Positions 1 to 64,000 of a stretch of 64,000 nucleotides of DNA are shown here, in pieces (position 1 is the stretch's first letter; every line of letters begins with the position of its first letter). The notes beneath the pieces are model-generated. The model did no database searches and had not been told where the DNA came from. It saw only the letters and a list, made by a program, of their open reading frames with translations. The position numbers and the translations under genes are program-made. This DNA is from Stappia taiwanensis (lineage in GTDB: Bacteria; Pseudomonadota; Alphaproteobacteria; Rhizobiales; Stappiaceae): positions 62,001-126,000 of the forward strand of contig NZ_BMCR01000010.1 of NCBI RefSeq assembly GCF_014635285.1, written 5' to 3'.

Positions 1-88
1 CGAACTCGGTGAACAGCCGCCCGGCGGCCTCGCCCAATGCCTCGACCCGAGCGATAGCCGCCCGTGCCTTCTCGACACATGCACTCAT
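1..88 (-). CDS. Probable amidase, N-terminal fragment (runs off the left end)
   Basis: Only the first 29 residues are inside the window, beginning MSACVEKARAAIARVEALG and ending in LFTEF. A GGGAG ribosome binding site lies 7 nt before the ATG at 88, so the start is well supported. The helical N-terminus with a later [LF]-x-[ATF]-F-T-E pattern resembles amidase-signature enzymes, and DUF2848 genes such as the one just upstream are often found next to amidases. The catalytic Ser-cis-Ser-Lys region is outside the window, so the product name is inference from context. It is the last visible gene of the minus-strand TRAP operon, 21 bp after the DUF2848 stop codon. Confidence 0.45.
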   Translation of the reverse strand, partial: MSACVEKARAAIARVEALGEAAGRLFTEF

Positions 89-109
89 GGTCTTACTCCC
101 GGTTTCGCC

Positions 110-787
110 TCAGGACACCACCGGCAGCGACCTGATCTCGTAACTGTGCGCGATGCTGCGGCCCAGCACCGGATCCGTCAACTCCATGCGGAAGGCTGCC
201 GCCGGACGCACACCGCCGATGGCGCCAAGCGTGCCGCACAGCATCGCCGCCGCCTGCCCCGACGCGGCCATCGCCTCAAGCCCGGCACCTTCGATCAACT
301 GCGCAAGCGGCCGGATCGAGGCCAGCGTGCCTTCCTGATAAAGGGTCCAGTCCGACGCGCCCTCCTCGCGGATCCAGGAGCGCAGCTCCAGCCCGTCGAG
401 GCGGTCCGCCACCTCCGAGAGGCGCCACAGGTCGCGGGCCACCGGCTTGGCGCAGGCCTGCTTGGACAGGGCGACGGAGAAGACTTCAAGGTCGCGGTCG
501 GTGTGGTCGGAGGCAAGGCCGAGATAGGTCTCGCCGCCGTCGATGACGATCAGCGGCTCCACTTCGCCGGAGCTGCCACCGCCCACCACCTGAATTTCCT
601 TCTCGCGCGTCAAGAGCCCGGCGGACACCCGGTAGTAGAGCGGCACGGTCGAGGGAGGGGCAACGCCAAGGGCGGCGAGCTCGTCGATGTGATGCTGGAT
701 CGCCGCCGGATCGCGGCCGGTCCATCCGGCGACGATCACATTGCCGGTGTCGCAGCTGATCAGCTTGTCATCGCAAAGAAAATCCAT
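110..787 (-). CDS. DUF2848 family protein
   Basis: A 225-residue soluble protein of the DUF2848 family, recognised from the central segment with LTREKEIQV, a glycine-rich VGGGSSGE stretch, SDHTDRDLEV and the later SKQACAKPVARDLW. No biochemical function is established for the family that I know of; it resembles fumarylacetoacetate-hydrolase-like folds, which is weak inference. I chose ATG 787 because GAGG lies 7 nt upstream. A TTG seven codons further upstream (808) has no comparable site. It follows the TRAP permease genes in the same direction and precedes a probable amidase, so it probably acts on the imported substrate or its hydrolysis product. Confidence 0.75.
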   Translation of the reverse strand: MDFLCDDKLISCDTGNVIVAGWTGRDPAAIQHHIDELAALGVAPPSTVPLYYRVSAGLLTREKEIQVVGGGSSGEVEPLIVIDGGETYLGLASDHTDRDLEVFSVALSKQACAKPVARDLWRLSEVADRLDGLELRSWIREEGASDWTLYQEGTLASIRPLAQLIEGAGLEAMAASGQAAAMLCGTLGAIGGVRPAAAFRMELTDPVLGRSIAHSYEIRSLPVVS

Positions 788-809
788 GTCGAACCTCGTC
801 ACGAACAAA

Positions 810-837
810 GGGAGAGGTGCCCTCGGCCCCCTCTCCC
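810..837 (-). terminator. Inter-cistronic hairpin between TRAP genes and DUF2848 gene
   Basis: GGGAGAGG (810-817) and CCTCTCCC (830-837) form a perfect 8-bp inverted repeat with a 12-nt loop, in the gap between the DctM stop codon and the DUF2848 start. In the minus-strand transcript the hairpin is followed by only three U residues. It is therefore more likely a processing, stability or attenuation element than a full terminator. Confidence 0.45.
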
Positions 838-909
838 AGTTTCAGGAATTCGGAAGAATGGGCTTCCCCGCAAGCACATGGCGGGAAAGCCCGGAAGCGG
901 CGTAGCGCG

Positions 910-2190
910 TCAGAAGTGATCGGGCAGGTAGAGGGCGAGCTCGGGCACCAGAACCAGCATCGCCACCATCGCCAGCATCACCGCGACGAACGGGATCGTT
1001 CCCAGCATCACGTCGGAGAACTTGCCGGATTTTCGCGCGCCCTGGACCACATAAAGGTTGAGCCCAACCGGCGGCGTGATCAGCGCCATTTCCACCAGCA
1101 CGATCATCAGGATGCCGAACCACACCTTGTCGAAGCCGAGCCCGGCCATGATCGGCACGACGATCGGGATCGTTGCCACCATCAGCGACAGGGTCTCGAT
1201 GAAGAAGCCAAGCACGATGTAAAGACCGATGACGACGAGCAACGTGCCGAAGGGCGACAGGTTGAGCCCAGTCAGAAGGTCTTGAAGGTCGCGGCCAAGC
1301 CCGGCCGAGGCCAGGGTGAAATTGAGGAAATAGGCGCCGGTGATCACCAGCATGATCATTGCCGTGATGCGCACGGTGCCCAGCAGGCTGTCGCGCATCA
1401 TCTCCAGCGAAACGCCGCGATTGGCGGCGGCGATCACCAGGGCGATGGCAACACCGACAGCGGCCGATTCCGTCGGCGTCGCCCAGCCGGCGTAGATCGA
1501 CCCGATCACCGCGACGAACAGCAGCATGATCGGCAAGAGCTGGATCAGGCTGGCGAACCGCTCGCCCCAGGAGAACGACCGGCTGACCCCGCCCAGCGAC
1601 GGGCGCAGGGTGCACAGGACCGCCGTCACCAGCATGAACACCAGCGCCATCAACAGGCCGGGGATCAGGCCGGCGAGGAACAGGCGCGGGATCGAGGTTT
1701 CGGTCAGGAAGCCATAGACGATCAGGTTGATCGACGGCGGAATGAGAATGCCAAGCGTGCCGCCGGCGGCAATGGCACCGGAAAACAGTTTCGGATCGTA
1801 GCCCAGCTTTTCCGCCTGCGGCATTGCCACCGTGGCGACCGTCGCCGCCGTGGCCACCGAGGACCCGGACGTGGCGGAGAACATGGTCGCGGTGCCGATA
1901 TTGGCGTGGATCAACCCGCCGGGCAGCCAGGAAAACCACTTGTCGAGCGAGGCATAGGTGCGCTCGGCGATGCCGCCGCGCACCAGGATCTCGCCCAGAA
2001 GCACGAAGAACGGGATGGCGATCAGAGTGGAGGAGTTGGACGCCGACCAGACCACCTGGCCAAGGCCGCGCATCAGCGGAAACGGCGAATAGAACTGGTC
2101 GATGCCGAAGCCGAGCAGGAACAGGACGATGCCGACCGGGATCGACAGGGACAACAGCCCCAGCAGGGAAAACGCGACGCTCCAGATCAT
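910..2190 (-). CDS. TRAP transporter large permease (DctM family)
   Basis: This is the large membrane subunit of a tripartite ATP-independent periplasmic transporter. It forms the ion-coupled translocation channel in the inner membrane. The 426 residues are almost entirely hydrophobic segments, about a dozen. Family hallmarks are FFVLLGEILVRGGIAERTY near the N-terminus, ATSGSSVATAATV, and LGILIPPSINLIVYG. The length fits the family. Its ATG overlaps the stop of the small-permease gene by 4 bp (ATGA), so the two are translationally coupled. Together with the DctQ and DctP genes just upstream it forms a complete TRAP system. The substrate cannot be read from this subunit. Confidence 0.95.
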   Translation of the reverse strand: MIWSVAFSLLGLLSLSIPVGIVLFLLGFGIDQFYSPFPLMRGLGQVVWSASNSSTLIAIPFFVLLGEILVRGGIAERTYASLDKWFSWLPGGLIHANIGTATMFSATSGSSVATAATVATVAMPQAEKLGYDPKLFSGAIAAGGTLGILIPPSINLIVYGFLTETSIPRLFLAGLIPGLLMALVFMLVTAVLCTLRPSLGGVSRSFSWGERFASLIQLLPIMLLFVAVIGSIYAGWATPTESAAVGVAIALVIAAANRGVSLEMMRDSLLGTVRITAMIMLVITGAYFLNFTLASAGLGRDLQDLLTGLNLSPFGTLLVVIGLYIVLGFFIETLSLMVATIPIVVPIMAGLGFDKVWFGILMIVLVEMALITPPVGLNLYVVQGARKSGKFSDVMLGTIPFVAVMLAMVAMLVLVPELALYLPDHF

Positions 2191-2741
2191 TTGCCCGCCT
2201 CCAGATCCGCCTCGGACACGGTGCCGATCATTCTGTCGACCCCCGCGAAATCACGCCGGAACAAAAGGATTGCCGCGAGCAACACGAGTATGCAGGAGGA
2301 CACCGCGAACCAGACCCAGCCGGAAAACCAGACCGCCTGCGGGATCCACAGGGGCGTTTCCAGCGGCGTGTTGGCGCGCGAGCCGCGCGTCAATGTCTTT
2401 TCCAGAACGGGCCAGGACTTCATGGCGATCAGCGTCACCGTGCCGGCCATCACCGTCATGGCGAAGAGATCCATCAGCGCCCGGCCGCCCTGGCGCAATT
2501 GCAGCCGGATCAGGTCGATGCGCACATGGGCGAGCTCGGTGAGGGCATAGGACAGCCCCCAGCTCGCCAGCCCGGCCATCACATAGCCGGAGATTTCATC
2601 CGACCCACCGAAGGACAGCGCGAACTGTCGCAAGGTGATGTCGAGGATGACAAATCCAGCGGTGACAAGCAGCACGACGCCGGTTGCCACCGCCAGGACA
2701 TGGTTGATGCGGCGGAGGGCCGCAAGGGTCTGGGTGATCAT
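2187..2741 (-). CDS. TRAP transporter small permease (DctQ family)
   Basis: A 184-residue protein with four hydrophobic segments in the usual DctQ arrangement. These begin near residues 14, 40, 90 and 130, with the recurrent LRQ...SDEISGYVMAG motif between the first two. It partners with DctM in the inner membrane and stabilises the complex with the periplasmic binding protein. Its stop codon overlaps the DctM start (ATGA). Its start lies 30 bp after the DctP stop, consistent with one transcript in the order P, Q, M. Confidence 0.93.
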   Translation of the reverse strand: MITQTLAALRRINHVLAVATGVVLLVTAGFVILDITLRQFALSFGGSDEISGYVMAGLASWGLSYALTELAHVRIDLIRLQLRQGGRALMDLFAMTVMAGTVTLIAMKSWPVLEKTLTRGSRANTPLETPLWIPQAVWFSGWVWFAVSSCILVLLAAILLFRRDFAGVDRMIGTVSEADLEAGK

Positions 2742-2771
2742 GATGCGGCCTCCGCCCCTTCGGTTACCGGA

Positions 2772-3824
2772 TCAGCTCAGCGGAATCTGAACGCCGACCG
2801 TCTTGCCGACGCTCTCGTTCCAGCGCTTGGCCCAATCCGTGCCAGCGCGCTCCGCCCATTCCGGCAGCACCGTTTCGGTCAGGATCTTGCGGGCCTTGGC
2901 GGTGTCCGCGTCATTCGGCGCGACCAGCTTCATCGACGCCGGCTTGCCCATGGAGCACTCGCCATTGCCGGTGAGGCAGGCAACGTCCATCTCCAGCGAG
3001 CCGGTGGCGGTCGCCCAGGCCGGAGCCTCGAATTCAGCCGCGACCTTGGCGGTGATCATCGCCTTGGTGTCATCGGACAGGCTGTCCCAGCGGTCCATGT
3101 TGACGGCGGTGACCACCGGATCCCAACCGCCCAGCGGCAGGGTCATCAGCGTGTCGGAAACTTCCCACCAGCCGGCGCTGTAGCCGGAGCCGGAACCGGT
3201 GACGGCGCAATCGATGACACCGCGCTCCAGCGCGCCCGGCACTTCGGAGAAGGCCACGTTCACGCCTTCCGCGCCCAGCGCTTCCAGGAACTTGGTGGTC
3301 ATGCGGCCAGAGCCACGGATCTTCTTGCCGGCAAGATCGTCGAGCGACGCGATATCGCCCTTGCAGAACACCACCTGCGGCGGATACGGCGCAATCGCCA
3401 GCACCTTCGCGTTGAAGCGGTCCTTGAAGATATCCTCGACCATCGGCCGCGCCGCCTCGACCATCGCCTTGGCCTCGGCCGGGGTGGTGGCGACCAGCGG
3501 CACATCGAGGCCTTCCAGCTCCGGCGCATCGCCGACCGCATAATCGGCCACGGTCATGCCGATGTCGAACACGCCATCGCCGAGCATGCGGTAAACGTCG
3601 CCGCCCTTGATGCCCATCTGGTCGTGCGTCGTCATCTGCACGGAAATCTCGCCGCCGGAAGCGTCCGGCAGGGTCTTGGTCCAGAACGGGGTCTCGAACT
3701 GCTTGTGCAGCGGCAGGCTACTCCAGCTGCCGACCACGGACAGCTCTTCAGCCAGCGCCGGCGAAACCGCCAGAAGCACCGTGGCGGCCGAAGCGACAAG
3801 CGTATCGCGGATCATGCTCTTCAT
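2772..3824 (-). CDS. TRAP transporter substrate-binding protein (DctP family)
   Basis: This is the periplasmic binding component of the TRAP system, about 350 residues. The ATG at 3824 is preceded by GAGGAG at a good distance and opens a clear Sec signal peptide ending in VSPALAEE. A further upstream in-frame start would bury that signal. The body has the DctP features: a hydrophobic first strand, GDVYRMLGDGVFDIGMT, a KIRGSGRMTTKFLEALGA loop and an EVPGALERGVIDCA helix. The conserved Arg in KIRGSG normally salt-bridges a carboxylate, so an organic-acid ligand is likely by analogy with known TRAP systems. The downstream genes suggest a compound needing hydration and amide hydrolysis. Confidence 0.94.
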   Translation of the reverse strand: MKSMIRDTLVASAATVLLAVSPALAEELSVVGSWSSLPLHKQFETPFWTKTLPDASGGEISVQMTTHDQMGIKGGDVYRMLGDGVFDIGMTVADYAVGDAPELEGLDVPLVATTPAEAKAMVEAARPMVEDIFKDRFNAKVLAIAPYPPQVVFCKGDIASLDDLAGKKIRGSGRMTTKFLEALGAEGVNVAFSEVPGALERGVIDCAVTGSGSGYSAGWWEVSDTLMTLPLGGWDPVVTAVNMDRWDSLSDDTKAMITAKVAAEFEAPAWATATGSLEMDVACLTGNGECSMGKPASMKLVAPNDADTAKARKILTETVLPEWAERAGTDWAKRWNESVGKTVGVQIPLS

Positions 3825-3849
3825 GATGTCAGATCTCCTCCAGTTGAGT

Positions 3850-4719
3850 TCAGTTCGACGACATACCAGCGGGACGAACCCCGCCAATCGAGAATTCGGC
3901 GGCATCCGCCGACAGATCGCTGACCAGCATCAGACCCGGTTCATGGGTGATGGCCAGATCCGGCGCCGCGTTGCGCAGGGCCAGTTGCGGCGTCACACCG
4001 CAGGCCCAGAACACCGGCACGTCGCCAGGCTCCAGCACCGGCGGATCGCCGAAATCGGGTTTGGCGAGATCCTTGATGCCGATCGCTGCCGGGTCGCCGA
4101 AATGCACCGGCGCGCCATGGGCGAGCCGGTAGCGGTCGGACAGAAGCACCGCCTGGATCGCATCCGCCGGGCGAAAGGCGCGCATCGACACCACCACCGG
4201 ACCGTGGAACGGACCAGAGGGTGCGGTCTCGATCGAGGTCGCGTACATCGGCACGTTGCGTCCGGCATCCATGTGCCGAAGCGGAATGCCGGCCCGGGCA
4301 ATGGCGTCCTCGAAGGAGAACGAACAGCCGAGCACGAAGGTAACGAGGTCATCGCGCCACACGGCGCCAAGATCGGTCACCGAGCGGTAGCCCTCCTCGC
4401 CGGCGTGGAACACGCGGTAGCCGGGCAGATCGGTGCGGATGTCGAGATCGGCCCCGAGCGCGGGAATGCGCGGATCGCCCGGCTCGGACACGCCGATGAT
4501 CGGGCAGGGCTTGGGATTTTTCTGGCAAAAGCGCAGGAAATCACCGGCATGGCTGCTCGGCAGGATCGCGAGATTGCCCTGGAGTGCGCCGGGGGCAAGG
4601 CCGGTGGTGGCGCCGGTGAAACGGCCCTCGCGGATCAGACGACGCAGCGCGACAGGGCTGAGATCGCGCAGCCCGTCCTCAACCGCAGCAGATGGTTCCA
4701 GCGTCATGCTCACAGGCAT
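3850..4719 (-). CDS. YcsI/DUF1445 family putative hydro-lyase
   Basis: A 289-residue soluble protein of the UPF0317/YcsI (DUF1445) family, whose relatives include the D-glutamate cyclase domain of vertebrate DGLUCY. Recognisable blocks are [19 protein letters not shown], the [11 protein letters not shown] motif, [10 protein letters not shown] with VVSMR after it, and the C-terminal [10 protein letters not shown] followed by [12 protein letters not shown]. The exact reaction here is not known; D-glutamate/5-oxoproline or related lactam chemistry is a reasonable guess from homology. The gene is first in the minus-strand operon, 25 bp before dctP, and is divergent from nothing: the LysR gene lies upstream on the same strand. 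Confidence 0.85.
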
Positions 4720-4760
4720 ATCCGTCCTTCTCCTTATGGGAAGGACAGGATCATCAGCCG

Positions 4761-4785
4761 TAATGATATTGTCAAGTGATCGTTA
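4761..4785 (-). promoter_or_regulatory. AT-rich promoter/operator upstream of the DUF1445-TRAP operon
   Basis: The 74-bp gap between the LysR stop and the DUF1445 start is distinctly AT-rich in this GC-rich window. On the minus strand it holds TAACGAT and ATCATTA (6 of 7 complementary) separated by 11 bp, a near-perfect dyad of the size bound by helix-turn-helix dimers. Inside the spacer lies TTGACA (4770-4775), a consensus -35 hexamer; the matching -10 is weak. I infer an operon promoter controlled by the neighbouring LysR protein. Confidence 0.5.
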
Positions 4786-4793
4786 TAAGATTT

Positions 4794-5699
4794 TTATGAT
4801 CTATTATCAGCATCAAATTGATCGCAGAGCTGTACGGCCGAGGCCACCACTTCCCCCACCTCCCGGTTCCGTTCCGGCATGTAGGCAACGACGAAGCGCA
4901 GTGCGCTCGGCCGTGCTTCCTCCACCACCGGCAGTGGTTTGATACGCGCGCCCACCCCCTTCGCCTCGGCCATCCGTACCGGCAAAACACCGATGCCGAA
5001 GCCATCGCCGACAAGGTGGATCACCGTGGACAGCGAGGCCGAGCCGTGCAGATCCACCGGTGGCAGGCCCGGCGCGGCGAGCATCACCTCAAGCTCCCGA
5101 TAGGGGGGCGTGTGCTTGGGAAAGGTGACGATGGGGCGTGCCACCAGCTCCTCCAGCGTCTGCGGACGGTCGGGCAGCTCCATCTCCCGCGAACAATACC
5201 AGCCGAGCGCCAGCGGCCGGATCGGCATCACCGTCGCGCCGGGCGGCACGCAATCGGCCAAGAGGATCGCCACATCCAGCCCATCGTCGACGAGAAGTTC
5301 CCGCAATTGCCGGGAGGTATCCACCAACAGCTCGAAGCGGACTTGCTGATGCTCCGCCTTCAGCCGATTGAGCAAGGGGCTGAGGATGGTATGGACGATG
5401 GTTTCGGCAACGCCGATGCGGATCGTCCCGGAGAGCCCGCCCTTGTGGGTCATCTGCTGGACGATATGGTCCCGGGCGGCCACAAGCCGCTGCGCTTCCT
5501 CCAGAAACCGCCGGCCGGCCGGGGTCAGGCGGACCTGTCGCCGCCCCCGGTCGAACAGCGGCACGCCAAGGCGTTTTTCCAGCGCCTGAATGCGGTTGGA
5601 GATCGCCGATTGCGACAGGCCGAACTTCACCGCCGCCGCCCGGAAGCCGCCGGCCCGGACAATGTCCTGGAGGATCTCGATGTCTTTCAGTTCGAACAT
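4794..5699 (-). CDS. LysR family transcriptional regulator
   Basis: A 301-residue regulator with an N-terminal winged helix-turn-helix at residues 1-60 (FRAAAVKFGLSQSAISNRI, then LEKRLGVPLFDR) and a C-terminal LysR substrate-binding domain. GGAGG sits 6 nt before the ATG. It lies upstream of, and on the same strand as, the DUF1445-TRAP-DUF2848-amidase genes, only 74 bp away. That gap carries an AT-rich dyad, so the protein most likely controls this operon in response to its substrate. It may be autoregulated if transcription reads through. Confidence 0.93.
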   Translation of the reverse strand: MFELKDIEILQDIVRAGGFRAAAVKFGLSQSAISNRIQALEKRLGVPLFDRGRRQVRLTPAGRRFLEEAQRLVAARDHIVQQMTHKGGLSGTIRIGVAETIVHTILSPLLNRLKAEHQQVRFELLVDTSRQLRELLVDDGLDVAILLADCVPPGATVMPIRPLALGWYCSREMELPDRPQTLEELVARPIVTFPKHTPPYRELEVMLAAPGLPPVDLHGSASLSTVIHLVGDGFGIGVLPVRMAEAKGVGARIKPLPVVEEARPSALRFVVAYMPERNREVGEVVASAVQLCDQFDADNRS

Positions 5700-5800
5700 G
5701 GCATCCTCCCGGCCGCCGCCATCTCATGGCCCTCCCCGGCCCGCGTCATCGTGGGGCACGCGCCGGATGTTGGCTCGCGCCCCACGTCAGGACTTCGGGG

Positions 5801-7774
5801 TCAGGCAAGGCCCCGCTGCATGACGCTCGCCAGCCGGCGGGCAAAGGCCGCCGCATCGCTCGGCGCCTCGCCATCGAGGATCAGCGCCTGATCGAACAGC
5901 AGGAACGCCATGTCGGCAAGATCGTCCTTGCTGCCTTCCGCGCCGAGCCGGCCGGACAGCGAGGTCACCAGCGCATGCTTCGGATTGAACTCCAGCACCG
6001 GCGCGAACATGCCCGCGCCCGCCCCTTTCTGCCGCGCCATCAGCTTTTCAAGCTGCCGGTCCGGACCATGCTCGGGCGCCACCAGACAGACCGGGCTTTC
6101 CGACAGACGGGCCGAGGCCCGCACATCGGACACCTTGTCGCCGAGCGTCTCCTTGAGGAAGGCGGTCACCAGGCCGATATCCGTGGCACTGTCGCTCTCC
6201 TTGTCGGCCTCGTCCTTGTCCGCATCCGCGCTTTCCGCCGGGATCTCGTCGAGCGCCGCCGCCCCTTGGGTCACCGATTGGAACGGCTTGCCCTCGAAGC
6301 CCTGCACCATCTGGATCCAGAACGCATCGACCGGATCGGCCAGATACAACACCTCGACCCCGCGCGCGCGGAAGCCTTCCAGATGCGGGCTGGAGGCAAT
6401 CGCCTCCTGGCTCGCGCCGGTGGCGTAGAAGATCTGGGTCTGATTCTCCTTCATCGCGCCGACGTAATCGGCCAGCGAGCGCCAGCTCGCCCCATTGTCG
6501 GCGCTGGAGCGGAACCGCACCAGCTCCAGCAGCTTGTCGCGCCGCTCCGCATCCTCATAAAGACCTTCCTTCAGCACCGGGCCGAAATTCTCCCAGATGG
6601 TGTTGAAGGTCTCCGCGTCGTTCTTCGCCAGCTTCTGCAGTTCCGAAACGATGCGGTTGGTCACGCCCTTGCGGATGGATTCCAGCACCGGGTTGGTCTG
6701 CAGCATCTCCCGCGACAGGTTGAGTGGCAGATCGGCGGAATCGATCACGCCGCGGGCAAAACGCAGCCACGCCGGCAACAGATCGATGTCATCGGCGATG
6801 AACACCCGGCGGACGTAGAGCTTGACCCGCCCCTTGCGGTCCGGATCGAACAGGTCGAACGGCGCCATCGACGGCAGGAACACCAGCACCGAATATTCAT
6901 GCCGACCCTCGGCCCGGTAGTGCAGGGTCAGCGCCGGATCGTCGAACTGACCGGAGACGTGGCCGTAGAACTCCTTGTACTCCTCCTCGGAGATGTCGGA
7001 TTTCGGCCGGGTCCAGAGCGCGGTGCCATCGGCCAGTTGCCGCTCCTCGGTGCCGCCCTCGGTGGCCGCGCCGTCGTCCTCGCCTTCCGTCGCCTCCTTC
7101 GGCGCCAACAAAACGATCGGCACCGGTACATGCGCCGAATAGGCCCGGACGATGCGCTCGATCTTCGCCGGCTCGGCGTACTCGGCCGTATCCTCTTTCA
7201 GATGCAGCACCACCCGGGTGCCGCGCGCGGGCGCAGCATTCAGCTCCACCGGCTCGATGGAAAACGCGCCCAGCCCGTCGGAACGCCAGCACCAGGCGCT
7301 GTCCTCGCCGGCGGCGCGGCTGATCACCTCCACCTCATCGGCCACCATGAAGGCAGAGTAGAAGCCGACGCCGAACTGGCCGATCAGCGCCGAGCCGTCC
7401 TTGTTGTCGCCCAGGCTGTCGATGAAGGCGCGGGTGCCGGAGCGGGCGATGGTGCCCAGATTGGAGACCATCTCCTCCCGGCTCATGCCGCTGCCATTGT
7501 CGGCAACGATCAGAAGGCGCTTGTCCTTGTCCGCTTCCAGCCGGATGGCGAAGTCCGGATCGTCCCGGGTCAGCTCCGGGCGCGTGACCGCCTCATGGCG
7601 CAGCCGCTCGCAGGCATCGGCCGCGTTGGAGACCAGCTCGCGCAGGAAGATGTCCTTGTTTGAATAGACCGAGTGCACCATCAGGTGCAGCAAGCGCGCC
7701 ACCTCGGCCTGAAAGGCATGGGTCTCCGGCGCGCTGGCATCGGTGGTGGCGGTGGTGTTTTCGCTGCTGCTCAT
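5801..7774 (-). CDS. htpG: Molecular chaperone HtpG (Hsp90 family)
   Basis: A cytoplasmic ATP-dependent chaperone of 657 residues, slightly longer than the E. coli protein (624). The N-terminal GHKL ATPase domain shows all its motifs: RELVSNAADACERLR, DNGSGMSREEM and GQFGVGFYSAFMVAD. The middle domain has LPLNLSREMLQ and the region around RRVFIADD that is typical of Hsp90 proteins. The C-terminal dimerisation domain ends at the stop codon near 5801. An acidic insert with repeated Asp/Glu/Lys lies near residue 525. The gene is apparently monocistronic. I did not find a convincing heat-shock promoter in the short upstream gap. Confidence 0.98.
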   Translation of the reverse strand: MSSSENTTATTDASAPETHAFQAEVARLLHLMVHSVYSNKDIFLRELVSNAADACERLRHEAVTRPELTRDDPDFAIRLEADKDKRLLIVADNGSGMSREEMVSNLGTIARSGTRAFIDSLGDNKDGSALIGQFGVGFYSAFMVADEVEVISRAAGEDSAWCWRSDGLGAFSIEPVELNAAPARGTRVVLHLKEDTAEYAEPAKIERIVRAYSAHVPVPIVLLAPKEATEGEDDGAATEGGTEERQLADGTALWTRPKSDISEEEYKEFYGHVSGQFDDPALTLHYRAEGRHEYSVLVFLPSMAPFDLFDPDRKGRVKLYVRRVFIADDIDLLPAWLRFARGVIDSADLPLNLSREMLQTNPVLESIRKGVTNRIVSELQKLAKNDAETFNTIWENFGPVLKEGLYEDAERRDKLLELVRFRSSADNGASWRSLADYVGAMKENQTQIFYATGASQEAIASSPHLEGFRARGVEVLYLADPVDAFWIQMVQGFEGKPFQSVTQGAAALDEIPAESADADKDEADKESDSATDIGLVTAFLKETLGDKVSDVRASARLSESPVCLVAPEHGPDRQLEKLMARQKGAGAGMFAPVLEFNPKHALVTSLSGRLGAEGSKDDLADMAFLLFDQALILDGEAPSDAAAFARRLASVMQRGLA

Positions 7775-7877
7775 TGGTCCTGATCAGGCTCCCTGTTTGA
7801 ATACTGGTTGGTCCGCCGGTTGTCCGGGCGGCAGACATATTGTTCCGCCCGGCGCCGGAATCAAGCATCGCTCGGGG

Positions 7878-8630
7878 TCACCACACGCCTTCTTCCTGTG
7901 CAACGCGTTTCAGCGCCGACGGCCGGTCCGTGACGATGCCGTCCACCCCGAGCCGGATCAGCCGGCGCATCTCCGCCTCATCGTCGATGGTCCACACATG
8001 CACCGCGATGCGCCGTGCACGGCAGTGGCGGAGGAACCCCGGCGTCACCAGCGGGATGCCGTATTTTCGCAAGGGCACCTGGGCACAGTCCACATCCGGC
8101 GTCGGAAATGGCAGGTGCCAGGAGCCGAATTTCAGCGCGGCAACGCTTCTCGGCCCGGAGCTGAGGCAGACCGCCGGTCCCAGCGCCTGACGCACGGCCT
8201 TCAGCCGCCGGTCGGAGAAGGAGGCGACGCAGACCCGGTCAAGACAGTCCAGCTTGCGCAACAGATCGAGGGTCGGTTCCAGCGCCTGGTCGGTCTTGAT
8301 GTCGATGTTGAAGCGCATCGCGGGCCACGTCAGCAGCGCCTCTTCCAGCGTCAGCAGCGGTTCACCGCCACCGATCCTGACCGCGCGCAGGGCCTCGTAG
8401 GGCAGCTCCGACACCACCCCGCGCCCGTCGGTGGTGCGCTCCAGCGTGTCGTCGTGGAACACGACAACCACCCCATCCGAGGACGCCTGCACGTCGATCT
8501 CGATGAAGCTGTAGCCGAGCGCATTGACCGCCGCGAAGGCCTGGCGGCTGTTTTCCGGGTTTTCCAGCCCGCCGCCGCGATGGGCAAGGGCGGCGAAGCG
8601 GTGATCCGCGAGATAGGGGTGGATCGCCAT
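7878..8630 (-). CDS. Glycerophosphodiester phosphodiesterase
   Basis: A 250-residue cytoplasmic GDPD-family TIM barrel that hydrolyses glycerophosphodiesters to an alcohol and glycerol-3-phosphate. The catalytic N-terminal block LAHRGGGLENPENS carries the essential His-Arg and the metal-binding Glu-Asn. FIEIDVQAS...VVFHDDTLERTT supplies the Glu, Asp and second His. The C-terminus VWTIDDEAEMRRLIRLGVDGIVTDRP is typical of the family. There is no signal peptide, so it resembles the cytosolic UgpQ type. It is divergent from the caspase gene and separated from it by about 190 bp. Confidence 0.93.
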   Translation of the reverse strand: MAIHPYLADHRFAALAHRGGGLENPENSRQAFAAVNALGYSFIEIDVQASSDGVVVVFHDDTLERTTDGRGVVSELPYEALRAVRIGGGEPLLTLEEALLTWPAMRFNIDIKTDQALEPTLDLLRKLDCLDRVCVASFSDRRLKAVRQALGPAVCLSSGPRSVAALKFGSWHLPFPTPDVDCAQVPLRKYGIPLVTPGFLRHCRARRIAVHVWTIDDEAEMRRLIRLGVDGIVTDRPSALKRVAQEEGVW

Positions 8631-8823
8631 GGGTCAGTCTTCCGCCTCTCTGGCACGGTCTGTCATCGTCCCTCCTCGACGCTGTGCGCAATCTTCGGCG
8701 ATCGTCAGGGCCAAGGGCAAGGCCCGCCGGCGCGCCGTCCCCCGGATTGAGGGAAACGCGAAGCCGGGGTCGAATTTCACGCCAAGGTATGAAATTCTGC
8801 CCAAACATCAACGCCGCCGGGAC

Positions 8824-11010
8824 ATGACCATGCGCCTTGCCTCCGCCCTTCGCCTTCTCCTGTCCTTCTTCGCCCTGTCGGCGGTGCTGGCCGGCACCGC
8901 CCTTGCCGCCGAGCGGCATGCGCTGGTGGTCGGCAATGCCGATTACGACAGCGCCACGTTGACGCCGCTGAAAAACCCGGCGAATGACGCGGCCCTGATC
9001 GCCGATTCTCTGAAATCCGCCGGATTCGACGTGACCCTGGTGCTGAATGCGGATCTGCGCGGCATGAAACGGGCGGTGCGCGCCTTCACCGACAAGCTTT
9101 CCGCCGCCGGCGATGGCAGCCTGGCCGCCGTCTACTACTCCGGGCACGGATTCGAGGCGGGCGGACGCAACTATCTGGCGCCCTTGAAGGCGGACCTGCG
9201 CGATGAGGTCGATGCGGAATTCGAGGCCCTGTCCGTCGACTGGCTGCTGTCTGCCGTGGAGGCGGCCCATGGCGGTGCCAACATCGTCATTCTCGATGCG
9301 TGTCGCAACACCGCACTGACCCGCTCGGTCGGCGGCACCGCCGGCGGTTTCACCTTGCTGCAGAGCACGCCGCGCGGCAGCTTCATCTCCTTCGCCACCG
9401 CGCCCGGCAGCACCGCAACCGATGGCAGCGGCCTCAACAGCCCCTATACGGCGGCCATCGCCGAGGAGATTCTCGTTCCCGGCAGCAGCGTCGAGGCGGT
9501 GTTCAAGAAGGTGCGCCAGCGGGTGGTCGCCGCCACCGATGGCGAACAGGTGCCCTGGGACCATTCCTCCCTGACCGCCGATATCGTGCTGTTGCCCGCT
9601 GGCGCCCCCCAGACGGCGGAGGCCGGCAACGCCGACGCCTCTGGAAACTCTGGCAAGGTCAGCGCCGTCCGGCTGGAATTGCAGCTCTGGAACGACGTCA
9701 AGGACAGCGGCTCGGCCGAACAGCTTCAGGCCTATCTCGACCGCTATCCGCAAGGGGCCTTCGCCGCCCTCGCCCGCGACCGCTTGGCAAAGGCGGGAAC
9801 CGGCGCCGGCGGCGAGGTGGAACGGCTGTTCGCCCAGCTTGCCAGCCGCTCGCTGATCGTCGACACGCCGACCCAGCCGCATGAGTTCTACGCCAACGCG
9901 CGCCTGCGCGAACTCAAGGGCGATTATCCGAAGGCGCGGCAGGATTACCTGAAATACTTCGCCTTCGGCATGCCGCAGGTGGACCCGCATCTGCGCTTTC
10001 AGGCGGTGCTGAAGATCCAGGAGGGGCGCGCCGGCGCCCGCGAGGTCTACCGCGCCCTGTCGCAGGGCCGGCGCGACCCGACCACCCTCTTCGCCGAAAT
10101 CCTACTGGAAGACCGCGAGGAACGGGTGCGGCGACTGACCGCCTTCCTCGACGCCGAGCCGGAGTTCACCCCCGCCCTTTATGCCCTCAGCCTCGACTAT
10201 TCCCAGGCGCGCCTCGGCCAGCAGTCGCTCGCCGACAAGACCCGAGAGGCCGAGCTTCTGACCCGTTTCATGAAGGGGGTCGAGGAAGGCCGTTTCCTTG
10301 GCTACTACATCGACCAGCAGATGGCGGCGGAGCAGCTGGAGGATGCCCGCACCCGGCTCGCCGCGCTGTCGGTGATGAATTCGGCCATCGCCCGCAATCC
10401 GGTCACCCTCAACGCCATGCGCTCCAACCAGGGCTGGATGCTGACCCTGGCCATCGCCGACCGCGCCCGCGAGATCTTCATCCGCCTGCCGAACGGCGAG
10501 TTCCGCTCCACCGGTTTCGTCTCCGGATCCGTCGACCCGACCACCGGCCAGCCTGTTCCCTATCCCGCCTTCGAGCTGCCCGGCAGCGCCGGAAAGACCA
10601 GCATCGAGGTGAAATACCTCGATATTCGGGGGGAGACCCAGGGTCCCTTTACCTTGGACTTCAACCCGGCGTCCGCCCTGGTGGCCGGCCAGAAGGACAT
10701 TCTCGAACGCATGTCCTCCGGCTGGCTGAGCTATCGCGACTGGGATGGCAAGCTGCTGGTGTATTTTACCCATCTGATCAGCTATCGCTGCGCCATCTCC
10801 GAGGTGCGCTACGGTATCGACAGCGACACGCCGGACAACACGTTCCCCATCGGCGCCTGCGATCCGGACAATCCCCATGCCATCCCCGACAACGGGCCGG
10901 GCTCCAAGGTGTATACCGATATCCCCAAGGCAACCCGCTATCTCTCCGTCCAGCTCAGCTATGCCGACGGCACCCGCTCCGAGATCAAGCGCTTCGATGC
11001 ACCGCAATGA
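8824..11010 (+). CDS. Exported caspase-family (metacaspase-like) protease
   Basis: A 728-residue protein. ATG 8824 opens a clean signal peptide ending in GTALAAE. Residues 30-260 form a peptidase C14/caspase p20-like domain, with the catalytic His108 in YYSGHGF and Cys160 in ILDACRN, and the AANDA-like NPANDAALIADSL helix. A region near 300-345 resembles the helical segment with DRYPQGAFAALARDRLA often attached to bacterial caspases. The last 170 residues look beta-rich with a cysteine pair, possibly an Ig-like binding module. Both catalytic residues are present, so it should be active, probably cleaving after Arg/Lys as metacaspases do (family knowledge). It leads a three-gene plus-strand set with a CHASE2 cyclase and a FecR-like protein. 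Confidence 0.88.
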   Translation: MTMRLASALRLLLSFFALSAVLAGTALAAERHALVVGNADYDSATLTPLKNPANDAALIADSLKSAGFDVTLVLNADLRGMKRAVRAFTDKLSAAGDGSLAAVYYSGHGFEAGGRNYLAPLKADLRDEVDAEFEALSVDWLLSAVEAAHGGANIVILDACRNTALTRSVGGTAGGFTLLQSTPRGSFISFATAPGSTATDGSGLNSPYTAAIAEEILVPGSSVEAVFKKVRQRVVAATDGEQVPWDHSSLTADIVLLPAGAPQTAEAGNADASGNSGKVSAVRLELQLWNDVKDSGSAEQLQAYLDRYPQGAFAALARDRLAKAGTGAGGEVERLFAQLASRSLIVDTPTQPHEFYANARLRELKGDYPKARQDYLKYFAFGMPQVDPHLRFQAVLKIQEGRAGAREVYRALSQGRRDPTTLFAEILLEDREERVRRLTAFLDAEPEFTPALYALSLDYSQARLGQQSLADKTREAELLTRFMKGVEEGRFLGYYIDQQMAAEQLEDARTRLAALSVMNSAIARNPVTLNAMRSNQGWMLTLAIADRAREIFIRLPNGEFRSTGFVSGSVDPTTGQPVPYPAFELPGSAGKTSIEVKYLDIRGETQGPFTLDFNPASALVAGQKDILERMSSGWLSYRDWDGKLLVYFTHLISYRCAISEVRYGIDSDTPDNTFPIGACDPDNPHAIPDNGPGSKVYTDIPKATRYLSVQLSYADGTRSEIKRFDAPQ

Positions 11011-11073
11011 CACCCGCCCGGGGCCGCGCCCCGCGCTGCTGATGGCCGCCCGCCTCCGTGGGCCGGGTCCGCA

Positions 11074-13035
11074 GTGAGCGCGCCCCTCGCCCCGCCCTTG
11101 CGCTCGCGGCTGCGGCTCCTGCGCCACGGGCTTCTCGCCGCCTGTGTTGCGGTGCTGCTGGCGCTTCCGCTCGGCGCCCGGCTCGATCCGCTGATCGGCG
11201 ATCTTGTCACCGCCGGCCTCGGCCCACATCCTTCTGCGTCTGAACGGGACCGGATTGTCGTCGTCGCCATTACCGAGGACACGCTCTCCGGCTTTCCCTA
11301 TCGCTCGCCCATCGACCGGGGTTTTCTGGCCGCGCTGATCGAACGGCTGGACAGGGCCGGCGCGCGCGCCATCGGCATCGACATCCTGTTCGATCAACCC
11401 AGCGAGGCGGCAAAGGACAGCCGCCTGTTTGCCGCCATCGACGCGGCCAGCGCGCCGGTGGTGCTGGCCGCCGCCCGCGCCCGCGACGGACTGACCGAAC
11501 GACAGGCGGCCTATGTCGCGCGCCATGTGCTCTCCCGCCGCGCCGGGCTGATCGTGCTGGAGCGGGACGAGATCGACGGCATCGTGCGTCACCTGCCCCG
11601 CCCGCGCGGCCGGGAGGAGACGCCAATCCCCGGCTTTGCCGAAGCGCTGACAACGGCGACCGGCGCCAGCGCCGGCACCGAAGCCGCATCAGGCCGCATT
11701 CTCTATGCGCCCAGCCCACCGGGCGCCCCGGACTTCGCCCTCTATCCGGCCCATGCGGCGGCTCTGTTGCCGGATGACTGGTTTGCCGGAAAATACGTTC
11801 TGATCGGCACGGATCTGCCGGACATCGACCGCCACCCGACACCACTTGGCACGGCGGCCGGCAGCGCCGCCGGCACCCGGCCGGGCATTGTCATCCACGC
11901 CCATATCCTGGCGCAGATGCTGGCCGGCCTCGCCTTGCCGACCCTGCCGGCACTGGCCGCGCCACTGCTTGCCGCCCTGGCCGCGCTGGCAAGTGCCCTC
12001 TTGTTCAGTCTGCCCGGCTCGCCGCGCCTGCATTACCTGCTGCTCGGTCTCGGACTTGTCCTTTCTGGCACTGCAAGCTGGATGCTGGTTCGCAGCGGGA
12101 CCCTGCTGCCGCCGCTCGTCGCCCCGACGCTTGCGGCCATCGCCACGGCCCTCGCCTTGTCGCTGTGGCGCTGGATCGCCGACCGGGCGGACCGGGCGTT
12201 CCTGCGCACCGCCTTTTCCCACTACGTCAGCCCGGCGGTGGTCAAGCGTCTTTCCTCCGGCGATCTCAAGCTGGCACTTGGCGGGGAAAAGCGCGAGGTC
12301 ACCTATCTCTTCACCGACCTGGAAGGCTTCACCGGCCTGTCCGTAACGCTGCCGCCGGCGGTGCTGGCCGGTCTGCTCAACGATTATCTCGACGACATGT
12401 GCCGGCTGATGACCGAGCATGGCGCCACCATCGACAAGATCATCGGCGATGCGGTGGTCGGTTTCTTCGGCGCCCCCGATGCCGACCCGGAGCAGGCCCG
12501 CCATGCGGTGGAGCTGGCGCTGGCCATCGACGCCTTCGCGGAAGATCATCGCCGCCAGCTCGCCAGCCGGGGCATCGCCCTTGGCGTCACCCGCATCGGC
12601 ATCCACCGGGGCGAGGCGGTGATCGGCAATTTCGGCGGCAGCCGTTTCTTCGACTACACCGGCATCGGCGACACGGTGAACACCGCCGCCCGGCTGGAGG
12701 GTGCCAACCGCTATCTCGGCACGCGCATCTGCGTCAGCGAGACGGTGGCCTCTGCCGCGCCGGACCTGAGCTTCCGCCCCGCTGGCGAATTGGTGCTGAA
12801 GGGACGAAAGACCCCCCTCGCCTGTTTCGAGCCGCTACCGCCACACAGGGCGGACAGCGATTTCACCAAGGCCTACCAGGCTGCCTTCCGCCTGATGCGC
12901 GACAAATCGGATGCAGCCAGCGCCGCCTTCGAGGCCGCCCTTCGCCTTGCGCCGGAGGACCCGCTCGCCCGGCTGCACGCGGCGCGCTTGCGAGCCGGAG
13001 AGGAAGGCGCAACACTCGTGCTTGCTGGCAAGTGA
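11074..13035 (+). CDS. CHASE2-domain adenylate cyclase
   Basis: A 653-residue membrane signalling enzyme, starting at GTG 11074. After an N-terminal membrane helix comes a periplasmic CHASE2 domain (about residues 40-285, with AIGIDILFDQPS and FAGKYVLIGTD). Three closely spaced membrane helices follow (about 290-375), then a class III cyclase domain. The cyclase shows the metal-binding Asp in TYLFTDLEGFT, the substrate Lys and second metal Asp in DKIIGDAVVGFFG, and FDYTGIGDTVNTAARLE. All catalytic positions for ATP appear intact, so cAMP production is likely. It lies 63 bp after the caspase gene and 21 bp before the next gene, so the three are probably co-transcribed. Confidence 0.93.
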   Translation: MSAPLAPPLRSRLRLLRHGLLAACVAVLLALPLGARLDPLIGDLVTAGLGPHPSASERDRIVVVAITEDTLSGFPYRSPIDRGFLAALIERLDRAGARAIGIDILFDQPSEAAKDSRLFAAIDAASAPVVLAAARARDGLTERQAAYVARHVLSRRAGLIVLERDEIDGIVRHLPRPRGREETPIPGFAEALTTATGASAGTEAASGRILYAPSPPGAPDFALYPAHAAALLPDDWFAGKYVLIGTDLPDIDRHPTPLGTAAGSAAGTRPGIVIHAHILAQMLAGLALPTLPALAAPLLAALAALASALLFSLPGSPRLHYLLLGLGLVLSGTASWMLVRSGTLLPPLVAPTLAAIATALALSLWRWIADRADRAFLRTAFSHYVSPAVVKRLSSGDLKLALGGEKREVTYLFTDLEGFTGLSVTLPPAVLAGLLNDYLDDMCRLMTEHGATIDKIIGDAVVGFFGAPDADPEQARHAVELALAIDAFAEDHRRQLASRGIALGVTRIGIHRGEAVIGNFGGSRFFDYTGIGDTVNTAARLEGANRYLGTRICVSETVASAAPDLSFRPAGELVLKGRKTPLACFEPLPPHRADSDFTKAYQAAFRLMRDKSDAASAAFEAALRLAPEDPLARLHAARLRAGEEGATLVLAGK

Positions 13036-13056
13036 TCCATGAAAGGTGAGACCCGG

Positions 13057-13794
13057 ATGCACCGCTTTCTTCGTTTCTGTCTCCTCTGCCTCGCCCTGAC
13101 GCCCGTGCCGGCCATGGCGGCGGAGCTGCTCGTCATCGCCGTCAGCGGCCCGGTAGCGTCACTGGAGCCCGGCCAGTCGGTCGATCCTGCCGAAACGCTG
13201 ACCCTTGCGACCGGCGCGCGGATCACCCTCCTCAAGCAGGATGGCACCATGCAGACGCTTCAAGGGCCGTTTTCCGGCACACCCGGGGACAGCGGCGCGA
13301 CGACGGCCGGGACGGCGAAAAGCGGCAGTTTCGCGGCGCTGAAGACCCTGCTCGGCGACAGCGACGCCCGCTCCACCGTTCTCGGCGCGGCCCGGGCCGG
13401 CGCCGGCGAGCTGCCCGCGCCCCCGGGCATCTGGCACCTCAGCACCGACAGCTCCGGCCCACGCTGCACCGATGGCACCGTGCTGGTTCTCTGGCGCCGC
13501 GATCCCGGCAAGGCCCTGTCCGTGTCCGCCCGCACCCAGGACGCCCGGGTCAAGGGTCTAGCTTGGCCCGCCGGTGAGGCCGCGCTGAAGCTTCCGGACG
13601 ATTTTGCGAAAAGCGAGGGGCGGCTGGCGATCTCGCTCAACGGCACCTTGCGCGATCTCACCCTGATCCGGCGACCGGATGCCTTGGCGGACGCCGCGCC
13701 CGGCGCCCTGCTGTCCTGGCTGACCGACAACGGCTGCAACCGGCAGGCGCTGGCGCTGATCGACCGGGTGCATGCTGGAGCGCCGCTCGACTGA
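13057..13794 (+). CDS. Exported FecR-like hypothetical protein
   Basis: A 245-residue protein of unknown function. I place the start at ATG 13057 because AAAGGTGAG lies 6 nt upstream and it opens directly into a signal peptide ending in PAMAAE; an ATG six codons earlier lacks a site. Residues 25-90 (SLEPGQSVDPAETLTLATGARITLL, then QDGTMQTLQGP) have the beta-strand pattern of FecR-type domains. The rest has a cysteine in SSGPRCTDGTV and another in TDNGCNRQAL near the end, which may pair. It closes the caspase/CHASE2-cyclase operon. Similar small exported FecR-like proteins are seen next to CHASE2 proteins, so it may be a ligand or regulator of the periplasmic sensor domain. Confidence 0.7.
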   Translation: MHRFLRFCLLCLALTPVPAMAAELLVIAVSGPVASLEPGQSVDPAETLTLATGARITLLKQDGTMQTLQGPFSGTPGDSGATTAGTAKSGSFAALKTLLGDSDARSTVLGAARAGAGELPAPPGIWHLSTDSSGPRCTDGTVLVLWRRDPGKALSVSARTQDARVKGLAWPAGEAALKLPDDFAKSEGRLAISLNGTLRDLTLIRRPDALADAAPGALLSWLTDNGCNRQALALIDRVHAGAPLD

Positions 13795-13805
13795 AGCGGC
13801 GCGGC

Positions 13806-15044
13806 TCAGGCGAGGGCGGGTTGCGGCCGGCGGGTTCGCAGCAGGATGAACACCATGACGGCGATGTTCATGAGGTTCCAGGCGATACCATTGAGGAACG
13901 CTGCCTGATAGGAGGCTGTCAGGTCATAGATCCAGCCCGACATCCAGCCGCCCAGCGCCATGCCGACGATGGTCGCGGTGATCACCGTGCCGACCCGCTG
14001 CCCGGCCTCGCGCGCCGGCAGGTATTCACGCACCACGATGGCATAGCTGGAGACGATGCCGCCCTGGGACAGGCCGAAGATCAGCGAGACCATGTAGAGC
14101 GAGGCCAGCCCGTCATAGGGAATGTAGAGCAGCAGGGCGAAGCATTGCAGCACGGCGCCGAGCAGCAAGGTCGGCACCCCGCCGATCTTGTCGGCAAGAA
14201 GGCCCGACAAGAGCCGGCTGGCAATTCCGCCGAAGAGCATCAGCGACAGCATTTCCGCGCCCCGCGCCACTCCGTAGCCCAGGTCGACGCAATAAGCGAC
14301 GATATGCACCTGCGGCATCGACATGGCGACGCAACAGCCAAGACCGGCAGCCACCAGCAAGGCCTGCAGCGCGCCGGGAGACAGGGCAACCTTGCGCGAC
14401 GGCGCGTCGCTGATCGGCGCCAGGTCCTGCGCATCGCGCAAGGCGGAGGGCGGCGGCCGGCGCAGAAGGAAAGCCGCCGGAATGAGAAGAGCGAGACAGA
14501 TCAGCCCGGCGACGAAATAGGCCGTGCGCCAGCCATGATCCTCAATGATTGCCTGAAGCAGCAAGGGCCAGAGCGCGCCGGCGAAATAATTGCCCGAGGC
14601 GGTCGCGGCGACCGCAAGCCCGCGCCGGCGGGCAAACCAATGCGACACATCGGCCAGCAGCGGTCCGAAGGTGGCCGCCGAGCCAAAGCCGATCAGTCCC
14701 CCTTGAAGCACCGCAAAGAGCAGCAGGGATTCAGCCTGAGAGGCCAGCAGCAGACCCGAGCCGAGCGCCGCCGAGGAGATCGCCAGCGGGAAGGTCACCC
14801 CATACCGGTCGACGAAGCGGCCGATCAAGAGGTTGCCGGCGGCAAAGCCGATCATGGTGGCGGTGTAGGGCAGCGAGGCATCGGCCCGGTCGACGCCGAA
14901 CTCCGCCTCTACCCCTGGCAGAACGACAATCACCGACCACATGCCGACGCCGCCGACGGTGGCCAGGAGCAGCGACAAGAGCAGCCGTGCCCAGGCATAG
15001 CCGCTGTCGACGCCGCCGTTCCAGAATCCTGTCGTCTCCCGCAT
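13806..15044 (-). CDS. MFS transporter
   Basis: An inner-membrane carrier of 412 residues with 12 predicted membrane helices in two halves joined by a hydrophilic loop near residue 195. The first half has the MFS motif A region (GRFVDRYGVTF) and GPLLADVSHWFARRRGLAVA, which resembles the oxalate/formate and monocarboxylate carrier branch. I set the start at the ATG at 15044, directly before the first helix; the upstream in-frame sequence is not membrane-like. It is convergent with the caspase operon and lies downstream of a fatty-acid oxidation gene on the same strand, so carboxylate uptake is plausible but unproven. Confidence 0.88.
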   Translation of the reverse strand: MRETTGFWNGGVDSGYAWARLLLSLLLATVGGVGMWSVIVVLPGVEAEFGVDRADASLPYTATMIGFAAGNLLIGRFVDRYGVTFPLAISSAALGSGLLLASQAESLLLFAVLQGGLIGFGSAATFGPLLADVSHWFARRRGLAVAATASGNYFAGALWPLLLQAIIEDHGWRTAYFVAGLICLALLIPAAFLLRRPPPSALRDAQDLAPISDAPSRKVALSPGALQALLVAAGLGCCVAMSMPQVHIVAYCVDLGYGVARGAEMLSLMLFGGIASRLLSGLLADKIGGVPTLLLGAVLQCFALLLYIPYDGLASLYMVSLIFGLSQGGIVSSYAIVVREYLPAREAGQRVGTVITATIVGMALGGWMSGWIYDLTASYQAAFLNGIAWNLMNIAVMVFILLRTRRPQPALA

Positions 15045-15164
15045 GACATGCGTCCCCGGTCGCGCCCCACAGGCGGTCTCACTCCACCTCACCTCAACTA
15101 CAACGCGAGAGATGGCTTGGCAATCGCACCGGGACGTCAAGGCGTCCCGGCCGCTGTTGCCTCG

Positions 15165-17264
15165 TCAGGCGCTCTTGTTCAGATCGGCGAAGGTACCACC
15201 ACGTTCCGCCAGATCGACCAGCAGCCGGGCGGGTGTCCAGAAATACGGATCCTCCTCGGCAAAGCTGCGAAGATCGGCGAGGATGGTGTCGAGACCGACC
15301 TTGTCGGCATAGTGCATCGGTCCGCCGCGCCAGCGCGGGAAGCCATAGCCGGACAGCATGGTCACATCCACGTCCAGCGGCCGGAGGGCAATGCCCTCCT
15401 CCACGATCTTCGCCGCCTCGTTGATCATCGCCGCCATGTAGCGCCGCAGGATTTCCTCGCTGTCGAAGCTGCGCGGCACGATCCCCTTCTCGGTCCGCTC
15501 GGCGGCGATGATCGCCTCCACTTCCGGGTCCGGTTTGCCGCGCCGCGCGCCTTCCTCGTAAAGATAGTAGCCTCGGCCGGTCTTCTGGCCGAACCAGCCG
15601 CGCTCGCACAGCCGGTCGGCGACCCCGACCACCCGCTCGCGCGGATCGCGGGTCGCGGCCCGGCGCTTGCGCCCGGCCCAGGCGATGTCGAGCCCGGCCA
15701 GATCGCTGACGGCAAACGGGCCCATCGGGAAACCGAAGGCAACCAGCGCCGCGTCGATCTCGTAGGGGCTCGCCCCATCCTCGACCATGTAGTCGGCGGC
15801 CTTGCGGTAGGCGTTCAACAGCCGGTTGCCGATGAACCCGTCACAGACACCGGCGCGCACAGCGATCTTCTTCAGCTTCTTGGCCAGCGCGAAGCCGGTC
15901 ACCACCACATCCGCCGAGGTCTTGTCCCCGACGACCACTTCCAGAAGCCGCATCACATGGGCCGGCGAGAAGAAATGGAAGCCGATCACATCGGCCGGAC
16001 GGGAGGTGGAGGCGGCGATCTCGTCCACATCGAGATAGGAGGTGTTGGTGGCCAGGATCGCCCCCGGCCGGCAGACCGCATCGAGCCGGGCGAACACCTC
16101 CTTCTTGACCGCCATGTCCTCGAACACCGCCTCGATCACCAGATCGGCGCTGGCAAGCGCCTCATAGTCGGTGACGGCGGCAAAGGCATCGGCCAGGAGC
16201 GCGTCCCGCCGCGCCTCGCTCATCTTGCCCCGGCGCACGCCGTCGTTCAGCAGCTTTTCCACGAGGCTCCGCGCCCGCTCGGCGCTGTCCGCGTCCCGTT
16301 CAATGAGCGTGACGGTGAGACCGCCGGCAAGCGCCGCAACCGCAATGCCGCTGCCCATGGTGCCGCCGCCGATGATGCCGATCCGGGCAAGGTCGCGCGG
16401 GGTCGCCGTGCCCGCTTCCGGGATCTTCGCCACCGCCCGCTCGGCAAAGAAGGCATGGATCAACCCGGCCCGCTGATCGGAGCCCATCAGCTCGGTGAAG
16501 AGCGAGCGTTCCCGTACCAGCCCATCGGCAAGCGGCAGATCATAGGCAGCCTCGATCGCGTCGATGGCCACCACCGGCGAAAGCTGGCCGCGCGCGCGGC
16601 GCGACACGGTTTCGCGCCAGGACGTGAACAGCTCCGCATCCTTGGTGCCCGGGTCGATTTCCCCGGTCCGCCGGGCGCGGCACTCTTCCACCAGCAAGCG
16701 GCGGGCGAACTCAAGACCGGCGGCCCGCGCATCCTCGCCTTCCGCGACATAATCGACGATGTTGAGCCAGTCCGCCTCCTGCGCACCCACCTGGCGCCCG
16801 CTGGTGATCAGATCGAGCGCCGCTTCCGCGCCCGAAAGCCGGGGAAGGCGCTGAGTGCCGCCGGCACCGGGCAGGATGCCAAGGGTCACCTCCGGCAAGC
16901 CAACCCGGCCACTTGCCAGGATCACCCGGTAGTGACAGCCAAGGGCCACTTCCAGCCCGCCGCCGAGCGCGGTGCCGTGCAGGGCGGCGACCACCGGCTT
17001 TTCGCTGGCCTCGATCCGATTGATCACATCCGGCAGGAACGGCTCGGCCATCGGCTTGCCGAACTCGCGAATATCGGCCCCGGCAATGAAGGTGCGGCCC
17101 ACCCCGTAGATCACGGCGATCCGCGCCTCTCCATCCTCGGCAAACCGGGCGATGGCCGCGTCAAGCCCGGCCCGCACCGCCTGCGACAGGGCGTTCACCG
17201 GCGGATTGTCGACGGCGATCAGGGCGATGCCGTCTTCGACGGAATAACGAACCGGTTCGGTCAC
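15165..17264 (-). CDS. Bifunctional enoyl-CoA hydratase / 3-hydroxyacyl-CoA dehydrogenase
   Basis: A fused beta-oxidation enzyme of 699 residues that hydrates 2-enoyl-CoA and oxidises the 3-hydroxyacyl-CoA with NAD. The crotonase domain (1-270) has the oxyanion-hole sequences TFIAGADIREF and GTALGGGLEVALGCHYR. The dehydrogenase domain (from about 285) opens with IGIIGGGTMGSGIA and carries IGFHFFSPAHVMRLLEVV with the catalytic His. Two C-terminal 3HCDH helical domains follow. GGAGG lies 7 nt before the GTG at 17264, which settles the start. No thiolase gene is adjacent, so the partner is elsewhere. It precedes the MFS gene on the same strand. Confidence 0.94.
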   Translation of the reverse strand: MTEPVRYSVEDGIALIAVDNPPVNALSQAVRAGLDAAIARFAEDGEARIAVIYGVGRTFIAGADIREFGKPMAEPFLPDVINRIEASEKPVVAALHGTALGGGLEVALGCHYRVILASGRVGLPEVTLGILPGAGGTQRLPRLSGAEAALDLITSGRQVGAQEADWLNIVDYVAEGEDARAAGLEFARRLLVEECRARRTGEIDPGTKDAELFTSWRETVSRRARGQLSPVVAIDAIEAAYDLPLADGLVRERSLFTELMGSDQRAGLIHAFFAERAVAKIPEAGTATPRDLARIGIIGGGTMGSGIAVAALAGGLTVTLIERDADSAERARSLVEKLLNDGVRRGKMSEARRDALLADAFAAVTDYEALASADLVIEAVFEDMAVKKEVFARLDAVCRPGAILATNTSYLDVDEIAASTSRPADVIGFHFFSPAHVMRLLEVVVGDKTSADVVVTGFALAKKLKKIAVRAGVCDGFIGNRLLNAYRKAADYMVEDGASPYEIDAALVAFGFPMGPFAVSDLAGLDIAWAGRKRRAATRDPRERVVGVADRLCERGWFGQKTGRGYYLYEEGARRGKPDPEVEAIIAAERTEKGIVPRSFDSEEILRRYMAAMINEAAKIVEEGIALRPLDVDVTMLSGYGFPRWRGGPMHYADKVGLDTILADLRSFAEEDPYFWTPARLLVDLAERGGTFADLNKSA

Positions 17265-17385
17265 GGGACTGCCTCCTAGCATGGATTTTCTATTGGATAT
17301 TGTGCGCTGCGGCGCATTCTAGGGGCCGCAGGAGATGTTTCAATCTTAAAATAATTTCCTCAGGTCCATGCCGCGCCCCGGCGGC

Positions 17386-18738
17386 CTACCCTTGCAAGAG
17401 CGCCGCGAGCCTATCGGGCGCCCCCTGCTCCAGCTCATCGACGGCCGCAAGCAACCGGCCCGCCGCCGCCTTGCCGAGCAGCGCTTCCGCCTTGACGGTG
17501 AGCTTGCCACGCGAGACCTCAAACGGCACCGGCCGGTCGAGATCGACATGCCGGGAGAGGCTCCGCCCATCCTCCAGCTCCAGCGCGACCCGGGTTTCCA
17601 GACTGCCGAACCCGTCATTTGTCGTCACCTCGACCCGGTCACGCAAGCGAACAAGATCCGCCCGGGTGCAGATGGCATCGGTGTAGGTGGTGAGCGCCGC
17701 CGTCGAGCGGCCCGACAGCACCAGCGCGGCAATCAGCCGGTAGCTGAATTTCGCTTCAAGGCCGGTGCGCGGTTCGGCGATATTGCAGACCGCGAGCCAG
17801 CGCGGATGCACCTCAATGACCACCCGCGCGATTTGCTCCGGCCGGACCGGCTCCGCCGACAGAAGCTCCAAGAGCGCCTCGATCGCCGCATGGGTGCCGT
17901 GGCAACAGGCATGAAACTTGTACTGCACCCGGGTGAAGCGGTAGTCCCGGCCCAGATCATCGAAGGCGGCCACGGCCTTCGGGTCTCCTGATGCGGCCAC
18001 ACCCGCTCCGGCCCCTGCTCCAGCATGGGTCGCGGCAAAGCCTTGCGCACAGGCCAGCCCCTCTGGATTGGAGATGAGCCCGAGCACGGCAAGGGTCGCC
18101 GTCTCCACCCCATTCGCGGCGGCGATCCCGGCGTGATAGGGCTTGCCCATGGTGCCGAACTGGGACTTCAAACCCGAGGCCCGGGTGGACATGAGCCCAA
18201 GTGCATGGGCCGTCCGCTGCGCATCCAGACCGAGCAGGCGGGCCGAGGCCGCCGCCGCGCCGAAGGCGCCGGCGGTCGCGGTCTGGTGAAAGCCGGCCCG
18301 GTAGTGGGCATCCCCCAGCCAGGTGCCCACCCGACAGGCGGTCTCCAGCCCGATGATGAAGGCATCGAGCAGGGCCGCGCCATCCGCACCGGTCTTTTCC
18401 GCCAGCGCCAACGCCGCCGGCAGGATGGCAACGCTCGGATGGCCGATATAATCGAAATGGGTATCGTCGTAGTCGAGCGCGTGGGCGGTCGCGCCATTGG
18501 CGAGCGCCGCCGCCCGTGCCGGCAGGCGGCGACGACTGCCGACCACCGTTGCCTGTGCCGCCCCGCCCTCTTCCTCCACCATCGTCCGGACGATGGTCGC
18601 AATCGGCTCGCCCTTGCCGGCAAGCCCGACCGCCACCCAGTCGAGCAGCGACAGCCGGGCACTGACCCTTGCCTCAGTGGGGATGCTACCGCGCGGCGTC
18701 TCGGCAATGAAAGCGGCAAGGCGGGCACTGATGCCCAT
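17386..18738 (-). CDS. MmgE/PrpD family protein (2-methylcitrate dehydratase-like)
   Basis: A 450-residue protein of the MmgE/PrpD family, whose known members dehydrate 2-methylcitrate or isomerise aconitate-like acids. The N-terminus has LDWVAVGLAGKGEP, the centre has GATAHALDYDDTHFDYIGHPS, and later come RAGFHQTATAGAFGAAAA and YKFHACCHGTHAAIEALL with the conserved His/Cys cluster. GGAAGG lies 6 nt before ATG 18738. An upstream ATG (18783) is possible but has no good site. No other methylcitrate-cycle gene is nearby, so its substrate is open. It shares its strand with the beta-oxidation fusion gene 121 bp downstream. Confidence 0.88.
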   Translation of the reverse strand: MGISARLAAFIAETPRGSIPTEARVSARLSLLDWVAVGLAGKGEPIATIVRTMVEEEGGAAQATVVGSRRRLPARAAALANGATAHALDYDDTHFDYIGHPSVAILPAALALAEKTGADGAALLDAFIIGLETACRVGTWLGDAHYRAGFHQTATAGAFGAAAASARLLGLDAQRTAHALGLMSTRASGLKSQFGTMGKPYHAGIAAANGVETATLAVLGLISNPEGLACAQGFAATHAGAGAGAGVAASGDPKAVAAFDDLGRDYRFTRVQYKFHACCHGTHAAIEALLELLSAEPVRPEQIARVVIEVHPRWLAVCNIAEPRTGLEAKFSYRLIAALVLSGRSTAALTTYTDAICTRADLVRLRDRVEVTTNDGFGSLETRVALELEDGRSLSRHVDLDRPVPFEVSRGKLTVKAEALLGKAAAGRLLAAVDELEQGAPDRLAALLQG

Positions 18739-19041
18739 GCCCGCGCCTTCCAGCGGCTCAAGCCTGGGAGACGGCCGGGTCATGCGCGCATCTCGGGATC
18801 GCGTGGCGAATCGGCTATGCTGGACGTCACATTCAGGCTCCGCCGCGCGATATCCTGCGGCAAGGGCCGCATCCGATCCGGTTCCCATGTGGATTTCACG
18901 CCGCATCTCCTCCATTCGTTTACCCCGGTCCGGGTATCGTGCTGGACAGGATGATTGCCTGCGATCACACCTGCAAGCAAGTCACCGCACCACCGAACCG
19001 AGCGCGCGCTCCGGCAGCGCATTTCACACGACGAGGATCCC
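18739..19041. other. Divergent intergenic region between MmgE/PrpD and FKBP genes
   Basis: About 300 bp without a convincing gene. It must contain the promoters of the two divergent neighbours. The only structure I see is an imperfect dyad, TACCC-cggtcc-GGGTA, at 18923-18938. No clear -35/-10 pair or RNA fold stands out. An N-terminal extension of the MmgE/PrpD reading frame enters the region but lacks family similarity. Confidence 0.5.
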
Positions 19042-19431
19042 ATGCTGAAACGTTTGATACCCGCCGTCTTTCTTTCGCTCCTGGCGGGCGGCGCGATGGC
19101 GGCAGAGCTGAAAGTCACCGATGTTACGGTCGGCACTGGCGCGGAAGCTAAGCCTGGCGGCACGGTGGTGGTGCACTACACCGGCTGGCTGATGGACGGC
19201 AGCAAGTTCGATTCCAGCCGGGATCGCAACCGCCCGTTCAAGTTCCCGCTCGGCGCCGGCCGGGTGATCCGCGGCTGGGACGAGGGCGTTGCCGGCATGC
19301 GCGTCGGCGGTCGCCGCGAGCTGATCATTCCGCCGGAAATGGCCTATGGCGCGCGCGGCGCCGGCAACGTGATCCCGCCCAATGCCACCTTGAAGTTCGA
19401 TGTGGAGCTGCTCGGCGTCGAGGGTCAATAA
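19042..19431 (+). CDS. Periplasmic FKBP-type peptidyl-prolyl isomerase
   Basis: A 129-residue protein: a signal peptide ending in AGGAMAAE, then a single FKBP domain that catalyses proline cis-trans isomerisation during folding. Family signatures are [36 protein letters not shown] and [13 protein letters not shown] with VIPPNATL, covering the FK506-binding aromatic pocket. GAGG lies 7 nt before the ATG at 19042. It appears monocistronic and sits at the left edge of the lipid island; a folding role for exported island proteins is possible but not shown. Confidence 0.95.
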
Positions 19432-19508
19432 CCGCGAACGCCCCCGTCGACAGACTGACACTGGAAGGCCGGCCTCGGTCGGCCCTCCGCTCCCCGGCCC
19501 TTCCCGCC

Positions 19509-20135
19509 TCAAGCGTCGTCGCGTTCCGCCGCCCGCAGCATGCCGACCGCCCGGCGCGTCCGCTGCAGCGCGGTGATATGCGCCAGCGCTGAATAGAGGG
19601 CGAGCCCGACGATCACCACATCGGACGAGGCGACCAATGACGCTGGCACCGCGCCGGCGATGATCAGCATTACGCACAGGAAAATCGTCCGCTCCAGCCG
19701 TTCGAACAGATCCGGCCAGGCCTCGTTGCTGATCGGCATCTCAATGGCCGTGCGGGCCTTGGCATAGCTGGTGAACACCCCGCCCGACAGCGCCAGCAGC
19801 GCCAGCGCCCAGGCATCGTTGACATAGGCGATTGCCGCCAGCACCGCCAGTTCCTGATAGCGGTCGACCATCGCGTCGAAATACCCGCCCGAGCGACTGC
19901 ACATGTCGCGCCGCCGCGCCACCGCCCCGTCCAGCGCGTCGAAGGCGAAGGAAAACGCCAGCGTGACGCCGAAGATCAAAGCATTGCCGTGGATCGCATA
20001 GGCGAGCGAGGTTGCCGCCACCAGCAGAAGGCCGGTCGCCGTCACCTGGTTGGGCGTCATGCCGATGCGCACCAGCGGCGTGGACAGGCTCTCCCACAAC
20101 GGGTCGATATGGCGTTTGAACAGGCCGTCGATCAT
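19509..20135 (-). CDS. CDP-alcohol phosphatidyltransferase family protein
   Basis: A 208-residue inner-membrane enzyme that transfers a phospho-alcohol or phosphatidyl group from a CDP-linked donor. The complete catalytic signature is visible near residues 65-95: FDALDGAVARR, then GGYFDAMVDR, giving D-x2-DG-x2-AR...G-x3-D-x3-D. About six membrane helices are present. I set the start at ATG 20135 (MIDGLFKRHIDP), the usual N-terminus of this family. It follows the FGGY kinase gene on the same strand. Candidate roles in this window are transfer of AEP from CMP-AEP, or an ordinary phospholipid head-group step; the sequence alone does not decide. Confidence 0.9.
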   Translation of the reverse strand: MIDGLFKRHIDPLWESLSTPLVRIGMTPNQVTATGLLLVAATSLAYAIHGNALIFGVTLAFSFAFDALDGAVARRRDMCSRSGGYFDAMVDRYQELAVLAAIAYVNDAWALALLALSGGVFTSYAKARTAIEMPISNEAWPDLFERLERTIFLCVMLIIAGAVPASLVASSDVVIVGLALYSALAHITALQRTRRAVGMLRAAERDDA

Positions 20136-20187
20136 CGATACTGGTTCCGTTTCCTGGCCGGTCTCACCCAGCGCCGTGGTGTGAGGC

Positions 20188-21750
20188 TCAGCGATAGAGC
20201 TTGAGAAGGCGGGAGCGCTGCCGGTCGAGCGCCCGGTAGCGACTGTCGAGCCGGGCCATGCCCGCCGGCTGCGGGTCGTAGCTGCGGGCGGGCAGCGCCG
20301 AGAGGACCGGAGCCGCCGCCTCGACGCTCTCGAACCATCCAAGCCCTGCGCCGGCGATCACCGCCGCGCCGAGAACCCCGGCATTGCGCGGCTCGCGCAC
20401 GTCGATCCGCCGCTTCAGCGCATCGGCCAGCGACTGAACGAAATGCGGATTGACCGCCGCCCCGCCGACCAGCGGCATCGGCAGGTCGTTGCGCACGCCC
20501 TTTTGCCGCGCGACCTTGGACATGGCCCAGCGCATGTTGAGCGCCACCCCTTCCAGCACCGCCCGCAAGAGCGCGTTGCGGTCATGCTGGACGCTGAGCC
20601 CGTAGAAAACGCCACGCAGCCGGTCGTCATCGACCGGCACCCGCTCGCCGGCAAGCCACGGCACGAACACCGGATCGCTCTCGGACGGCTCGCCGATATC
20701 CTCGTAAAGCGCGCCCAGTGCCGCATCGCTGTCGCCGGCGGTCTCGCCGGTCAGCCGCGCCGCCCAGGCAAAGGCGGTGCCGGCGCTCTCCTGGGTGGCG
20801 ATCAGCAGCGGCCGGAAGCCGACGCTGCTGGCAATTGTTGCGTAGGAATGAAAGATGTCGATCCGCCGGGAGGGAAAGAAGCCGGAGAGCCAGGCACTGG
20901 TGCCCGCATAGGCATGAAGCTGCCCATCCGCCATTGCCCCGGAGCCGATGGCCGCCGCGTTGACATCCCCTGCCCCGGCGATCACCGGCAGGCCGGCGGC
21001 AAGCCCCAAATCCGCCGCCGCCGAGGCGGTCAGGCCGCCGACGGTGCTGGTGCCATCGACGATCTCCGGCAGCTTGTCGAGCGGCAGCCCGAGCCGCCCG
21101 GCGAGATAGGGCGACCAGCCCTCCCGGCCGGGGCGGGTGTCCATCATCCAGGTGAGATTGGCGCTGTCCGCCGTGGTGGTGAAACGGCCGGTGGCACGGG
21201 CCAGCAGCCAGTCCTTGACGTCGAGCAGCTTGTGCGACGCGGCCCAGACCTCCGGCTCGTTCTGCTTGACCCAGAGCATCTTCGCCGGCGGATCCATGCC
21301 ATTGTGCGAGGGCGCGCCATTCGCAATCCGGGTCCAGGCGATCAGCTTGTCGAGCCGGTAGCCGGCAATGGAGGGGAACCCGCCATTCATGCGCCGCGAC
21401 AGGGTGCCCGCGCGCTTGTCCAGCCAGATGATCGCCGGGCGCAAGGGGGCGGCATCACGATCGGTACAGACGAGGCCGCACATCTGAGCGCTGAACACCA
21501 GCGCGGCACAGCGCGCGCCAAGGTTCTCGACCCTACCGGCAAGCCCGGCGACGCCGGTGCGGAGTGCGTCCCACCAGTCCTGCGGGTTCTGTTCCGCCTG
21601 TCCCGCTGCGGGAAAGGACAAGGGGTAGGCGACGACCACGCTGGCGATGATCGCAAGCTGCCTGTCCACCGCCGCGAGCTTGACGCCCGACGTTCCGAAA
21701 TCGGCGGCGATTACCAGATCGCGCCCCTGCGCCTTAGCCTGTTCGCTCAA
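20188..21750 (-). CDS. FGGY-family carbohydrate kinase (xylulokinase-like)
   Basis: A cytoplasmic sugar or polyol kinase of about 520 residues. The N-terminal ATP phosphate-1 motif is VIAADFGTSGVKLAA. The FGGY body includes RPAIIWLDKRAG, GLPVIAGAGDVNAAAIGSGA and the C-terminal LVGGAAVNPHFVQSLAD with adenosine-binding glycines. No ATG lies near the domain start. I propose TTG 21750 (MSEQAKAQG); GTG 21795 is the alternative. The sugar is unknown. It lies between a Stealth-type phosphotransferase gene (divergent) and a CDP-alcohol phosphatidyltransferase gene (same strand, 52 bp downstream), so it may supply a phosphorylated head-group or glycan precursor. Confidence 0.85.
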   Translation of the reverse strand: MSEQAKAQGRDLVIAADFGTSGVKLAAVDRQLAIIASVVVAYPLSFPAAGQAEQNPQDWWDALRTGVAGLAGRVENLGARCAALVFSAQMCGLVCTDRDAAPLRPAIIWLDKRAGTLSRRMNGGFPSIAGYRLDKLIAWTRIANGAPSHNGMDPPAKMLWVKQNEPEVWAASHKLLDVKDWLLARATGRFTTTADSANLTWMMDTRPGREGWSPYLAGRLGLPLDKLPEIVDGTSTVGGLTASAAADLGLAAGLPVIAGAGDVNAAAIGSGAMADGQLHAYAGTSAWLSGFFPSRRIDIFHSYATIASSVGFRPLLIATQESAGTAFAWAARLTGETAGDSDAALGALYEDIGEPSESDPVFVPWLAGERVPVDDDRLRGVFYGLSVQHDRNALLRAVLEGVALNMRWAMSKVARQKGVRNDLPMPLVGGAAVNPHFVQSLADALKRRIDVREPRNAGVLGAAVIAGAGLGWFESVEAAAPVLSALPARSYDPQPAGMARLDSRYRALDRQRSRLLKLYR

Positions 21751-21907
21751 GCCCTGTTCCCAACCTGATCGTTCGATTGCCCTTTCGCCGGCCACGGGTT
21801 TATAGAGACTTGCAATCGAAGAGAACAGTCCACCGCACCATTCATCCCGTTCCGGCCCGATCGCGGCGAAGAGCCCGCTCCGGACCGGCCTGCCGGAAAG
21901 GCGCTCG

Positions 21908-22891
21908 ATGCCGGAAGCCAGCACCACCCAGCCCCACAACACCGAGACCGGAATGGATGTGGTCTACACCTGGGTCGATGACACCTTCCCCGGCTATGCC
22001 GAGACCCTGCGCGAGCATGCAAGCGACAAGCGGGATCTCAACCCCAACCGCACCCGCGACAATCTCGACCTTCTGAAATATTCACTGCGCTCGCTGGAGA
22101 CAAACGCGCCCTTCGTGCGCCGGGTGCACCTCTTGACCTGCCGCCCGCAAGTGCCGGACTGGCTGAACGCCGACCATCCCGATCTTCGCCTGGTGCATCA
22201 CGACGAGATCATGGATCCGGCGATCCTGCCGACCTTCAACTCCTTCGCCATCGTCAGCCATCTGGCAAAGCTGCCGGAGCTGTCCGAGCGTTTCCTCTAT
22301 TTCGAGGACGACATGCTCGCCTTCGCGCCGTTCCAGCCGGAGGATTTCGTGAACGCGGACGGCCTTCCCCGGATCTTCGCCAAGGGCCATGACGCGCCGG
22401 TGCATGAGAAGCTCAACCCGGAGACTGAAAGCCCCTGGAACCTGGCGCTTGCCACCGCCAATGCCGCGCTTGACCGGGCTTTCTCGAAGAAGAGCCGGAA
22501 GTTTCTCGCCCATGGCCCTCGGCTGATCGAGCGGGCGCTGTTCGAACAGATGTGCGCCACCTTCCCGGCGGAGATCGAGGCGACCCGCTGCTCGCGCTTC
22601 CGCGCCAATGGCAACGTGCCGCCGGAGTATCTCTACCCGCAGTTCCTCATTGAGACCGGACGGGCGGAGCTGGCCACGGCGACGCAGACCCGCCGCATGA
22701 CCGGCTACGCCTCGCTGGAAAACATCCTGCCCTGGACCTGGTTTCAGCTCACCCGGATGGAACGGCGCCGCCCGGCGACCGTCACCCTGAACGACAGTTT
22801 CAACAACCAGCCCAACCCGCGCGTGGTCGCCTATGTGCGCCGGACGCTGGAGCGCTGGTTTCCCGCGCCCTCGCGCTTCGAGAAACAATAG
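21908..22891 (+). CDS. Stealth family phosphotransferase (glycan phosphodiester synthesis)
   Basis: A 327-residue soluble protein with the four conserved regions of Stealth proteins: CR1 DVVYTWVDD (residues 17-25), CR2 with LLKYSLRSLETNAPFVRRV followed by LPTFNSFAIVSHL and FLYFEDDMLAF, and short CR3/CR4-like blocks (HGPRLIERALFEQM; NDSFNN near the end). The family transfers sugar-1-phosphates (GlcNAc-1-P in the human homologue) and builds phosphodiester-linked capsules in bacteria. AAAGG lies 6 nt before ATG 21908. It is divergent from the FGGY kinase and convergent with a glycosyltransferase gene, which points to decoration of a surface glycan. Confidence 0.92.
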   Translation: MPEASTTQPHNTETGMDVVYTWVDDTFPGYAETLREHASDKRDLNPNRTRDNLDLLKYSLRSLETNAPFVRRVHLLTCRPQVPDWLNADHPDLRLVHHDEIMDPAILPTFNSFAIVSHLAKLPELSERFLYFEDDMLAFAPFQPEDFVNADGLPRIFAKGHDAPVHEKLNPETESPWNLALATANAALDRAFSKKSRKFLAHGPRLIERALFEQMCATFPAEIEATRCSRFRANGNVPPEYLYPQFLIETGRAELATATQTRRMTGYASLENILPWTWFQLTRMERRRPATVTLNDSFNNQPNPRVVAYVRRTLERWFPAPSRFEKQ

Positions 22892-22905
22892 ACGCCGCCC
22901 TCGGG

Positions 22906-24036
22906 CTATCGGCCGAGCGCGGCCTGGAACACCTCAACGAACGCAGGGCCAGCCCGCGCCACGTCGAAGCTGGCCGCATGGCCTTCAGCCCAGGTGCGCA
23001 AACGCGCCCGCTCCTCCGGCTTTCGCGCCAGATCGATCGCCAGCGCCGCCAGCGCCGCCGCATCGCCCGGCGGCACCAGCAGCCGCGCACCCGGGCCGGT
23101 CATCACCGTGGCATAGCCCTCGTTGGCCGCCGCCAGCGGCAAGGTTCCAGCGGCCATCGCCTCGATCAGCACCAGACCGAAGCTCTCGCCATAGGGCGAG
23201 GGCGCGGCGAGAAGGTCGGCGCGTGCCACCAGCTCCCGTGCCATCGCTGCATCCGGCACGGGCACGAGCCGAATGCGGTCGCCGCCGGGTCCCGCCATTG
23301 CCCTGTGCACCAGCGGCTCCAGCTTGCCGCCGCCAGCGACCGTCAGCCGCGCGCCCTTCACCGCCTCGGCGAGGACCGGCCAGGCGGACAGCAGGACATC
23401 AAGCCCCTTGCGTTCCTCGAACCGGCCGAGAAAAACGATCTCCAGCCCCTCGCGCGCATCGGGCGCAGCGCTTGCCGCCTCCCCCGCCTGTCGCCACGAA
23501 GACAAATCGATGGTCGGCGGCAGCACATGCGCCGGCGTTCCCGTCGCCTCCGGGCGCAAATGCGCCAGCGGCGAGACCGAGGGCACGATGGCCGCCAGTG
23601 ACCGTTTCAGGAAGTAGCGCGCCGCCCCGGCCAGTGCCCGGCCACCGGCGCCGGTGGTCTTGTCCGCCGGCAGGGTGGCGTGAAAGGTCGTCACCGTCGG
23701 CAGCCGCAGCCCGCGCCACACCTGCCAGGCCATCAACGGTGTCCAGGGCGTGTGCAGATGCACCAGTTCCGCCCCCCAGTCGCGCAACTCCGCCACCAAC
23801 CTGCGGCGGGCACCCGGGCGGGCATAGGTCAGTTCAAAGCCGGTGCCGAACAGGGAAAACCCGCGCCCGCCGCCGATGTGGTCGACGTGACCAAGGCCTG
23901 TCCCTGCGACCGGCAGCGGCGCGACGATCCGCACCTGATGCCCGGCCTGTTCCAGCCAGGCAGCAAGGTCGAGCACATGGTTTTGCACCCCGCCCGGGCG
24001 GGTCAGGTCATAGGGGCAGATCTCGACGATCTTCAT
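22906..24036 (-). CDS. GT4-family glycosyltransferase
   Basis: A 376-residue GT-B glycosyltransferase that transfers a sugar from a nucleotide donor. The N-terminal acceptor domain starts MKIVEICPYDLTRPGGVQNHV. The C-terminal donor domain has LEIVFLGRFEERKGLDVLLSAW, and the E-x7-E motif is in SPYGESFGLVLIEAMAAGTLP. It resembles phosphatidylinositol mannosyltransferase-type and other GT4 enzymes of polar-lipid and lipid-linked glycan synthesis. Its ATG overlaps the stop codon of the upstream CDP-alcohol phosphatidyltransferase gene (ATGA), so the two are coupled. Glycosylation of an inositol- or phospho-headed lipid is therefore a reasonable hypothesis. Confidence 0.9.
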   Translation of the reverse strand: MKIVEICPYDLTRPGGVQNHVLDLAAWLEQAGHQVRIVAPLPVAGTGLGHVDHIGGGRGFSLFGTGFELTYARPGARRRLVAELRDWGAELVHLHTPWTPLMAWQVWRGLRLPTVTTFHATLPADKTTGAGGRALAGAARYFLKRSLAAIVPSVSPLAHLRPEATGTPAHVLPPTIDLSSWRQAGEAASAAPDAREGLEIVFLGRFEERKGLDVLLSAWPVLAEAVKGARLTVAGGGKLEPLVHRAMAGPGGDRIRLVPVPDAAMARELVARADLLAAPSPYGESFGLVLIEAMAAGTLPLAAANEGYATVMTGPGARLLVPPGDAAALAALAIDLARKPEERARLRTWAEGHAASFDVARAGPAFVEVFQAALGR

Positions 24037-24779
24037 GAAGCGGCCCGGCCGAAGGACTGCAGCCCGGCATCGACCACATCCGTCACCGCATAGGCGATGA
24101 GGAACACCACCAGCCAGCCGATGCTGCCAAATGCCCAGCCGGCCAGCAGCAGAAGCGGAATGGCACCGCTGAGACCGGCGACGAAGGCAACCAGCACCTC
24201 GCCCGCCGAAATGCCCCCCAAAACGCCTGATGAGATCCCCGCCGCCGCATCGGCGGTGGCCTCCGCTTTTGCCGGGCCGGCGTCGCGCACCACCCGGGCG
24301 TAGAGCCGCAGCCAGCCGGCGGCACAGCCAAGCGCGGTCCAGAAAAAACCGGTTCCGGCGACCCGGTCGGCGAGCAGGCCGATACTGGCATAAAGCAGGC
24401 CCCAATGGGCCATGTCGACAAGGAAATCGAGCATGCCGCCGAACCGCGACGCCCGTGCGGTGATCCGGGCAAGCGCCCCGTCAACGCAATCGAGGATCAG
24501 CACCGCGCAGCTCAAGGCGACGACAGCGGGGCCGGCGACAGAGAGCGGCAACAGCCCGGCGCTTGCCGGCAACATCAGCACCAAAAGGCCGGAAAAAGCG
24601 GTGATCGCGCTCGGGCTCACCGCCGTCCGGGCGAAGAGCCAGACCAGCGGAAAACTCCAGACCCGGAAGAAAACCACCACCGCCCAGTCGCCGCGCAGCT
24701 CGTCCTCTATCTTGCCGTTCCGATAATCGGCGGCGAGTGCCGCCAGCGTTGGCTTTCGCCGCATGTCACCGATACCCAC
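24033..24779 (-). CDS. CDP-alcohol phosphatidyltransferase family protein
   Basis: A 248-residue membrane enzyme with the intact catalytic signature LDCVDGALARITARASRFGGM then LDFLVDMAHW (split at residues 92-125). At least six membrane helices follow. The N-terminus NGKIEDELRGDWAVVVFFR is amphipathic and resembles head-group transferases that use a soluble CDP-linked donor. The gene is coupled by a 4-bp overlap to a GT4 glycosyltransferase gene and is divergent from a cytidylyltransferase gene 67 bp away. Together with the inositol-3-phosphate synthase gene in the same island, a CDP-inositol (or CDP-choline/CMP-AEP) dependent lipid synthesis is plausible. This is inference from layout. Confidence 0.9.
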   Translation of the reverse strand: MGIGDMRRKPTLAALAADYRNGKIEDELRGDWAVVVFFRVWSFPLVWLFARTAVSPSAITAFSGLLVLMLPASAGLLPLSVAGPAVVALSCAVLILDCVDGALARITARASRFGGMLDFLVDMAHWGLLYASIGLLADRVAGTGFFWTALGCAAGWLRLYARVVRDAGPAKAEATADAAAGISSGVLGGISAGEVLVAFVAGLSGAIPLLLLAGWAFGSIGWLVVFLIAYAVTDVVDAGLQSFGRAAS

Positions 24780-24846
24780 ACTGTCCCTTGCCGAGGCGTC
24801 ACGCCTCCCCTAATACTGACCCGCCTTATCACAAACCGATGGTCCT

Positions 24847-25638
24847 ATGCGCAATATCACCGCTATTCTTCTTGCCGCCGGACGGGGCGTGCGCATGGGG
24901 GCCCGTGGCCGGATGACGCCAAAGGGCCTTCTGTCGATCGGCGACCGGTCCTTTGTCGAGGAATCGCTAGATACCTTGCGCGCCCATGACATCGGCGCGA
25001 TCCGGATCGTCACCGGCCATCTGGAAGAGCAGTATCGGGAAATGACCGCCAAGGGGCAGCCCGGCGTGACGCTGACGCATAATCCCGACTATGCGGTCAA
25101 GGGATCGCTGCACAGCCTCCTGGTCGGCCTCGATGGCCACACCGGCCCGTGCCTGGTGCTGGAAACCGACCTGATCTATGAACCGCGTGCCATTGCCGCC
25201 GCCATCGGCACGACGGACTGGTCGGCGCTGCTGGTATCCGGACCGACCGAGGCCGGCGATGAGGTCTATGTCTGGGCGGATGACCGCACTGGCAGCCCTT
25301 GCCTGCGCGACATGTCGAAGAGCGCCGGCCAATGGCCGGATCATCCCCATGGCGAGTTGGTCGGCATCACCCATCTCACTGCCGAAGCGGTCGAGGCGCT
25401 GAAGGCAATCGGCGCGGAGATGGTGGCGGAAACGCCGATGGCCGATTATGAATCCGGTCTGGTGGCGCTGGCCCGCGAACATCCGGTGACCTGCCCGAAG
25501 ATCGACGATCTCGCCTGGGCCGAGGTCGACGACGAGACCATGCTCGCCCGCGCCGCCGAGCGGGTCTATCCGCGCATTGTCGCCGCCCGCCAGACTGCCA
25601 CGAACCAAGGCACCGCCGGCACCCCGGTTCCCGCCTGA
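24847..25638 (+). CDS. Small-molecule phosphate cytidylyltransferase (LicC/IPCT-like NTP transferase)
   Basis: A 263-residue single-domain nucleotidyltransferase. The N-terminal nucleotide loop is ITAILLAAGRGVRMGARGR, followed by TPKGLLSIGDRSFVEESL. The acceptor side has NPDYAVKGSLHSLLVGL and CLVLETDLIYEPRAI, with the metal-binding Asp in ETDLIY. The fold matches phosphocholine cytidylyltransferases (LicC), inositol-1-phosphate cytidylyltransferases and the PntC domain of phosphonate enzymes. It would make a CDP-linked head group from CTP. The neighbouring divergent CDP-alcohol transferase is the obvious user. Substrate choice between inositol phosphate and choline/ethanolamine-type phosphates is open. 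Confidence 0.82.
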   Translation: MRNITAILLAAGRGVRMGARGRMTPKGLLSIGDRSFVEESLDTLRAHDIGAIRIVTGHLEEQYREMTAKGQPGVTLTHNPDYAVKGSLHSLLVGLDGHTGPCLVLETDLIYEPRAIAAAIGTTDWSALLVSGPTEAGDEVYVWADDRTGSPCLRDMSKSAGQWPDHPHGELVGITHLTAEAVEALKAIGAEMVAETPMADYESGLVALAREHPVTCPKIDDLAWAEVDDETMLARAAERVYPRIVAARQTATNQGTAGTPVPA

Positions 25639-25654
25639 GGTCCCCGGCTTTCCG

Positions 25655-26878
25655 TCAATGGGGCCGCGACAGCACCCGCTGTGCGGCAAGCGTTCCGCCA
25701 AGCGCCAGAACAATCGCCAGCCAACTGCTGGTGAAGCCTGACAGGCTGCCGATTTCCCCCATCGCCCAGGAAACCTTGGTCGCCACCAACGCCAGATAGC
25801 CGCACAGGGCCAGCGCGACGATCCGCGTCGGCGCGATGATCCGCCCCGAGCCGGCAATCGGTGCAAGGCTGGCGCCCAAGAGCGCATAGGCGCCAGGCAG
25901 GAACAACGCCGCCCAGCGGCGCCACAGCGCCGCATCCACATCTGGTGTCTTCAGCGGATTGCCCGCCTCCGCCAGCCTCTCCAGCGGCGCCTGCGGCAGG
26001 TAAAACGCCGGAACGTCATAGAATTCAAGGGTTTCGGGAAACAGATCCAGCCGGATATCGATACTGTCGTAGCGGGTCATCAGATAGAGCGATTTGCGCG
26101 CGTAGCCCTGGCTGCGGGCCGCCCCCTCACCGCCCTGTTGCGGCAGGCTGGCCCAGAGATCGACATCGTAGAACCGCCAGAAGTTCTCATGCCCGGTCGG
26201 CACGGCACGCCTGGCGACCAGCACATCGCGCAGATCGCCGCTCACCACCCCCCGGTAGAGCTCCACGCCGCGCAGCTCCGGCGCCCCGTCGCGCAGAACC
26301 GTTGCCCGCAGCGCGTTGCCGCTCAGGACGAACCAGCGCTTTTCGCCAACGACACCACGGGCAAAGCGCGCGCCATAGCCGCCCAGTTCCAGCTCCGCCT
26401 GGGCAAACACCGCCGCCGGACGCCACCAGCGTTCAAGCGAGAATTGCAGCGCGCCGGTGAGGCAGCCGAACACCGCCACCACCGCCAGTGTCTGCGCCGG
26501 CGACCAGCCTGCCCCGGCCAGAACCGTCGTCTCGCGGTTGAACAGGCGATAGAGCTCGGAGGCGAAGAGGCCGATGAAACAGGCCACCGGAAACAGCCGG
26601 GTGACGATATCGACCGCCCGGTAGAGCAGATAGCGGGCCAGAATGCCGCCCTTGCCCATCTCCAGCACCTCGGCCCGCGCCAACACGTCATCGAGGTTCT
26701 GCGCCAGATCGATCGCGAAGGCGATGATCAGGAACATCAGCATCACCAGGCTGGTCACCCGCAGATAAAGCAGCAGCGCCCGCCGCCCGGCAATGCCGAA
26801 CACCGGCGCCCGCGCGCCGGACCAGGTACCCGCCTGCCGCCGTCCCAAAAGCGTGGAGGTCAGGGCGCTCATCATCAT
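25655..26878 (-). CDS. LptG-like permease (YjgP/YjgQ family)
   Basis: A 407-residue inner-membrane protein of the LptF/LptG family. It has the diagnostic order of three N-terminal helices (LLLYLRVTSLVMLMF onward, with LFASELYRLFNRETTVLAGAGWS), a periplasmic beta-jellyroll domain (about 150-300), and three C-terminal helices. Family members form the ABC permease that extracts LPS and drives it to the periplasmic bridge. The start at 26878 (MMMSALTS) overlaps the upstream LptF-like stop as ATGA. This pair is embedded among lipid-synthesis genes rather than with the usual lptF/lptG neighbours, so it may be a paralogous pair serving another lipid. Confidence 0.85.
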   Translation of the reverse strand: MMMSALTSTLLGRRQAGTWSGARAPVFGIAGRRALLLYLRVTSLVMLMFLIIAFAIDLAQNLDDVLARAEVLEMGKGGILARYLLYRAVDIVTRLFPVACFIGLFASELYRLFNRETTVLAGAGWSPAQTLAVVAVFGCLTGALQFSLERWWRPAAVFAQAELELGGYGARFARGVVGEKRWFVLSGNALRATVLRDGAPELRGVELYRGVVSGDLRDVLVARRAVPTGHENFWRFYDVDLWASLPQQGGEGAARSQGYARKSLYLMTRYDSIDIRLDLFPETLEFYDVPAFYLPQAPLERLAEAGNPLKTPDVDAALWRRWAALFLPGAYALLGASLAPIAGSGRIIAPTRIVALALCGYLALVATKVSWAMGEIGSLSGFTSSWLAIVLALGGTLAAQRVLSRPH

Positions 26879-28092
26879 GCCCGCTGTCCGACCGGGCGCA
26901 GCAGGGAATGGCGGCGCACCCGCACCATCACGCCCAGCAGCAACAGTGCGGCCACGGCCATTGCCACACCGCCGCCGACCATCGTCCATGCGCCCTTGCC
27001 GGCCAGATCGGCAAGCGCCGAACGCAAGACAAGGTCGAATGCCAACAGCGCAGCGCAGGCCGCCGGCATGACGAAGAAATTCGACAGTCCACCTTGTGCC
27101 AGAACACAGGCGACCAGCGCCATGACCGGGGCCACCAGCGCCGCCAGCGCCCGGCCATAGCGTTCCGCCGCGATCTCCCGGGCCTCGCGCGCCGTGTCGC
27201 TTGCCCCTTGCGCCCACAGGGCTTCGGCGAAGGTCCATTCCTCCGCCACCTCGCTGCGCGCCGCATAGCGCAGGATGTTGCGCAGGCTCACCGGCACCTC
27301 GACGTTTTCCACCCGCACCAGGGGCAGCATCGGCACATCGGCGATATCGGGCTCGGCGAGCGCCCTGAGGTTCGGCCCGCGTCCGCTGCTCGATACCGCA
27401 CCGCTGCCGCTCTCATCAATGCGCTTGAAATCATAGGCATTCACCCGGCCGAGCCCGAGATTGTAGTTCCCTTGCGCATCCGGACCGATCAGCTTCCAGT
27501 CCTCCGCCTGGGTCACGCGCCAGGCGCCATCCTCTCCCGGCTGGTGTACGAACAGGCTCTCATGCGGCGGCGAAACGCTGCTGTCGCTCAGCGCGGCGAA
27601 GGTCTTGCCGCGAATGGTCTCGATCAGCGTTCCCTCGCTGGGTTCGGTGATCCGCCGGAACAGAAGATCGCTCGTCAGGTTGAACACCACCGCCCGGTTG
27701 GTGCTGGCGGCCAAAGGGTTGAGGAAACCGGACACAAGCAAGCTGGCGCCAAAGGCCAGAACGCCCACCACAAGCACCACTTTCAGGGCCAACGACCAGG
27801 ACACGCCAGCGGCGGACAGCGCCACCAGCTCCCGTTCCTCGCGCGCGGCGACAAGCGCGAAATAGACGCCGATGACGCAGGCCAGCGCCAGGGCGAAGTC
27901 GAAGATCTCCGGCGAGGTCAACACCAGGATCGACAGCGCGGCGACAATCCCGCCGCCATTGCCCAGCACCTCTTCCAGAATGCCGGTCAGTTTTTCGGCG
28001 AGAAACACCACCTCGATGGTGGCAACGACGATCACCACCTTGGCCAGAATGCGTGCCATCAGGGCGCGCGAGGCAACGCCGCCGATCCTCAT
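26875..28092 (-). CDS. LptF-like permease (YjgP/YjgQ family)
   Basis: A 405-residue partner of the LptG-like protein with the same topology: three N-terminal helices including VVFLAEKLTGILEEVL and REERELVALSAAGVSWSLAL, a periplasmic jellyroll domain (about 130-290) and three C-terminal helices. REERELVALSAAG is the cytoplasmic coupling region seen in LptF/G proteins. The ATPase (LptB) would be shared from elsewhere. Whether these are the cell's only LptF/G or a specialised second set cannot be decided from the window. The co-located lipid genes favour transport of the island's lipid. It is divergent from pgpA. Confidence 0.85.
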   Translation of the reverse strand: MRIGGVASRALMARILAKVVIVVATIEVVFLAEKLTGILEEVLGNGGGIVAALSILVLTSPEIFDFALALACVIGVYFALVAAREERELVALSAAGVSWSLALKVVLVVGVLAFGASLLVSGFLNPLAASTNRAVVFNLTSDLLFRRITEPSEGTLIETIRGKTFAALSDSSVSPPHESLFVHQPGEDGAWRVTQAEDWKLIGPDAQGNYNLGLGRVNAYDFKRIDESGSGAVSSSGRGPNLRALAEPDIADVPMLPLVRVENVEVPVSLRNILRYAARSEVAEEWTFAEALWAQGASDTAREAREIAAERYGRALAALVAPVMALVACVLAQGGLSNFFVMPAACAALLAFDLVLRSALADLAGKGAWTMVGGGVAMAVAALLLLGVMVRVRRHSLLRPVGQRA

Positions 28093-28255
28093 GCCGGACC
28101 GTGCCGCATGGGAAAAGGCGCAGGCCGCACGCCTGCCCGCCGCCCATGGCGCATCGCATTGCGTTGGTCTGTCCGCATCGTCTCCGGGCCGGTTTCGTGA
28201 TAGTCAGTCGGCTGCAACACCGCCCGATTCCCTTTAATATCATAGGTTGCCGACG

Positions 28256-28711
28256 ATGCGCCGTCTTGCCTATCTCGTTGGGTTGTCACTGGGCGCCGGC
28301 CATGCACCGTTCTGGCCCGGCACCTTCGGCGCCGCCGTCGGCCTCCTCTTTGCCGCCAGCCTGATGGCGCTTGCCTGGCCGGTCAAGCTCGCGGGCCTGA
28401 TGGCGCTGTTCGCTATCGGCGTCTGGGCCTCGGCGGCGGTTGCCGCCGACACCGGCCTTGAGGACCCGCAAATCGTCGTTGTCGATGAAAGCTTCGGCGC
28501 CGCCGCCGTGGTTCTGGTGCTGCCGTTCGAGCCGCTCTGGTGGGCCGCCGGCTTCATCGCCTTTCGCGCCTTCGACATTCTCAAGCCCTTCCCGGTCAAC
28601 TGGGTGCAGGACAAGGTGAAGGGCGGGCTCGGCATCATGCTCGATGATGCCGCCGCCGCGTTCTACGCCATCCTCCTGCTGCTGCCGGCAAGCTGGCTTC
28701 TCAGCGGCTGA
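28256..28711 (+). CDS. pgpA: Phosphatidylglycerophosphatase A family protein
   Basis: A 151-residue membrane phosphatase that removes the phosphate of phosphatidylglycerophosphate or of a similar phosphorylated lipid head group. Motifs are FWPGTFGAAVGLL, the metal-binding DPQIVVVDESFGA, FRAFDILKPFPV and GGLGIMLDDAAAAF. The last differs slightly from the usual GIMLDDLLAG, but both Asp residues are kept. ATG 28256 is preferred over an upstream TTG. It is the only plus-strand gene of this part of the island, convergent with cdsA. Next to inositol phosphate synthase it could act as a phosphatidylinositol-phosphate phosphatase instead of the classical role; both are possible. Confidence 0.88.
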   Translation: MRRLAYLVGLSLGAGHAPFWPGTFGAAVGLLFAASLMALAWPVKLAGLMALFAIGVWASAAVAADTGLEDPQIVVVDESFGAAAVVLVLPFEPLWWAAGFIAFRAFDILKPFPVNWVQDKVKGGLGIMLDDAAAAFYAILLLLPASWLLSG

Positions 28712-28715
28712 TCCC

Positions 28716-29639
28716 TTAACCAAACAGCCGCAACAGAAGAACGAGCGCCGGACCAGCGATCAGCCAGGCGTCGGCGATATCCAGCACCCCGCCCTGCCGG
28801 GGCAACACCTGCGGATAGTCCTTGACGCCGGAGGCCCGCTTCAGCCGCGACCCGGCAAGATCGCCGACAACCGCCGTCGCCGCGATCAACGCCGCGACCA
28901 GCACCGCCAGCCAGAGCGGCCAGCCGAGCACCAGCGGTCCGGCCAGCGCCGCGGTCAGGGCGAGCGCCGCGCCACCGATCGCCAGCCCCTCGATGGTCTT
29001 GCGCGGGCTCAGCACCGGAAACGCCGGGCGGTGACCGAACACCTTGCCGCCGAGCAGGGCATAGCTGTCGTAGGTTTCCACCAGAAGAAAGGCGAGCAGC
29101 AGCAGACCGGCATTGTCACCGGTCAGCGCGCAAGCCACGAACAGCACCAGCGGCGACACCGGGAAGAGCACAAGTTCAGCGGCAATCCTGCCCCATCCCC
29201 CCTCACCGCCCGGCATCATCGCCAGGGTGCCAGCCGCGATCAGCCCGGCAAGAAGCACGAGCCCGGCGCTCCAGACGAGCGGCAGGGCGCCAACCGCAAC
29301 GCCCACGGCGAAGCACAGCGCCCCCAGACCGAGGGGCAGAAGCCTGCGCGTGGCCGATCCGCTTGCCCCTTCGCGGCGCAGCAGCGCCACCTGCCCGGCT
29401 TCATGGCCGATGCGCAGGCACAGGGCGGCAAGGCACAGCCACAGCACCGGCCCACCAAACACGAAAGGCAAGACGGCAGCGGTGACAATGACCAGTTCGG
29501 TGACGAAGGTCGGCCAGAGCGGGCGCGCCTTGTCGGCGGTGGCCGGCACGAGGCTGCCCAGCCCCAGCACCAGTGCGCCGAAACCGAGGCCAATGGCAAT
29601 GGCCCAGAGCACGAGATCCGGCGCCAGAACGACCGTCAC
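28716..29639 (-). CDS. CdsA-like CDP-diacylglycerol synthase, divergent signature
   Basis: A 307-residue multi-pass membrane cytidylyltransferase (phosphatidate + CTP to CDP-diacylglycerol). The C-terminal third has FPVLSPRKTIEGLAIGG and the CDS signature region SRLKRASGVKDYPQVLP-RQGG with LDIAD after it. The standard signature reads P-G-H-G-G and D-R-x-D; here the His is Gln and the Arg is missing, while both Asp residues and the KR..KD part remain. This suggests a diverged acceptor, such as a sphingoid or unusual lipid phosphate. GTG 29639 overlaps the SDR stop codon (GTGA). It ends the minus-strand run that starts at the palmitoyltransferase-like gene. Confidence 0.85.
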   Translation of the reverse strand: MTVVLAPDLVLWAIAIGLGFGALVLGLGSLVPATADKARPLWPTFVTELVIVTAAVLPFVFGGPVLWLCLAALCLRIGHEAGQVALLRREGASGSATRRLLPLGLGALCFAVGVAVGALPLVWSAGLVLLAGLIAAGTLAMMPGGEGGWGRIAAELVLFPVSPLVLFVACALTGDNAGLLLLAFLLVETYDSYALLGGKVFGHRPAFPVLSPRKTIEGLAIGGAALALTAALAGPLVLGWPLWLAVLVAALIAATAVVGDLAGSRLKRASGVKDYPQVLPRQGGVLDIADAWLIAGPALVLLLRLFG

Positions 29640-30463
29640 GACCGCTCCTTGCGGGCGATGCGCATCTGATAGCGGCGCAGCAAGGGGGCCAGCATGCTGT
29701 GGCCATAGGCCAGCATGGTCATCTGCGCGCCCGGCGCCACCAGGAACCGGCCGCGCGATGCACCGCGAACGATCCGCTCGGCCACCCGCTCCGCCGACCA
29801 CAATCCGCCGCCGGCGGTGATCGCCTGGGTGATCGCCGGCTTGGTCTCGTTTTCCGCCACAAGCTGTGGGGTATCCGTATCCGGCGGATAGGCCAGGGTC
29901 ACCGAAATGCCCTTGCCGGCCAACTCGACCCGCAACACCTCGGCCAGGCCGCGCAGGGCGAATTTCGACGGCGCATAGGCCGCATAGCCGTAGATGCCGA
30001 AAAACGCCGCGCCGGACGAGACGAACACCATGCGTCCGCCGCCGGCCTCGGCCATCTCCGGGGCGACGACCCGGGCAATATTGAGCGCACCGAAATAATT
30101 GGTCGCCATCTGATCGTGATGATCATCGACCGGCTGATCGAGGAAATGGCCGGGCCTTGCGATCCCGGCATTGAGCACCGCCCAATCCGGCGGCCCCATC
30201 TCCGCGATCGCCGCCTGAACGGCGGCCGCGCCGGCCTGCGCATCAGCCACATCGGCCGGATAGATACCGATGCGCGCCTCCGGCGCCATGGCCGCCAGCT
30301 GCTGCCGCGCGGCCTCCAGCCGGTCGGCGCGGCGCGACACCAGCGCCAGATCGAAACCAAGGCCGGCAAGCCTGCCCGCCAGCGCCAGGCCGATGCCGCT
30401 GCTGCCGCCGGTGATCAGCGCAACCGGCCGTCCATCCTGCCTGTCGCGCCCACCGGCCGCCAT
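29636..30463 (-). CDS. SDR oxidoreductase, 3-ketosphinganine reductase-like
   Basis: A 275-residue short-chain dehydrogenase. The NADP-binding TGGSSGIGLALAGRLA and VSRRADRLE are at residues 14-45, NAG near 95, catalytic Ser in VFVSSGAAFFG, and Tyr/Lys in YAPSKFALRGLAEVLR. The sequence after the active site, VTLAYPPDTDTPQL followed by ENETKP, is a hallmark of eukaryotic 3-ketodihydrosphingosine reductases, and the hydrophobic C-terminus (MLAYGHSMLAPLLRR) could bind membranes. It would reduce the keto product of the serine-palmitoyltransferase-like enzyme encoded upstream on the same strand. It starts 2 bp after the inositol phosphate synthase stop codon and overlaps cdsA. Confidence 0.85.
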   Translation of the reverse strand: MAAGGRDRQDGRPVALITGGSSGIGLALAGRLAGLGFDLALVSRRADRLEAARQQLAAMAPEARIGIYPADVADAQAGAAAVQAAIAEMGPPDWAVLNAGIARPGHFLDQPVDDHHDQMATNYFGALNIARVVAPEMAEAGGGRMVFVSSGAAFFGIYGYAAYAPSKFALRGLAEVLRVELAGKGISVTLAYPPDTDTPQLVAENETKPAITQAITAGGGLWSAERVAERIVRGASRGRFLVAPGAQMTMLAYGHSMLAPLLRRYQMRIARKERS

Positions 30464-30465
30464 GA

Positions 30466-31578
30466 TCAGCCCTCCCGGCCTTCCGCGAAGGCCAGAAGCC
30501 GCTCGTAGCCTTCCGAATCCTCGATCTGCGCCGGCGGATGCTTGAACAGGAACGCGCTCGCGTCCTCGATCGGACCGGCCATACCACGGTCGCGGGCGAT
30601 CCGCGCGCAGCGGATGGCGATCAGTGCCATCGCCGCCGCATTCGGCGAATCCTCGACCTCAAGCCGCATTTCCACATGGGTGCGCACACCGCCGAACAGG
30701 CGTCCCTCAAGGCGCACATAGGCCACCTTGCGGTCTTCCAGCCACGGCACATAGTCCGACGGACCGATGCGGATCTCGCTGTCGTCGAGGCGGGCGTTCA
30801 TCGCCGTCTGCACCGCCTCGGTCTTCGATTCCCGCTTCATCGTCAGACGGTCCATGTCCATCATGTTGAGGAAGTCGGTATTGCCGCCCACATTGAGCTG
30901 ATAGGTCTTGTCCACCTTGACGCCGCGCATGTCGGCGAGCCGGGCGAGGGTGCGGTGGGTGATGGTGGCGCCGAACTGCGCCTTGAAGTCATCGCCGACA
31001 ATCGGCACGCCCGCATCGCGGAACCGCTTGGCCCAGACCGGGTCGGAGGCGATGAATACCGGAATGCCATTGACGAAGGCGCAACCGGCCTCCAGCGCGC
31101 ATTCGGCGTAGAACTCGGTGGCCTCGATCGAGCCGACCGGCAGGAAGTTGATGATCACCTCGGCCCGCGCCTCGCGCAGGGCGGCGACCACGCCCGCCTT
31201 GTCGAGCGGTGCGTCCGGCGAGACCACGAAGCTGCGGTCCGGCGCCTGGTTGCGCATGAAGGCCGAGACGCCATCGAGATCCGGGCCGCGGAACACCGGG
31301 GCGGTCATCTCCGACAGGGCATCGTGGAAGATCTCGGTGCAGTTGGGCAGCGCGACCGCCGCCTCGCCGACCGTGCGCCCGACCTTGCGTGCGTCCACAT
31401 CGAAGGCGGCGACGATTTCCACGTCGGACGGCTTGTAGCCGCCAAGCACCGGGAACGGAACGCCGATCGCGTCCTCGCCCTTTTCGCGGCAATAGGCAAC
31501 ACCTTGCACCAGCGAGCTGGCGCAGTTGCCGGCGCCGACGATCGCCGTGCGGATCGAAGTGGCGGAAGAACCTGTCAT
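30466..31578 (-). CDS. Inositol-3-phosphate synthase
   Basis: A 370-residue cytoplasmic NAD-dependent enzyme that converts glucose-6-phosphate to myo-inositol-3-phosphate. The Rossmann start IRTAIVGAGNCASSLVQG and the core IINFLPVGS, GIPVFIASD, DDFKAQFGATITHRTLA and VGGNTDFLNMMD match the short actinobacterial/archaeal type; eukaryotic enzymes are about 510 residues. I chose ATG 31578; earlier in-frame sequence is not conserved-looking. It sits between the DUF4833 gene and the SDR gene in one same-strand run. In alphaproteobacteria its presence here argues for an inositol-containing lipid or glycolipid made by this island. Confidence 0.92.
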   Translation of the reverse strand: MTGSSATSIRTAIVGAGNCASSLVQGVAYCREKGEDAIGVPFPVLGGYKPSDVEIVAAFDVDARKVGRTVGEAAVALPNCTEIFHDALSEMTAPVFRGPDLDGVSAFMRNQAPDRSFVVSPDAPLDKAGVVAALREARAEVIINFLPVGSIEATEFYAECALEAGCAFVNGIPVFIASDPVWAKRFRDAGVPIVGDDFKAQFGATITHRTLARLADMRGVKVDKTYQLNVGGNTDFLNMMDMDRLTMKRESKTEAVQTAMNARLDDSEIRIGPSDYVPWLEDRKVAYVRLEGRLFGGVRTHVEMRLEVEDSPNAAAMALIAIRCARIARDRGMAGPIEDASAFLFKHPPAQIEDSEGYERLLAFAEGREG

Positions 31579-31696
31579 GTTACTGCTTAACCCCTGCCAA
31601 TGCCGGCGCGCTGTGCCGGCCTTTCGTTCTTGCGGCGCCCTCGCGCACGCGGCTGTCTTCATGAGAAGTGTCGTTGAAGCATCTGGCGGTGCGGCG

Positions 31697-32371
31697 TTAC
31701 TCGATCTGGATGCGCTCCACCAGCGGCTTGCCGGTGGCCGCGTCCTGACCCATCACCGAGACCGTGCGCACGCTCGGCATCAGCCCGCTCTCGTCCACAT
31801 CGATATAGGCATAGACCGGCCGCATCTGCCGCCCTCCGGCCGGCACGGTGAGTTCCGCCCGCCCCGGCGCCACCTGCCGCAGGGTCGCCTTGCGTTCCGG
31901 ATAGGACACCACGTAAAGCCGGAACACGCTGGGATCGTCCGTCCGCTCGGTGCGCACTCCGAAGGCGAAATTGTCCTCGATCATCTTCAGCGGCAGGCGC
32001 TCGCCCGTCGTGTTGTAGCGGCGCCAGTAGGCGGCCACCGGCTCATTCGGGTCGAGCGTGCCGTCCTCCCGGAAGCGGGCCGCGTAGATCACCGTGTTGG
32101 GATTGGTCGAACGCTGCAGGTAGAACAGCATGTTCGGCTCGTTCGGCACCGGAAACTCCGGCCGCACCACCGGCAGCGTCTTCACCTCGGTCACGACGGA
32201 GGTCCGCGCCCGCTGGGTCGACGCGGCAAAGCCCCGCTTCACCCCTTCTTGCGCGACAACCGAACCGTCCGTCCCGCCTGCAAGGCACAGGAGCACCAGC
32301 AGCGCCCGCGCGCCGCCAGACAACAGGCGCGAGAGAGCAAAACCCGATGGGGAGGCAACGCGGGCAATCAT
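31697..32371 (-). CDS. DUF4833-type exported protein
   Basis: A 224-residue protein of unknown function with an N-terminal hydrophobic export signal (about residues 20-37, ARALLVLLCLAGG). The body begins VPNEPNMLFYLQRSTNPNTV, followed by YAARFREDGTLDPNEPVAAYW and KMIEDNFAFGVRTE, which I recognise as the DUF4833 pattern. It ends in an extended strand-rich segment with YAYIDVDESG. The family is often near lipid-synthesis genes. It sits 8 bp downstream of the palmitoyltransferase-like gene and 118 bp before inositol phosphate synthase, so it is probably a periplasmic factor of the same pathway. The molecular role is unknown. Confidence 0.72.
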   Translation of the reverse strand: MIARVASPSGFALSRLLSGGARALLVLLCLAGGTDGSVVAQEGVKRGFAASTQRARTSVVTEVKTLPVVRPEFPVPNEPNMLFYLQRSTNPNTVIYAARFREDGTLDPNEPVAAYWRRYNTTGERLPLKMIEDNFAFGVRTERTDDPSVFRLYVVSYPERKATLRQVAPGRAELTVPAGGRQMRPVYAYIDVDESGLMPSVRTVSVMGQDAATGKPLVERIQIE

Positions 32372-32379
32372 GATGAGGG

Positions 32380-33618
32380 TCAGGCCCCGCCAAGCGCCAA
32401 CGAGCGCACCATCTCCGGATCCTGCCCCGCCGCGACCACCGCCGCGACAATGCCGATGGTCCGGTCCATCTCCTCGTCCGTATGAGCGGCGGAGATGAAG
32501 AAGCGGATGCGAGGCTGATCCTTGGGCACGCCGATCTGCACGATCGGCGGGGCATAAACGCCCTGTTCGAGCAGTGCCTGGGAGGCGATCATCGTCTGTT
32601 CCGGGCTGGAGAACAAAAGCGGCACCACGCCGCAGCCGATCGCCGCGCCGGTGTCGAGCCCGGCTTCCCGCGCCCGGTCCCGGAAGTAGACGGAGTTGCG
32701 ATGCAGCCGCTCAACCAGTTCCGGATGCTTGCGCAACTGGGTCAGGGCGCCATGGGCACTGCCGAGCGCCGCCGGCGCCAGACCGACGCTGTAGACGAAG
32801 CCGGGCAGGGTGAAGCGCAGCCAGTCGATCACGCCCTTTTCCGCGCAGACGAAGCCGCCGGAGGAGACGAAGGACTTGGACAGAGTGCCGACGGTCAGCT
32901 CGATCCGGCCCGGATCGATGTCGAAATGCTCGCACAGGCCCCGCCCGGTGGCGCCGAGAACACCATAGGAATGGGCCTCGTCAACCAAAAGCCAGGCGTC
33001 GTGATTTTCCTTGATCTCGACCAGGCGCGGCAGATCCGGGATGTCGCCATCCATCGAATAGAGCCCTTCGACCACCACCAGCACGTTGCGATACTGGCCG
33101 CGCACCTCGCCAAGCTGCCGGTCCAGGTCATCGAGATCGTTGTGGCGGAAGGTGCGATGGTCGTAGCGGCCGTTCTTGGCGCCAATGAAGATCGAGTTAT
33201 GGGCCAGCTCATCGATCAGAACCAGATCGCGCGGCCCCATCAGGTAGTTGATCAGCGACAGGTTCACCAGATAGCCGCTGACAAGGCACATCACATCGCC
33301 GACACCGAGGAACTCGGCCATCTCGCTTTCGAAGGCCCGGTGGCCGGAGCGTTCGCCGCCCACCAGCCGGGAAGCGCCGACACCGCTGCCCAGCCGATGC
33401 AGCTCGTCGCTGGCTTCCCGGATCACCTCGGGATGATGGCTGAGGCCAAGATAGTCATAATGGCCGAAGCTGACGAAGGGGATGTTCTTCTGTTCGCAGA
33501 TCTCGCGCTGCCGGTCCACCGGAAGGAAGTAGGGGTTGTGCCGCTCGATGATCGACTTGCCGGCGAGACGGAAACGCCGCTCAGCGACAACGGAAAAGCT
33601 TGGCCGATCAGGCTTCAT
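32380..33618 (-). CDS. Serine palmitoyltransferase-like alpha-oxoamine synthase
   Basis: A 412-residue PLP enzyme of the alpha-oxoamine synthase family, which condenses an amino acid with an acyl-CoA or acyl-ACP. Motifs: FGHYDYLGLSHHPEV, GVGASRLVGGERSGHRAFE, the PLP-ring His in AHNSIFIGAKNG, DEAHSYGVLGATGRG, and the PLP lysine in VGTLSKSFVSSGG. The length and the N-terminal ERHNPYFLPVDR extension favour serine palmitoyltransferase over 8-amino-7-oxononanoate or 2-amino-3-ketobutyrate enzymes. The 3-ketosphinganine-reductase-like gene downstream supports this. No acyl carrier protein or ceramide synthase is recognisable nearby, so the acyl donor and final N-acylation are open questions. Confidence 0.85.
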   Translation of the reverse strand: MKPDRPSFSVVAERRFRLAGKSIIERHNPYFLPVDRQREICEQKNIPFVSFGHYDYLGLSHHPEVIREASDELHRLGSGVGASRLVGGERSGHRAFESEMAEFLGVGDVMCLVSGYLVNLSLINYLMGPRDLVLIDELAHNSIFIGAKNGRYDHRTFRHNDLDDLDRQLGEVRGQYRNVLVVVEGLYSMDGDIPDLPRLVEIKENHDAWLLVDEAHSYGVLGATGRGLCEHFDIDPGRIELTVGTLSKSFVSSGGFVCAEKGVIDWLRFTLPGFVYSVGLAPAALGSAHGALTQLRKHPELVERLHRNSVYFRDRAREAGLDTGAAIGCGVVPLLFSSPEQTMIASQALLEQGVYAPPIVQIGVPKDQPRIRFFISAAHTDEEMDRTIGIVAAVVAAGQDPEMVRSLALGGA

Positions 33619-34198
33619 TCTAGTCTACCCCCAGCGCCCGAACGAATGTCGAGAACAATACGGAACTTATCAATTTTTCCACCCAGGACCGGTGGTCGTC
33701 ACCTTGACCACAACGCGCCGGCTCAAAGGGCGACGGCCCTGCCCATCCCCGGCGCAATCCGCCGGAAACACCCGAAACTTCTGAAAACGTGTCCAGACCG
33801 GGGCGCTCCACTCGCCGCAAAGGTCACGATACGGTGAGGCTGCGTAAATACCCCAAAGGCCCCAACCTGTCGAGTAAGCCGGCGTAGGGTCGCCGGCAAA
33901 ACACCCCTTGCCAGCAAACCCCATCGCGATGCCATGCTGACGTTGCGCGTCATCGGTATATTTGTCGAGGTGTTTTCAACCGGTTAAACGCGCCCGACGA
34001 GCTCCCTCGCGCAGGGGACGTGGCGGCACCGGCCAGCGCCGGCAAGCCCCGCAGATGGCGGAAATCAGCGGCTTCCGCCCTATCGCGACAGTGTTCCAAA
34101 GCTTTTTGCCCGGCGATCTTTCGCCGCGCACCCGCGAGGGCAAGACCCGCGCGCTCGGCGCGCCTCTTCGCAAAAGCGCAGGAAAGCGCCCCCCAACC
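33619..34198. other. 580-bp intergenic region between lipid and phosphonate islands
   Basis: No credible gene lies here. It separates the 5' end of the palmitoyltransferase-like gene from the 3' end of the AEP transaminase gene, both on the minus strand. Near the lipid gene the sequence becomes AT-richer and contains TTGATA on the minus strand (about 33670), a possible -35 element with a weak -10. GCGCGC-TCG-GCGCGC (34149-34163) could form a short hairpin downstream of the transaminase stop codon, without a U-tract. Confidence 0.5.
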
Positions 34199-35314
34199 TC
34201 AGGCAATCAATTTCTGTTTCATTTCTGTTATAACGGCGCCGACGGCCTCCAGAAATCCATGCATGGTCTCAGGTGTGATCGCGCCGATGGTGCCGACTCG
34301 GAAGGTGCCGTGCTGGCGCATCTTGCCCGCATAGATGGCATAGCCCCGCTGCCGCAGCGCATCGTAGAAGCGGGAGAACTCGAACCAGCCCTCCTGCGGT
34401 TCGAGGAACGACACGATCACCGGCGCCTGACGGTCGCGCGGCAACGCGCTGACGAAACCGAGCTGCGTCATGCCAGCCAGCAGCGTGTCGCAATTTTCCG
34501 TATAGCGGGCAAGCCGCGCGGATGGCCCGCCTTCCTCGGCTAACTCCGCCAGCGCCGCATCAAGCGCCGCCATCACCTGCACCGGCGGGGTGAAGCGCCA
34601 TTGCCCGTCGCCCGCCAGCGCCTGTTCCTGCAGATAGAGGTCCAGAACCAGCGAATGTGCATGTCCGGCGCAGCGATCCAGCAACTCGCGCCGGCACAAG
34701 ACAAACCCCAGCCCCGGCACCCCTTGCAGGCATTTGTTGGCCGAGGCCGTCAGCCCGGCGAAGGCCAGCTCCGATGCGTCGATCGGCAGTGCGCCGAACC
34801 CGCTCATGGAATCGACCAAGAGCTCGCGTCCTGCCTCGCGCACGGTCCGGGCGATCTCCGCCAGCGGATTGAGCAGCCCGGAGGTGGTCTCGCAATGCAC
34901 CGCCGCGACGAAGCCGATCTCCGGCGCATCCTCCAGCCGGCGCGTCAGCTCGGCCATGTCATGCACCTCGGTCTCGGCCACCTCATACACCTGATGGTGA
35001 CGGCCGATGCGGCGGCAGATCTCGGCGATCCGCTGGCCGTAGGCACCATTGACCAGCACCAGAACGCCCACATCCGGGGCGACCAGCGTGCCGAGCATGG
35101 CTTCCACCGCGAAGGTGCCGCTGCCCTGCACCGGCACGGCGGCATAGTCGGCACCGGCGCCGGCCACCTCCCGCACACCGTCGAGCACCCGCCCGGTCAG
35201 CGCGACGAAGGCCGGATCGCGCGAGCCCCAGTCCTGCGGCAGGGTCTGTTTGACCCGGGCGCTGGTGGTCAGAGGGCCCGGTGTCAGCAGGATCGGTTCG
35301 TCATGCATCGCCAT
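34199..35314 (-). CDS. phnW: 2-aminoethylphosphonate transaminase (biosynthetic paralogue)
   Basis: A class V PLP aminotransferase of about 371 residues that interconverts phosphonoacetaldehyde and 2-aminoethylphosphonate. Conserved parts are [57 protein letters not shown] and the PLP lysine in TASANKCLQGVPG. Its start overlaps the end of the decarboxylase gene; ATGs at 35323, 35314 and 35308 are all in frame and I use 35314. It is directly downstream of phosphonopyruvate decarboxylase and PEP mutase, so it most likely runs in the direction of AEP synthesis, unlike the second copy at 44.2-45.4 kb. Confidence 0.93.
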   Translation of the reverse strand: MAMHDEPILLTPGPLTTSARVKQTLPQDWGSRDPAFVALTGRVLDGVREVAGAGADYAAVPVQGSGTFAVEAMLGTLVAPDVGVLVLVNGAYGQRIAEICRRIGRHHQVYEVAETEVHDMAELTRRLEDAPEIGFVAAVHCETTSGLLNPLAEIARTVREAGRELLVDSMSGFGALPIDASELAFAGLTASANKCLQGVPGLGFVLCRRELLDRCAGHAHSLVLDLYLQEQALAGDGQWRFTPPVQVMAALDAALAELAEEGGPSARLARYTENCDTLLAGMTQLGFVSALPRDRQAPVIVSFLEPQEGWFEFSRFYDALRQRGYAIYAGKMRQHGTFRVGTIGAITPETMHGFLEAVGAVITEMKQKLIA

Positions 35315-36458
35315 TGGTTCCATGCTGTGAGAGATAGGCGCGAAACCGGCGGGCCACATCGCGCGGCGCCGTCGTCGGTCGGCCGAGGTTTTCCATGCCG
35401 CTGGCCGCGACTCGAATGTGCAGGCAGCGCGGCCCGGGCTGCTCCAGCGCCATGCGGAACGCGGCCTGCGCCTGATCGAGCCCCTCCACCCGCGCGGCGA
35501 ACCGGTAGCCGCAGGCAGCGGAAACTGCCGCGAAATCCACCTGCGGGGAGACCGTCGCCTGGCCGCCGGTGGATTCATGCATGCCGTTGTCGAGGATCAC
35601 ATGGGTGAGATTGTCCGGGGCCTCCGCCCCGATGGTCGCCATGTTGCCGAGCTTCATCAGCGCCGCGCCGTCGCCATCCAGCACCACGATCTCGCGCGGG
35701 GAGTTGAGTGCCGCGCCAAGTCCGATGGCACTGGCCCCGCCCATGGAGCCGACGCAGTAAAGATTGCGCGGGTGATCCTCCAGCGTGAACAGCTCCCGGC
35801 CGGTAAAGCCGGTGGTGGCGATCACCCCGGCGCCCGGTGGCAATGCCGCGAGAATCCGTTCCATCACCGCCACCCGCCGCGCCGGGGCAGCGCCACCGGC
35901 AAAATCGGCGACAGCAACGACCGCGCGCACCGGCGGCCGCTCCTGGGTGAGCGGCATCGGCCGGATCGCGCCCTTCGGCTGGACAAAGGCGAAGGGCCGC
36001 CCGGTCTCCAGCATATGCGCGCGCGCGGCGGCAAGCTTCGGCGCCACCTCATCGGCGGAGGCCGGAAAGAGCTCATGGCGCGCGCCGATCAGCTCCAGCA
36101 GCTCCGGTGTGATCCGCCCCATCAGATCGTGCTGCGGCTCGTCCTTCAGCCCCGGCTGACCGCGCCAGGTGACGATCATCAGCGTCGGGATCTCGAACGG
36201 ATGGTTCAGCGAGGTCACCGGATTGACCGCGTTGCCGAGACCGGAGTTCTGGCACATCACCACCGTGTCACGGCCGGCCAGCCAGGCGCCGGCGGCAATC
36301 GCCACCGCCTCGCCTTCGCTGGTCGCCCCCACATAGCGGGCCGCCGGATCGGCGATCACCGCGTTCATCAAGGGGGTCAGGAAGCTGCAGGGCACCCCGG
36401 TAAAGAAATCGATGCCCTGCCGGGTGGCGGCGGAAAGAAAGTCGGATGCCTCGATCAT
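35301..36458 (-). CDS. ppd: Phosphonopyruvate decarboxylase
   Basis: A 385-residue thiamine-diphosphate enzyme that decarboxylates phosphonopyruvate to phosphonoacetaldehyde. That irreversible step pulls the unfavourable PEP mutase reaction forward. The N-terminal Pyr domain has FFTGVPCSFLTPLMNAV and the catalytic Glu in ATSEGEAVAIAAGA. The C-terminal PP domain has IATTGFTGRELFTL, SMGGASAIGLGAAL, and the ThDP motif VVLDGDGAALMKLGNMATI ending in ILDNGMHESTGGQ. ATG 36458 gives the usual N-terminus. It lies 8 bp after the PEP mutase gene and overlaps the transaminase gene, a classic three-gene AEP operon. Confidence 0.95.
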   Translation of the reverse strand: MIEASDFLSAATRQGIDFFTGVPCSFLTPLMNAVIADPAARYVGATSEGEAVAIAAGAWLAGRDTVVMCQNSGLGNAVNPVTSLNHPFEIPTLMIVTWRGQPGLKDEPQHDLMGRITPELLELIGARHELFPASADEVAPKLAAARAHMLETGRPFAFVQPKGAIRPMPLTQERPPVRAVVAVADFAGGAAPARRVAVMERILAALPPGAGVIATTGFTGRELFTLEDHPRNLYCVGSMGGASAIGLGAALNSPREIVVLDGDGAALMKLGNMATIGAEAPDNLTHVILDNGMHESTGGQATVSPQVDFAAVSAACGYRFAARVEGLDQAQAAFRMALEQPGPRCLHIRVAASGMENLGRPTTAPRDVARRFRAYLSQHGTNGDA

Positions 36459-36465
36459 CTGCCGC

Positions 36466-38103
36466 TCACATCGAATCCCGCGCCTGGGCAAGGTCCATCA
36501 CATCGTTCACGTTGCGCCAGTAGCCGCGCACATAGACAACGGCGATGCGCGTTCCCTTCTCCGCCAGCCGGGTCAGCACCGCGCCGGTATCGGCGGATCC
36601 GAGGCTGCCTTCGGCCTGCATCTCCGCAAGCTCCGCCTTCAGGCTGCGGGTGCCCTCGGCACTGGCGCGAAGCAGGCCGATCCATTCCCCATCGCTGGTC
36701 ACATCGCCCTTGCCCTCGACGAACCGGGTCAACAGCGGCGCCACGCCGCCAAGGTCCGGATCGTCGCTGAACGGCATCGTGCAGGCGACCGGATCGCGAC
36801 CGGTGGTGCCACCGTCCGGGTCGACCAGAAGGACGATGTCCTCCTCCCGCTCCTCCAGAAGGCCGAGGAAAAACGGGCGGTAGACGATATCGCCGAAGGA
36901 CAGCACCATCGCCCCGTCGAGCCGCTCCAGCGCCAGCGCCAGCGAGGCCGCCTCGCCGGTGGTCGCATGGTCCTCGTTCACCACCTTGTGGATGCCCGGC
37001 ACGGTCACCGCATCGGCGCGATAGCCGGCGACCACGGTGATATCGCTTACCCCATGCCGGTTCAGCGCCTCGACCTGACGGCCCAGGATCGACCGGCCCC
37101 GCACCGGCACCATGCATTTGGGCTGCTCCAGGGTGAGGTCGCCAAGGCTCTCGCCGCGCGTCGCCGCCAGGATCACGCCTTGGGCCGATCCGTTTGACGC
37201 GGCAAGATAGCGCTTTTCGGCAGCTTCCAGTTCCCCGGCGCCGGCCAGCGCGAACACATCGGCCAGCGGCGCGACGCTGTCTTCCACGTCGATCAGGGTT
37301 TCGCTGCGCTTCAGCTCCGCGCAGGTGTCGCGCATCGCCTGAATGGAGCTGCGCAGATTGTGGTTCGCCCAGATCACCATCGACGCGCCAACCTCGCGGA
37401 ACCGGTCGGTCGGCGTGCGGTAGTATTTGGTCGGAATGAGGATCACCGGCGCCCGGTTGTTCCATTCCCGGCAGAAGGCGAGGATCTCGTCCGCCGAGCT
37501 TTTCTTGGAGTGAATGACAATGGCGTCCGCCCCGGCATCCGCATAGGCATGCGCACGCTTCAGCGCTTCCTCCAGCCCCCGCCCGGCGATCAGCGCCTCG
37601 ACCCGCGCGACGATGGAGAAATCGCCGTGCTCCTGGGTGTCCTTGCCGGCCTTGATCTTGCCGCAGAACTCGTCGATGTCGGCGAGCGGCTGGTTCTCGC
37701 CGAGGAACGAGTTGGTCTTGGGGAAGATCTTGTCCTCAATGCACACCCCGGCCACGCCACGCTGACACAGCTTTTTCACGAAGCGGCGGAAATTGTTGAA
37801 GTTGCCGTAGCCGGTATCGCCATCGACCAGGATCGGCAGGCTGGAGGCATCGGACATGTATTCCAGCATGTCCAGCACCTGCGTCCAGGACAGCTCGTTG
37901 TTGTCGCGCACGCCAAGCGTTGCCGACATGGACAGGCCCGACGCCCAGATCCCCTCAAAGCCGGCTTCCTCGACGATCTTCGCCGACAATCCGCTGTGCG
38001 CCTCCATCAGGAACGCCATCTCCGGCCGGGTCAGCAACTGGCGCAGCCGGGTGAACCGGGAGACGGGTGCGGTGTCCGATCCGCGCGTGTTTTCCAGCAG
38101 CAA
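36466..38103 (-). CDS. pepM: PEP mutase fused to a PntC-type phosphonate cytidylyltransferase
   Basis: A 545-residue two-domain enzyme. The first ~285 residues are phosphoenolpyruvate mutase, with the signature [10 protein letters not shown] at about 123-132 plus [19 protein letters not shown] and DGDTGYGN; it makes phosphonopyruvate. The second domain (about 305-545) is a nucleotidyltransferase with [13 protein letters not shown] and [20 protein letters not shown], of the PntC type that activates AEP as CMP-AEP. The best start is TTG 38103, with AAGGA 6 nt upstream; no ATG is available. The fusion implies that AEP is destined for attachment to a lipid or glycan. It heads the mutase-decarboxylase-transaminase operon. 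Confidence 0.93.
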
Positions 38104-38202
38104 GGGCAGTCCTTTCAATGATGACGGCAGGCAGGGAGGCAAGGAAGAACATGGGTCAGGCGCCGGTGCAGGCCCTGTGGCGGACCCGGGCCGGTCCCTT
38201 CC

Positions 38203-39021
38203 TTAGACCTTGAACGTGTAGTCGGTCGAGGCGGCGCGCTCCACATCCGGCGGATAATTCGCATGTTTGTCGGCATAGTAGCGCGCCAGATGGTCGCCAT
38301 CCGCCGCGCGGTTGTAGGTGGCGAAATAGAGCCGGCGCTGACGGTCGCTGCGGTTGGTCTCGGACCGGTGCGGACAGAAACTGTCGATCAGCACCACATC
38401 GCCCGGCTCGGTCGCCACCGGCACGAAGGTCATGTCCTTCATGTCCTCGTCGGTCAGAGGTTCCCACTCGCGGAACATGCCGCGCTGGTGATGACCGGCG
38501 GCGAACTCGACGCAGCCGCTTTCCGGTGTCGCCGGATCGACGCACACCATGATCGAGACGAAACGCGGCGCATAGTTCCACCAGCCGGCCTGCTGATCCT
38601 GATGCGGGGTGAAACCGGCACCGCCCGGGCGCTTGAAGTTGACCTTTTCCTTGAACAGCGCCGCCGGTCCGCCCAGCGCCTCGCCGGCATAGCCGAGCAG
38701 CGCGGCGCTAAGCCCGGCGAAGACCGGAGAGAACGGTACCAGGTTTTCCATCCGGCTGATCACCCGGCGCGGCTCCGGGTCTTCGACCATCTCGCCGTAG
38801 ACCCAGTGCTGGCCCGGCGCCTCCGGCACCTTTTCCAGCCGCTCGATCTCCGCCTCGATGGCCGCGACCGCCGCCGGATCGAAGGCAGTCTTCAGGAGAA
38901 GGAACCCATCGGCCTGGTAGCGCGCGCTTTCCTCCGCGCTCATGGCGCGTGGCAGGGTGAAGCCGTTGCCGCCCGTCAAAGCCGCCGTGTTCAGTGCCGT
39001 GCCGGTGATCGTCTCTCCCAT
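38203..39021 (-). CDS. Phytanoyl-CoA dioxygenase family protein (PhnY*-like AEP hydroxylase candidate)
   Basis: A 272-residue Fe(II)/2-oxoglutarate oxygenase. The metal facial triad is visible as H-x-D in FTPHQDQQAGWW and the distal His in DSFCPHRSETN; the 2-oxoglutarate Arg follows in RQRRLYF. In phosphonate clusters this family includes PhnY*, which hydroxylates AEP to (R)-1-hydroxy-AEP. The gene lies just upstream of PEP mutase and downstream of an EamA transporter and a PbfA-like lyase, all on one strand. It could feed the lyase (breakdown) or hydroxylate AEP before cytidylylation (biosynthesis). The substrate is inferred from context. Confidence 0.85.
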   Translation of the reverse strand: MGETITGTALNTAALTGGNGFTLPRAMSAEESARYQADGFLLLKTAFDPAAVAAIEAEIERLEKVPEAPGQHWVYGEMVEDPEPRRVISRMENLVPFSPVFAGLSAALLGYAGEALGGPAALFKEKVNFKRPGGAGFTPHQDQQAGWWNYAPRFVSIMVCVDPATPESGCVEFAAGHHQRGMFREWEPLTDEDMKDMTFVPVATEPGDVVLIDSFCPHRSETNRSDRQRRLYFATYNRAADGDHLARYYADKHANYPPDVERAASTDYTFKV

Positions 39022-39174
39022 GCGCTTTCCCTCGCTGCCGCCGATCCGATGGCCCGCAAGCCTGCACCCGGAAGTTCCCCCGGGGCGCCCGGGCGGCTCA
39101 TTGGTAGCGAAGGAGCCGGCAAAAGAAAAGCACCACGCCGCCGCACGATAAGCGCCGAAGAGCGAGCTCGGGGG

Positions 39175-40014
39175 TCAGGAACCGGCGAGCAGCACCACCC
39201 CGCCCGCAACGGCAACGGCGGCGATTATCCGGCTTTTCCACGGGCGCTCGCCGAAGATCATCACGCCGATGGTCGCGGCGACGACGACACTAACCTCGCG
39301 CACGGCGGACACGGCGCCAAGCGGCGCCAGCAGATTGGCATAGATCACCAGCGCATAGGCGCCGACCGAACTGAACCCGGCAAGCAGCGTGTATTTCGCC
39401 ATCGGTCGCGCCAGCACCCGCAACTGTCCCCAGCGCCGCTGGGCGACTACCGCCACCACCAGCGCCTCGGACAGGAACAGCCAGCCCATGTAGCCGAAGG
39501 CGCTGCCGGACAGCCGCACCCCCATGCCATCCACCAGACTGTAGCTGGCGATGATGAAGCCGGTGCCGATGGCCGCCGCCAGCGCCAGGGGCTGTTCGGC
39601 CAGCGAGCGACGCGCGGTGAAGGACAGAAGCGCAATGCCACCGGAGACGCAGGCGATGCCAATAGCGGCGGGCATGGGCAGTCGCTCACCAGCAAAGACA
39701 AAGGCGCCGAGCGCCACCAGCATCGGCGACAGCCCCCGGGCAATCGGATAGACCTGCGACAGATCGCCGATCCGGTAGGAGACGAACAGGAACAGGTAAT
39801 AGAAGTAGTGCAGCGTGGCCGAGGCAACGATGAACGGCCAGCTCTCCGGCGCCGGGGCGGGCGAGGCGAGCACCATCGCCCCGCCGACGAAGGTATGGGC
39901 GATTGCCACGCAGGCAAGGATCAACGCCCGGTCGCCGGCAGCCTTGACCATGGCGTTCCAGCTGGCGTGCAGCACTGCCGCCGTCAGAACCAGCAAAAGA
40001 GCGAAACCGGACAC
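39175..40014 (-). CDS. EamA/DMT-type transporter
   Basis: A 279-residue inner-membrane protein with ten predicted helices arranged as two EamA repeats; each contains the loop pattern seen in LSQVYPIARGLSPMLVALGA and LGAVSAVREVSVVVAATIG. Proteins of this type export or import amino acids and related metabolites. It is 10 bp downstream of the PbfA-like gene on the same strand. An AEP, hydroxy-AEP or amino-acid export role is plausible from context only. Confidence 0.88.
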   Translation of the reverse strand: MSGFALLLVLTAAVLHASWNAMVKAAGDRALILACVAIAHTFVGGAMVLASPAPAPESWPFIVASATLHYFYYLFLFVSYRIGDLSQVYPIARGLSPMLVALGAFVFAGERLPMPAAIGIACVSGGIALLSFTARRSLAEQPLALAAAIGTGFIIASYSLVDGMGVRLSGSAFGYMGWLFLSEALVVAVVAQRRWGQLRVLARPMAKYTLLAGFSSVGAYALVIYANLLAPLGAVSAVREVSVVVAATIGVMIFGERPWKSRIIAAVAVAGGVVLLAGS

Positions 40015-40024
40015 TCAGACGGCC

Positions 40025-41401
40025 TCAGCAATGAGCAAGGATGGCCTCGCTGACAATATCCAGCGCCCGGTCGAGATCCTCGCGGGAAATCACAAGGGGC
40101 GGCGACAGGGTGAGCACGCAACCCTGACTGATCTTGAAACTCAGCCCCGCATCGAGGCAGCGATAGTAGATCGCCTCGGCGAGCGCCGTGCCGGGCGTGC
40201 GCTTGTCCTGATCGGTAATGATTTCCAGCCCGAACATCAACCCGCGTCCGCGCACATCGCCAATGATCGGCGCCCGCGCCTTCAGCTCTTCCATGCGGGC
40301 CATGGCATGAGCGCCAAGGGTTACCGCGCGCTCCACCAGCCCCTCGTCCTCGATGATCTGCAAGGTGGTCAGCGCCGCCCGCGCCGTTACCGGGTTTTTC
40401 TCGTGGGTGTAGTGACCGATGGCGAAATCACCGGCGACATTCAGCTCCGGACGGGCGACCACCGCCGCGATCGGCAGGATGCCCCCACCCAGCGCCTTGC
40501 CCATCACCAGAATATCCGGCGTGACCTCGTCATGCTCGCAGGCGAAATACCGTCCGGTCTTGCCCAGCCCCGTGGGGATCTCGTCGAAGATCAGCAGCGC
40601 GCCGCGCCGGGTGCAGGCCTCCCGCACCGCCTTCCAGAAGCCCGGGGGAGGAACGTAAGGCACCGCGCGCATCGGCTCGGCGATCACCGCTGCCACATCG
40701 CCCTCGCGCTCCAGCACGTAGTCGACCATCCCGGCGCAGGCGAGCCCGCAGGTCTCGGGACCGGCATGATTGTAGGGGCAGCGATAGCAGGCGAACGGCG
40801 CCACATGCTCCGTGCCCGGCAGCAGCGGCCCGGCAATGCCGGAGCGGAACGTGTATTCGCCGCCAACGCTGGCGGCGCCGAACCCGGCCCCGTGGAACGC
40901 ATCCCAGAACGACACGGTCTTGAACCGGCCGGTGGCGGCGCGGGCGATCTTCAGCGCCACTTCATTGGCATCGGACCCGCCGGTGGTGAAGAGACAGCGC
41001 GACAGGGTTCCCGGCGCGATCCGGCCCAGCTTTTCCGCCAGTTCCACCGCTGGCTCGCAGGTGAAGCGGCGCGGCGCGAAGGGCAGTGCATCGATCTGCG
41101 CCTTGATCGCCGCCGTCAGGCGCGGGTGGCCATAGCCGATATGATGAACGCTGTTGCCGTGAAAATCCATGAACCGCCGGCCGGCGGTGTCCTCGATCCA
41201 GATCCCTTCCGCCCTCGCAATCGCCGACAGGCACGGCGAGGACAGGCTCTGATGCAGGAAGGCGTCGCCGTCCCGCTCCAGCAGCGCGTCGGTCGGCCCG
41301 TGCCGGCGCGCCGCGCGCCAGACCTGACGCGCCGCCGAGGTATTGGCCTCCCCTTCCGTGTGCACGGGCACATGCACCGGCAATTCAGGCTCATGCGTCA
41401 T
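40025..41401 (-). CDS. PbfA-like (R)-1-hydroxy-2-aminoethylphosphonate ammonia-lyase, class III aminotransferase fold
   Basis: A 458-residue PLP enzyme of the class III aminotransferase superfamily. DFHGNSVHHIGYGHPRL, TTGGSDANEVALKIARAATG, FDEIPTGLGKTGRYFA and the PLP lysine in VMGKALGGGILP are visible. A cysteine-containing insert, CYRCPYNHAGPETCGLACAG, lies near residue 195. The company it keeps (PhnW, PhnY, PhnA and a PhyH oxygenase) matches the PbfA lyase, which eliminates ammonia from hydroxy-AEP to give phosphonoacetaldehyde. GAGGAA lies 7 nt before ATG 41401. An ordinary aminotransferase role cannot be excluded from sequence alone. Confidence 0.8.
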   Translation of the reverse strand: MTHEPELPVHVPVHTEGEANTSAARQVWRAARRHGPTDALLERDGDAFLHQSLSSPCLSAIARAEGIWIEDTAGRRFMDFHGNSVHHIGYGHPRLTAAIKAQIDALPFAPRRFTCEPAVELAEKLGRIAPGTLSRCLFTTGGSDANEVALKIARAATGRFKTVSFWDAFHGAGFGAASVGGEYTFRSGIAGPLLPGTEHVAPFACYRCPYNHAGPETCGLACAGMVDYVLEREGDVAAVIAEPMRAVPYVPPPGFWKAVREACTRRGALLIFDEIPTGLGKTGRYFACEHDEVTPDILVMGKALGGGILPIAAVVARPELNVAGDFAIGHYTHEKNPVTARAALTTLQIIEDEGLVERAVTLGAHAMARMEELKARAPIIGDVRGRGLMFGLEIITDQDKRTPGTALAEAIYYRCLDAGLSFKISQGCVLTLSPPLVISREDLDRALDIVSEAILAHC

Positions 41402-41466
41402 GCGGCTGTTCCTCGGTGGCGACACCCGCGCCGGCACACTTCAAGGCCGGCGCGGGAGGCTTCCCC

Positions 41467-42921
41467 CTACCAGGGCAGGGAGAAGGTCTTGATGTTGGTG
41501 TAGCTCTTCATCGCCTCGATGACACCTTCCTTGTAGCCAAGGCCGCTGTCCTTGATGCCGCCGAAGGGCGACATCTCGATGCGGTAGCCGGGCACCTCCC
41601 AGATGTTCACGGTGCCGACGTTGAGCCCCTTCACATAGGCGGTCGCCCGGTCCATGCGGTTGGTGCAGACCCCCGACGACAGGCCGAAGGCGGTGGAGTT
41701 GGAAATCCCCATCACCGCCGCATCATCCCCCGGCACCCGCACAACCGGGATCACCGGCCCGAAGGTTTCCTCCAGCACAAGTTCGCTTTCATGCGGCACA
41801 TGGTCAACCACGATGGGCGGCAGCAGCGCGCCCTGGCGCCCCGGATGGTAGAGCACCTTCGCGCCGGCTTCCGCGGCCCTTGTCACCCGCGCATCGAACA
41901 TCGCCGCCGCTTCCGCGTGGACGACGGTACCCAGATCCGTGTTCGGGTCCATCGGATCGCCGAACACCAGCTTGCGCGCCCGTTCCTCGATCATCTCCAC
42001 CAGCCGGTCGGCGATCTTTTCCTGCGCCAGGATCCGCTTCACCGCCGTGCAGCGCTGGCCGGAGTTCTTGGTCGCCCCGGCAACCGCCAGATCCGCCGCC
42101 CGGGCCAGATCCTCCTCGCCCAGATCGTCGAGCACAATCAGCGGATCGTTGCCGCCAAGCTCCAGCACCGTGCGCTTGTAGCCGGCGGTGTCGGCGATCA
42201 TCTTGCCCACCGGCACGCCGCCGGTGAAGGTGACCAGCTCGATCTGCGGATTGGTGATCATCTCCGCGCCGATATCCTTGGGCCAGCCGGTGACCACCGA
42301 CAACATCTCAGGCGGCAGCCCGGCATCGTAGAGGATATCGGCCAGCATCAAGGCGGTGATCGGCGTCAATTCCGTCGGCTTGACGACGACGCAATTGTTG
42401 GTCGCCACCGCCGGCGCCACCTTGTGCGCCACCATGTTGAGCGGGTGGTTGAACGGGGTGATCGCGGAAATCGCGTTCAGCGGCTCACGGGTGGTGAAGA
42501 TCTTGCGCGCCTTGCCGTGGGGCGTCAGATCGCAGGAATAGACCTCGCCATCGTCGATGATGCACATCTGCGCCGACAGGGTGAAGACGTCATAGGCCCG
42601 CCCCACCTCGTAGAGGGAATCCTTCTTGGAAATCCCCAGCTCCAGCGTGATCGTGTCGGACAGCGCCTCCTTGCGCTCCACCAGAAGCTCCGCCGCGCGG
42701 AACAGGATCTGTTGCCGCTCGTAGCGCGTCAGGCTCGGCCGGTAGGCGGCGGCGATGGCGAAGGCCTCGCGCGCATGGGCCGCCGTTCCCGCCGGCACCG
42801 TGCCGATCACCTCCCCGGTGAAGGGATAGCGCACCTCGATGACATCCTCGGCATCGACCTTGCGCCCGGCGATCCGCATCGGCTCGTGACGCACGCTCAA
42901 GCCGCGTTCGCTCATGTTCAT
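41467..42921 (-). CDS. phnY: Phosphonoacetaldehyde dehydrogenase
   Basis: A 484-residue NAD-dependent aldehyde dehydrogenase that oxidises phosphonoacetaldehyde to phosphonoacetate. Conserved elements: [41 protein letters not shown], the catalytic Glu in [12 protein letters not shown], and the catalytic Cys in [20 protein letters not shown] lies 7 nt before ATG 42921. It lies between the PbfA-like gene and phnA on one strand. With PhnW and PhnA it completes the phosphonoacetate branch of AEP degradation, releasing acetate and phosphate. Confidence 0.92.
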
Positions 42922-42955
42922 GTGGGAACCTCCCTCTGCGTGTCCGCGCGCCGGA

Positions 42956-44209
42956 TCAGCCCGCCGCCGCTGTCGCCGCCACCTGGAAGGCGTCGAAGTT
43001 GCGCAGGTCCGGTTCGTTGCCGAGGTCCGGCAGCACCCGGTTGACGATGAACGGCACCGCCTGCTCGGTCAGCCCGCCATGGGAGCGCAGCGGCTCGTTC
43101 AGCGCGGAGAGGTCGTGCCGCGAGGCGCTGGTGCCCAGCGTCTTGTTCTCCGAGGAGATCAGCACCAGATCGCCGATCCGGTCCGCCGGCAGCTCGAAGC
43201 GGCGGCAGCCTTCCGCCCGGTCGACCACCAGGTCGATGCCGTCGATGGCCGACAGTCGGGCGATCAGATCGGCCGCATCCGCCCCGTCCGGCAGATAGGT
43301 GGTGGCGAAGGAACCGAGCGCGCCGTGATGGACGACGTAGGGGTCGGTGATCGGCAGGATCACCCGCGCCGCATCCTTGCCGAGCCAACCGTCGAACAGG
43401 TCCTGCAGATAGATCACGTCCGGCGCGCCATCGGCGGTGTGCTTCGGCTTCATGCCATGATCGGCGGTGATGACGATGGCCGCGCCCAGCGCGTCCAGCT
43501 CGGTCAGGTAGCGGTCGAACATCTCGTAGAAGGCATTGGCCTCCGGCACACCCGGCGCGTATTTGTGCTGCACGTAGTCGGTGGTCGTCAGATACATGAC
43601 GTCCGGCTTGAGCTCCTTCAGCAGCTTGACGCCGGCGGCGAAGACGAATTCGGACAGCTCCGCCGAATAGACCTCCGGCACAGGACGGCCGAGCCAGGCG
43701 CTGGCATTGTCGATGCCATGTTCGGCCTTGGTGGTGGTTGCCGATTTCTCCGAGGAGAAGCAGATCGCCCGCCCCTCATCGAAGGCAAGGCCGGAGCCGA
43801 GCAGCGCCCGCAGCTTGTCCTTGGCGGTCACCACGGCGACCCGGCAGCCGGCATCGTAAAAGCCCTTGAACACGGTCGGCGCGCGCAGGAAGCGCGGATC
43901 GTTCATCATCACCTCTTCGCCGGTTTCCGGCTCATAGAGGTAGTTGCCGCAGATGCCATGCACCGCCGGCGGCCGACCGGTGGCGATCGACAGGTTGTTC
44001 GGGTTGGTGAAGCTCGGGATGACCGAATGGGCGGTGCGTACGGTCCCGGTCTCGCGGATCCGCTTCAAGGTCGGCATCAAGCCGGCGGCGATGGCCTCGT
44101 CGAGATAGGCCGGCTCGCAGCCGTCGAGACAGATGGCGATGGCCGGCACCTTCGGGCGCGGATAGGCGCGGCCGTTGACCTGGACGGGGAACTTGGTGAT
44201 CTGGTTCAT
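42956..44209 (-). CDS. phnA: Phosphonoacetate hydrolase
   Basis: A 417-residue zinc-dependent hydrolase of the alkaline phosphatase superfamily that cleaves the C-P bond of phosphonoacetate to acetate and phosphate. Metal ligands and nucleophile are visible in [15 protein letters not shown] (Asp), [18 protein letters not shown] (Thr nucleophile), [21 protein letters not shown] and [10 protein letters not shown] (His). The length fits the known enzyme. It has no signal peptide, so it is cytoplasmic. It follows the catabolic phnW and precedes phnY, in the order W-A-Y. Confidence 0.95.
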
Positions 44210-44245
44210 CGGATGGACTTCGCTTGTTTCGAGAGGATGGGGCGC

Positions 44246-45439
44246 TCAGGCGACGAGCTTGGTGCGTTCTTCAAGGGCGATGGTCGGCGGCACGGCGCTG
44301 GACACGCCCATTTCGGCCAGGCACTCGGCGACGGCGGCGACGACCTTGCGCATCACCGGCGGATCCATCCGGCCGATGCAGCCGACGCGGAAGCTTTCCA
44401 CCACCGTCAGCTTGCCGGGATAGATGATGAAGCCCTTGGCCTTCATCCGCGCGTAGAAGTCGGCAAAGCCGAAGGCCGGGTCGGCCGGAGTGAAGAAGGT
44501 GACGATGATCGGCGACAGCCAGCGTTCGCTGAGCAGGGTCTCGAAGCCGAGCCCACGCATGCCCTCCACCAGCGTGTCACGATTGGCGGTGTAGCGGGCG
44601 AGCCGGCCGGCCACCCCGCCCTCCTCGCGGTGCTGGCGCAGCGCCTCGATGAAGGCGGCGACCACATGGGTCGGCGGGGTGAACCGCCACTGGCCGGTCT
44701 TTTCCATATGCGCCCACTGGGCATGAACATCGAGGCTGAGCGAGGAACTGACGCCCTTGGCCTCTTCCAGTGCGCTCTTGCGGGCGATGACGAAGCCGAA
44801 GCCCGGCACACCCTCGATGCATTTGTTGGCCGAGGAGACCATCGCCTCGAAGGCGATCTCGCCCACCTCCAGCGGCACCGCGCCAAAGGCGCTCATGCTG
44901 TCGACCAGGAGTTTGCGCCCATGCGCGGCCACCGTATCGGCAATTTCCCGGACCGGATTGAGAATGCCGGAACTGGTCTCGCAATGGACGACGACCACAT
45001 GGGTGATCCCCGGATCGACCTCCAGCGCCCGGGCGACCTCCTCGCCGCGCGGCGGCAGGTAGTCGCCCTTGTCGATCACCGCATAGGCGCGCCCCAGATA
45101 GTCCAGCGTCTGGGCGATGCGCTGGCCATAGGCGCCGTTGATCAGCACCAGAGCCTTGCCGTCACGCGGCAGGAAGCTGCCGAGCATCGCCTCCACCGCA
45201 AAGGTGCCGCTGCCCTGCACCGGCACGCAGTCATACGCCTCGCCGCCCGGACCGACCAACGCCAGCAGCTCGCGGCGCAGCTGCGCCGTCATGGCGCGGA
45301 AATCGTCGTCCCAGGAGCCCCAGTCGCGGAGCATGGCCTTCTTCACCTCATGGGAGGTGGTCAGGGGGCCGGGCGTCAGGAGATACGGTTCGCCGCACAG
45401 CGGCGCGGGCAGGACGGCCTGCGAGCAATCAGTCGACAT
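44246..45439 (-). CDS. phnW: 2-aminoethylphosphonate:pyruvate transaminase (catabolic copy)
   Basis: A 397-residue class V PLP aminotransferase, paralogous to the one at 34.2 kb. It has [60 protein letters not shown] and the PLP lysine in [12 protein letters not shown]. It transfers the amino group of AEP to pyruvate, giving phosphonoacetaldehyde and alanine. GGAG lies upstream of ATG 45439. It is the first gene of the W-A-Y catabolic run, directly behind an AT-rich region with a perfect palindrome, so it is probably the regulated entry point. Confidence 0.95.
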
Positions 45440-45604
45440 CGGATCAAAGCCTCCAGGCAAAAGGGATCGGCCGGGACCTGTTCGGCAGCCGCCGGAAAAG
45501 GCACCCAAGGCGCCGGAACGGCCCGTTCTCGTCCGGTCCAGGCGTCGCCCCATTGGGCGACCCCCGTTGACCGCCCGATGATGCGAGGAAGCAAGATATT
45601 TGTA

Positions 45605-45630
45605 AAATCGCTATTTCAAATGCATTTGAA
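45605..45630. promoter_or_regulatory. Palindromic operator upstream of catabolic phnW
   Basis: TTCAAATGCATTTGAA (45615-45630) is a perfect 16-bp palindrome in an AT-rich island. It is overlapped on the left by AAATCGCTATTTC (45605-45617) and followed directly by CGATTT, which mirrors AAATCG. The AAATCGCTA-TTTC block recurs with one extra A in the aepX/LysR intergenic region at 51741-51754. I infer a site for the LysR regulator encoded at 51.9 kb. Confidence 0.6.
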
Positions 45631-45675
45631 CGATTTCACTTATACATGAAATCCGTTCGTCATCGACCCACGCGG

Positions 45676-47337
45676 TCAGCCTTCGGCCACCGCCAGCCGG
45701 CTTTCCAGGAGGTCCCCGCTCTGGCTGAGAATCGGGTAGGCGATGGTGGCGATCAGCGAGTTGATCTGCTTGTAATGGCGGATCGTTTCCAGATGGATTT
45801 CACTGGTCTCGATGGCATTGATACTGCCTTCGCGCAGGCGCTTGAGGTGCCGGGCGCTGCTGTCCCGTTCCAGTTGCCGCAGCCGGTCCTTCTCCTCCAC
45901 CAGCTGCCGCGCGGTCTCCCGGTCGCCGGAAACCAGCAGATTGAGCGCCAGTTTCAGGTTGGACAGGACCCGCTGATGCAGGTCGGTCAACTCGCGCCAG
46001 CCATCCTCGGAAAACGCCAGCCGCCGGTCCCGCCGCTTTTCCGCCAGCGCCAACAGGTCCTTGACGATGATGTCGCCCACATGCTCCAGACTGATCGCAT
46101 GGCCGGTCAGTTCGAAACAGCGCTGCGCGTCGGCCGGCTCGAGGCGGGAGCGGGCCAGCTCGGTGAGATAGGCCTTGATCTCCGCCTGCGCCCGGTCGAG
46201 CTCGTCATCCAGCGCCCGGGTGCGGGCGATCAGCGGCGCCGAACCGCTCTCATAAAGCTCCATCACCGGCGCCAGCATCCGCTGTACCGTCTCGCCCATG
46301 CCCAGCAGCTCGCGGGTCGCCCCGGCAATCGCCAGATGCGGCACCTTGAGGGCGCTGCGATCAAGGGCGCTGATGCGGGTCTCCGGCAGCTCTTCCTTCT
46401 CCGCCGCCAGGCCGATTACCCCTTCGATGACCCGAGCCATCGGCAGGCAAAGCGGCAGGCCGATCAGCAACAGGCTCGCATTGAACAGAAGATGGGCATT
46501 GACGATCTGCGCCGCGGGGCTCGCGCCCAGCAGATCGAGCGGCGGTGCCACGGTGACGAGCAGGAAGAGGGCGGCCAGCGAGCCGCCGCCGCGAAACACC
46601 ATGTTGCCGGTGACGATGCGCCGCGCCTCGACCGACCCGCCCCGGGTCAGCCCGAGGGCGATCAGCCCGCCGCCGAAATTGGCGCCCAGCGCCAGCGCGA
46701 TGCCCAGATCGGCGGGCAGTACATTCTGCGCCGCCAACGTCATGAACAGGAGGATGGCTCCGACGCTGGAATGCACCGCCCAGGTGAACAGCGCCCCGAG
46801 CAGGAAGGCGGTCAGGAAATCGCCTGACAGGTAATCGACGACGAGGGCGAAGAAGGCGCCTTCGCGCAAGGGGGCCGTCGCCTCGCCCATCAGCCGCAGG
46901 GACAACAGGATCAGGGCGATGCCGACGAGAATCCGGCCGCTCTGGCGCTGTTCGCGGCTGCGCCCGTTGAGAAACAGCGCCCCGCCGACAACCAGACAGA
47001 TCGGCATCAGCCAGGAGATGTCATAGGCCAGAATGCGCACCACCAGCGCCGAGCCGAGATCCGCGCCCAGCATCAGGGACAGCCCCACCGGCAGGCCCAG
47101 CAGGCCGCTGGCGGCAAAGCCCGCGCCCAGAACCGCCACGGCGGTGGAGCTTTGCAGCACCACGGCGGCGATGGTTCCGCTGGCGGCGGCCTTCACCGCG
47201 CCGGTGCGAGCCCGGCCGATGGCCCGGCGCAAGCCCGCCCCGTGTGCCCGCTCCACTCCGGTCCGCACCATCCGGACCGCGAAGAGCAGCAACGTAACGG
47301 CACCGGCCAAATGCAGCAGCATCAACGATACGGTCAT
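45676..47337 (-). CDS. Na/Pi cotransporter family protein with PhoU-like C-terminal domain
   Basis: A 553-residue inner-membrane protein. The first ~300 residues are two Na/Pi cotransporter repeats, each with the QSS-type motif (AAVVLQSSTAVAVLG; FTWAVHSSVGAILLF). The remainder is a helical PhoU-like cytoplasmic domain with FELTGHAISLEHVGDIIVKDL. The family moves phosphate with sodium, and NptA-like members can act in either direction. Placed between the AEP transporter and the C-P hydrolysis genes, it could remove the phosphate released inside the cell or take up phosphate made outside. It is on the same strand as both. Confidence 0.9.
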   Translation of the reverse strand: MTVSLMLLHLAGAVTLLLFAVRMVRTGVERAHGAGLRRAIGRARTGAVKAAASGTIAAVVLQSSTAVAVLGAGFAASGLLGLPVGLSLMLGADLGSALVVRILAYDISWLMPICLVVGGALFLNGRSREQRQSGRILVGIALILLSLRLMGEATAPLREGAFFALVVDYLSGDFLTAFLLGALFTWAVHSSVGAILLFMTLAAQNVLPADLGIALALGANFGGGLIALGLTRGGSVEARRIVTGNMVFRGGGSLAALFLLVTVAPPLDLLGASPAAQIVNAHLLFNASLLLIGLPLCLPMARVIEGVIGLAAEKEELPETRISALDRSALKVPHLAIAGATRELLGMGETVQRMLAPVMELYESGSAPLIARTRALDDELDRAQAEIKAYLTELARSRLEPADAQRCFELTGHAISLEHVGDIIVKDLLALAEKRRDRRLAFSEDGWRELTDLHQRVLSNLKLALNLLVSGDRETARQLVEEKDRLRQLERDSSARHLKRLREGSINAIETSEIHLETIRHYKQINSLIATIAYPILSQSGDLLESRLAVAEG

Positions 47338-47543
47338 GTTTCTGTCCTTCTTGCTTCAATCGCCGACCCGGGAATCGTCACACCCCCGCCGCACGGGTCG
47401 TGGGCAGGTTTCTCCGGTCGAATCGTCCAATATCACCCAGGATTGCGGTGGCTTTGCGGCCTCCCGGGGCACTGTGCCCCGCCAGGCCGTGACACCGGTG
47501 ACGCGCCCGCATGGGCGAGCCTAACCGCTGCAGATGACAATCG
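47338..47543. other. Short intergenic region upstream of the Na/Pi transporter gene
   Basis: No gene. AAGGACAG just before the Na/Pi ATG serves as its ribosome binding site. The remainder is GC-rich with no clear promoter I can defend; it must hold the Na/Pi promoter if the hairpins at 47544-47595 end the aepW transcript. Confidence 0.4.
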
Positions 47544-47595
47544 GATCGGCCTTTCGCCGATCTGCCGCGCGCATCGACCACGCGATGCGCGCGGC
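47544..47595 (-). terminator. Tandem hairpins downstream of aepW
   Basis: Immediately downstream of the permease stop codon, GCCGCGCGCATCG and its exact complement (47564-47595) form a 13-bp stem with a 6-nt loop. A second stem, GATCGGC-CTTTC-GCCGATC (47544-47562), follows it in the minus-strand transcript. There is no U-tract, so they may act as a 3'-end stabilising or Rho-assisted structure for the aepXVW mRNA. Confidence 0.55.
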
Positions 47596-47601
47596 ACCAC
47601 G

Positions 47602-49308
47602 CTAGTGCCCGTCCCGCCGGCGCCAGACGCTGGTCCGCCGCAGCAGGGAGCCAGTCACCACCACCTGAACGAGCTTCACGCACACCGACGTCAGCACGAT
47701 CATGATGGCCATCGCCGCCGCCGGCGCCTGATCGCCAACGTCATCCATGTTCAAAACGGCGATGGAGGCCAGTTTCGTATCCGGCGCATAGAGGAACACC
47801 GCTGCCGAGACGGTCGTCATCGCATTCAGGAAAAGATAGATCGCCACGTCGATAATCAAGGGCAGGCAGATCGGCACATGCACCCGCCACATGGTCTTGT
47901 AGGCCGGCACCTTGAGCGAGGCGGACACCGCTTCGAACTCCCGGTCCACCTGTTTCAGCGCGGTGACGAAGGACAGGTGCGAGACCGTGTAGAAATGCAC
48001 AACCGTCGACAGCACCAGGATCGCCATCGTGCCGTAGAACCCGCTCAGCGGATTGAGCGGGTTGGAAAAGAAGAACACATAGGCAAGACCAAGCACCAGG
48101 CCGGGCACTGCCATCGGGATCATCGCCAGCATGTGCAGCAGCCCGCGGGCAAACGGCAGCCCGTCCGACTTCTCGACGAAATAGGCGCCGAGGAAGATCA
48201 CGCTGGTGCCGATCACCGCCGTCCAGGCCGCCATTTCCAGCGAATTGGTGAAGGACGCCCAGCCATTCGGGTCGATGGCGTTGAAGTCGTAATGCACCAG
48301 CGACAGGGTCAGATTGTACGGCCAGTAGGTCACCAGCGAGGCGAACACCGCCGTGCCGATGATGCCGATCAGGAACACGGCGACCAGCGAGCAAAAGGCG
48401 AGGAAGGCCCGGTCGCGGATCTTGTTCGGCACCGGCACGTAAGGCACCGCCCGCGCGGAAAGCTGCGCCACCTGCTTGCGCCGCACGATCCTGTCGACGG
48501 AGAACGAGATGATCGCGGGGAACAGGAGGATCAGGCCGACCACCGCGCCCATGGAGAAGCTCTGCTGACCGACCACCTGCTTGTAGATATCCGTCGCCAG
48601 CACATTGAAGTTGCCGCCGATCACCTTGGGCACGCCGAAATCGGTGATCGTCAGGGTGAAGACAACGAAGCCGGCGCTGATCAGCCCGTAGCGGGCACCG
48701 GGTACGGTAATGGTCCAGAACGCCCGCCAACGCGAGGTGCACATCGCCTCCGCCGCCTCGTAAAGCCGCGCATCGGCGGTCGACAGCGCCGTCACCATGA
48801 TCATCAGCACATGGGGAAACACATAGAAGGTGATGCCAAGCACGATGCCGATCGGCCCGTAGATCGAGTTGCCGAACAACAGCCCCTTGATCATCCCCTG
48901 ATTGCCGAACAGATAGATCAGCGCAATCGCCGACAACAGCGAGGGCGCCAGGATCGGGATCATGGCAATCGCCCGGAACAGCGTGCGCCCGGGCATGCAG
49001 GTGCGGGTCAGCGCATAGGCGTAGCCGAAGGCCAGGAGACAGGCGAGCACCGTGACCACCAGGGCGATCTCGACCGAGTTGAAGATCGACTGGATCAGCC
49101 CGGCGGAGGAGAAGTACTTGGCGAAATTGGCAAGCCCGACATAAGCGCCCAGATCGTCCTGAAGGCTCTTGATGAAGATCGTCGCCAGCGGCGCGGCGAC
49201 GAAGACGATGAGCAGCCCGACCCCGGCCAGCAGCCCCAGCGTCGACACCAGACGGCCGCCGTCGATCGGCGCCCGCCCGGCAAGGGCAGTGCTGTCGGCC
49301 GCGCTCAT
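47602..49308 (-). CDS. aepW: 2-aminoethylphosphonate ABC transporter permease (double-length, AepW/PhnU2 type)
   Basis: A 568-residue permease made of two tandem ABC membrane domains in a single chain, with about twelve helices. Each half has an EAA-type coupling loop: LYEAAEAMCTSRWRAFWTITVPG near residue 185 and EFEAVSASLKVPAYKTMWRVHVP near 470. The fused arrangement is what is found in the putative AEP transporter permeases of the PhnU2/AepW type. Its ATG overlaps the ATPase stop codon (ATGA). The context (AepX-like binding protein, AepV-like ATPase and AEP breakdown genes) supports AEP as substrate. Confidence 0.9.
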   Translation of the reverse strand: MSAADSTALAGRAPIDGGRLVSTLGLLAGVGLLIVFVAAPLATIFIKSLQDDLGAYVGLANFAKYFSSAGLIQSIFNSVEIALVVTVLACLLAFGYAYALTRTCMPGRTLFRAIAMIPILAPSLLSAIALIYLFGNQGMIKGLLFGNSIYGPIGIVLGITFYVFPHVLMIMVTALSTADARLYEAAEAMCTSRWRAFWTITVPGARYGLISAGFVVFTLTITDFGVPKVIGGNFNVLATDIYKQVVGQQSFSMGAVVGLILLFPAIISFSVDRIVRRKQVAQLSARAVPYVPVPNKIRDRAFLAFCSLVAVFLIGIIGTAVFASLVTYWPYNLTLSLVHYDFNAIDPNGWASFTNSLEMAAWTAVIGTSVIFLGAYFVEKSDGLPFARGLLHMLAMIPMAVPGLVLGLAYVFFFSNPLNPLSGFYGTMAILVLSTVVHFYTVSHLSFVTALKQVDREFEAVSASLKVPAYKTMWRVHVPICLPLIIDVAIYLFLNAMTTVSAAVFLYAPDTKLASIAVLNMDDVGDQAPAAAMAIMIVLTSVCVKLVQVVVTGSLLRRTSVWRRRDGH

Positions 49309-50498
49309 GCCCCGGCCTCCGCCACCGGCTGCGCGCGCCCGCCGGCTGTGCGTTCATCGCCCGGATAAACGCACAGCCGGTCTCTCGGCAGGGAAAACGG
49401 CAGCGTGCTGCCTTCGCTGATGCCGAAATCGCGCAGGATGTTGGCGGAAAGATCCGCGTCGAAGGCTTCTCCCTCGAAACCGTCCACCCGCACCCGGGCC
49501 CGGCTGAAGGAGCCGAGAAAGTCGATGCTCTCCACATAGCCGAGGAAGCGGTTTTCCGCCGTCTCCTCCACACCGCGGAACACCACGTCTTCCGGCCGGA
49601 AGCTGACCAGCACCTCGCCGGTGCGGTCCGGCACCTGAGCGGTGTCGAGCGACAGGGCCTGCTCGCCGATGCGCACCGAACCATCCTTGCCGATGCGGCC
49701 ACGCAACAGGTTCATGTGGCCGACGAAATCGGCGACGAAGGCGCTTTGCGGGCGGGAATAGACCTCCATCGGCGTGCCGACCTGCTCGATCTTGCCCTTG
49801 CTCATGACAACGACGATATCGGCGAGCGCCAGCGCCTCCTCCTGGTCGTGGGTCACCATCACCGTGGTCACGCCAAGCCGGCGCTGCAGGTCCTTCATTT
49901 CGTGGCGCAGATCGACCCGCACCTTGGCATCGAGCGCGCTCAACGGCTCATCGAGCAGCAACAGGCCCGGCTGCATCGCCAGCGCCCGCGCCAGTGCCAC
50001 CCGCTGCTGTTCGCCGCCCGACAGCGCCGCCGGGTATTTGCGCCCCGAGGTGGGCAGATGCACCAGTTCCAGAAGCTCCTGCACCCGCGTGGCGATTTCC
50101 GCCTTGGGCAGGCCCTGATTGACCAGGCCGTAGCCGACATTGGCGTTGACGGTGAGATTGGGAAACAGGGAATAGGACTGGAAGACGATGCCGAAATCGC
50201 GCTGCGACGGCGGCAGGTTGGAGATATCCCGCCCGTCCTGAACGATCCGCCCCGAGGACTGACGCTCCAGGCCGGCGATCGACCGCAGCAAGGTGGTCTT
50301 GCCGCAGCCCGAAGGACCAAGAAAACAGACGAACGAGCCGCGCTCGATGGTCAGGGAGATATCGGCGAGGGCCGAGAAGTCGCCGAAGCGCTTGCAGACG
50401 TCCCGGATTTCAAGAAACACATCGCTCTCCGCTGCCTCGGGTTCGGGCGACAGGCGCGCCGACTGGGCAAGGGCCGGGCGTTTCGCTGCCATGTTCAT
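49305..50498 (-). CDS. aepV: 2-aminoethylphosphonate ABC transporter ATPase (AepV/PhnT2 type)
   Basis: A 397-residue ABC ATPase of the CUT1/PotA-like group. Walker A is GPSGCGKTTLL, the Q-loop lies in FGIVFQSYSLFP, the signature is LSGGEQQRVALARAL, Walker B is GLLLLDEPLSAL, and the H-loop is VMVTHDQEEAL. A C-terminal TOBE-type regulatory domain begins near residue 290. GGAAGG precedes ATG 50498. It overlaps the permease gene by 4 bp and lies 80 bp downstream of the binding-protein gene, completing a one-ATPase, one-fused-permease importer. Confidence 0.92.
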   Translation of the reverse strand: MNMAAKRPALAQSARLSPEPEAAESDVFLEIRDVCKRFGDFSALADISLTIERGSFVCFLGPSGCGKTTLLRSIAGLERQSSGRIVQDGRDISNLPPSQRDFGIVFQSYSLFPNLTVNANVGYGLVNQGLPKAEIATRVQELLELVHLPTSGRKYPAALSGGEQQRVALARALAMQPGLLLLDEPLSALDAKVRVDLRHEMKDLQRRLGVTTVMVTHDQEEALALADIVVVMSKGKIEQVGTPMEVYSRPQSAFVADFVGHMNLLRGRIGKDGSVRIGEQALSLDTAQVPDRTGEVLVSFRPEDVVFRGVEETAENRFLGYVESIDFLGSFSRARVRVDGFEGEAFDADLSANILRDFGISEGSTLPFSLPRDRLCVYPGDERTAGGRAQPVAEAGA

Positions 50499-50578
50499 GA
50501 CCGGCGATCCTTCCGAGCTGATTGGAAAGAAGGAAGAAGTCCGGCCGGACGCGCCGGCCGGTCTCGCTGATGTGCCGC

Positions 50579-51616
50579 TTATTTCGGCGCGGACTTCGAC
50601 CCGTAGCGCTTTTCCCACTCTTCGAGGATACGCTTGCGGTTTTCAGCCGCCCAGCCGAAATCGTTGTCGATCATCTTGTCCTGGATGTTCTCCGGGAAGT
50701 TCTCGACCGGCTTGGCGATGCCCGGCATGGCCACCACCGCATAGGCCTCGTTGTACATCCGGTTGGCCTTTTCGGTGACGGACCAGTCGGCGAAGGCCTT
50801 GGCACCGGCCTTGTTCTTGGCCGTCTTCATGATGCCGAAGCTCTCAAGGTCCCAGCCGAGACCCTCCGACGGGGCGATCACCGCCACCGGCGCGCCGTCG
50901 CTCTTCAGCTGTGCGCCCTTGTAGGCGAAGGAGACGCCGATCGGGTATTCGCCGCGCCCGGCCATCTTGCACGGGGCGGAGCCGGAATGGGTGTAGATGC
51001 CGATGTTTTCGTGCAAGCCGTCCATGTAGGACCAGGCCATGTCCTCGCCCCAGATCTGCATCCAGCTCGACACGTCGAGGAAGCCGGTGCCCGAGGAGGC
51101 CGGGTTCGGCATGACGATATGGCCCTTGTAGACCGGCTTCAGCAGGTCCTGCCAGCTCGCCGGCATCGGCAGACCCTTGGCCTCCGCCTCATAGGTGTTG
51201 ACGCAGAGAGAGGCCACCCAGGCGCGCTGGCCGACCCAGCGCGGCGGCGACTGCTTGTCCATCAGCGCCGGCGACAGCTTGTCCACCCCGGCCGGCGCAT
51301 AGCCCTCCAAAAGGCCCCGGTCGGCCATCATGAGAAGGCTGGTGGCGGCAAGACCCCATACGATATCCGCCGGCGAGTTCTCCCCCTCCGCCAGCAGCTT
51401 CGCCGTGATCACGCCGGTGGAATCGCGCACCCACTGGATTTCATAGTCCGGATTGTCCGCCTCGAAGGCTTCGGCGAAGCCGGTCAGTTCCTCCGGTTCG
51501 ACCGCCGTGTAGACCGTGATCTTCTCGCGCGCCGCGGCCGCCTCGATGCCAATGGCAAGCGTGGCGACCGCCGCGAATCCTGCAATGCGGCCAAAGGTCT
51601 GTGCTACCGTTCCCAT
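50579..51616 (-). CDS. aepX: 2-aminoethylphosphonate ABC transporter substrate-binding protein (AepX/PhnS2 type)
   Basis: A 345-residue periplasmic binding protein. ATG 51616 has GGAG 6 nt upstream and opens a signal peptide ending near IEAAAA. The mature part starts KITVYTAVEPEELTGFAEAF, typical of the iron/AEP-binding extracellular protein family, and includes DIVWGLAATSLLMMADRG, NPASSGTGFLDVSSW and IGIYTHSGSAPCKMAGRGEY. The context matches AepX of marine alphaproteobacteria. It is divergent from a LysR gene across a 237-bp AT-rich region carrying motifs shared with the phnW promoter. Confidence 0.92.
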   Translation of the reverse strand: MGTVAQTFGRIAGFAAVATLAIGIEAAAAREKITVYTAVEPEELTGFAEAFEADNPDYEIQWVRDSTGVITAKLLAEGENSPADIVWGLAATSLLMMADRGLLEGYAPAGVDKLSPALMDKQSPPRWVGQRAWVASLCVNTYEAEAKGLPMPASWQDLLKPVYKGHIVMPNPASSGTGFLDVSSWMQIWGEDMAWSYMDGLHENIGIYTHSGSAPCKMAGRGEYPIGVSFAYKGAQLKSDGAPVAVIAPSEGLGWDLESFGIMKTAKNKAGAKAFADWSVTEKANRMYNEAYAVVAMPGIAKPVENFPENIQDKMIDNDFGWAAENRKRILEEWEKRYGSKSAPK

Positions 51617-51740
51617 GTAAGTCTCCATCCGCGAAGGTGATCGGTTCACTCGCCGCCCGGCAGGTTGTTTTGTCGTTTTGCCGGTACGACTGGGCGCAAA
51701 CCTTACGCCACAAGGAAACGATTGGCGAAGCCCATAAGTC

Positions 51741-51768
51741 AAATCGCTAATTTCGATACGACGTATCG
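51741..51768. promoter_or_regulatory. Operator region between aepX and its LysR regulator
   Basis: CGATACG-A-CGTATCG (51754-51768) is a palindrome around a single central base. It is preceded by AAATCGCTAATTTC (51741-51754), which matches the block next to the palindrome upstream of phnW. The surroundings are AT-rich (ATTAATATAAAAG at 51773-51785). The divergent promoters of aepX and the LysR gene must lie here, and the site fits LysR-type binding. Confidence 0.6.
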
Positions 51769-51853
51769 CATGAATTAATATAAAAGAAATCTCCGCGCCG
51801 AGCGCACCTGTCTTGTCCAGGTGTCTGCCGGCATGAGAAATCGAGGATCCGGA

Positions 51854-52738
51854 ATGCGGTATGTGCAGTTGCGCGCCTTTCACAACGTCGCCATGGCCGG
51901 CGGCTTTTCCAAGGCGGCGGATGTCCTCGGGCTGACCCAGCCGGCGGTCTCCGACCAGGTGCGCAAGCTGGAGGAAGAGTATGACATCGCGCTGTTTTAC
52001 CGGAACAAGCGCCAGGTCTCGTTGACCGACACCGGGCACCGGCTACTGGAAATCACCCGGCGCATGTTCGACACGGAAAACCAGGCGATGGAGTTTTTGT
52101 CCGAGGCGCGGGACCTGCGCACCGGCAGCTTGCGCATCATCGCCGACAGCGCTCTTCACCTGCTGCATCTGCTGCCGCCGTTCAAGCAGCGCTATCCGGG
52201 CATCGAGATTTCCATTCGCAGCGGCAACACCGAAACCGTGCTCAAGGCGCTTGGCGACTATGCCGCCGATGTGGGCGTGCTCGGCGAGATGATCGAGCGT
52301 CCCGGCTTCACGGCCCGAACCCTGGGCAGCGAGCCGCTGATTGCCTTTGTCGCCCGCTCCCACCCCTGGAGCCAGCGGAGCGGAGCAACCCTTGCCGAAA
52401 TCTGTTCCCAGCCGCTGATCCTGCGCGAGAACGGCTCCAAGACCCGGCAGAAGTTCGAGGACGAGGTACACCGGCGCGGCCTGCCCCTGCAGATCGCCAT
52501 CGAGGCGGAAGGACGCGAGGCGGTGCGCGAGATCGTCGCCACCGGCCTTGGCGTCGGCGTCGTCTCCCAGGCCGAGTTCGGCCACGATCCCCGGCTGGCG
52601 ATCATCCCGATCCTGGATGCCGACATGCATATGGAAGAGGCCCTGCTCTGCCTCAGCGAGCGCGCCCAAGCAAAGCTGATCTCCGCCTTCTTCGAAATCG
52701 CCGCCGAAAGCCGGACGGACGAACAGCCCACCGGCTGA
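51854..52738 (+). CDS. LysR family regulator of aminoethylphosphonate catabolism
   Basis: A 294-residue LysR regulator. The N-terminal HTH is FHNVAMAGGFSKAADVLGLTQPAVSDQVRKL (given here as its span, residues 8-38), followed by a LysR effector domain with LRIIADSALHLLHLLPPF and the late EIVATGLGVGVVSQAE. It matches the LysR subfamily associated with AEP catabolism clusters. ATG 51854 has GAGG 7 nt upstream and is preferred over GTG 51821. It is divergent from aepX and probably activates aepXVW and phnW in the presence of AEP or a breakdown product, independent of phosphate supply as in related marine bacteria (inference). Confidence 0.9.
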   Translation: MRYVQLRAFHNVAMAGGFSKAADVLGLTQPAVSDQVRKLEEEYDIALFYRNKRQVSLTDTGHRLLEITRRMFDTENQAMEFLSEARDLRTGSLRIIADSALHLLHLLPPFKQRYPGIEISIRSGNTETVLKALGDYAADVGVLGEMIERPGFTARTLGSEPLIAFVARSHPWSQRSGATLAEICSQPLILRENGSKTRQKFEDEVHRRGLPLQIAIEAEGREAVREIVATGLGVGVVSQAEFGHDPRLAIIPILDADMHMEEALLCLSERAQAKLISAFFEIAAESRTDEQPTG

Positions 52739-52757
52739 GGCGCACGACCCCTCCGCC

Positions 52758-55208
52758 TCACACCTTGATCCGGGCGCCGCGCGGGTCATAGGCCGGACGC
52801 AGAGAGGCCGTTGCCGGGTAACGCCGACCGGCGATATCGACCTCCCATGTGCCTTCCGCGACATAGGCCGCGTCGACGCCGCCCTCGGCCCGCACCAGGG
52901 CCAGGGCCACCGGCCCGCCGAGAGAAAAACCATAGGCGGCGGAGCGCAGATCGCCCACCGGTTCCCCGTTCCGCAGCACCAGTTCCCCGCCCCAGGCCAC
53001 CGCCTGCGGATCGCCGACCACCAGTTGCACGATCCGCCGGCGGGGCGGCATCCCGCGCCGCTCCAGCAGCGCCTCCCGGCCGATGAAGCCGCCGGGCTTG
53101 TCGAAATCGACGGCAAACGCAAGGCCGGCTTCAAACGGGGTGACATCCGGGTCGAGCTCACGCGCCCAGGCCCGGTAGCCCTTTTCCAGCCGCAGCCCCT
53201 CCAGCGCGTAGTAGCCCGCGTCCCGCAACCCGAGATCAGCACCGGCCTCGAACAGCGCGTCATAGACCCCAGCGGCGAACTCCGCCGGCACGTAGAGCTC
53301 AAAGCCGAGCTCGCCCACATAGGTCATGCGGTTGGCCAGCACCGTGGCATGGCCGAGGTCGATCTCCCGGTTGCTGGCGAAGGGAAAGGCCTCGTTGCCG
53401 AGATCCGCATCGGTCAGCCGGGAAAGCAAGGTGCGCGCCTGCGGCCCCATCACGCTCAGGACCGCATGGGCGGAGGTGACATCGGTAAGCACCGCTGCGG
53501 CGCCTTCCGGGATCTGCCGGCGGATCCAGTCCGCATCGCGCACCGGCTGCGCCGTGCCGGTCACGATCAGGAAGCTGTCCGACCCGCGCCGCATCACCGT
53601 CAGATCGCTTTCATAGCCACCGCGCGCATTGAAGAGCCCGGTGTAGACCGAGCGCCCCACCGGCACGTCCACATTGGCCCCGCAGATCCGGTTCAGCACC
53701 GTCACCGCGTCCTTGCCCTGAAACAGGAACTTGGCGAAGGAGGTCTGGTCGAACACCGCCACCGCCTCACGCACGGCCCTGTGCTCGCGGCCCACCGCCT
53801 CGAACCAGTTCTGCCGACCGAAGGAATAGCGCGTGGCCCGCTCCTCCCCCGGCCCGGCGAACCAGTTGGCCCGCTCCCAGCCCATCTTCGAGCCGAACAC
53901 CGCACCCTTTGCCGCCAGCCGGTCATAGAGCGGCGACTTGCGCAAGGGCCGGGCGGTCTCCAGCTCCCGGTTCGGCCAGGGCATGGCGTAATGCAGGCCG
54001 AGCGTCTCCTTCACCCGGTCATGCAGCCAGCGCGGGTTGTTGTTGAACCGGTCGAAGCGGCGGATGTCGACCGGCCACAGATCCTGGGTCGGCGCGCCGT
54101 TGACGATCCATTCGGCCAGCGCCATGCCGGCCCCGCCGGCGCTGGCGATGCCCATGGAGTTGAACCCGGCGCCGACGAAGAAATTGCGCAAGGCCGGCGC
54201 CTCGCCGAGAATGAAATTGTTGTCCGGGGTGAAGCTCTCCGGGCCGTTGTAGAACTGGCGGATCTCCGCCTTCTCCAGATCCGGCACCCGCTGCAGCGCG
54301 TTTTCCATCAGGATCTGGAACTGGTCCCAGTCGTCCGGCAGGAGCTGGAAGACGAAATCGTCGGGAATGCCCTCCATGCCCCAGGGCTTGGCCTCCGGCT
54401 CGAAACCGCCCATGACCAGGCCGCCGACCTCTTCCTTGAAATAGATATAGCCGTCCGGATCGCGCATCACCGGCAGGTCCGGGTGAACCCCGGCCATCTT
54501 GCCGGTGACGATGTACATGTGCTCGGCCGAATGCAGCGGCACGTCGACCCCGCACATGGCCCCGACCTTGCGCGCCCATTGCCCGGCGCAATTGACCACC
54601 GTCCGGGCGGTGATCGCCCCGTGGTCGGTCTCAACGCCGGTGACCTCGCCCTTCGCCGTCGTCACGCCGGTGACCCGCACGCCCTCGATGATACGCGCGC
54701 CGCCCTGCCGGGCGCCCCGCGCCAGCGACTGGGTGAGGTCGGTCGGGTTGGCCTTGCCATCGCCCGGCAGCCACACCGCGCCAACCAGATCCTCCGTCGC
54801 CATCACCGGCCACAGCGCCCCGGCCTCCGCCGGGCTCAGCACCTCGATCTCCACCCCTTGCGCCCGGGCCGAGGCGGCGGTGCGCCGCAGCACCGTCATC
54901 CGTTCCGCGCTGCGGGCAACGGTCAGCGAGCCGCAGTTCTTCCAGCCGGTGGCCAGCCCGGTCTCCGCCTCCAGCCCGGCATAAAGCTCCGTCGAGGCGC
55001 GGATCAGCCGGGTCATGCTCTCATGGGAGCGCAACTGGCCGACGAGGCCGGCCGCGTGCCAGGTGGTCCCGCCCGAGAGCTTGCCCTGTTCCAGCAGCAC
55101 CACATCCCGCTTGCCGAGCTTCGTCAGGTGATAGGCGAGACTGGCGCCGACGATGCCGCCGCCGATGATGACGATTTCCGCCTGGGAAGGAACGGGTGCT
55201 TGCGACAT
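52758..55208 (-). CDS. Dimethylglycine/sarcosine dehydrogenase-like flavoprotein with GcvT domain
   Basis: An 816-residue two-part enzyme. The N-terminal FAD domain has the dinucleotide fold EIVIIGGGIVGASLAYHL and the flavin-attachment region SGGTTWHAAGLVGQLR, whose His is the covalent FAD site in dimethylglycine and sarcosine dehydrogenases. From about residue 430 the protein is a GcvT/aminomethyltransferase-like folate-binding module ending with GYYALEGLRLEKGYRAW. It should demethylate an N-methylated amine with transfer of the methyl carbon to tetrahydrofolate. GGAG lies 7 nt before ATG 55208. It is divergent from a DeoR gene. Its closeness to the AEP genes raises N-methyl-AEP as an alternative substrate. 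Confidence 0.92.
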   Translation of the reverse strand: MSQAPVPSQAEIVIIGGGIVGASLAYHLTKLGKRDVVLLEQGKLSGGTTWHAAGLVGQLRSHESMTRLIRASTELYAGLEAETGLATGWKNCGSLTVARSAERMTVLRRTAASARAQGVEIEVLSPAEAGALWPVMATEDLVGAVWLPGDGKANPTDLTQSLARGARQGGARIIEGVRVTGVTTAKGEVTGVETDHGAITARTVVNCAGQWARKVGAMCGVDVPLHSAEHMYIVTGKMAGVHPDLPVMRDPDGYIYFKEEVGGLVMGGFEPEAKPWGMEGIPDDFVFQLLPDDWDQFQILMENALQRVPDLEKAEIRQFYNGPESFTPDNNFILGEAPALRNFFVGAGFNSMGIASAGGAGMALAEWIVNGAPTQDLWPVDIRRFDRFNNNPRWLHDRVKETLGLHYAMPWPNRELETARPLRKSPLYDRLAAKGAVFGSKMGWERANWFAGPGEERATRYSFGRQNWFEAVGREHRAVREAVAVFDQTSFAKFLFQGKDAVTVLNRICGANVDVPVGRSVYTGLFNARGGYESDLTVMRRGSDSFLIVTGTAQPVRDADWIRRQIPEGAAAVLTDVTSAHAVLSVMGPQARTLLSRLTDADLGNEAFPFASNREIDLGHATVLANRMTYVGELGFELYVPAEFAAGVYDALFEAGADLGLRDAGYYALEGLRLEKGYRAWARELDPDVTPFEAGLAFAVDFDKPGGFIGREALLERRGMPPRRRIVQLVVGDPQAVAWGGELVLRNGEPVGDLRSAAYGFSLGGPVALALVRAEGGVDAAYVAEGTWEVDIAGRRYPATASLRPAYDPRGARIKV

Positions 55209-55256
55209 GGCAGGGCTCCGATGCAGGTGATCCAATGGGTTCAAGACAGATCACGC

Positions 55257-55294
55257 TTTGCAAAACTTTGCAAATATTTTCGTTATTTGGCAAA
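55257..55294. promoter_or_regulatory. Repeated TTTGCAAA operators between flavoprotein and DeoR genes
   Basis: Two perfect TTTGCAAA palindromes (55257-55264 and 55267-55274) lie exactly 10 bp apart, followed by TTTGGCAAA at 55286-55294 and a half-site TTTGCC at 55312. One-helical-turn spacing places them on the same DNA face. The array is in the AT-rich divergent promoter region and is the likely binding site of the DeoR protein. Confidence 0.65.
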
Positions 55295-55384
55295 ATTCGT
55301 GATATACCAGATTTGCCAACCACGCCCCGGCCGCGCCGTTCGACCACCCAACCCGCGCGATGAAACCAGACAGGATCCTTCAAG

Positions 55385-56167
55385 GTGAGCGACACATCCC
55401 CCTTTCCCGCCGAGCACCGCCGGGCGCTGATCCTGGAAGAGCTGGACCATCATCAGGCGGTGACCATCCGCGCCCTCAGCGAACGACTTGGTGTTTCCCG
55501 CGAGACCCTGCGCAAGGACATCGCCCTTCTGGCCGAGGCCAATTGCCTGCGTCAGGTGCGCGGCGGCGCGGTGATCGCCGATGCGCAGGAGCCGCCAGTG
55601 GAGGAGCGCACCCAGACCAACCCGGAGGGCAAGCGGGCGATGGCCCGCCATGCCGCCGGTCTCGTTGAGGACCACACCTCGGTGCTGATCGATTCCGGCA
55701 CCAGCACCCGGATGCTGGCGGAGTTGCTGGCCCGGCGCAACGGCCTCACCGTCTTCACCAACGATCTGCGCATTGCGCTTGATCTCAGGGCCAGCGCTCG
55801 CGCCGTGCATGTCCTGGGCGGCCAGCTCGGCACGGATGAAGACGCGACCCAGGGGCTCGACGCCATCGACATGCTGCGCGGCTATACCGTCGACATCGCC
55901 TTTGTCGGCGTTGGCGGGCTCAGCGCCGAGCGGCTGGTGTCCGATTTCAGCCGCGACGGCGCGGCCTTGCGCTGTGCCATGCTCGCCGCCGCCCGCCATC
56001 CGGTGCTGCTGGCCGACCACAGCAAGATCGACCGGCCCGCCCCCGTCCGGCTCACCGATATCCCGACAGGAACCCGGTTGATCACCGACCGGCCGCCCGC
56101 TCCGGACCTTGCCCAGACGATGGAGGCCGCCGGGATCGGTCTCGATATCGCCCGGGACAGCGCCTGA
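55385..56167 (+). CDS. DeoR family transcriptional regulator
   Basis: A 260-residue regulator with an N-terminal DeoR helix-turn-helix (ALILEELDHHQAVTIRALSE through RETLRKDIALL, residues 14-48) and a C-terminal DeoR sensor domain with LIDSGTSTRMLAELL and IAFVGVGGLSAERLV, related to ribose-5-phosphate isomerase folds. Such proteins usually repress and are relieved by a phosphorylated metabolite. GTG 55385 is the likely start, with AGGA upstream. It is divergent from the dehydrogenase gene across a region with three TTTG(G)CAAA sites, which supports direct control of that gene and itself. Confidence 0.92.
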   Translation: MSDTSPFPAEHRRALILEELDHHQAVTIRALSERLGVSRETLRKDIALLAEANCLRQVRGGAVIADAQEPPVEERTQTNPEGKRAMARHAAGLVEDHTSVLIDSGTSTRMLAELLARRNGLTVFTNDLRIALDLRASARAVHVLGGQLGTDEDATQGLDAIDMLRGYTVDIAFVGVGGLSAERLVSDFSRDGAALRCAMLAAARHPVLLADHSKIDRPAPVRLTDIPTGTRLITDRPPAPDLAQTMEAAGIGLDIARDSA

Positions 56168-56285
56168 TCGGCTCTCATCGGGTGCAAGACCGGAAGGAAT
56201 GGGGTCGGGACCGCAAGTCATTGGACGTCTGCCGCCGCCGGGGCTATGACCGAGGACAAGATCATTCCCACTGGTGAGCGACTTC

Positions 56286-57518
56286 ATGACCGGCCCTCTT
56301 TCCCATCTGCGTGTTCTCGACCTGTCGCGGGTTCTTGCCGGACCCTGGTCCACCCAGGCGCTCGCCGACATGGGCGCCGAGGTGATCAAGATCGAACGGC
56401 CCGGCGCCGGCGACGACACCCGTGGCTGGGGCCCTCCCTTCCTCAAGGACGCGGACGGCAACGAGACCCGGGAGAGCGCCTATTTCCTCTCCGCCAACCG
56501 GGGCAAGAAATCGGTCGCCGTCGACCTCTCGCGCGAGGAAGGCCGGCGCCTGGTGCTGGAGATCGCCAAGCGTTCCGACATTCTGGTGGAGAATTACAAG
56601 CTCGGCGGGCTGAAGAAATACGGGCTCGACTATGACAGCCTGAAAGCGGTCAATCCGCGCCTGATCTATTGCTCGATCACCGGCTTCGGCCAAACCGGCC
56701 CCTATGCCGCGCGCGCCGGCTATGATTTCATGATCCAGGGCATGGGCGGGCTGATGTCGGTCACCGGCGAGGCCGACGGCCGGCCCGGCGGCGGACCGCA
56801 GAAGGTCGGCGTCGCCCTGACCGACATTCTCACCGGGCTTTACGCCACCATCGGCATTCTCGGCGCACTGGCCGAGCGCGAGCGCTCCGGTGAGGGCCAG
56901 CACATCGACATGGCGCTGTTCGACGTTCAGGTCGCGGCCCTTGCCAACCAGTCGCTCAACTATCTGGTGTCCGGCACCGCCCCGGTGCGCCTGGGCAATG
57001 CCCATCCGAACATCGTGCCCTATCAGGCCTTCGAGACCGCCGATGGCCATCTCATTCTCGCCGTTGGCAATGACGGGCAGTTTGCCCGCTTCTGCGAGAT
57101 CGCCGGCCGGCCGGAACTGGCCACCGATCCACTCTACGTCAGCAATCAGGCCCGGGTCGCCAACCGGGACACCCTGGTGCCGCAGATCGCCGAGATGCTG
57201 ACCAAGCGCACCACCGCCGACTGGATCGCCGCGCTGGAGACCGCCGGCGTTCCTTGCGGCCCGATCAACACCATCGCCGAGGTGTTCCAGGAGCCGCAGG
57301 CCCTGGCGCGCGGCCTCGCCACCCAGATGGCCCATGCCAGCGGTGCCACCGCGCCCGGTGTCGCCAGCCCCTTGCGCTTCTCCCGCACGCCGGTGAACGA
57401 CAAGGTCGCCCCACCGATGCTCGGCCAGCACACCCGTCAGGTCCTTGCCGAGGTGCTCGGCCTCAGCGAGACGGAAATCGGCGCCCACGAGGCCGAGGGC
57501 ACCGTCGCCGCTGGGTAG
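56286..57518 (+). CDS. CoA-transferase family III (formyl-CoA/succinyl-CoA-type) protein
   Basis: A 410-residue CaiB/BaiF-type CoA transferase, which moves CoA between two carboxylic acids through an aspartyl intermediate. Motifs: LDLSRVLAGPWSTQALADMGAEV (start, residues 11-33), GWGPPFL, SANRGKKSVAVDL, SITGFGQTGPYA and the catalytic Asp in AGYDFMIQGMGGLM. GGTGAG lies 7 nt before ATG 56286; a GTG twelve bases earlier is the alternative. The substrates are unknown. It stands alone between the DeoR gene and the urea transporter operon, ending before a strong GC-rich hairpin. Confidence 0.93.
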   Translation: MTGPLSHLRVLDLSRVLAGPWSTQALADMGAEVIKIERPGAGDDTRGWGPPFLKDADGNETRESAYFLSANRGKKSVAVDLSREEGRRLVLEIAKRSDILVENYKLGGLKKYGLDYDSLKAVNPRLIYCSITGFGQTGPYAARAGYDFMIQGMGGLMSVTGEADGRPGGGPQKVGVALTDILTGLYATIGILGALAERERSGEGQHIDMALFDVQVAALANQSLNYLVSGTAPVRLGNAHPNIVPYQAFETADGHLILAVGNDGQFARFCEIAGRPELATDPLYVSNQARVANRDTLVPQIAEMLTKRTTADWIAALETAGVPCGPINTIAEVFQEPQALARGLATQMAHASGATAPGVASPLRFSRTPVNDKVAPPMLGQHTRQVLAEVLGLSETEIGAHEAEGTVAAG

Positions 57519-57534
57519 CACGCCGCCGGCCAGG

Positions 57535-57577
57535 TTGCACTGCAAGATTTCTGTGCAATTTTTCGCTGCAGTGCAAA
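57535..57577 (+). repeat. Inverted repeat, possible NtrC site or attenuator
   Basis: TTGCACTGCAA (57535-57545) and CTGCAGTGCAA (57567-57577) are near-exact inverted copies. A third element, GTGCAA (57553-57558), lies between them and can pair with the first TTGCAC; that small stem is followed by TTTTT. The array is about 150 bp upstream of the predicted sigma-54 start site, the usual distance of NtrC enhancers. It could alternatively be a terminator of the CoA transferase gene. Confidence 0.45.
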
Positions 57578-57582
57578 AACTT

Positions 57583-57604
57583 GCGGCGCGCCCGGGCGCG
57601 CCGC
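57583..57604 (+). terminator. GC-rich terminator-like palindrome after the CoA transferase gene
   Basis: GCGGCGCGCCC and GGGCGCGCCGC meet without a gap, a perfect 22-bp palindrome able to form a stem of about 9 bp with a CCGG turn, followed by TCTTTC. It lies 65 bp after the CoA transferase stop codon and is a plausible transcription end before the urea transporter promoter. Confidence 0.6.
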
Positions 57605-57697
57605 TCTTTCGGTCCGCGCACCCGCCAGTCTGCCGGGCGCGGACGTAAGCCGCTCTATCGGCTTCGTCTTTTTCTCCCGCCAGCGGTTCTCCCGCAT

Positions 57698-57714
57698 TTG
57701 GCACGCATCTTGAT
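57698..57714 (+). promoter_or_regulatory. Sigma-54 promoter of urtABCDE
   Basis: TTGGCACGCATCTTGAT matches the sigma-54 consensus, with GG at the -24 position (57700-57701) and TTGA at the -12 position; the two are 12 bases apart as required. The only mismatch in the core is GA instead of GC. The predicted start site is about 57725, some 37 bp before the urtA ATG. It implies NtrC-dependent, nitrogen-limitation control. Confidence 0.75.
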
Positions 57715-57761
57715 TTCCCCTTTGTCATGCCGGTGACGGCGCCATGAGACAGGGGAAAGCG

Positions 57762-59057
57762 ATGACTGCGGCGGTATTGAAGACAACGGCGGGCCTGGCG
57801 CTCGCGGCACTTCTGGCGACGGCAACGCCCCAGGGCCTGCGCGCCGAGGACACCATCAAGATCGGCATCCTGCATTCGCTTTCGGGAACCATGGCGATTT
57901 CCGAGACGACCCTGAAGGATGCCGTGCTGATGCTGATCGAGGAGCAGAACCGCAAGGGCGGCGTGCTCGGTAAAAAACTCGAGGCAGTGGTTGTCGATCC
58001 GGCGTCCGACTGGCCGCTGTTCGCCGAAAAGGCGCGGGAGCTGATCGAAGTCGAGAAGGTCGCCGCCGTCTTCGGCTGCTGGACCTCCGTATCGCGCAAA
58101 TCGGTGCTGCCGGTGTTCGAGGAGCTGAACGGCCTGTTGTTCTACCCGCTCCAGTATGAGGGCGAGGAGAGCCAGCGCAACGTGTTCTACACCGGCGCGG
58201 CGCCGAACCAGCAGGCGATCCCCGCCGTCGAGTATCTGATGCAGGAGGAAGGGGTGGAGCGCTGGGTGCTGGCCGGCACCGACTATGTCTATCCGCGCAC
58301 CACCAACAAGATCCTGGAGACCTACCTGAAGTCCAAAGGCGTTGCCGCCGAGGACATCATGATCAGCTACACCCCGTTCGGCCACAGCGACTGGCAGACC
58401 ATCGTCGCCGATATCAAGGCCTTCGGCTCCGCCGGCAAGAAGACCGCCGTGGTCTCCACCATCAATGGCGATGCCAATGTCCCCTTCTACAAGGAGCTGG
58501 GCAATGCCGGCATCAAGGCGGAAGACATTCCGGTCATCGCCTTTTCCGTCGGCGAGGAGGAACTGGCCGGGCTCGACACCGGCCCGCTGGTCGGCCACCT
58601 CGCCGCCTGGAACTACTTCCAGTCGGTCGACACGGAGGAAAACGCCGCCTTCGTCGACACCTGGCGCGCCTTCACCGGCGACGGCGAACGGGTCACCAAC
58701 GATCCCATGGAGGCCCATTACCTCGGCTTCAACATGTGGGTGAAGGCGGTGGAGAAGGCTGGCAGCACCGATCCGGACGCGGTGATCGACGCCATCGTCG
58801 GCGTCACCGTGCCCAACCTCAGCGGCGGCTATTCGGCGATGATGCCGAACCACCACATCACCAAGCCGGTGCTGATCGGCGAGATCCAGGACGATGGCCA
58901 GTTCGAGACGGTCTGGGAAACCCCCGGGCTCGTGGTCGGAGATGCCTGGTCCGATTATCTGGACGGCTCGAAGGACCTGATCGCCGATTGGCGTCCGCCG
59001 ATGGCCTGCGGCAACTTCAACACCGCAACGGGTAAGTGCGGCGGGTCGGGCAGCTGA
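57762..59057 (+). CDS. urtA: Urea ABC transporter substrate-binding protein
   Basis: A 431-residue periplasmic binding protein of the branched-chain amino acid/urea (UrtA) group. A signal peptide ends near GLRAED. Then come TIKIGILHSLSGTMAISETTL (residues 37-57 span), AVFGCWTSVSRKSVLPVFEE, LFYPLQYEGEESQRNVFYTGA and the C-terminal PNLSGGYSAMMPNHHITKPV, all characteristic of urea-binding proteins. GGGGAAAG precedes ATG 57762, favouring it over an ATG six codons earlier. It opens the urtABCDE operon behind a sigma-54 promoter. No urease genes are in the window. Confidence 0.95.
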   Translation: MTAAVLKTTAGLALAALLATATPQGLRAEDTIKIGILHSLSGTMAISETTLKDAVLMLIEEQNRKGGVLGKKLEAVVVDPASDWPLFAEKARELIEVEKVAAVFGCWTSVSRKSVLPVFEELNGLLFYPLQYEGEESQRNVFYTGAAPNQQAIPAVEYLMQEEGVERWVLAGTDYVYPRTTNKILETYLKSKGVAAEDIMISYTPFGHSDWQTIVADIKAFGSAGKKTAVVSTINGDANVPFYKELGNAGIKAEDIPVIAFSVGEEELAGLDTGPLVGHLAAWNYFQSVDTEENAAFVDTWRAFTGDGERVTNDPMEAHYLGFNMWVKAVEKAGSTDPDAVIDAIVGVTVPNLSGGYSAMMPNHHITKPVLIGEIQDDGQFETVWETPGLVVGDAWSDYLDGSKDLIADWRPPMACGNFNTATGKCGGSGS

Positions 59058-59192
59058 CACGCGCCCATCCCCCCGCATCCAGAGGGAGGGGGGCGGACAA
59101 TGTATCCGCCTCCCCCGACCTTGCCTCGCGCCGCGCTCAACGCCTGCGCCGCCGCATCGGCTCTGCCCGCACCCAAGTCGTCCAGAGGTCCC

Positions 59193-60851
59193 ATGATCCG
59201 AGCTTGCCTCCCACCTCCGGCCCCAGCGATACTTGCCCTTCGTGCCCTGCTGCTCCTCGCCCTCGTGCTGGGCGCCTCCCTTGCCGGCAACCAGGCCCGC
59301 GCCGGGGAAAGCCCCGATCTGCGCGCGGCCATCGCCGCATTGGCGAAGGGGTCCTTTGCTGAGACCGAGAAACGGATCGCCGCACTCACCGCCCTGGGCG
59401 ATGCCCGTGCCGTCCCGGCGCTGGAAGCCCTCGCTGGCGGCGACCTTTACCGGCGCAAGGCCGATGGCGCGGTTTTCATCGTCAGCGGCGCGAGCGGCGG
59501 CTATCGGCTCACCGACCCGCTGACCTTGCAGGACGCCGGCACCGCCGGGCGCCGCGAGGTCAAGAAGATCCGCGTCAACAACCGGCTGCGGCGGGCGATC
59601 CGCGCCGCCCTTGGCGCCCTTACCTTGAGCGCTTCCGATCCGGCCCGGCGCCTTGCCGCCGCCGAAGCCATCCTCAAGGCCCGCGACAAAGAAGCGGTCG
59701 AAACGCTCGACCGAGCGCTTGCCCGCGAGACCGTTGCAGAGGTGGCCGCCGCCCTGCAGGCCGCACGGGCGGCGGCGGTGCTGGCCTCCGACCGAAGTGC
59801 CGAGGAAAAGAGCGCGGCCATCAATGTGCTCGCCGCCCGCGGCGACCGCGAGGCCATGGCAATTGTCGCAAGCATCGCCGCCACTGAGGACCAGGCGCTT
59901 GCCGGGCAGGCCACGGCAGCCCTCGCGCGCATGGAGCGGAGCCAGGCGCTGTGGGATGTCGCCCGCAACATCTGGTACGGCCTGTCGCTCGGCTCGGTGC
60001 TACTGCTGGCGGCCATCGGCCTTGCCATCACCTTCGGCGTGATGGGCGTCATCAACATGGCCCATGGCGAAATGGTGATGCTCGGCGCCTACACGGCCTT
60101 CATGGTGCAGGGCCTTTTCGGCGCGCTGGTGCCGGGGCAGATCGACTACGCCCTGGTGGTCGCCCTGCCCGCCGCCTTCCTTGTCACCGGCCTTGTCGGC
60201 ATCGCCATCGAGCGCGGGGTGATCCGCTTCCTGCATGCCCGGCCGCTGGAGACCCTACTTGCCACCTGGGGGGTGTCTCTGATCCTGCAACAGGGGGTGC
60301 GCACCCTCTTCGGCCCGACCAACCGGGAGGTCGGCACGCCGTCCTTCATGTCCGGCGCCTTCGAGCTCGGTCAGTTGACCATCACCTACAACCGGCTGTG
60401 GATCCTCGTCTTTTCGCTCGCCCTTTTTGCCGCGCTGATTGCTGCGATGAAGAAGACCCGCTTCGGCCTGACCATCCGCGCCGTCACCCAGAACCGGCGC
60501 ATGGCCGCCTCCATGGGCATCCGCACGCCGCTGGTCGACGCGCTCACCTTCGGGCTCGGCTCCGGCATCGCCGGCATTGCCGGCGTCGCCCTGTCGCAGA
60601 TCGACAATGTGTCGCCCAACCTTGGCCAGTCCTACATCATCGACAGCTTCATGGTGGTGGTGTTCGGCGGGGTCGGCAATCTCTGGGGAACCCTGCTCGG
60701 CGCCATGAGCCTTGGCATCGCCAACAAGTTCCTGGAGCCCTTCGCCGGCGCGGTGCTGGCCAAGATCCTGGTGCTCGTCTTCCTCATCCTGTTCATCCAG
60801 AAGCGCCCGCGCGGCCTGTTCGCCCTCAAGGGCCGGGCGGTGGAGGCATGA
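59193..60851 (+). CDS. urtB: Urea ABC transporter permease UrtB
   Basis: A 552-residue permease. ATG 59193 has AGAGG upstream and opens a signal-like helix (ALLLLALVLGASLAG). A soluble region of about 230 residues follows, rich in Ala and Arg helices (HEAT-like, for example ARRLAAAEAILKARDKEAVET). A LivH-type membrane domain comes after about 270 with GVINMAHGEMVMLGAYTAF and MVVVFGGVGNLWGTLLGAM. The N-terminal periplasmic helical domain is usual for UrtB and absent from LivH. It lies between urtA and urtC. Confidence 0.94.
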   Translation: MIRACLPPPAPAILALRALLLLALVLGASLAGNQARAGESPDLRAAIAALAKGSFAETEKRIAALTALGDARAVPALEALAGGDLYRRKADGAVFIVSGASGGYRLTDPLTLQDAGTAGRREVKKIRVNNRLRRAIRAALGALTLSASDPARRLAAAEAILKARDKEAVETLDRALARETVAEVAAALQAARAAAVLASDRSAEEKSAAINVLAARGDREAMAIVASIAATEDQALAGQATAALARMERSQALWDVARNIWYGLSLGSVLLLAAIGLAITFGVMGVINMAHGEMVMLGAYTAFMVQGLFGALVPGQIDYALVVALPAAFLVTGLVGIAIERGVIRFLHARPLETLLATWGVSLILQQGVRTLFGPTNREVGTPSFMSGAFELGQLTITYNRLWILVFSLALFAALIAAMKKTRFGLTIRAVTQNRRMAASMGIRTPLVDALTFGLGSGIAGIAGVALSQIDNVSPNLGQSYIIDSFMVVVFGGVGNLWGTLLGAMSLGIANKFLEPFAGAVLAKILVLVFLILFIQKRPRGLFALKGRAVEA

Positions 60852-60888
60852 CGCGCGCAGGCGGCACACCGGCCGGGAGGCTAGCCCC

Positions 60889-62040
60889 ATGACACGACGG
60901 TTCTTCACCCATGGCATGACCCGGGGCGGCTGGGTCTTCCTGGCGCTGCTGGCGGCGGCCGGCCTGCTCATTCCGCTGCTGAACCTTGCCCTTCCCGAAA
61001 GTCACCCGCTGCACATGCCGACCTACGCGGTGACGCTTTCCGGCAAATACCTGACCTATGCGCTGCTGGCGCTGGCGCTCGATCTGGTCTGGGGCTATTG
61101 CGGCATCCTGTCCCTTGGCCATGCGGCTTTCTTCGCCCTCGGCGGCTATGCCATGGGCATGTACCTGATGCGACAGATCGGCCCGCGCGGCGTTTATGGC
61201 GATCCGCTGTTGCCGGATTTCATGGTCTTCCTCGACTGGCAGGAGCTGCCCTGGTACTGGCTCGGCTTCGACCTCTTTCCCGTCGCGCTGGCCATGGCGC
61301 TTGTGGTCCCCGGCGTGCTTGCCTTCGTGTTCGGCTGGTTCGCCTTTCGCGCCCGCGTTGGCGGCGTCTACCTGTCGATCATCACCCAGGCGATGACCTA
61401 CGCGTTGCTGCTGGCGTTCTTCCGCAACGACATGGGCTTTGGCGGCAACAACGGTCTGACCGATTTCAAGGAGATCCTCGGCTTCGACCTGCAGTCCGAT
61501 GCGACCCGCGCCGGGCTGTTCGCCGCCTCGGCGCTCGCCCTCGGCCTTGCCTTCGTGCTGTGCGTCGCCATCACCTCGTCACGGCTCGGCAAGGTGCTGA
61601 TCGCCGTGCGCGACGCGGAAAGCCGCACCCGTTTCCTCGGCTACCGGGTCGAACACTACAAGCTGTTCGTCTGGACCGTTTCGGCGATGCTGGCCGGGCT
61701 CGCCGGCGCGCTCTACGTGCCCCAGGTCGGCATCATCAATCCGGGCGAATTCGCCCCGGCCAACTCCATTGAGGCAGTGATCTGGGTGGCCATCGGCGGA
61801 CGCGGCACGCTGGTCGGCCCGATCCTCGGCGCTGGCCTGGTGAATTTCGCCAAGAGCTGGTTCACCGCCGCCCTGCCGGAACTCTGGCTCTTCGCCCTCG
61901 GCGCGTTGTTCATCGCCGTGACCCTGTTCCTGCCAAGGGGCCTTGTCGGCAGCCTGCCCCGGTTGTGGGCCAAAGCCACCGGCACCCGATCCAAGGCCCC
62001 GCCTGACGCGCGCGCCAAGGCGCCGGCGGCGGCGGAGTAG
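60889..62040 (+). CDS. urtC: Urea ABC transporter permease UrtC
   Basis: A 383-residue LivM-type permease with about ten helices. LDLVWGYCGILSLGHAAFFALGG (about 63-85 span), GVYLSIITQAMTYALLLAFF, NNGLTDFKEILG and NSIEAVIWVAIGGRGTLVGPI are the UrtC hallmarks. The C-terminal tail is Ala/Pro/Lys rich and cytoplasmic. It starts 37 bp after urtB and ends 4 bp before urtD. Confidence 0.95.
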   Translation: MTRRFFTHGMTRGGWVFLALLAAAGLLIPLLNLALPESHPLHMPTYAVTLSGKYLTYALLALALDLVWGYCGILSLGHAAFFALGGYAMGMYLMRQIGPRGVYGDPLLPDFMVFLDWQELPWYWLGFDLFPVALAMALVVPGVLAFVFGWFAFRARVGGVYLSIITQAMTYALLLAFFRNDMGFGGNNGLTDFKEILGFDLQSDATRAGLFAASALALGLAFVLCVAITSSRLGKVLIAVRDAESRTRFLGYRVEHYKLFVWTVSAMLAGLAGALYVPQVGIINPGEFAPANSIEAVIWVAIGGRGTLVGPILGAGLVNFAKSWFTAALPELWLFALGALFIAVTLFLPRGLVGSLPRLWAKATGTRSKAPPDARAKAPAAAE

Positions 62041-62044
62041 GAGA

Positions 62045-62848
62045 ATGACCATGCCCCCTCATGTCCCCCCCGCCATGCCAGACGAGCCCGGCCAGCCCGA
62101 TCCTCACCGGCATGACACCCTGCTCTACCTCGACGGGGTCAGTGTCGCCTTTGACGGCTTCCAGGCGCTGAACAACCTCTCAATGGTGGTCGGACGCACG
62201 GAAATGCGCGCGGTCATAGGCCCGAACGGCGCTGGCAAGACCACCATGATGGACGTGATCACCGGCAAGACCCGGCCCGACAGCGGCACCCTGCGCTTCG
62301 GCGAGACGATCGATCTCACCCGCCATGACGAGGCGGACATCGCCAGCTTCGGCATTGGCCGCAAGTTCCAGAAACCGACCGTGTTCGAAAGCCACACGGT
62401 GGAGGACAATCTGGCATTGGCGCTGAAGGGGCGGCGCGGCCCCTTCGCCGCCCTGTTCCATGTGGCAAGCGATGACGAGCGCCAGCGCATCGACGACCTG
62501 CTGTCGCTGATCCGCCTGGCCCACCTGCGGGCCGCGCCGGCCGGCGGGCTCAGCCATGGCCAGAAGCAATGGCTGGAGATCGGCATGCTGCTCGCCCAGG
62601 ACCCGCAGCTTCTCCTGATCGACGAACCGGCCGCCGGCATGACCGATGCGGAAACGGCGGCCACCGCCGAGCTGTTGCGCGACATCGCCCGGACCCACTC
62701 GGTGGTGGTGGTCGAACATGACATGGCGTTCGTGCGGGCGCTCGACGTCAAGGTGACCGTGCTGCACGAGGGATCGGTGTTGGCCGAAGGCTCGCTCGAC
62801 CATGTCTCCGCCAACCGGAAGGTGATCGATGTCTATCTTGGACGCTAG
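62045..62848 (+). CDS. urtD: Urea ABC transporter ATPase UrtD
   Basis: A 267-residue LivG-type ABC ATPase. Walker A is GPNGAGKTTMMD, the Q-loop region is GIGRKFQKPTVFE, and the signature region is GGLSHGQKQWLEIGMLL, which has H in place of G as is typical of UrtD. Walker B is QLLLIDEPAAGM, and the H-loop follows in VVVVEHDMAFV. GGAG directly precedes ATG 62045. It overlaps urtE by 20 bp. Confidence 0.95.
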   Translation: MTMPPHVPPAMPDEPGQPDPHRHDTLLYLDGVSVAFDGFQALNNLSMVVGRTEMRAVIGPNGAGKTTMMDVITGKTRPDSGTLRFGETIDLTRHDEADIASFGIGRKFQKPTVFESHTVEDNLALALKGRRGPFAALFHVASDDERQRIDDLLSLIRLAHLRAAPAGGLSHGQKQWLEIGMLLAQDPQLLLIDEPAAGMTDAETAATAELLRDIARTHSVVVVEHDMAFVRALDVKVTVLHEGSVLAEGSLDHVSANRKVIDVYLGR

Positions 62849-63575
62849 CGCACAAAACCCCGACACGGCGCCCATGGGCAGCTTGACCGTCGAGGCCATC
62901 GACCTCTCCTATGGCGCCGCACAGGCGCTGAAGGAGGTCAGCCTTGAGGCCGAGCCCGGCCGGATCACCTGCCTGATGGGCCGCAACGGCGTCGGCAAGA
63001 CCTCCACCTTGCGCGCCATTGCCGGTCAGCAGCCGATTTCCGCCGGCCGCATCCTCTGGCATGGCAAGGACATTTCGCGCCTGCCCGCCCATCGGCGGGC
63101 GCGGCAGGGCATTGCGCTGGTGCCGCAGGGGCGCGACATCTTCCCCCAGCTCACCGTGCGCGAGAATCTCCAGACCGGCTTCGCCCCGCTCCCGCGCGGC
63201 GAGCGCTTCATTCCCGATACCGTGTTCGAGCTGTTCCCGGTTCTTGGCGACATGCTGCACCGGCGCGGCGGCGATCTGTCCGGCGGCCAGCAGCAGCAAC
63301 TGGCGATCGGCCGGGCGATGGTGATGCGGCCCGCGCTGCTGCTGCTCGATGAGCCGACCGAAGGCATTCAGCCCTCGGTGATCAAGGACATCGGCCGGGC
63401 GATCTCCTACCTGCGCGGCACCGGCGAGATGGCGATCCTGCTGGTGGAACAGTATTTCGAGTTCGCCCGCGATCTCGCCGACCGGTTCGCGGTGATGGAC
63501 CGGGGCACCATCGTCCTTTCCGGCGAGAAATCCGATCTGGACGAACAGACGGTGCGCGCCCATCTCACTGTCTGA
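62829..63575 (+). CDS. urtE: Urea ABC transporter ATPase UrtE
   Basis: A 248-residue LivF-type ABC ATPase. Walker A is GRNGVGKTSTLRA, the signature is LSGGQQQQLAIGRAM, Walker B is ALLLLDEPTEGIQPS, and the H-loop lies in AILLVEQYFEF. It pairs with UrtD on the cytoplasmic side of UrtB/UrtC. AAGG lies 7 nt before ATG 62829, inside the urtD gene, so a translational coupling is likely; ATG 62874 is an alternative. Confidence 0.95.
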   Translation: MSILDASAQNPDTAPMGSLTVEAIDLSYGAAQALKEVSLEAEPGRITCLMGRNGVGKTSTLRAIAGQQPISAGRILWHGKDISRLPAHRRARQGIALVPQGRDIFPQLTVRENLQTGFAPLPRGERFIPDTVFELFPVLGDMLHRRGGDLSGGQQQQLAIGRAMVMRPALLLLDEPTEGIQPSVIKDIGRAISYLRGTGEMAILLVEQYFEFARDLADRFAVMDRGTIVLSGEKSDLDEQTVRAHLTV

Positions 63576-63601
63576 TCGAACAGCAGCGCCGCCGCCTCCC
63601 G

Positions 63602-64000
63602 TCAGCCCCGGCCGATATAGGGCATGGCGGTCGCCATCACCGTCATGAACTGCACATTGGCGTCGAGCGGCAGGCTCGCCATATGCAGCACCGCATTGGC
63701 GACGTTGGCAACATCCATCACCGGTTCGGCACGCAAGGAGCCATCCGCCTGCGGCACCCCTTGCTGCATCGCCTCGGTCATGTCCGACGCCGCATTGCCG
63801 ATGTCGATCTGACCACAGGCGATGTTGCAGCCCCGCCCATCCAGCGACAGCGAACGGGTCAGCCCGGTGATCGCGTGTTTGGAGGCGGTATAGGGAGCAG
63901 AGCCGGGACGCGGCACATGGGCGGAGATCGAGCCGTTGTTGATGATGCGCCCGCCTTGCGGATCCTGATCGCGCATGGCGATGAAGGCGGCCCGGGCGAT
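63602..64000 (-). CDS. SDR-family oxidoreductase, C-terminal part (runs off the right end)
   Basis: The last 132 residues of a short-chain dehydrogenase/reductase are visible; the N-terminal NAD(P)-binding glycines are outside the window. The catalytic Ser is in [13 protein letters not shown], and Tyr/Lys are in [14 protein letters not shown]. After it come [20 protein letters not shown] and [20 protein letters not shown], which is common among SDR enzymes of unknown substrate. It is convergent with urtE, 26 bp apart. Confidence 0.88.

Follow-up and report, generated by a model that had tools for sequence, protein, structure and literature searches.

In Caulobacter crescentus, the ceramide/phosphosphingolipid region CC_1168-CC_1152 carries spt genes together with LptC2/F2/G2, and the same paper states that it is not known how sphingolipids get to the outer membrane in bacteria (PMC11324152). 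In the paper on the inositol lipid cluster BT_1522-BT_1526 of Bacteroides thetaiotaomicron, a PI-DHC-like sphingolipid is reported from an alphaproteobacterium too, Novosphingobium acidiphilum, with no gene cluster known for it (PMC9246714). In PfSgaAB of Pseudomonas fluorescens, the AOS has shown SPT activity, and the producer contains sphinganines and compounds 154 Da heavier that were proposed, from their mass, to be phosphoglycerol sphingolipids; with the 154 Da increment read as phosphoglycerol, no mass is left for an N-acyl chain (PMC12134224). For phosphonyl tailoring (Pnt) clusters, carbohydrate or lipid nucleophiles are expected to capture CMP-AEP (PMC6697681).

We analyzed a stretch of 64,000 nucleotides from Stappia taiwanensis (the window), in which an earlier note had proposed a sphingoid/inositol lipid island. 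Profile searches recovered every gene family named there, at the positions given, and added an FGGY kinase, a Stealth-type transferase and, directly upstream, a complete 2-aminoethylphosphonate (AEP) pathway. Judging from the sequence, we read this as a conserved envelope-lipid locus that would make a sphingoid/inositol lipid, with a dedicated Lpt system for its export to the outer membrane, an interpretation with about an even chance of being right.

Gene content and conservation of the locus

Features of the Stappia taiwanensis locus, with positions in the window.
Feature	Position	Strand	Evidence
PIP-synthase-like CDP-alcohol transferase (CDPOH_A), longest ORF	19509..20342	-	archaetidylinositol-phosphate synthase 118 bits (cut-off 180)
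FGGY carbohydrate kinase, xylulokinase-like	20188..21942	-	Pfam; XylB 250 bits (cut-off 380)
Stealth-type phosphotransferase, accessory	21908..22891	+	Pfam Stealth_CR2/CR3/CR4
GT4 glycosyltransferase, weakly MshA-like	22906..24039	-	NCBIfam MshA 52 bits (cut-off 462)
Second CDP-alcohol transferase, accessory	24033..24779	-	motif intact
PntC-like AEP cytidylyltransferase, accessory	24847..25638	+	PntC 6pd1, 131 bits
LptG2, second-copy permease, longest ORF	25655..27238	-	Pfam LptF_LptG, profile 8-347 of 353
LptF2, second-copy permease	26875..28092	-	Pfam LptF_LptG, profile 1-346 of 353
PgpA	28247..28711	+	only PgpA of the genome
Divergent CdsA-like cytidylyltransferase, longest ORF	28716..29801	-	Pfam CTP_transf_1, 112 bits
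SDR, 3-ketosphinganine-reductase-like	29636..30463	-	best solved relative TSC10
MIPS (inositol-3-phosphate synthase), longest ORF	30466..31662	-	Pfam Inos-1-P_synth
DUF4833, apparently secreted all-beta protein	31697..32371	-	Pfam, 102 bits
AOS-family PLP enzyme, SPT-like, separate clade	32380..33618	-	profiles, tree, solved relatives
PhnW (2-aminoethylphosphonate transaminase), accessory, longest ORF	34199..35578	-	NF010006 453 bits, above curated cut-off
Ppd (phosphonopyruvate decarboxylase), accessory, longest ORF	35301..36491	-	TIGR03297 411 bits, above curated cut-off
PEP mutase fused to NTP-transferase domain, accessory, longest ORF	36466..38142	-	TIGR02320 390 bits, above curated cut-off

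The AOS, DUF4833, MIPS, SDR, CdsA-like, LptF2, LptG2 and GT4 genes occur together and in this order in 23 of 28 loci, mainly from Stappia and Shimia; the 28 were gathered by AOS similarity using two short AOS patterns and are thus no census. Because the same core and order also recur in a genome from another family of the class (G022), we take the arrangement to be more than chance clustering. All 23 core loci have a GT4 homolog, and wherever a locus extends far enough an FGGY kinase, whose top PDB match is a xylulose kinase, and a PIP-synthase-like gene come next; the kinase is present in 16 of 16 Shimia-type loci that extend to its position. Among 385 genomes of the class, DUF4833 exceeded its cut-off in two, that of the window and G022, lying between AOS and MIPS in both, with a third match below cut-off. 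The AOS of the window is 94% identical to that of Stappia indica.

The Stealth-type gene is found in 8 of the 28 loci and the second CDP-alcohol transferase in 9, each of those 9 also having the PntC-like gene. PgpA, which had been listed as part of the set, lies inside the fetched locus in only 6 of the 28, all Stappia-group; since each of the 26 genomes searched has one copy only, it is probably a housekeeping gene lying here by chance.

PEP mutase was over its cut-off in 7 of these 26 genomes, all Stappia/Hongsoonwoonella-type and all with the gene adjoining the island, and in none of the other 19 (18 with the core locus, plus the genome of locus L037, described below). The PntC-like gene is missing from 11 of the 23 core loci and occurs without PEP mutase in six other loci. 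Five PntC residues (R15, K25, E104, K153 and E196) are conserved in the PntC-like enzyme of the window and in 12 of 12 locus rows; the NTP-transferase domain fused to PEP mutase retains only K25. Thus, genes for the phosphonate-type head group suggested earlier are indeed present upstream, but the arm is limited to Stappia and Hongsoonwoonella and is accessory rather than core.

Candidate sphingoid, inositol and export genes

The model scoring the island AOS highest is BioF, at 317 bits (cut-off 426), and the enzyme falls below the cut-offs of the SPT models BetaP (288 bits; 500), CFB (267; 640) and AlphaP (203; 670), which are strict, as Caulobacter vibrioides, an SPT bearer, likewise falls below that of AlphaP. 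Its closest solved relatives are the SPT entries 3a2b and 8guh. In a tree in which E. coli BioF, E. coli KBL and the genome's own HemA form long branches, the island enzymes stand apart from all three, and we therefore rejected these assignments, for BioF also on the score; the grouping with BioF or KBL named beforehand as refuting the island proposal did not occur. They form their own clade outside the canonical SPTs, sister to PKS-linked AOS enzymes, 13 of 15 rows of which have the PKS-plus-AOS architecture of PfSgaAB (PfSgaB itself was not in the tree). H140, D213, H216 and K248, which we take to be the PLP lysine, stacking histidine and catalytic aspartate and histidine, are the same in all 25 island rows; they also occur in BioF, KBL and HemA rows and so do not discriminate for SPT. 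The C-terminal motif is unlike that of canonical SPT and of BioF.

The SDR has the 3-ketosphinganine reductase TSC10 (8jat) as its top solved relative, ahead of other SDRs (E 3.4e-27), in keeping with its earlier assignment, and together with the AOS clade it supports a sphingoid backbone. We searched for a ceramide synthase with a candidate CerS whose own assignment rested on its position, its size and a weak GNAT match; homologs were found in 6 of 6 SPT genomes, two of them query sources, and in none of the 13 island genomes tested. "Ceramide" should therefore not be assumed, and the pathway, previously called incomplete in the window, is also incomplete genome-wide as far as tested. Same-clade AOS genes outside the island (L037, L038, L039 and G334) do lie in loci with a candidate ceramide synthase, at a distance of about 1 to 8 kb. 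The L037 locus also has a PAP2 gene, Lpt permeases and an ABC ATPase, MIPS, an SDR and a CDP-alcohol transferase only weakly similar to that of the island. It joins these modules better than any other locus, yet has no FGGY kinase, DUF4833 or CdsA-like gene.

The inositol arm proposed earlier is supported by both MIPS, for inositol phosphate synthesis, and the PIP-synthase-like enzyme. MIPS matches inositol-3-phosphate synthase 1gr0 at 370 bits and is below the mycothiol_INO1 cut-off (405 of 638); the enzyme had been named correctly, but the start assigned to it, 31578, falls inside the longest open reading frame. CDPOH_A groups with PIP synthases, has 4mnd and 6h53 as PDB relatives, and keeps the motif D..DG..AR...G...D...D in 15 of 15 rows, with scores under curated PIPS cut-offs; its homology to relatives starts at Met 70 (about 20135). 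The motif is present in the second CDP-alcohol transferase as well. The CdsA-like gene, which probably starts downstream of its longest-ORF start, is the lowest-scoring of three copies in the genome (Pfam CTP_transf_1). Among the island genes we recognized no ceramide synthase, dedicated ACP, PAP2/AUR1-type transferase (the annotated genes include none of the PI-DHC synthase, BT_1522 type) or dedicated PgpA-like PIP phosphatase, the single PgpA of each genome lying outside the island in Shimia. None of the recognized island genes thus encodes an enzyme to link sphingoid base and inositol head.

LptF2 and LptG2 are adjacent genes, each with a full-length LptF_LptG domain; the homology of LptG2 to more distant relatives starts about residue 145. 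As a check on the proposed second transporter, a phylogeny placed both in clades of their own, distinct from the genome's LPS-type pair (support 100/99 on both sides), with E. coli LptF and LptG outside all three alphaproteobacterial clades. The island pair is not nested within the SPT-cluster Lpt clade. AlphaFold modeled DUF4833 with mean pLDDT of 85-98 in ten-residue blocks from residue 61 onward, and a fold search against the PDB gave no match at E<=0.001; we consider it a candidate periplasmic partner.

A proposed lipid pathway and its alternatives

From these families we infer the reactions, their order, the joining of the sphingoid and inositol parts and the export. AOS would convert a long acyl thioester and, presumably, serine to a 3-ketosphinganine-like base, which the TSC10-like SDR would reduce to sphinganine. 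MIPS would supply inositol-3-phosphate and the CdsA-like enzyme a CDP-activated lipid, the two being joined by the PIP-synthase-like transferase, and the GT4 enzyme could then add a sugar. As no ceramide synthase is recognizable, the sphingoid part would be either not N-acylated or N-acylated by an unrelated enzyme. LptF2/LptG2, probably with the cell's ordinary LptB, would extract the lipid, with DUF4833 as periplasmic partner en route to the outer membrane. In Stappia and Hongsoonwoonella, an AEP arm of PEP mutase, Ppd, PhnW, the PntC-like enzyme and the second CDP-alcohol transferase could add or substitute an aminoethylphosphonate head.

We count in favor of this pathway the core conservation, the AOS clade and its intact catalytic residues, the TSC10-like SDR, the CDPOH_A match, the distinct Lpt pair, the candidate-CerS-bearing loci of same-clade AOS genes, the L037 modules, and the PfSgaAB and Caulobacter precedents. 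Against it we count the top BioF score and the missed SPT cut-offs, the lack of a recognized linking enzyme in the island, the FGGY kinase and DUF4833 as genes with no assigned role, the gaps in L037 and the position of the Lpt pair outside the SPT-cluster clade. A further point against it is that the lipids listed in a Stappiaceae taxonomy paper are PE, PG, DPG, PC, PMME and unidentified amino-, phospho- and glycolipids, with no sphingolipid named ("sphingo" does not occur) and no phosphatidylinositol in the lipid listing (PMC12080928).

The lack of a recognized linking transferase in the island would be expected if the locus made two lipids: sphinganine, free or simply modified, from AOS and SDR, and phosphatidylinositol, perhaps glycosylated, from MIPS, CdsA and CDPOH_A acting independently, with only one of the two exported by the Lpt pair. 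The normal substrate of CdsA enzymes is phosphatidic acid, and the enzymes that CDPOH_A resembles, the PIP synthases, use CDP-lipids. However, Stappia and Shimia have kept the core genes linked, and in the related L037 locus a candidate ceramide synthase and a PAP2 enzyme accompany AOS, SDR, MIPS and Lpt permeases; we regard two lipids as possible, if doubtful. The substrate specificity of AOS cannot be read from its sequence, and its BioF score, though below cut-off, and unusual C-terminal motif would also fit an enzyme that takes a different amino acid or a short acyl donor, yielding a non-sphingoid amino-ketone and an unrelated aminolipid or glycolipid. The adjacent TSC10-like SDR, the candidate ceramide synthases near same-clade AOS genes and the SPT activity of the similarly built PfSgaAB (PMC12134224) make this unlikely. 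It is very improbable that the true product is an aminoethylphosphonate lipid anchored by the sphingoid and inositol genes: PEP mutase does adjoin the island in 7 of 7 genomes and the cytidylyltransferase keeps all five PntC residues checked, but 19 other genomes lack an above-cut-off PEP mutase and nearly half the core loci lack the PntC-like gene.

On the sphingoid/inositol reading, the question of sphingolipid transport could be put to a direct test in Stappia and Shimia type strains, where a compact locus would combine the pathway with LptF/LptG lineages of its own. The locus would also point to genes by which alphaproteobacteria may form inositol sphingolipids, possibly without ceramide, and would give DUF4833 a function. 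A bolder version, which we think rather unlikely, is that the product belongs to a new class, phosphoinositol (glyco)lipids with a non-N-acylated sphingoid base; Stappia would decorate this lipid with AEP, and a third LptF/LptG lineage, specific for lipids, would take it to the outer membrane with DUF4833 as periplasmic carrier.

Comparison with described systems

Literature searches found no description of this exact gene set, as the earlier note had supposed; its parts, however, have precedents in Caulobacter (PMC11324152) and Bacteroides (PMC9246714). As in Caulobacter, sphingolipid genes lie beside a second LptF and LptG, there proposed as outer-membrane carriers. Caulobacter differs in having an SPT with its own ACP, an acyl-ACP synthetase, CerR, CerS, a phosphoglycerate head and LptC2, and the main text of that paper never mentions "inositol" (PMC11324152). 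In the island genomes tested, a candidate CerS was not found, and the island AOS and the Lpt pair fall outside the SPT-cluster clades, in trees built without Caulobacter's own sequences.

Bacteroides shares MIPS with the island, has a CDP-alcohol transferase of the PIP-synthase type that bears the same motif, and also makes sphingolipids, but its SPT is a separate gene (BT_0870), its cluster includes a PI-DHC synthase (BT_1522) and a PIP phosphatase (BT_1525), and "Lpt" does not occur in the paper's main text (PMC9246714); an equivalent of BT_1522 was not recognized in the island. PfSgaAB(C) likewise pairs an AOS with a proposed 3-ketosphinganine reductase and has proposed head-bearing sphinganines, but takes its acyl chain from an iterative PKS and has a phosphoglycerol head, with no inositol or Lpt genes seen in the account available (PMC12134224). 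In Stappia, PEP mutase, Ppd, AEP transaminase and a PntC-type cytidylyltransferase resemble the Pnt clusters (PMC6697681), whereas the partner here is likely a CDP-alcohol transferase within a sphingoid/inositol locus.

Gene content and distribution of the locus

Family profile searches recovered every member of the gene set that the earlier note had placed at 19509-33618, together with further genes inside and next to this island. The genome that carries it comprises 4.42 Mb on 20 contigs. The island's serine-palmitoyltransferase-like PLP enzyme, here called AOS, is 94% identical to its homologue in Stappia indica and 80% to that of Stappia stellulata. Elsewhere in the window, at 8629-13035, a caspase-domain protein is followed by a CHASE2-adenylate/guanylate cyclase.

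Features of the island and its flank in the window
Feature	Position (strand)	Remark
CDPOH_A	19509-20342	PIP-synthase-like CDP-alcohol transferase
FGGY kinase	20188-21942	extra gene within 19509-33618
Stealth-type transferase	21908-22891	extra gene within 19509-33618
PntC-like gene	24847-25638 (+)	cytidylyltransferase
LptF2, LptG2	26875-28092, 25655-27238 (-)	second-copy Lpt permeases
SDR	29636-30463	3-ketosphinganine-reductase-like
MIPS	30466-31662	inositol-3-phosphate synthase
DUF4833 gene	31697-32371 (-)	
AOS	32380-33618 (-)	serine-palmitoyltransferase-like
PhnW, phosphonopyruvate decarboxylase, PEP mutase	directly upstream of island	each above curated cut-off
NTP-transferase domain fused to PEP mutase	36466-38142	

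A scan with two AOS patterns of a database in which 84,980 species are represented by a single genome each gave 28 loci, a set that is not a census. A core of AOS, DUF4833, MIPS, SDR, CdsA, LptF2, LptG2 and GT4 is complete in 23 of these, which belong to Stappia, Hongsoonwoonella, Shimia and records titled Rhodobacteraceae; the same core set is carried by a genome of another family of the class (G022). The loci without the full core are L037, L038, L039, L041 and L043, the last of which stops at a contig end. The Shimia-type core loci number 16 (L023-L036, L040, L044); all have the FGGY kinase after the core, and 14 have CDPOH_A, the remaining two stopping too early. The seven other core loci, L022 and six from the Stappia group, stop before both genes, which the window has. 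Accessory genes are spread unevenly over the 28 loci: the PntC-like gene occurs in 12, a second CDP-alcohol transferase in 9 (in each case accompanied by the PntC-like gene), the Stealth gene in 8, and PepM/Ppd/PhnW and PgpA in 6 each.

As judged from gene content and trees, the best reading is a conserved sphingoid/inositol lipid locus with its own predicted Lpt-type export pair, a reading to which we give an even chance of being right. The polar lipids of Stappiaceae are described as common ones plus unidentified amino-, phospho- and glycolipids, with no sphingolipid named in the available portion of the source (PMC12080928). No open-licence PMC paper on Shimia sphingolipids was found, as judged by titles and abstracts, nor any that unites inositol, sphingolipid, phosphatidylinositol and serine palmitoyltransferase (SPT) in alphaproteobacteria.

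Candidate inositol and phosphonate head-group genes

MIPS matches the inositol-3-phosphate synthase 1gr0 at 370 bits. CDPOH_A scores 118 bits against the archaetidylinositol-phosphate synthase model, whose cut-off is 180; its PDB matches are the inositol-phosphate transferases 4mnd and 6h53, and the PIP-synthase motif set out in an excerpt of PMC9246714 is kept in 15 of 15 rows. By analogy with BT_1525, PgpA was a candidate for a PIP phosphatase dedicated to the pathway. It is the sole PgpA of the window's genome, and the idea was set aside once exactly one copy had been counted in each of 26 genomes. As it is also located outside the island in Shimia, PgpA is probably a housekeeping gene, and its earlier inclusion in the pathway was not borne out.

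The PntC-like gene matches PntC (6pd1) at 131 bits, versus 35 bits for LicC, and keeps the five functional residues listed in the accessible part of PMC6697681 in 13 of 13 rows, the window included; in the NTP-transferase domain that is joined to PEP mutase, a single one of the five is kept (6 rows). Of 26 genomes, seven have PEP mutase above cut-off. Besides the window's genome these are five Stappia/Hongsoonwoonella records and a 'Rhodobacteraceae' MAG; the AOS of this MAG and that of Stappia stellulata are equally close to the window's. This distribution makes the PntC-like gene a weaker argument for a phosphonate product. Because six loci (L022-L025, L036, L040) have the PntC-like gene in genomes without PEP mutase above cut-off, the enzyme there may act on scavenged 2-aminoethylphosphonate or on another substrate. 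The phosphonate synthesis genes adjoin the island, but the arm that they form is accessory. Beside the synthesis genes, window positions 38203-52039 hold a PhyH dioxygenase, a class III aminotransferase, an aldehyde dehydrogenase, a phosphodiesterase-family gene, a Na/Pi cotransporter and an ABC transporter, which look like genes of phosphonate catabolism and uptake.

The Lpt-type pair and DUF4833

A canonical LptF/LptG pair, scoring 220 and 210 bits, lies on a different contig of the window's genome, against 86 and 59 bits for the island pair; a fifth LptF_LptG match proved to be a type II secretion protein. Trees were built from selected loci, 11 in a 36-row tree and 9 in a 44-row tree, with the window in both. 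In the 44-row tree LptF and LptG are split at 100/100, and on both sides the island protein forms its own clade with that of L037, a locus from a Rhodobacteraceae MAG (100/99). Separate from these are the LPS-type alphaproteobacterial clades (99/98 and 100/100) and the clades from SPT clusters (100/99 and 99/95). The phylogeny called for by the earlier note thus sets the island pair apart from the LPS-type pair, in a tree that fixes clades and not the branching order among them, the E. coli rows and the second LptG of genome G334. A sister relationship between the island pair and the SPT-cluster pair, hinted at by the 36-row tree, was not upheld with 44 rows.

Three of the SPT genomes searched have one LptF/LptG pair each, adjoining spt in G012 (L103) and G039 (L108) and near a candidate ceramide synthase (CerS), away from spt, in G145 (L114). 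Because there is no other pair in these genomes, theirs does not have to be a specialised one. In G334, which has two pairs, the LptF near AOS belongs to the SPT-cluster clade. The Shimia islands have an ABC ATPase upstream, which was dropped as an exporter component: in the one annotated locus (L030) it is an oligopeptide transporter. In Caulobacter, LptC2/F2/G2 are proposed as carriers of phosphosphingolipids, the route of sphingolipids to the outer membrane being stated as not known in the same excerpt (PMC11324152).

DUF4833 is rare: among 385 genomes of the class, two have it above cut-off. Its N-terminus has, by eye, a signal-peptide-like stretch, and a high-confidence structure prediction from 23 sequences gives an all-beta domain. 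An LptA/LptC-like fold was considered and rejected, with no Foldseek match at E<=0.001 (best E 0.014, TM-score 0.21); comparing its profile with that of DUF2141, a family of SPT clusters, likewise showed no relationship, and no open-licence PMC paper found names DUF4833. From position and composition, our guess is a periplasmic partner of the exporter.

The probable sphingoid base step and related systems

AOS falls below every curated cut-off, the top scores being BioF (317, needs 426) and SPT-BetaP (288, needs 500). A tree of 67 rows was built, from which 11 near-duplicates (L019, L027, L029, L032-L035, L092-L094, L097) had been removed and the AOS of L043, cut by a contig end, left out, and which among further matches took in only those chosen as loci. 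A 22-row clade (100/100) unites island AOS with its relatives; its sister is a 15-row clade (93/89), both joined at 100/99. Canonical SPTs group elsewhere (100/99), apart from island AOS. The grouping with BioF or KBL enzymes of which the earlier note had warned is absent: the BioF and KBL rows of E. coli and the HemA row of the window's genome, long branches of uncertain exact placement, lie outside this joint clade and outside the canonical SPT clade.

The earlier note had recognised no ceramide synthase in the window. Our query was a profile of a 382-383 aa protein from two SPT clusters (47% mutual identity), which we infer to be CerS from its neighbourhood, size and weak GNAT match. It matched in 6 of 6 SPT genomes (among them the two from which the query came) and also in G334 and L037's genome, G405. 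None of 13 island genomes gave a match, namely 11 of the 23 core genomes, the window's own and G022. The island lipid would therefore either have a base without N-acylation or be acylated by an unrelated acyltransferase. In a Phycisphaeraceae MAG (L041, 4289-8625), a fused AMP-binding, phosphopantetheine and AOS protein is followed by a candidate CerS homologue.

The clearest sign of one pathway uniting the modules is L037. Its positions 115-12752 hold PAP2_3, candidate CerS, KAS, MaoC and LptG/LptF, then an ABC ATPase, an LPG_synthase_TM protein, MIPS, AOS, SDR and a CDP-alcohol transferase, and lack DUF4833, CdsA and FGGY; the stretch resembles a cluster of the inositol-phosphoceramide type. 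In the trees, the AOS and Lpt permeases of L037 are placed within or beside the island clades; its MIPS shares 51% identity with that of the window, and its CDP-alcohol transferase has only weak similarity to either island CDP-alcohol transferase.

The window's genome also encodes a second AOS (43% identical; L048, G000:C1:44991-46154), which comes after a PKS of 2535 aa, next to a polysaccharide-export gene and three genes for capsule synthesis, apparently an SgaAB-like pair adjoining capsule genes.

The island product is likely a sphingoid base, because of the AOS tree, a candidate CerS homologue about 1 to 8 kb from AOS in four members of the island clade (L037, L038, L039, G334), an SDR whose closest solved relative is the 3-ketosphinganine reductase TSC10 (E 3.4e-27), and a PfSgaAB-like sister clade; we infer serine as the AOS substrate. 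In 13 of the 15 sister-clade rows a PKS end adjoins AOS, the same PKS-plus-AOS architecture as in PfSgaAB of P. fluorescens, PfSgaB itself being outside the tree's rows. According to the available text of PMC12134224, SPT activity has been demonstrated for the PfSgaAB AOS, and the P. fluorescens producer forms sphinganines as well as compounds with 154 Da of additional mass, for which the authors propose phosphoglycerol sphingolipids.
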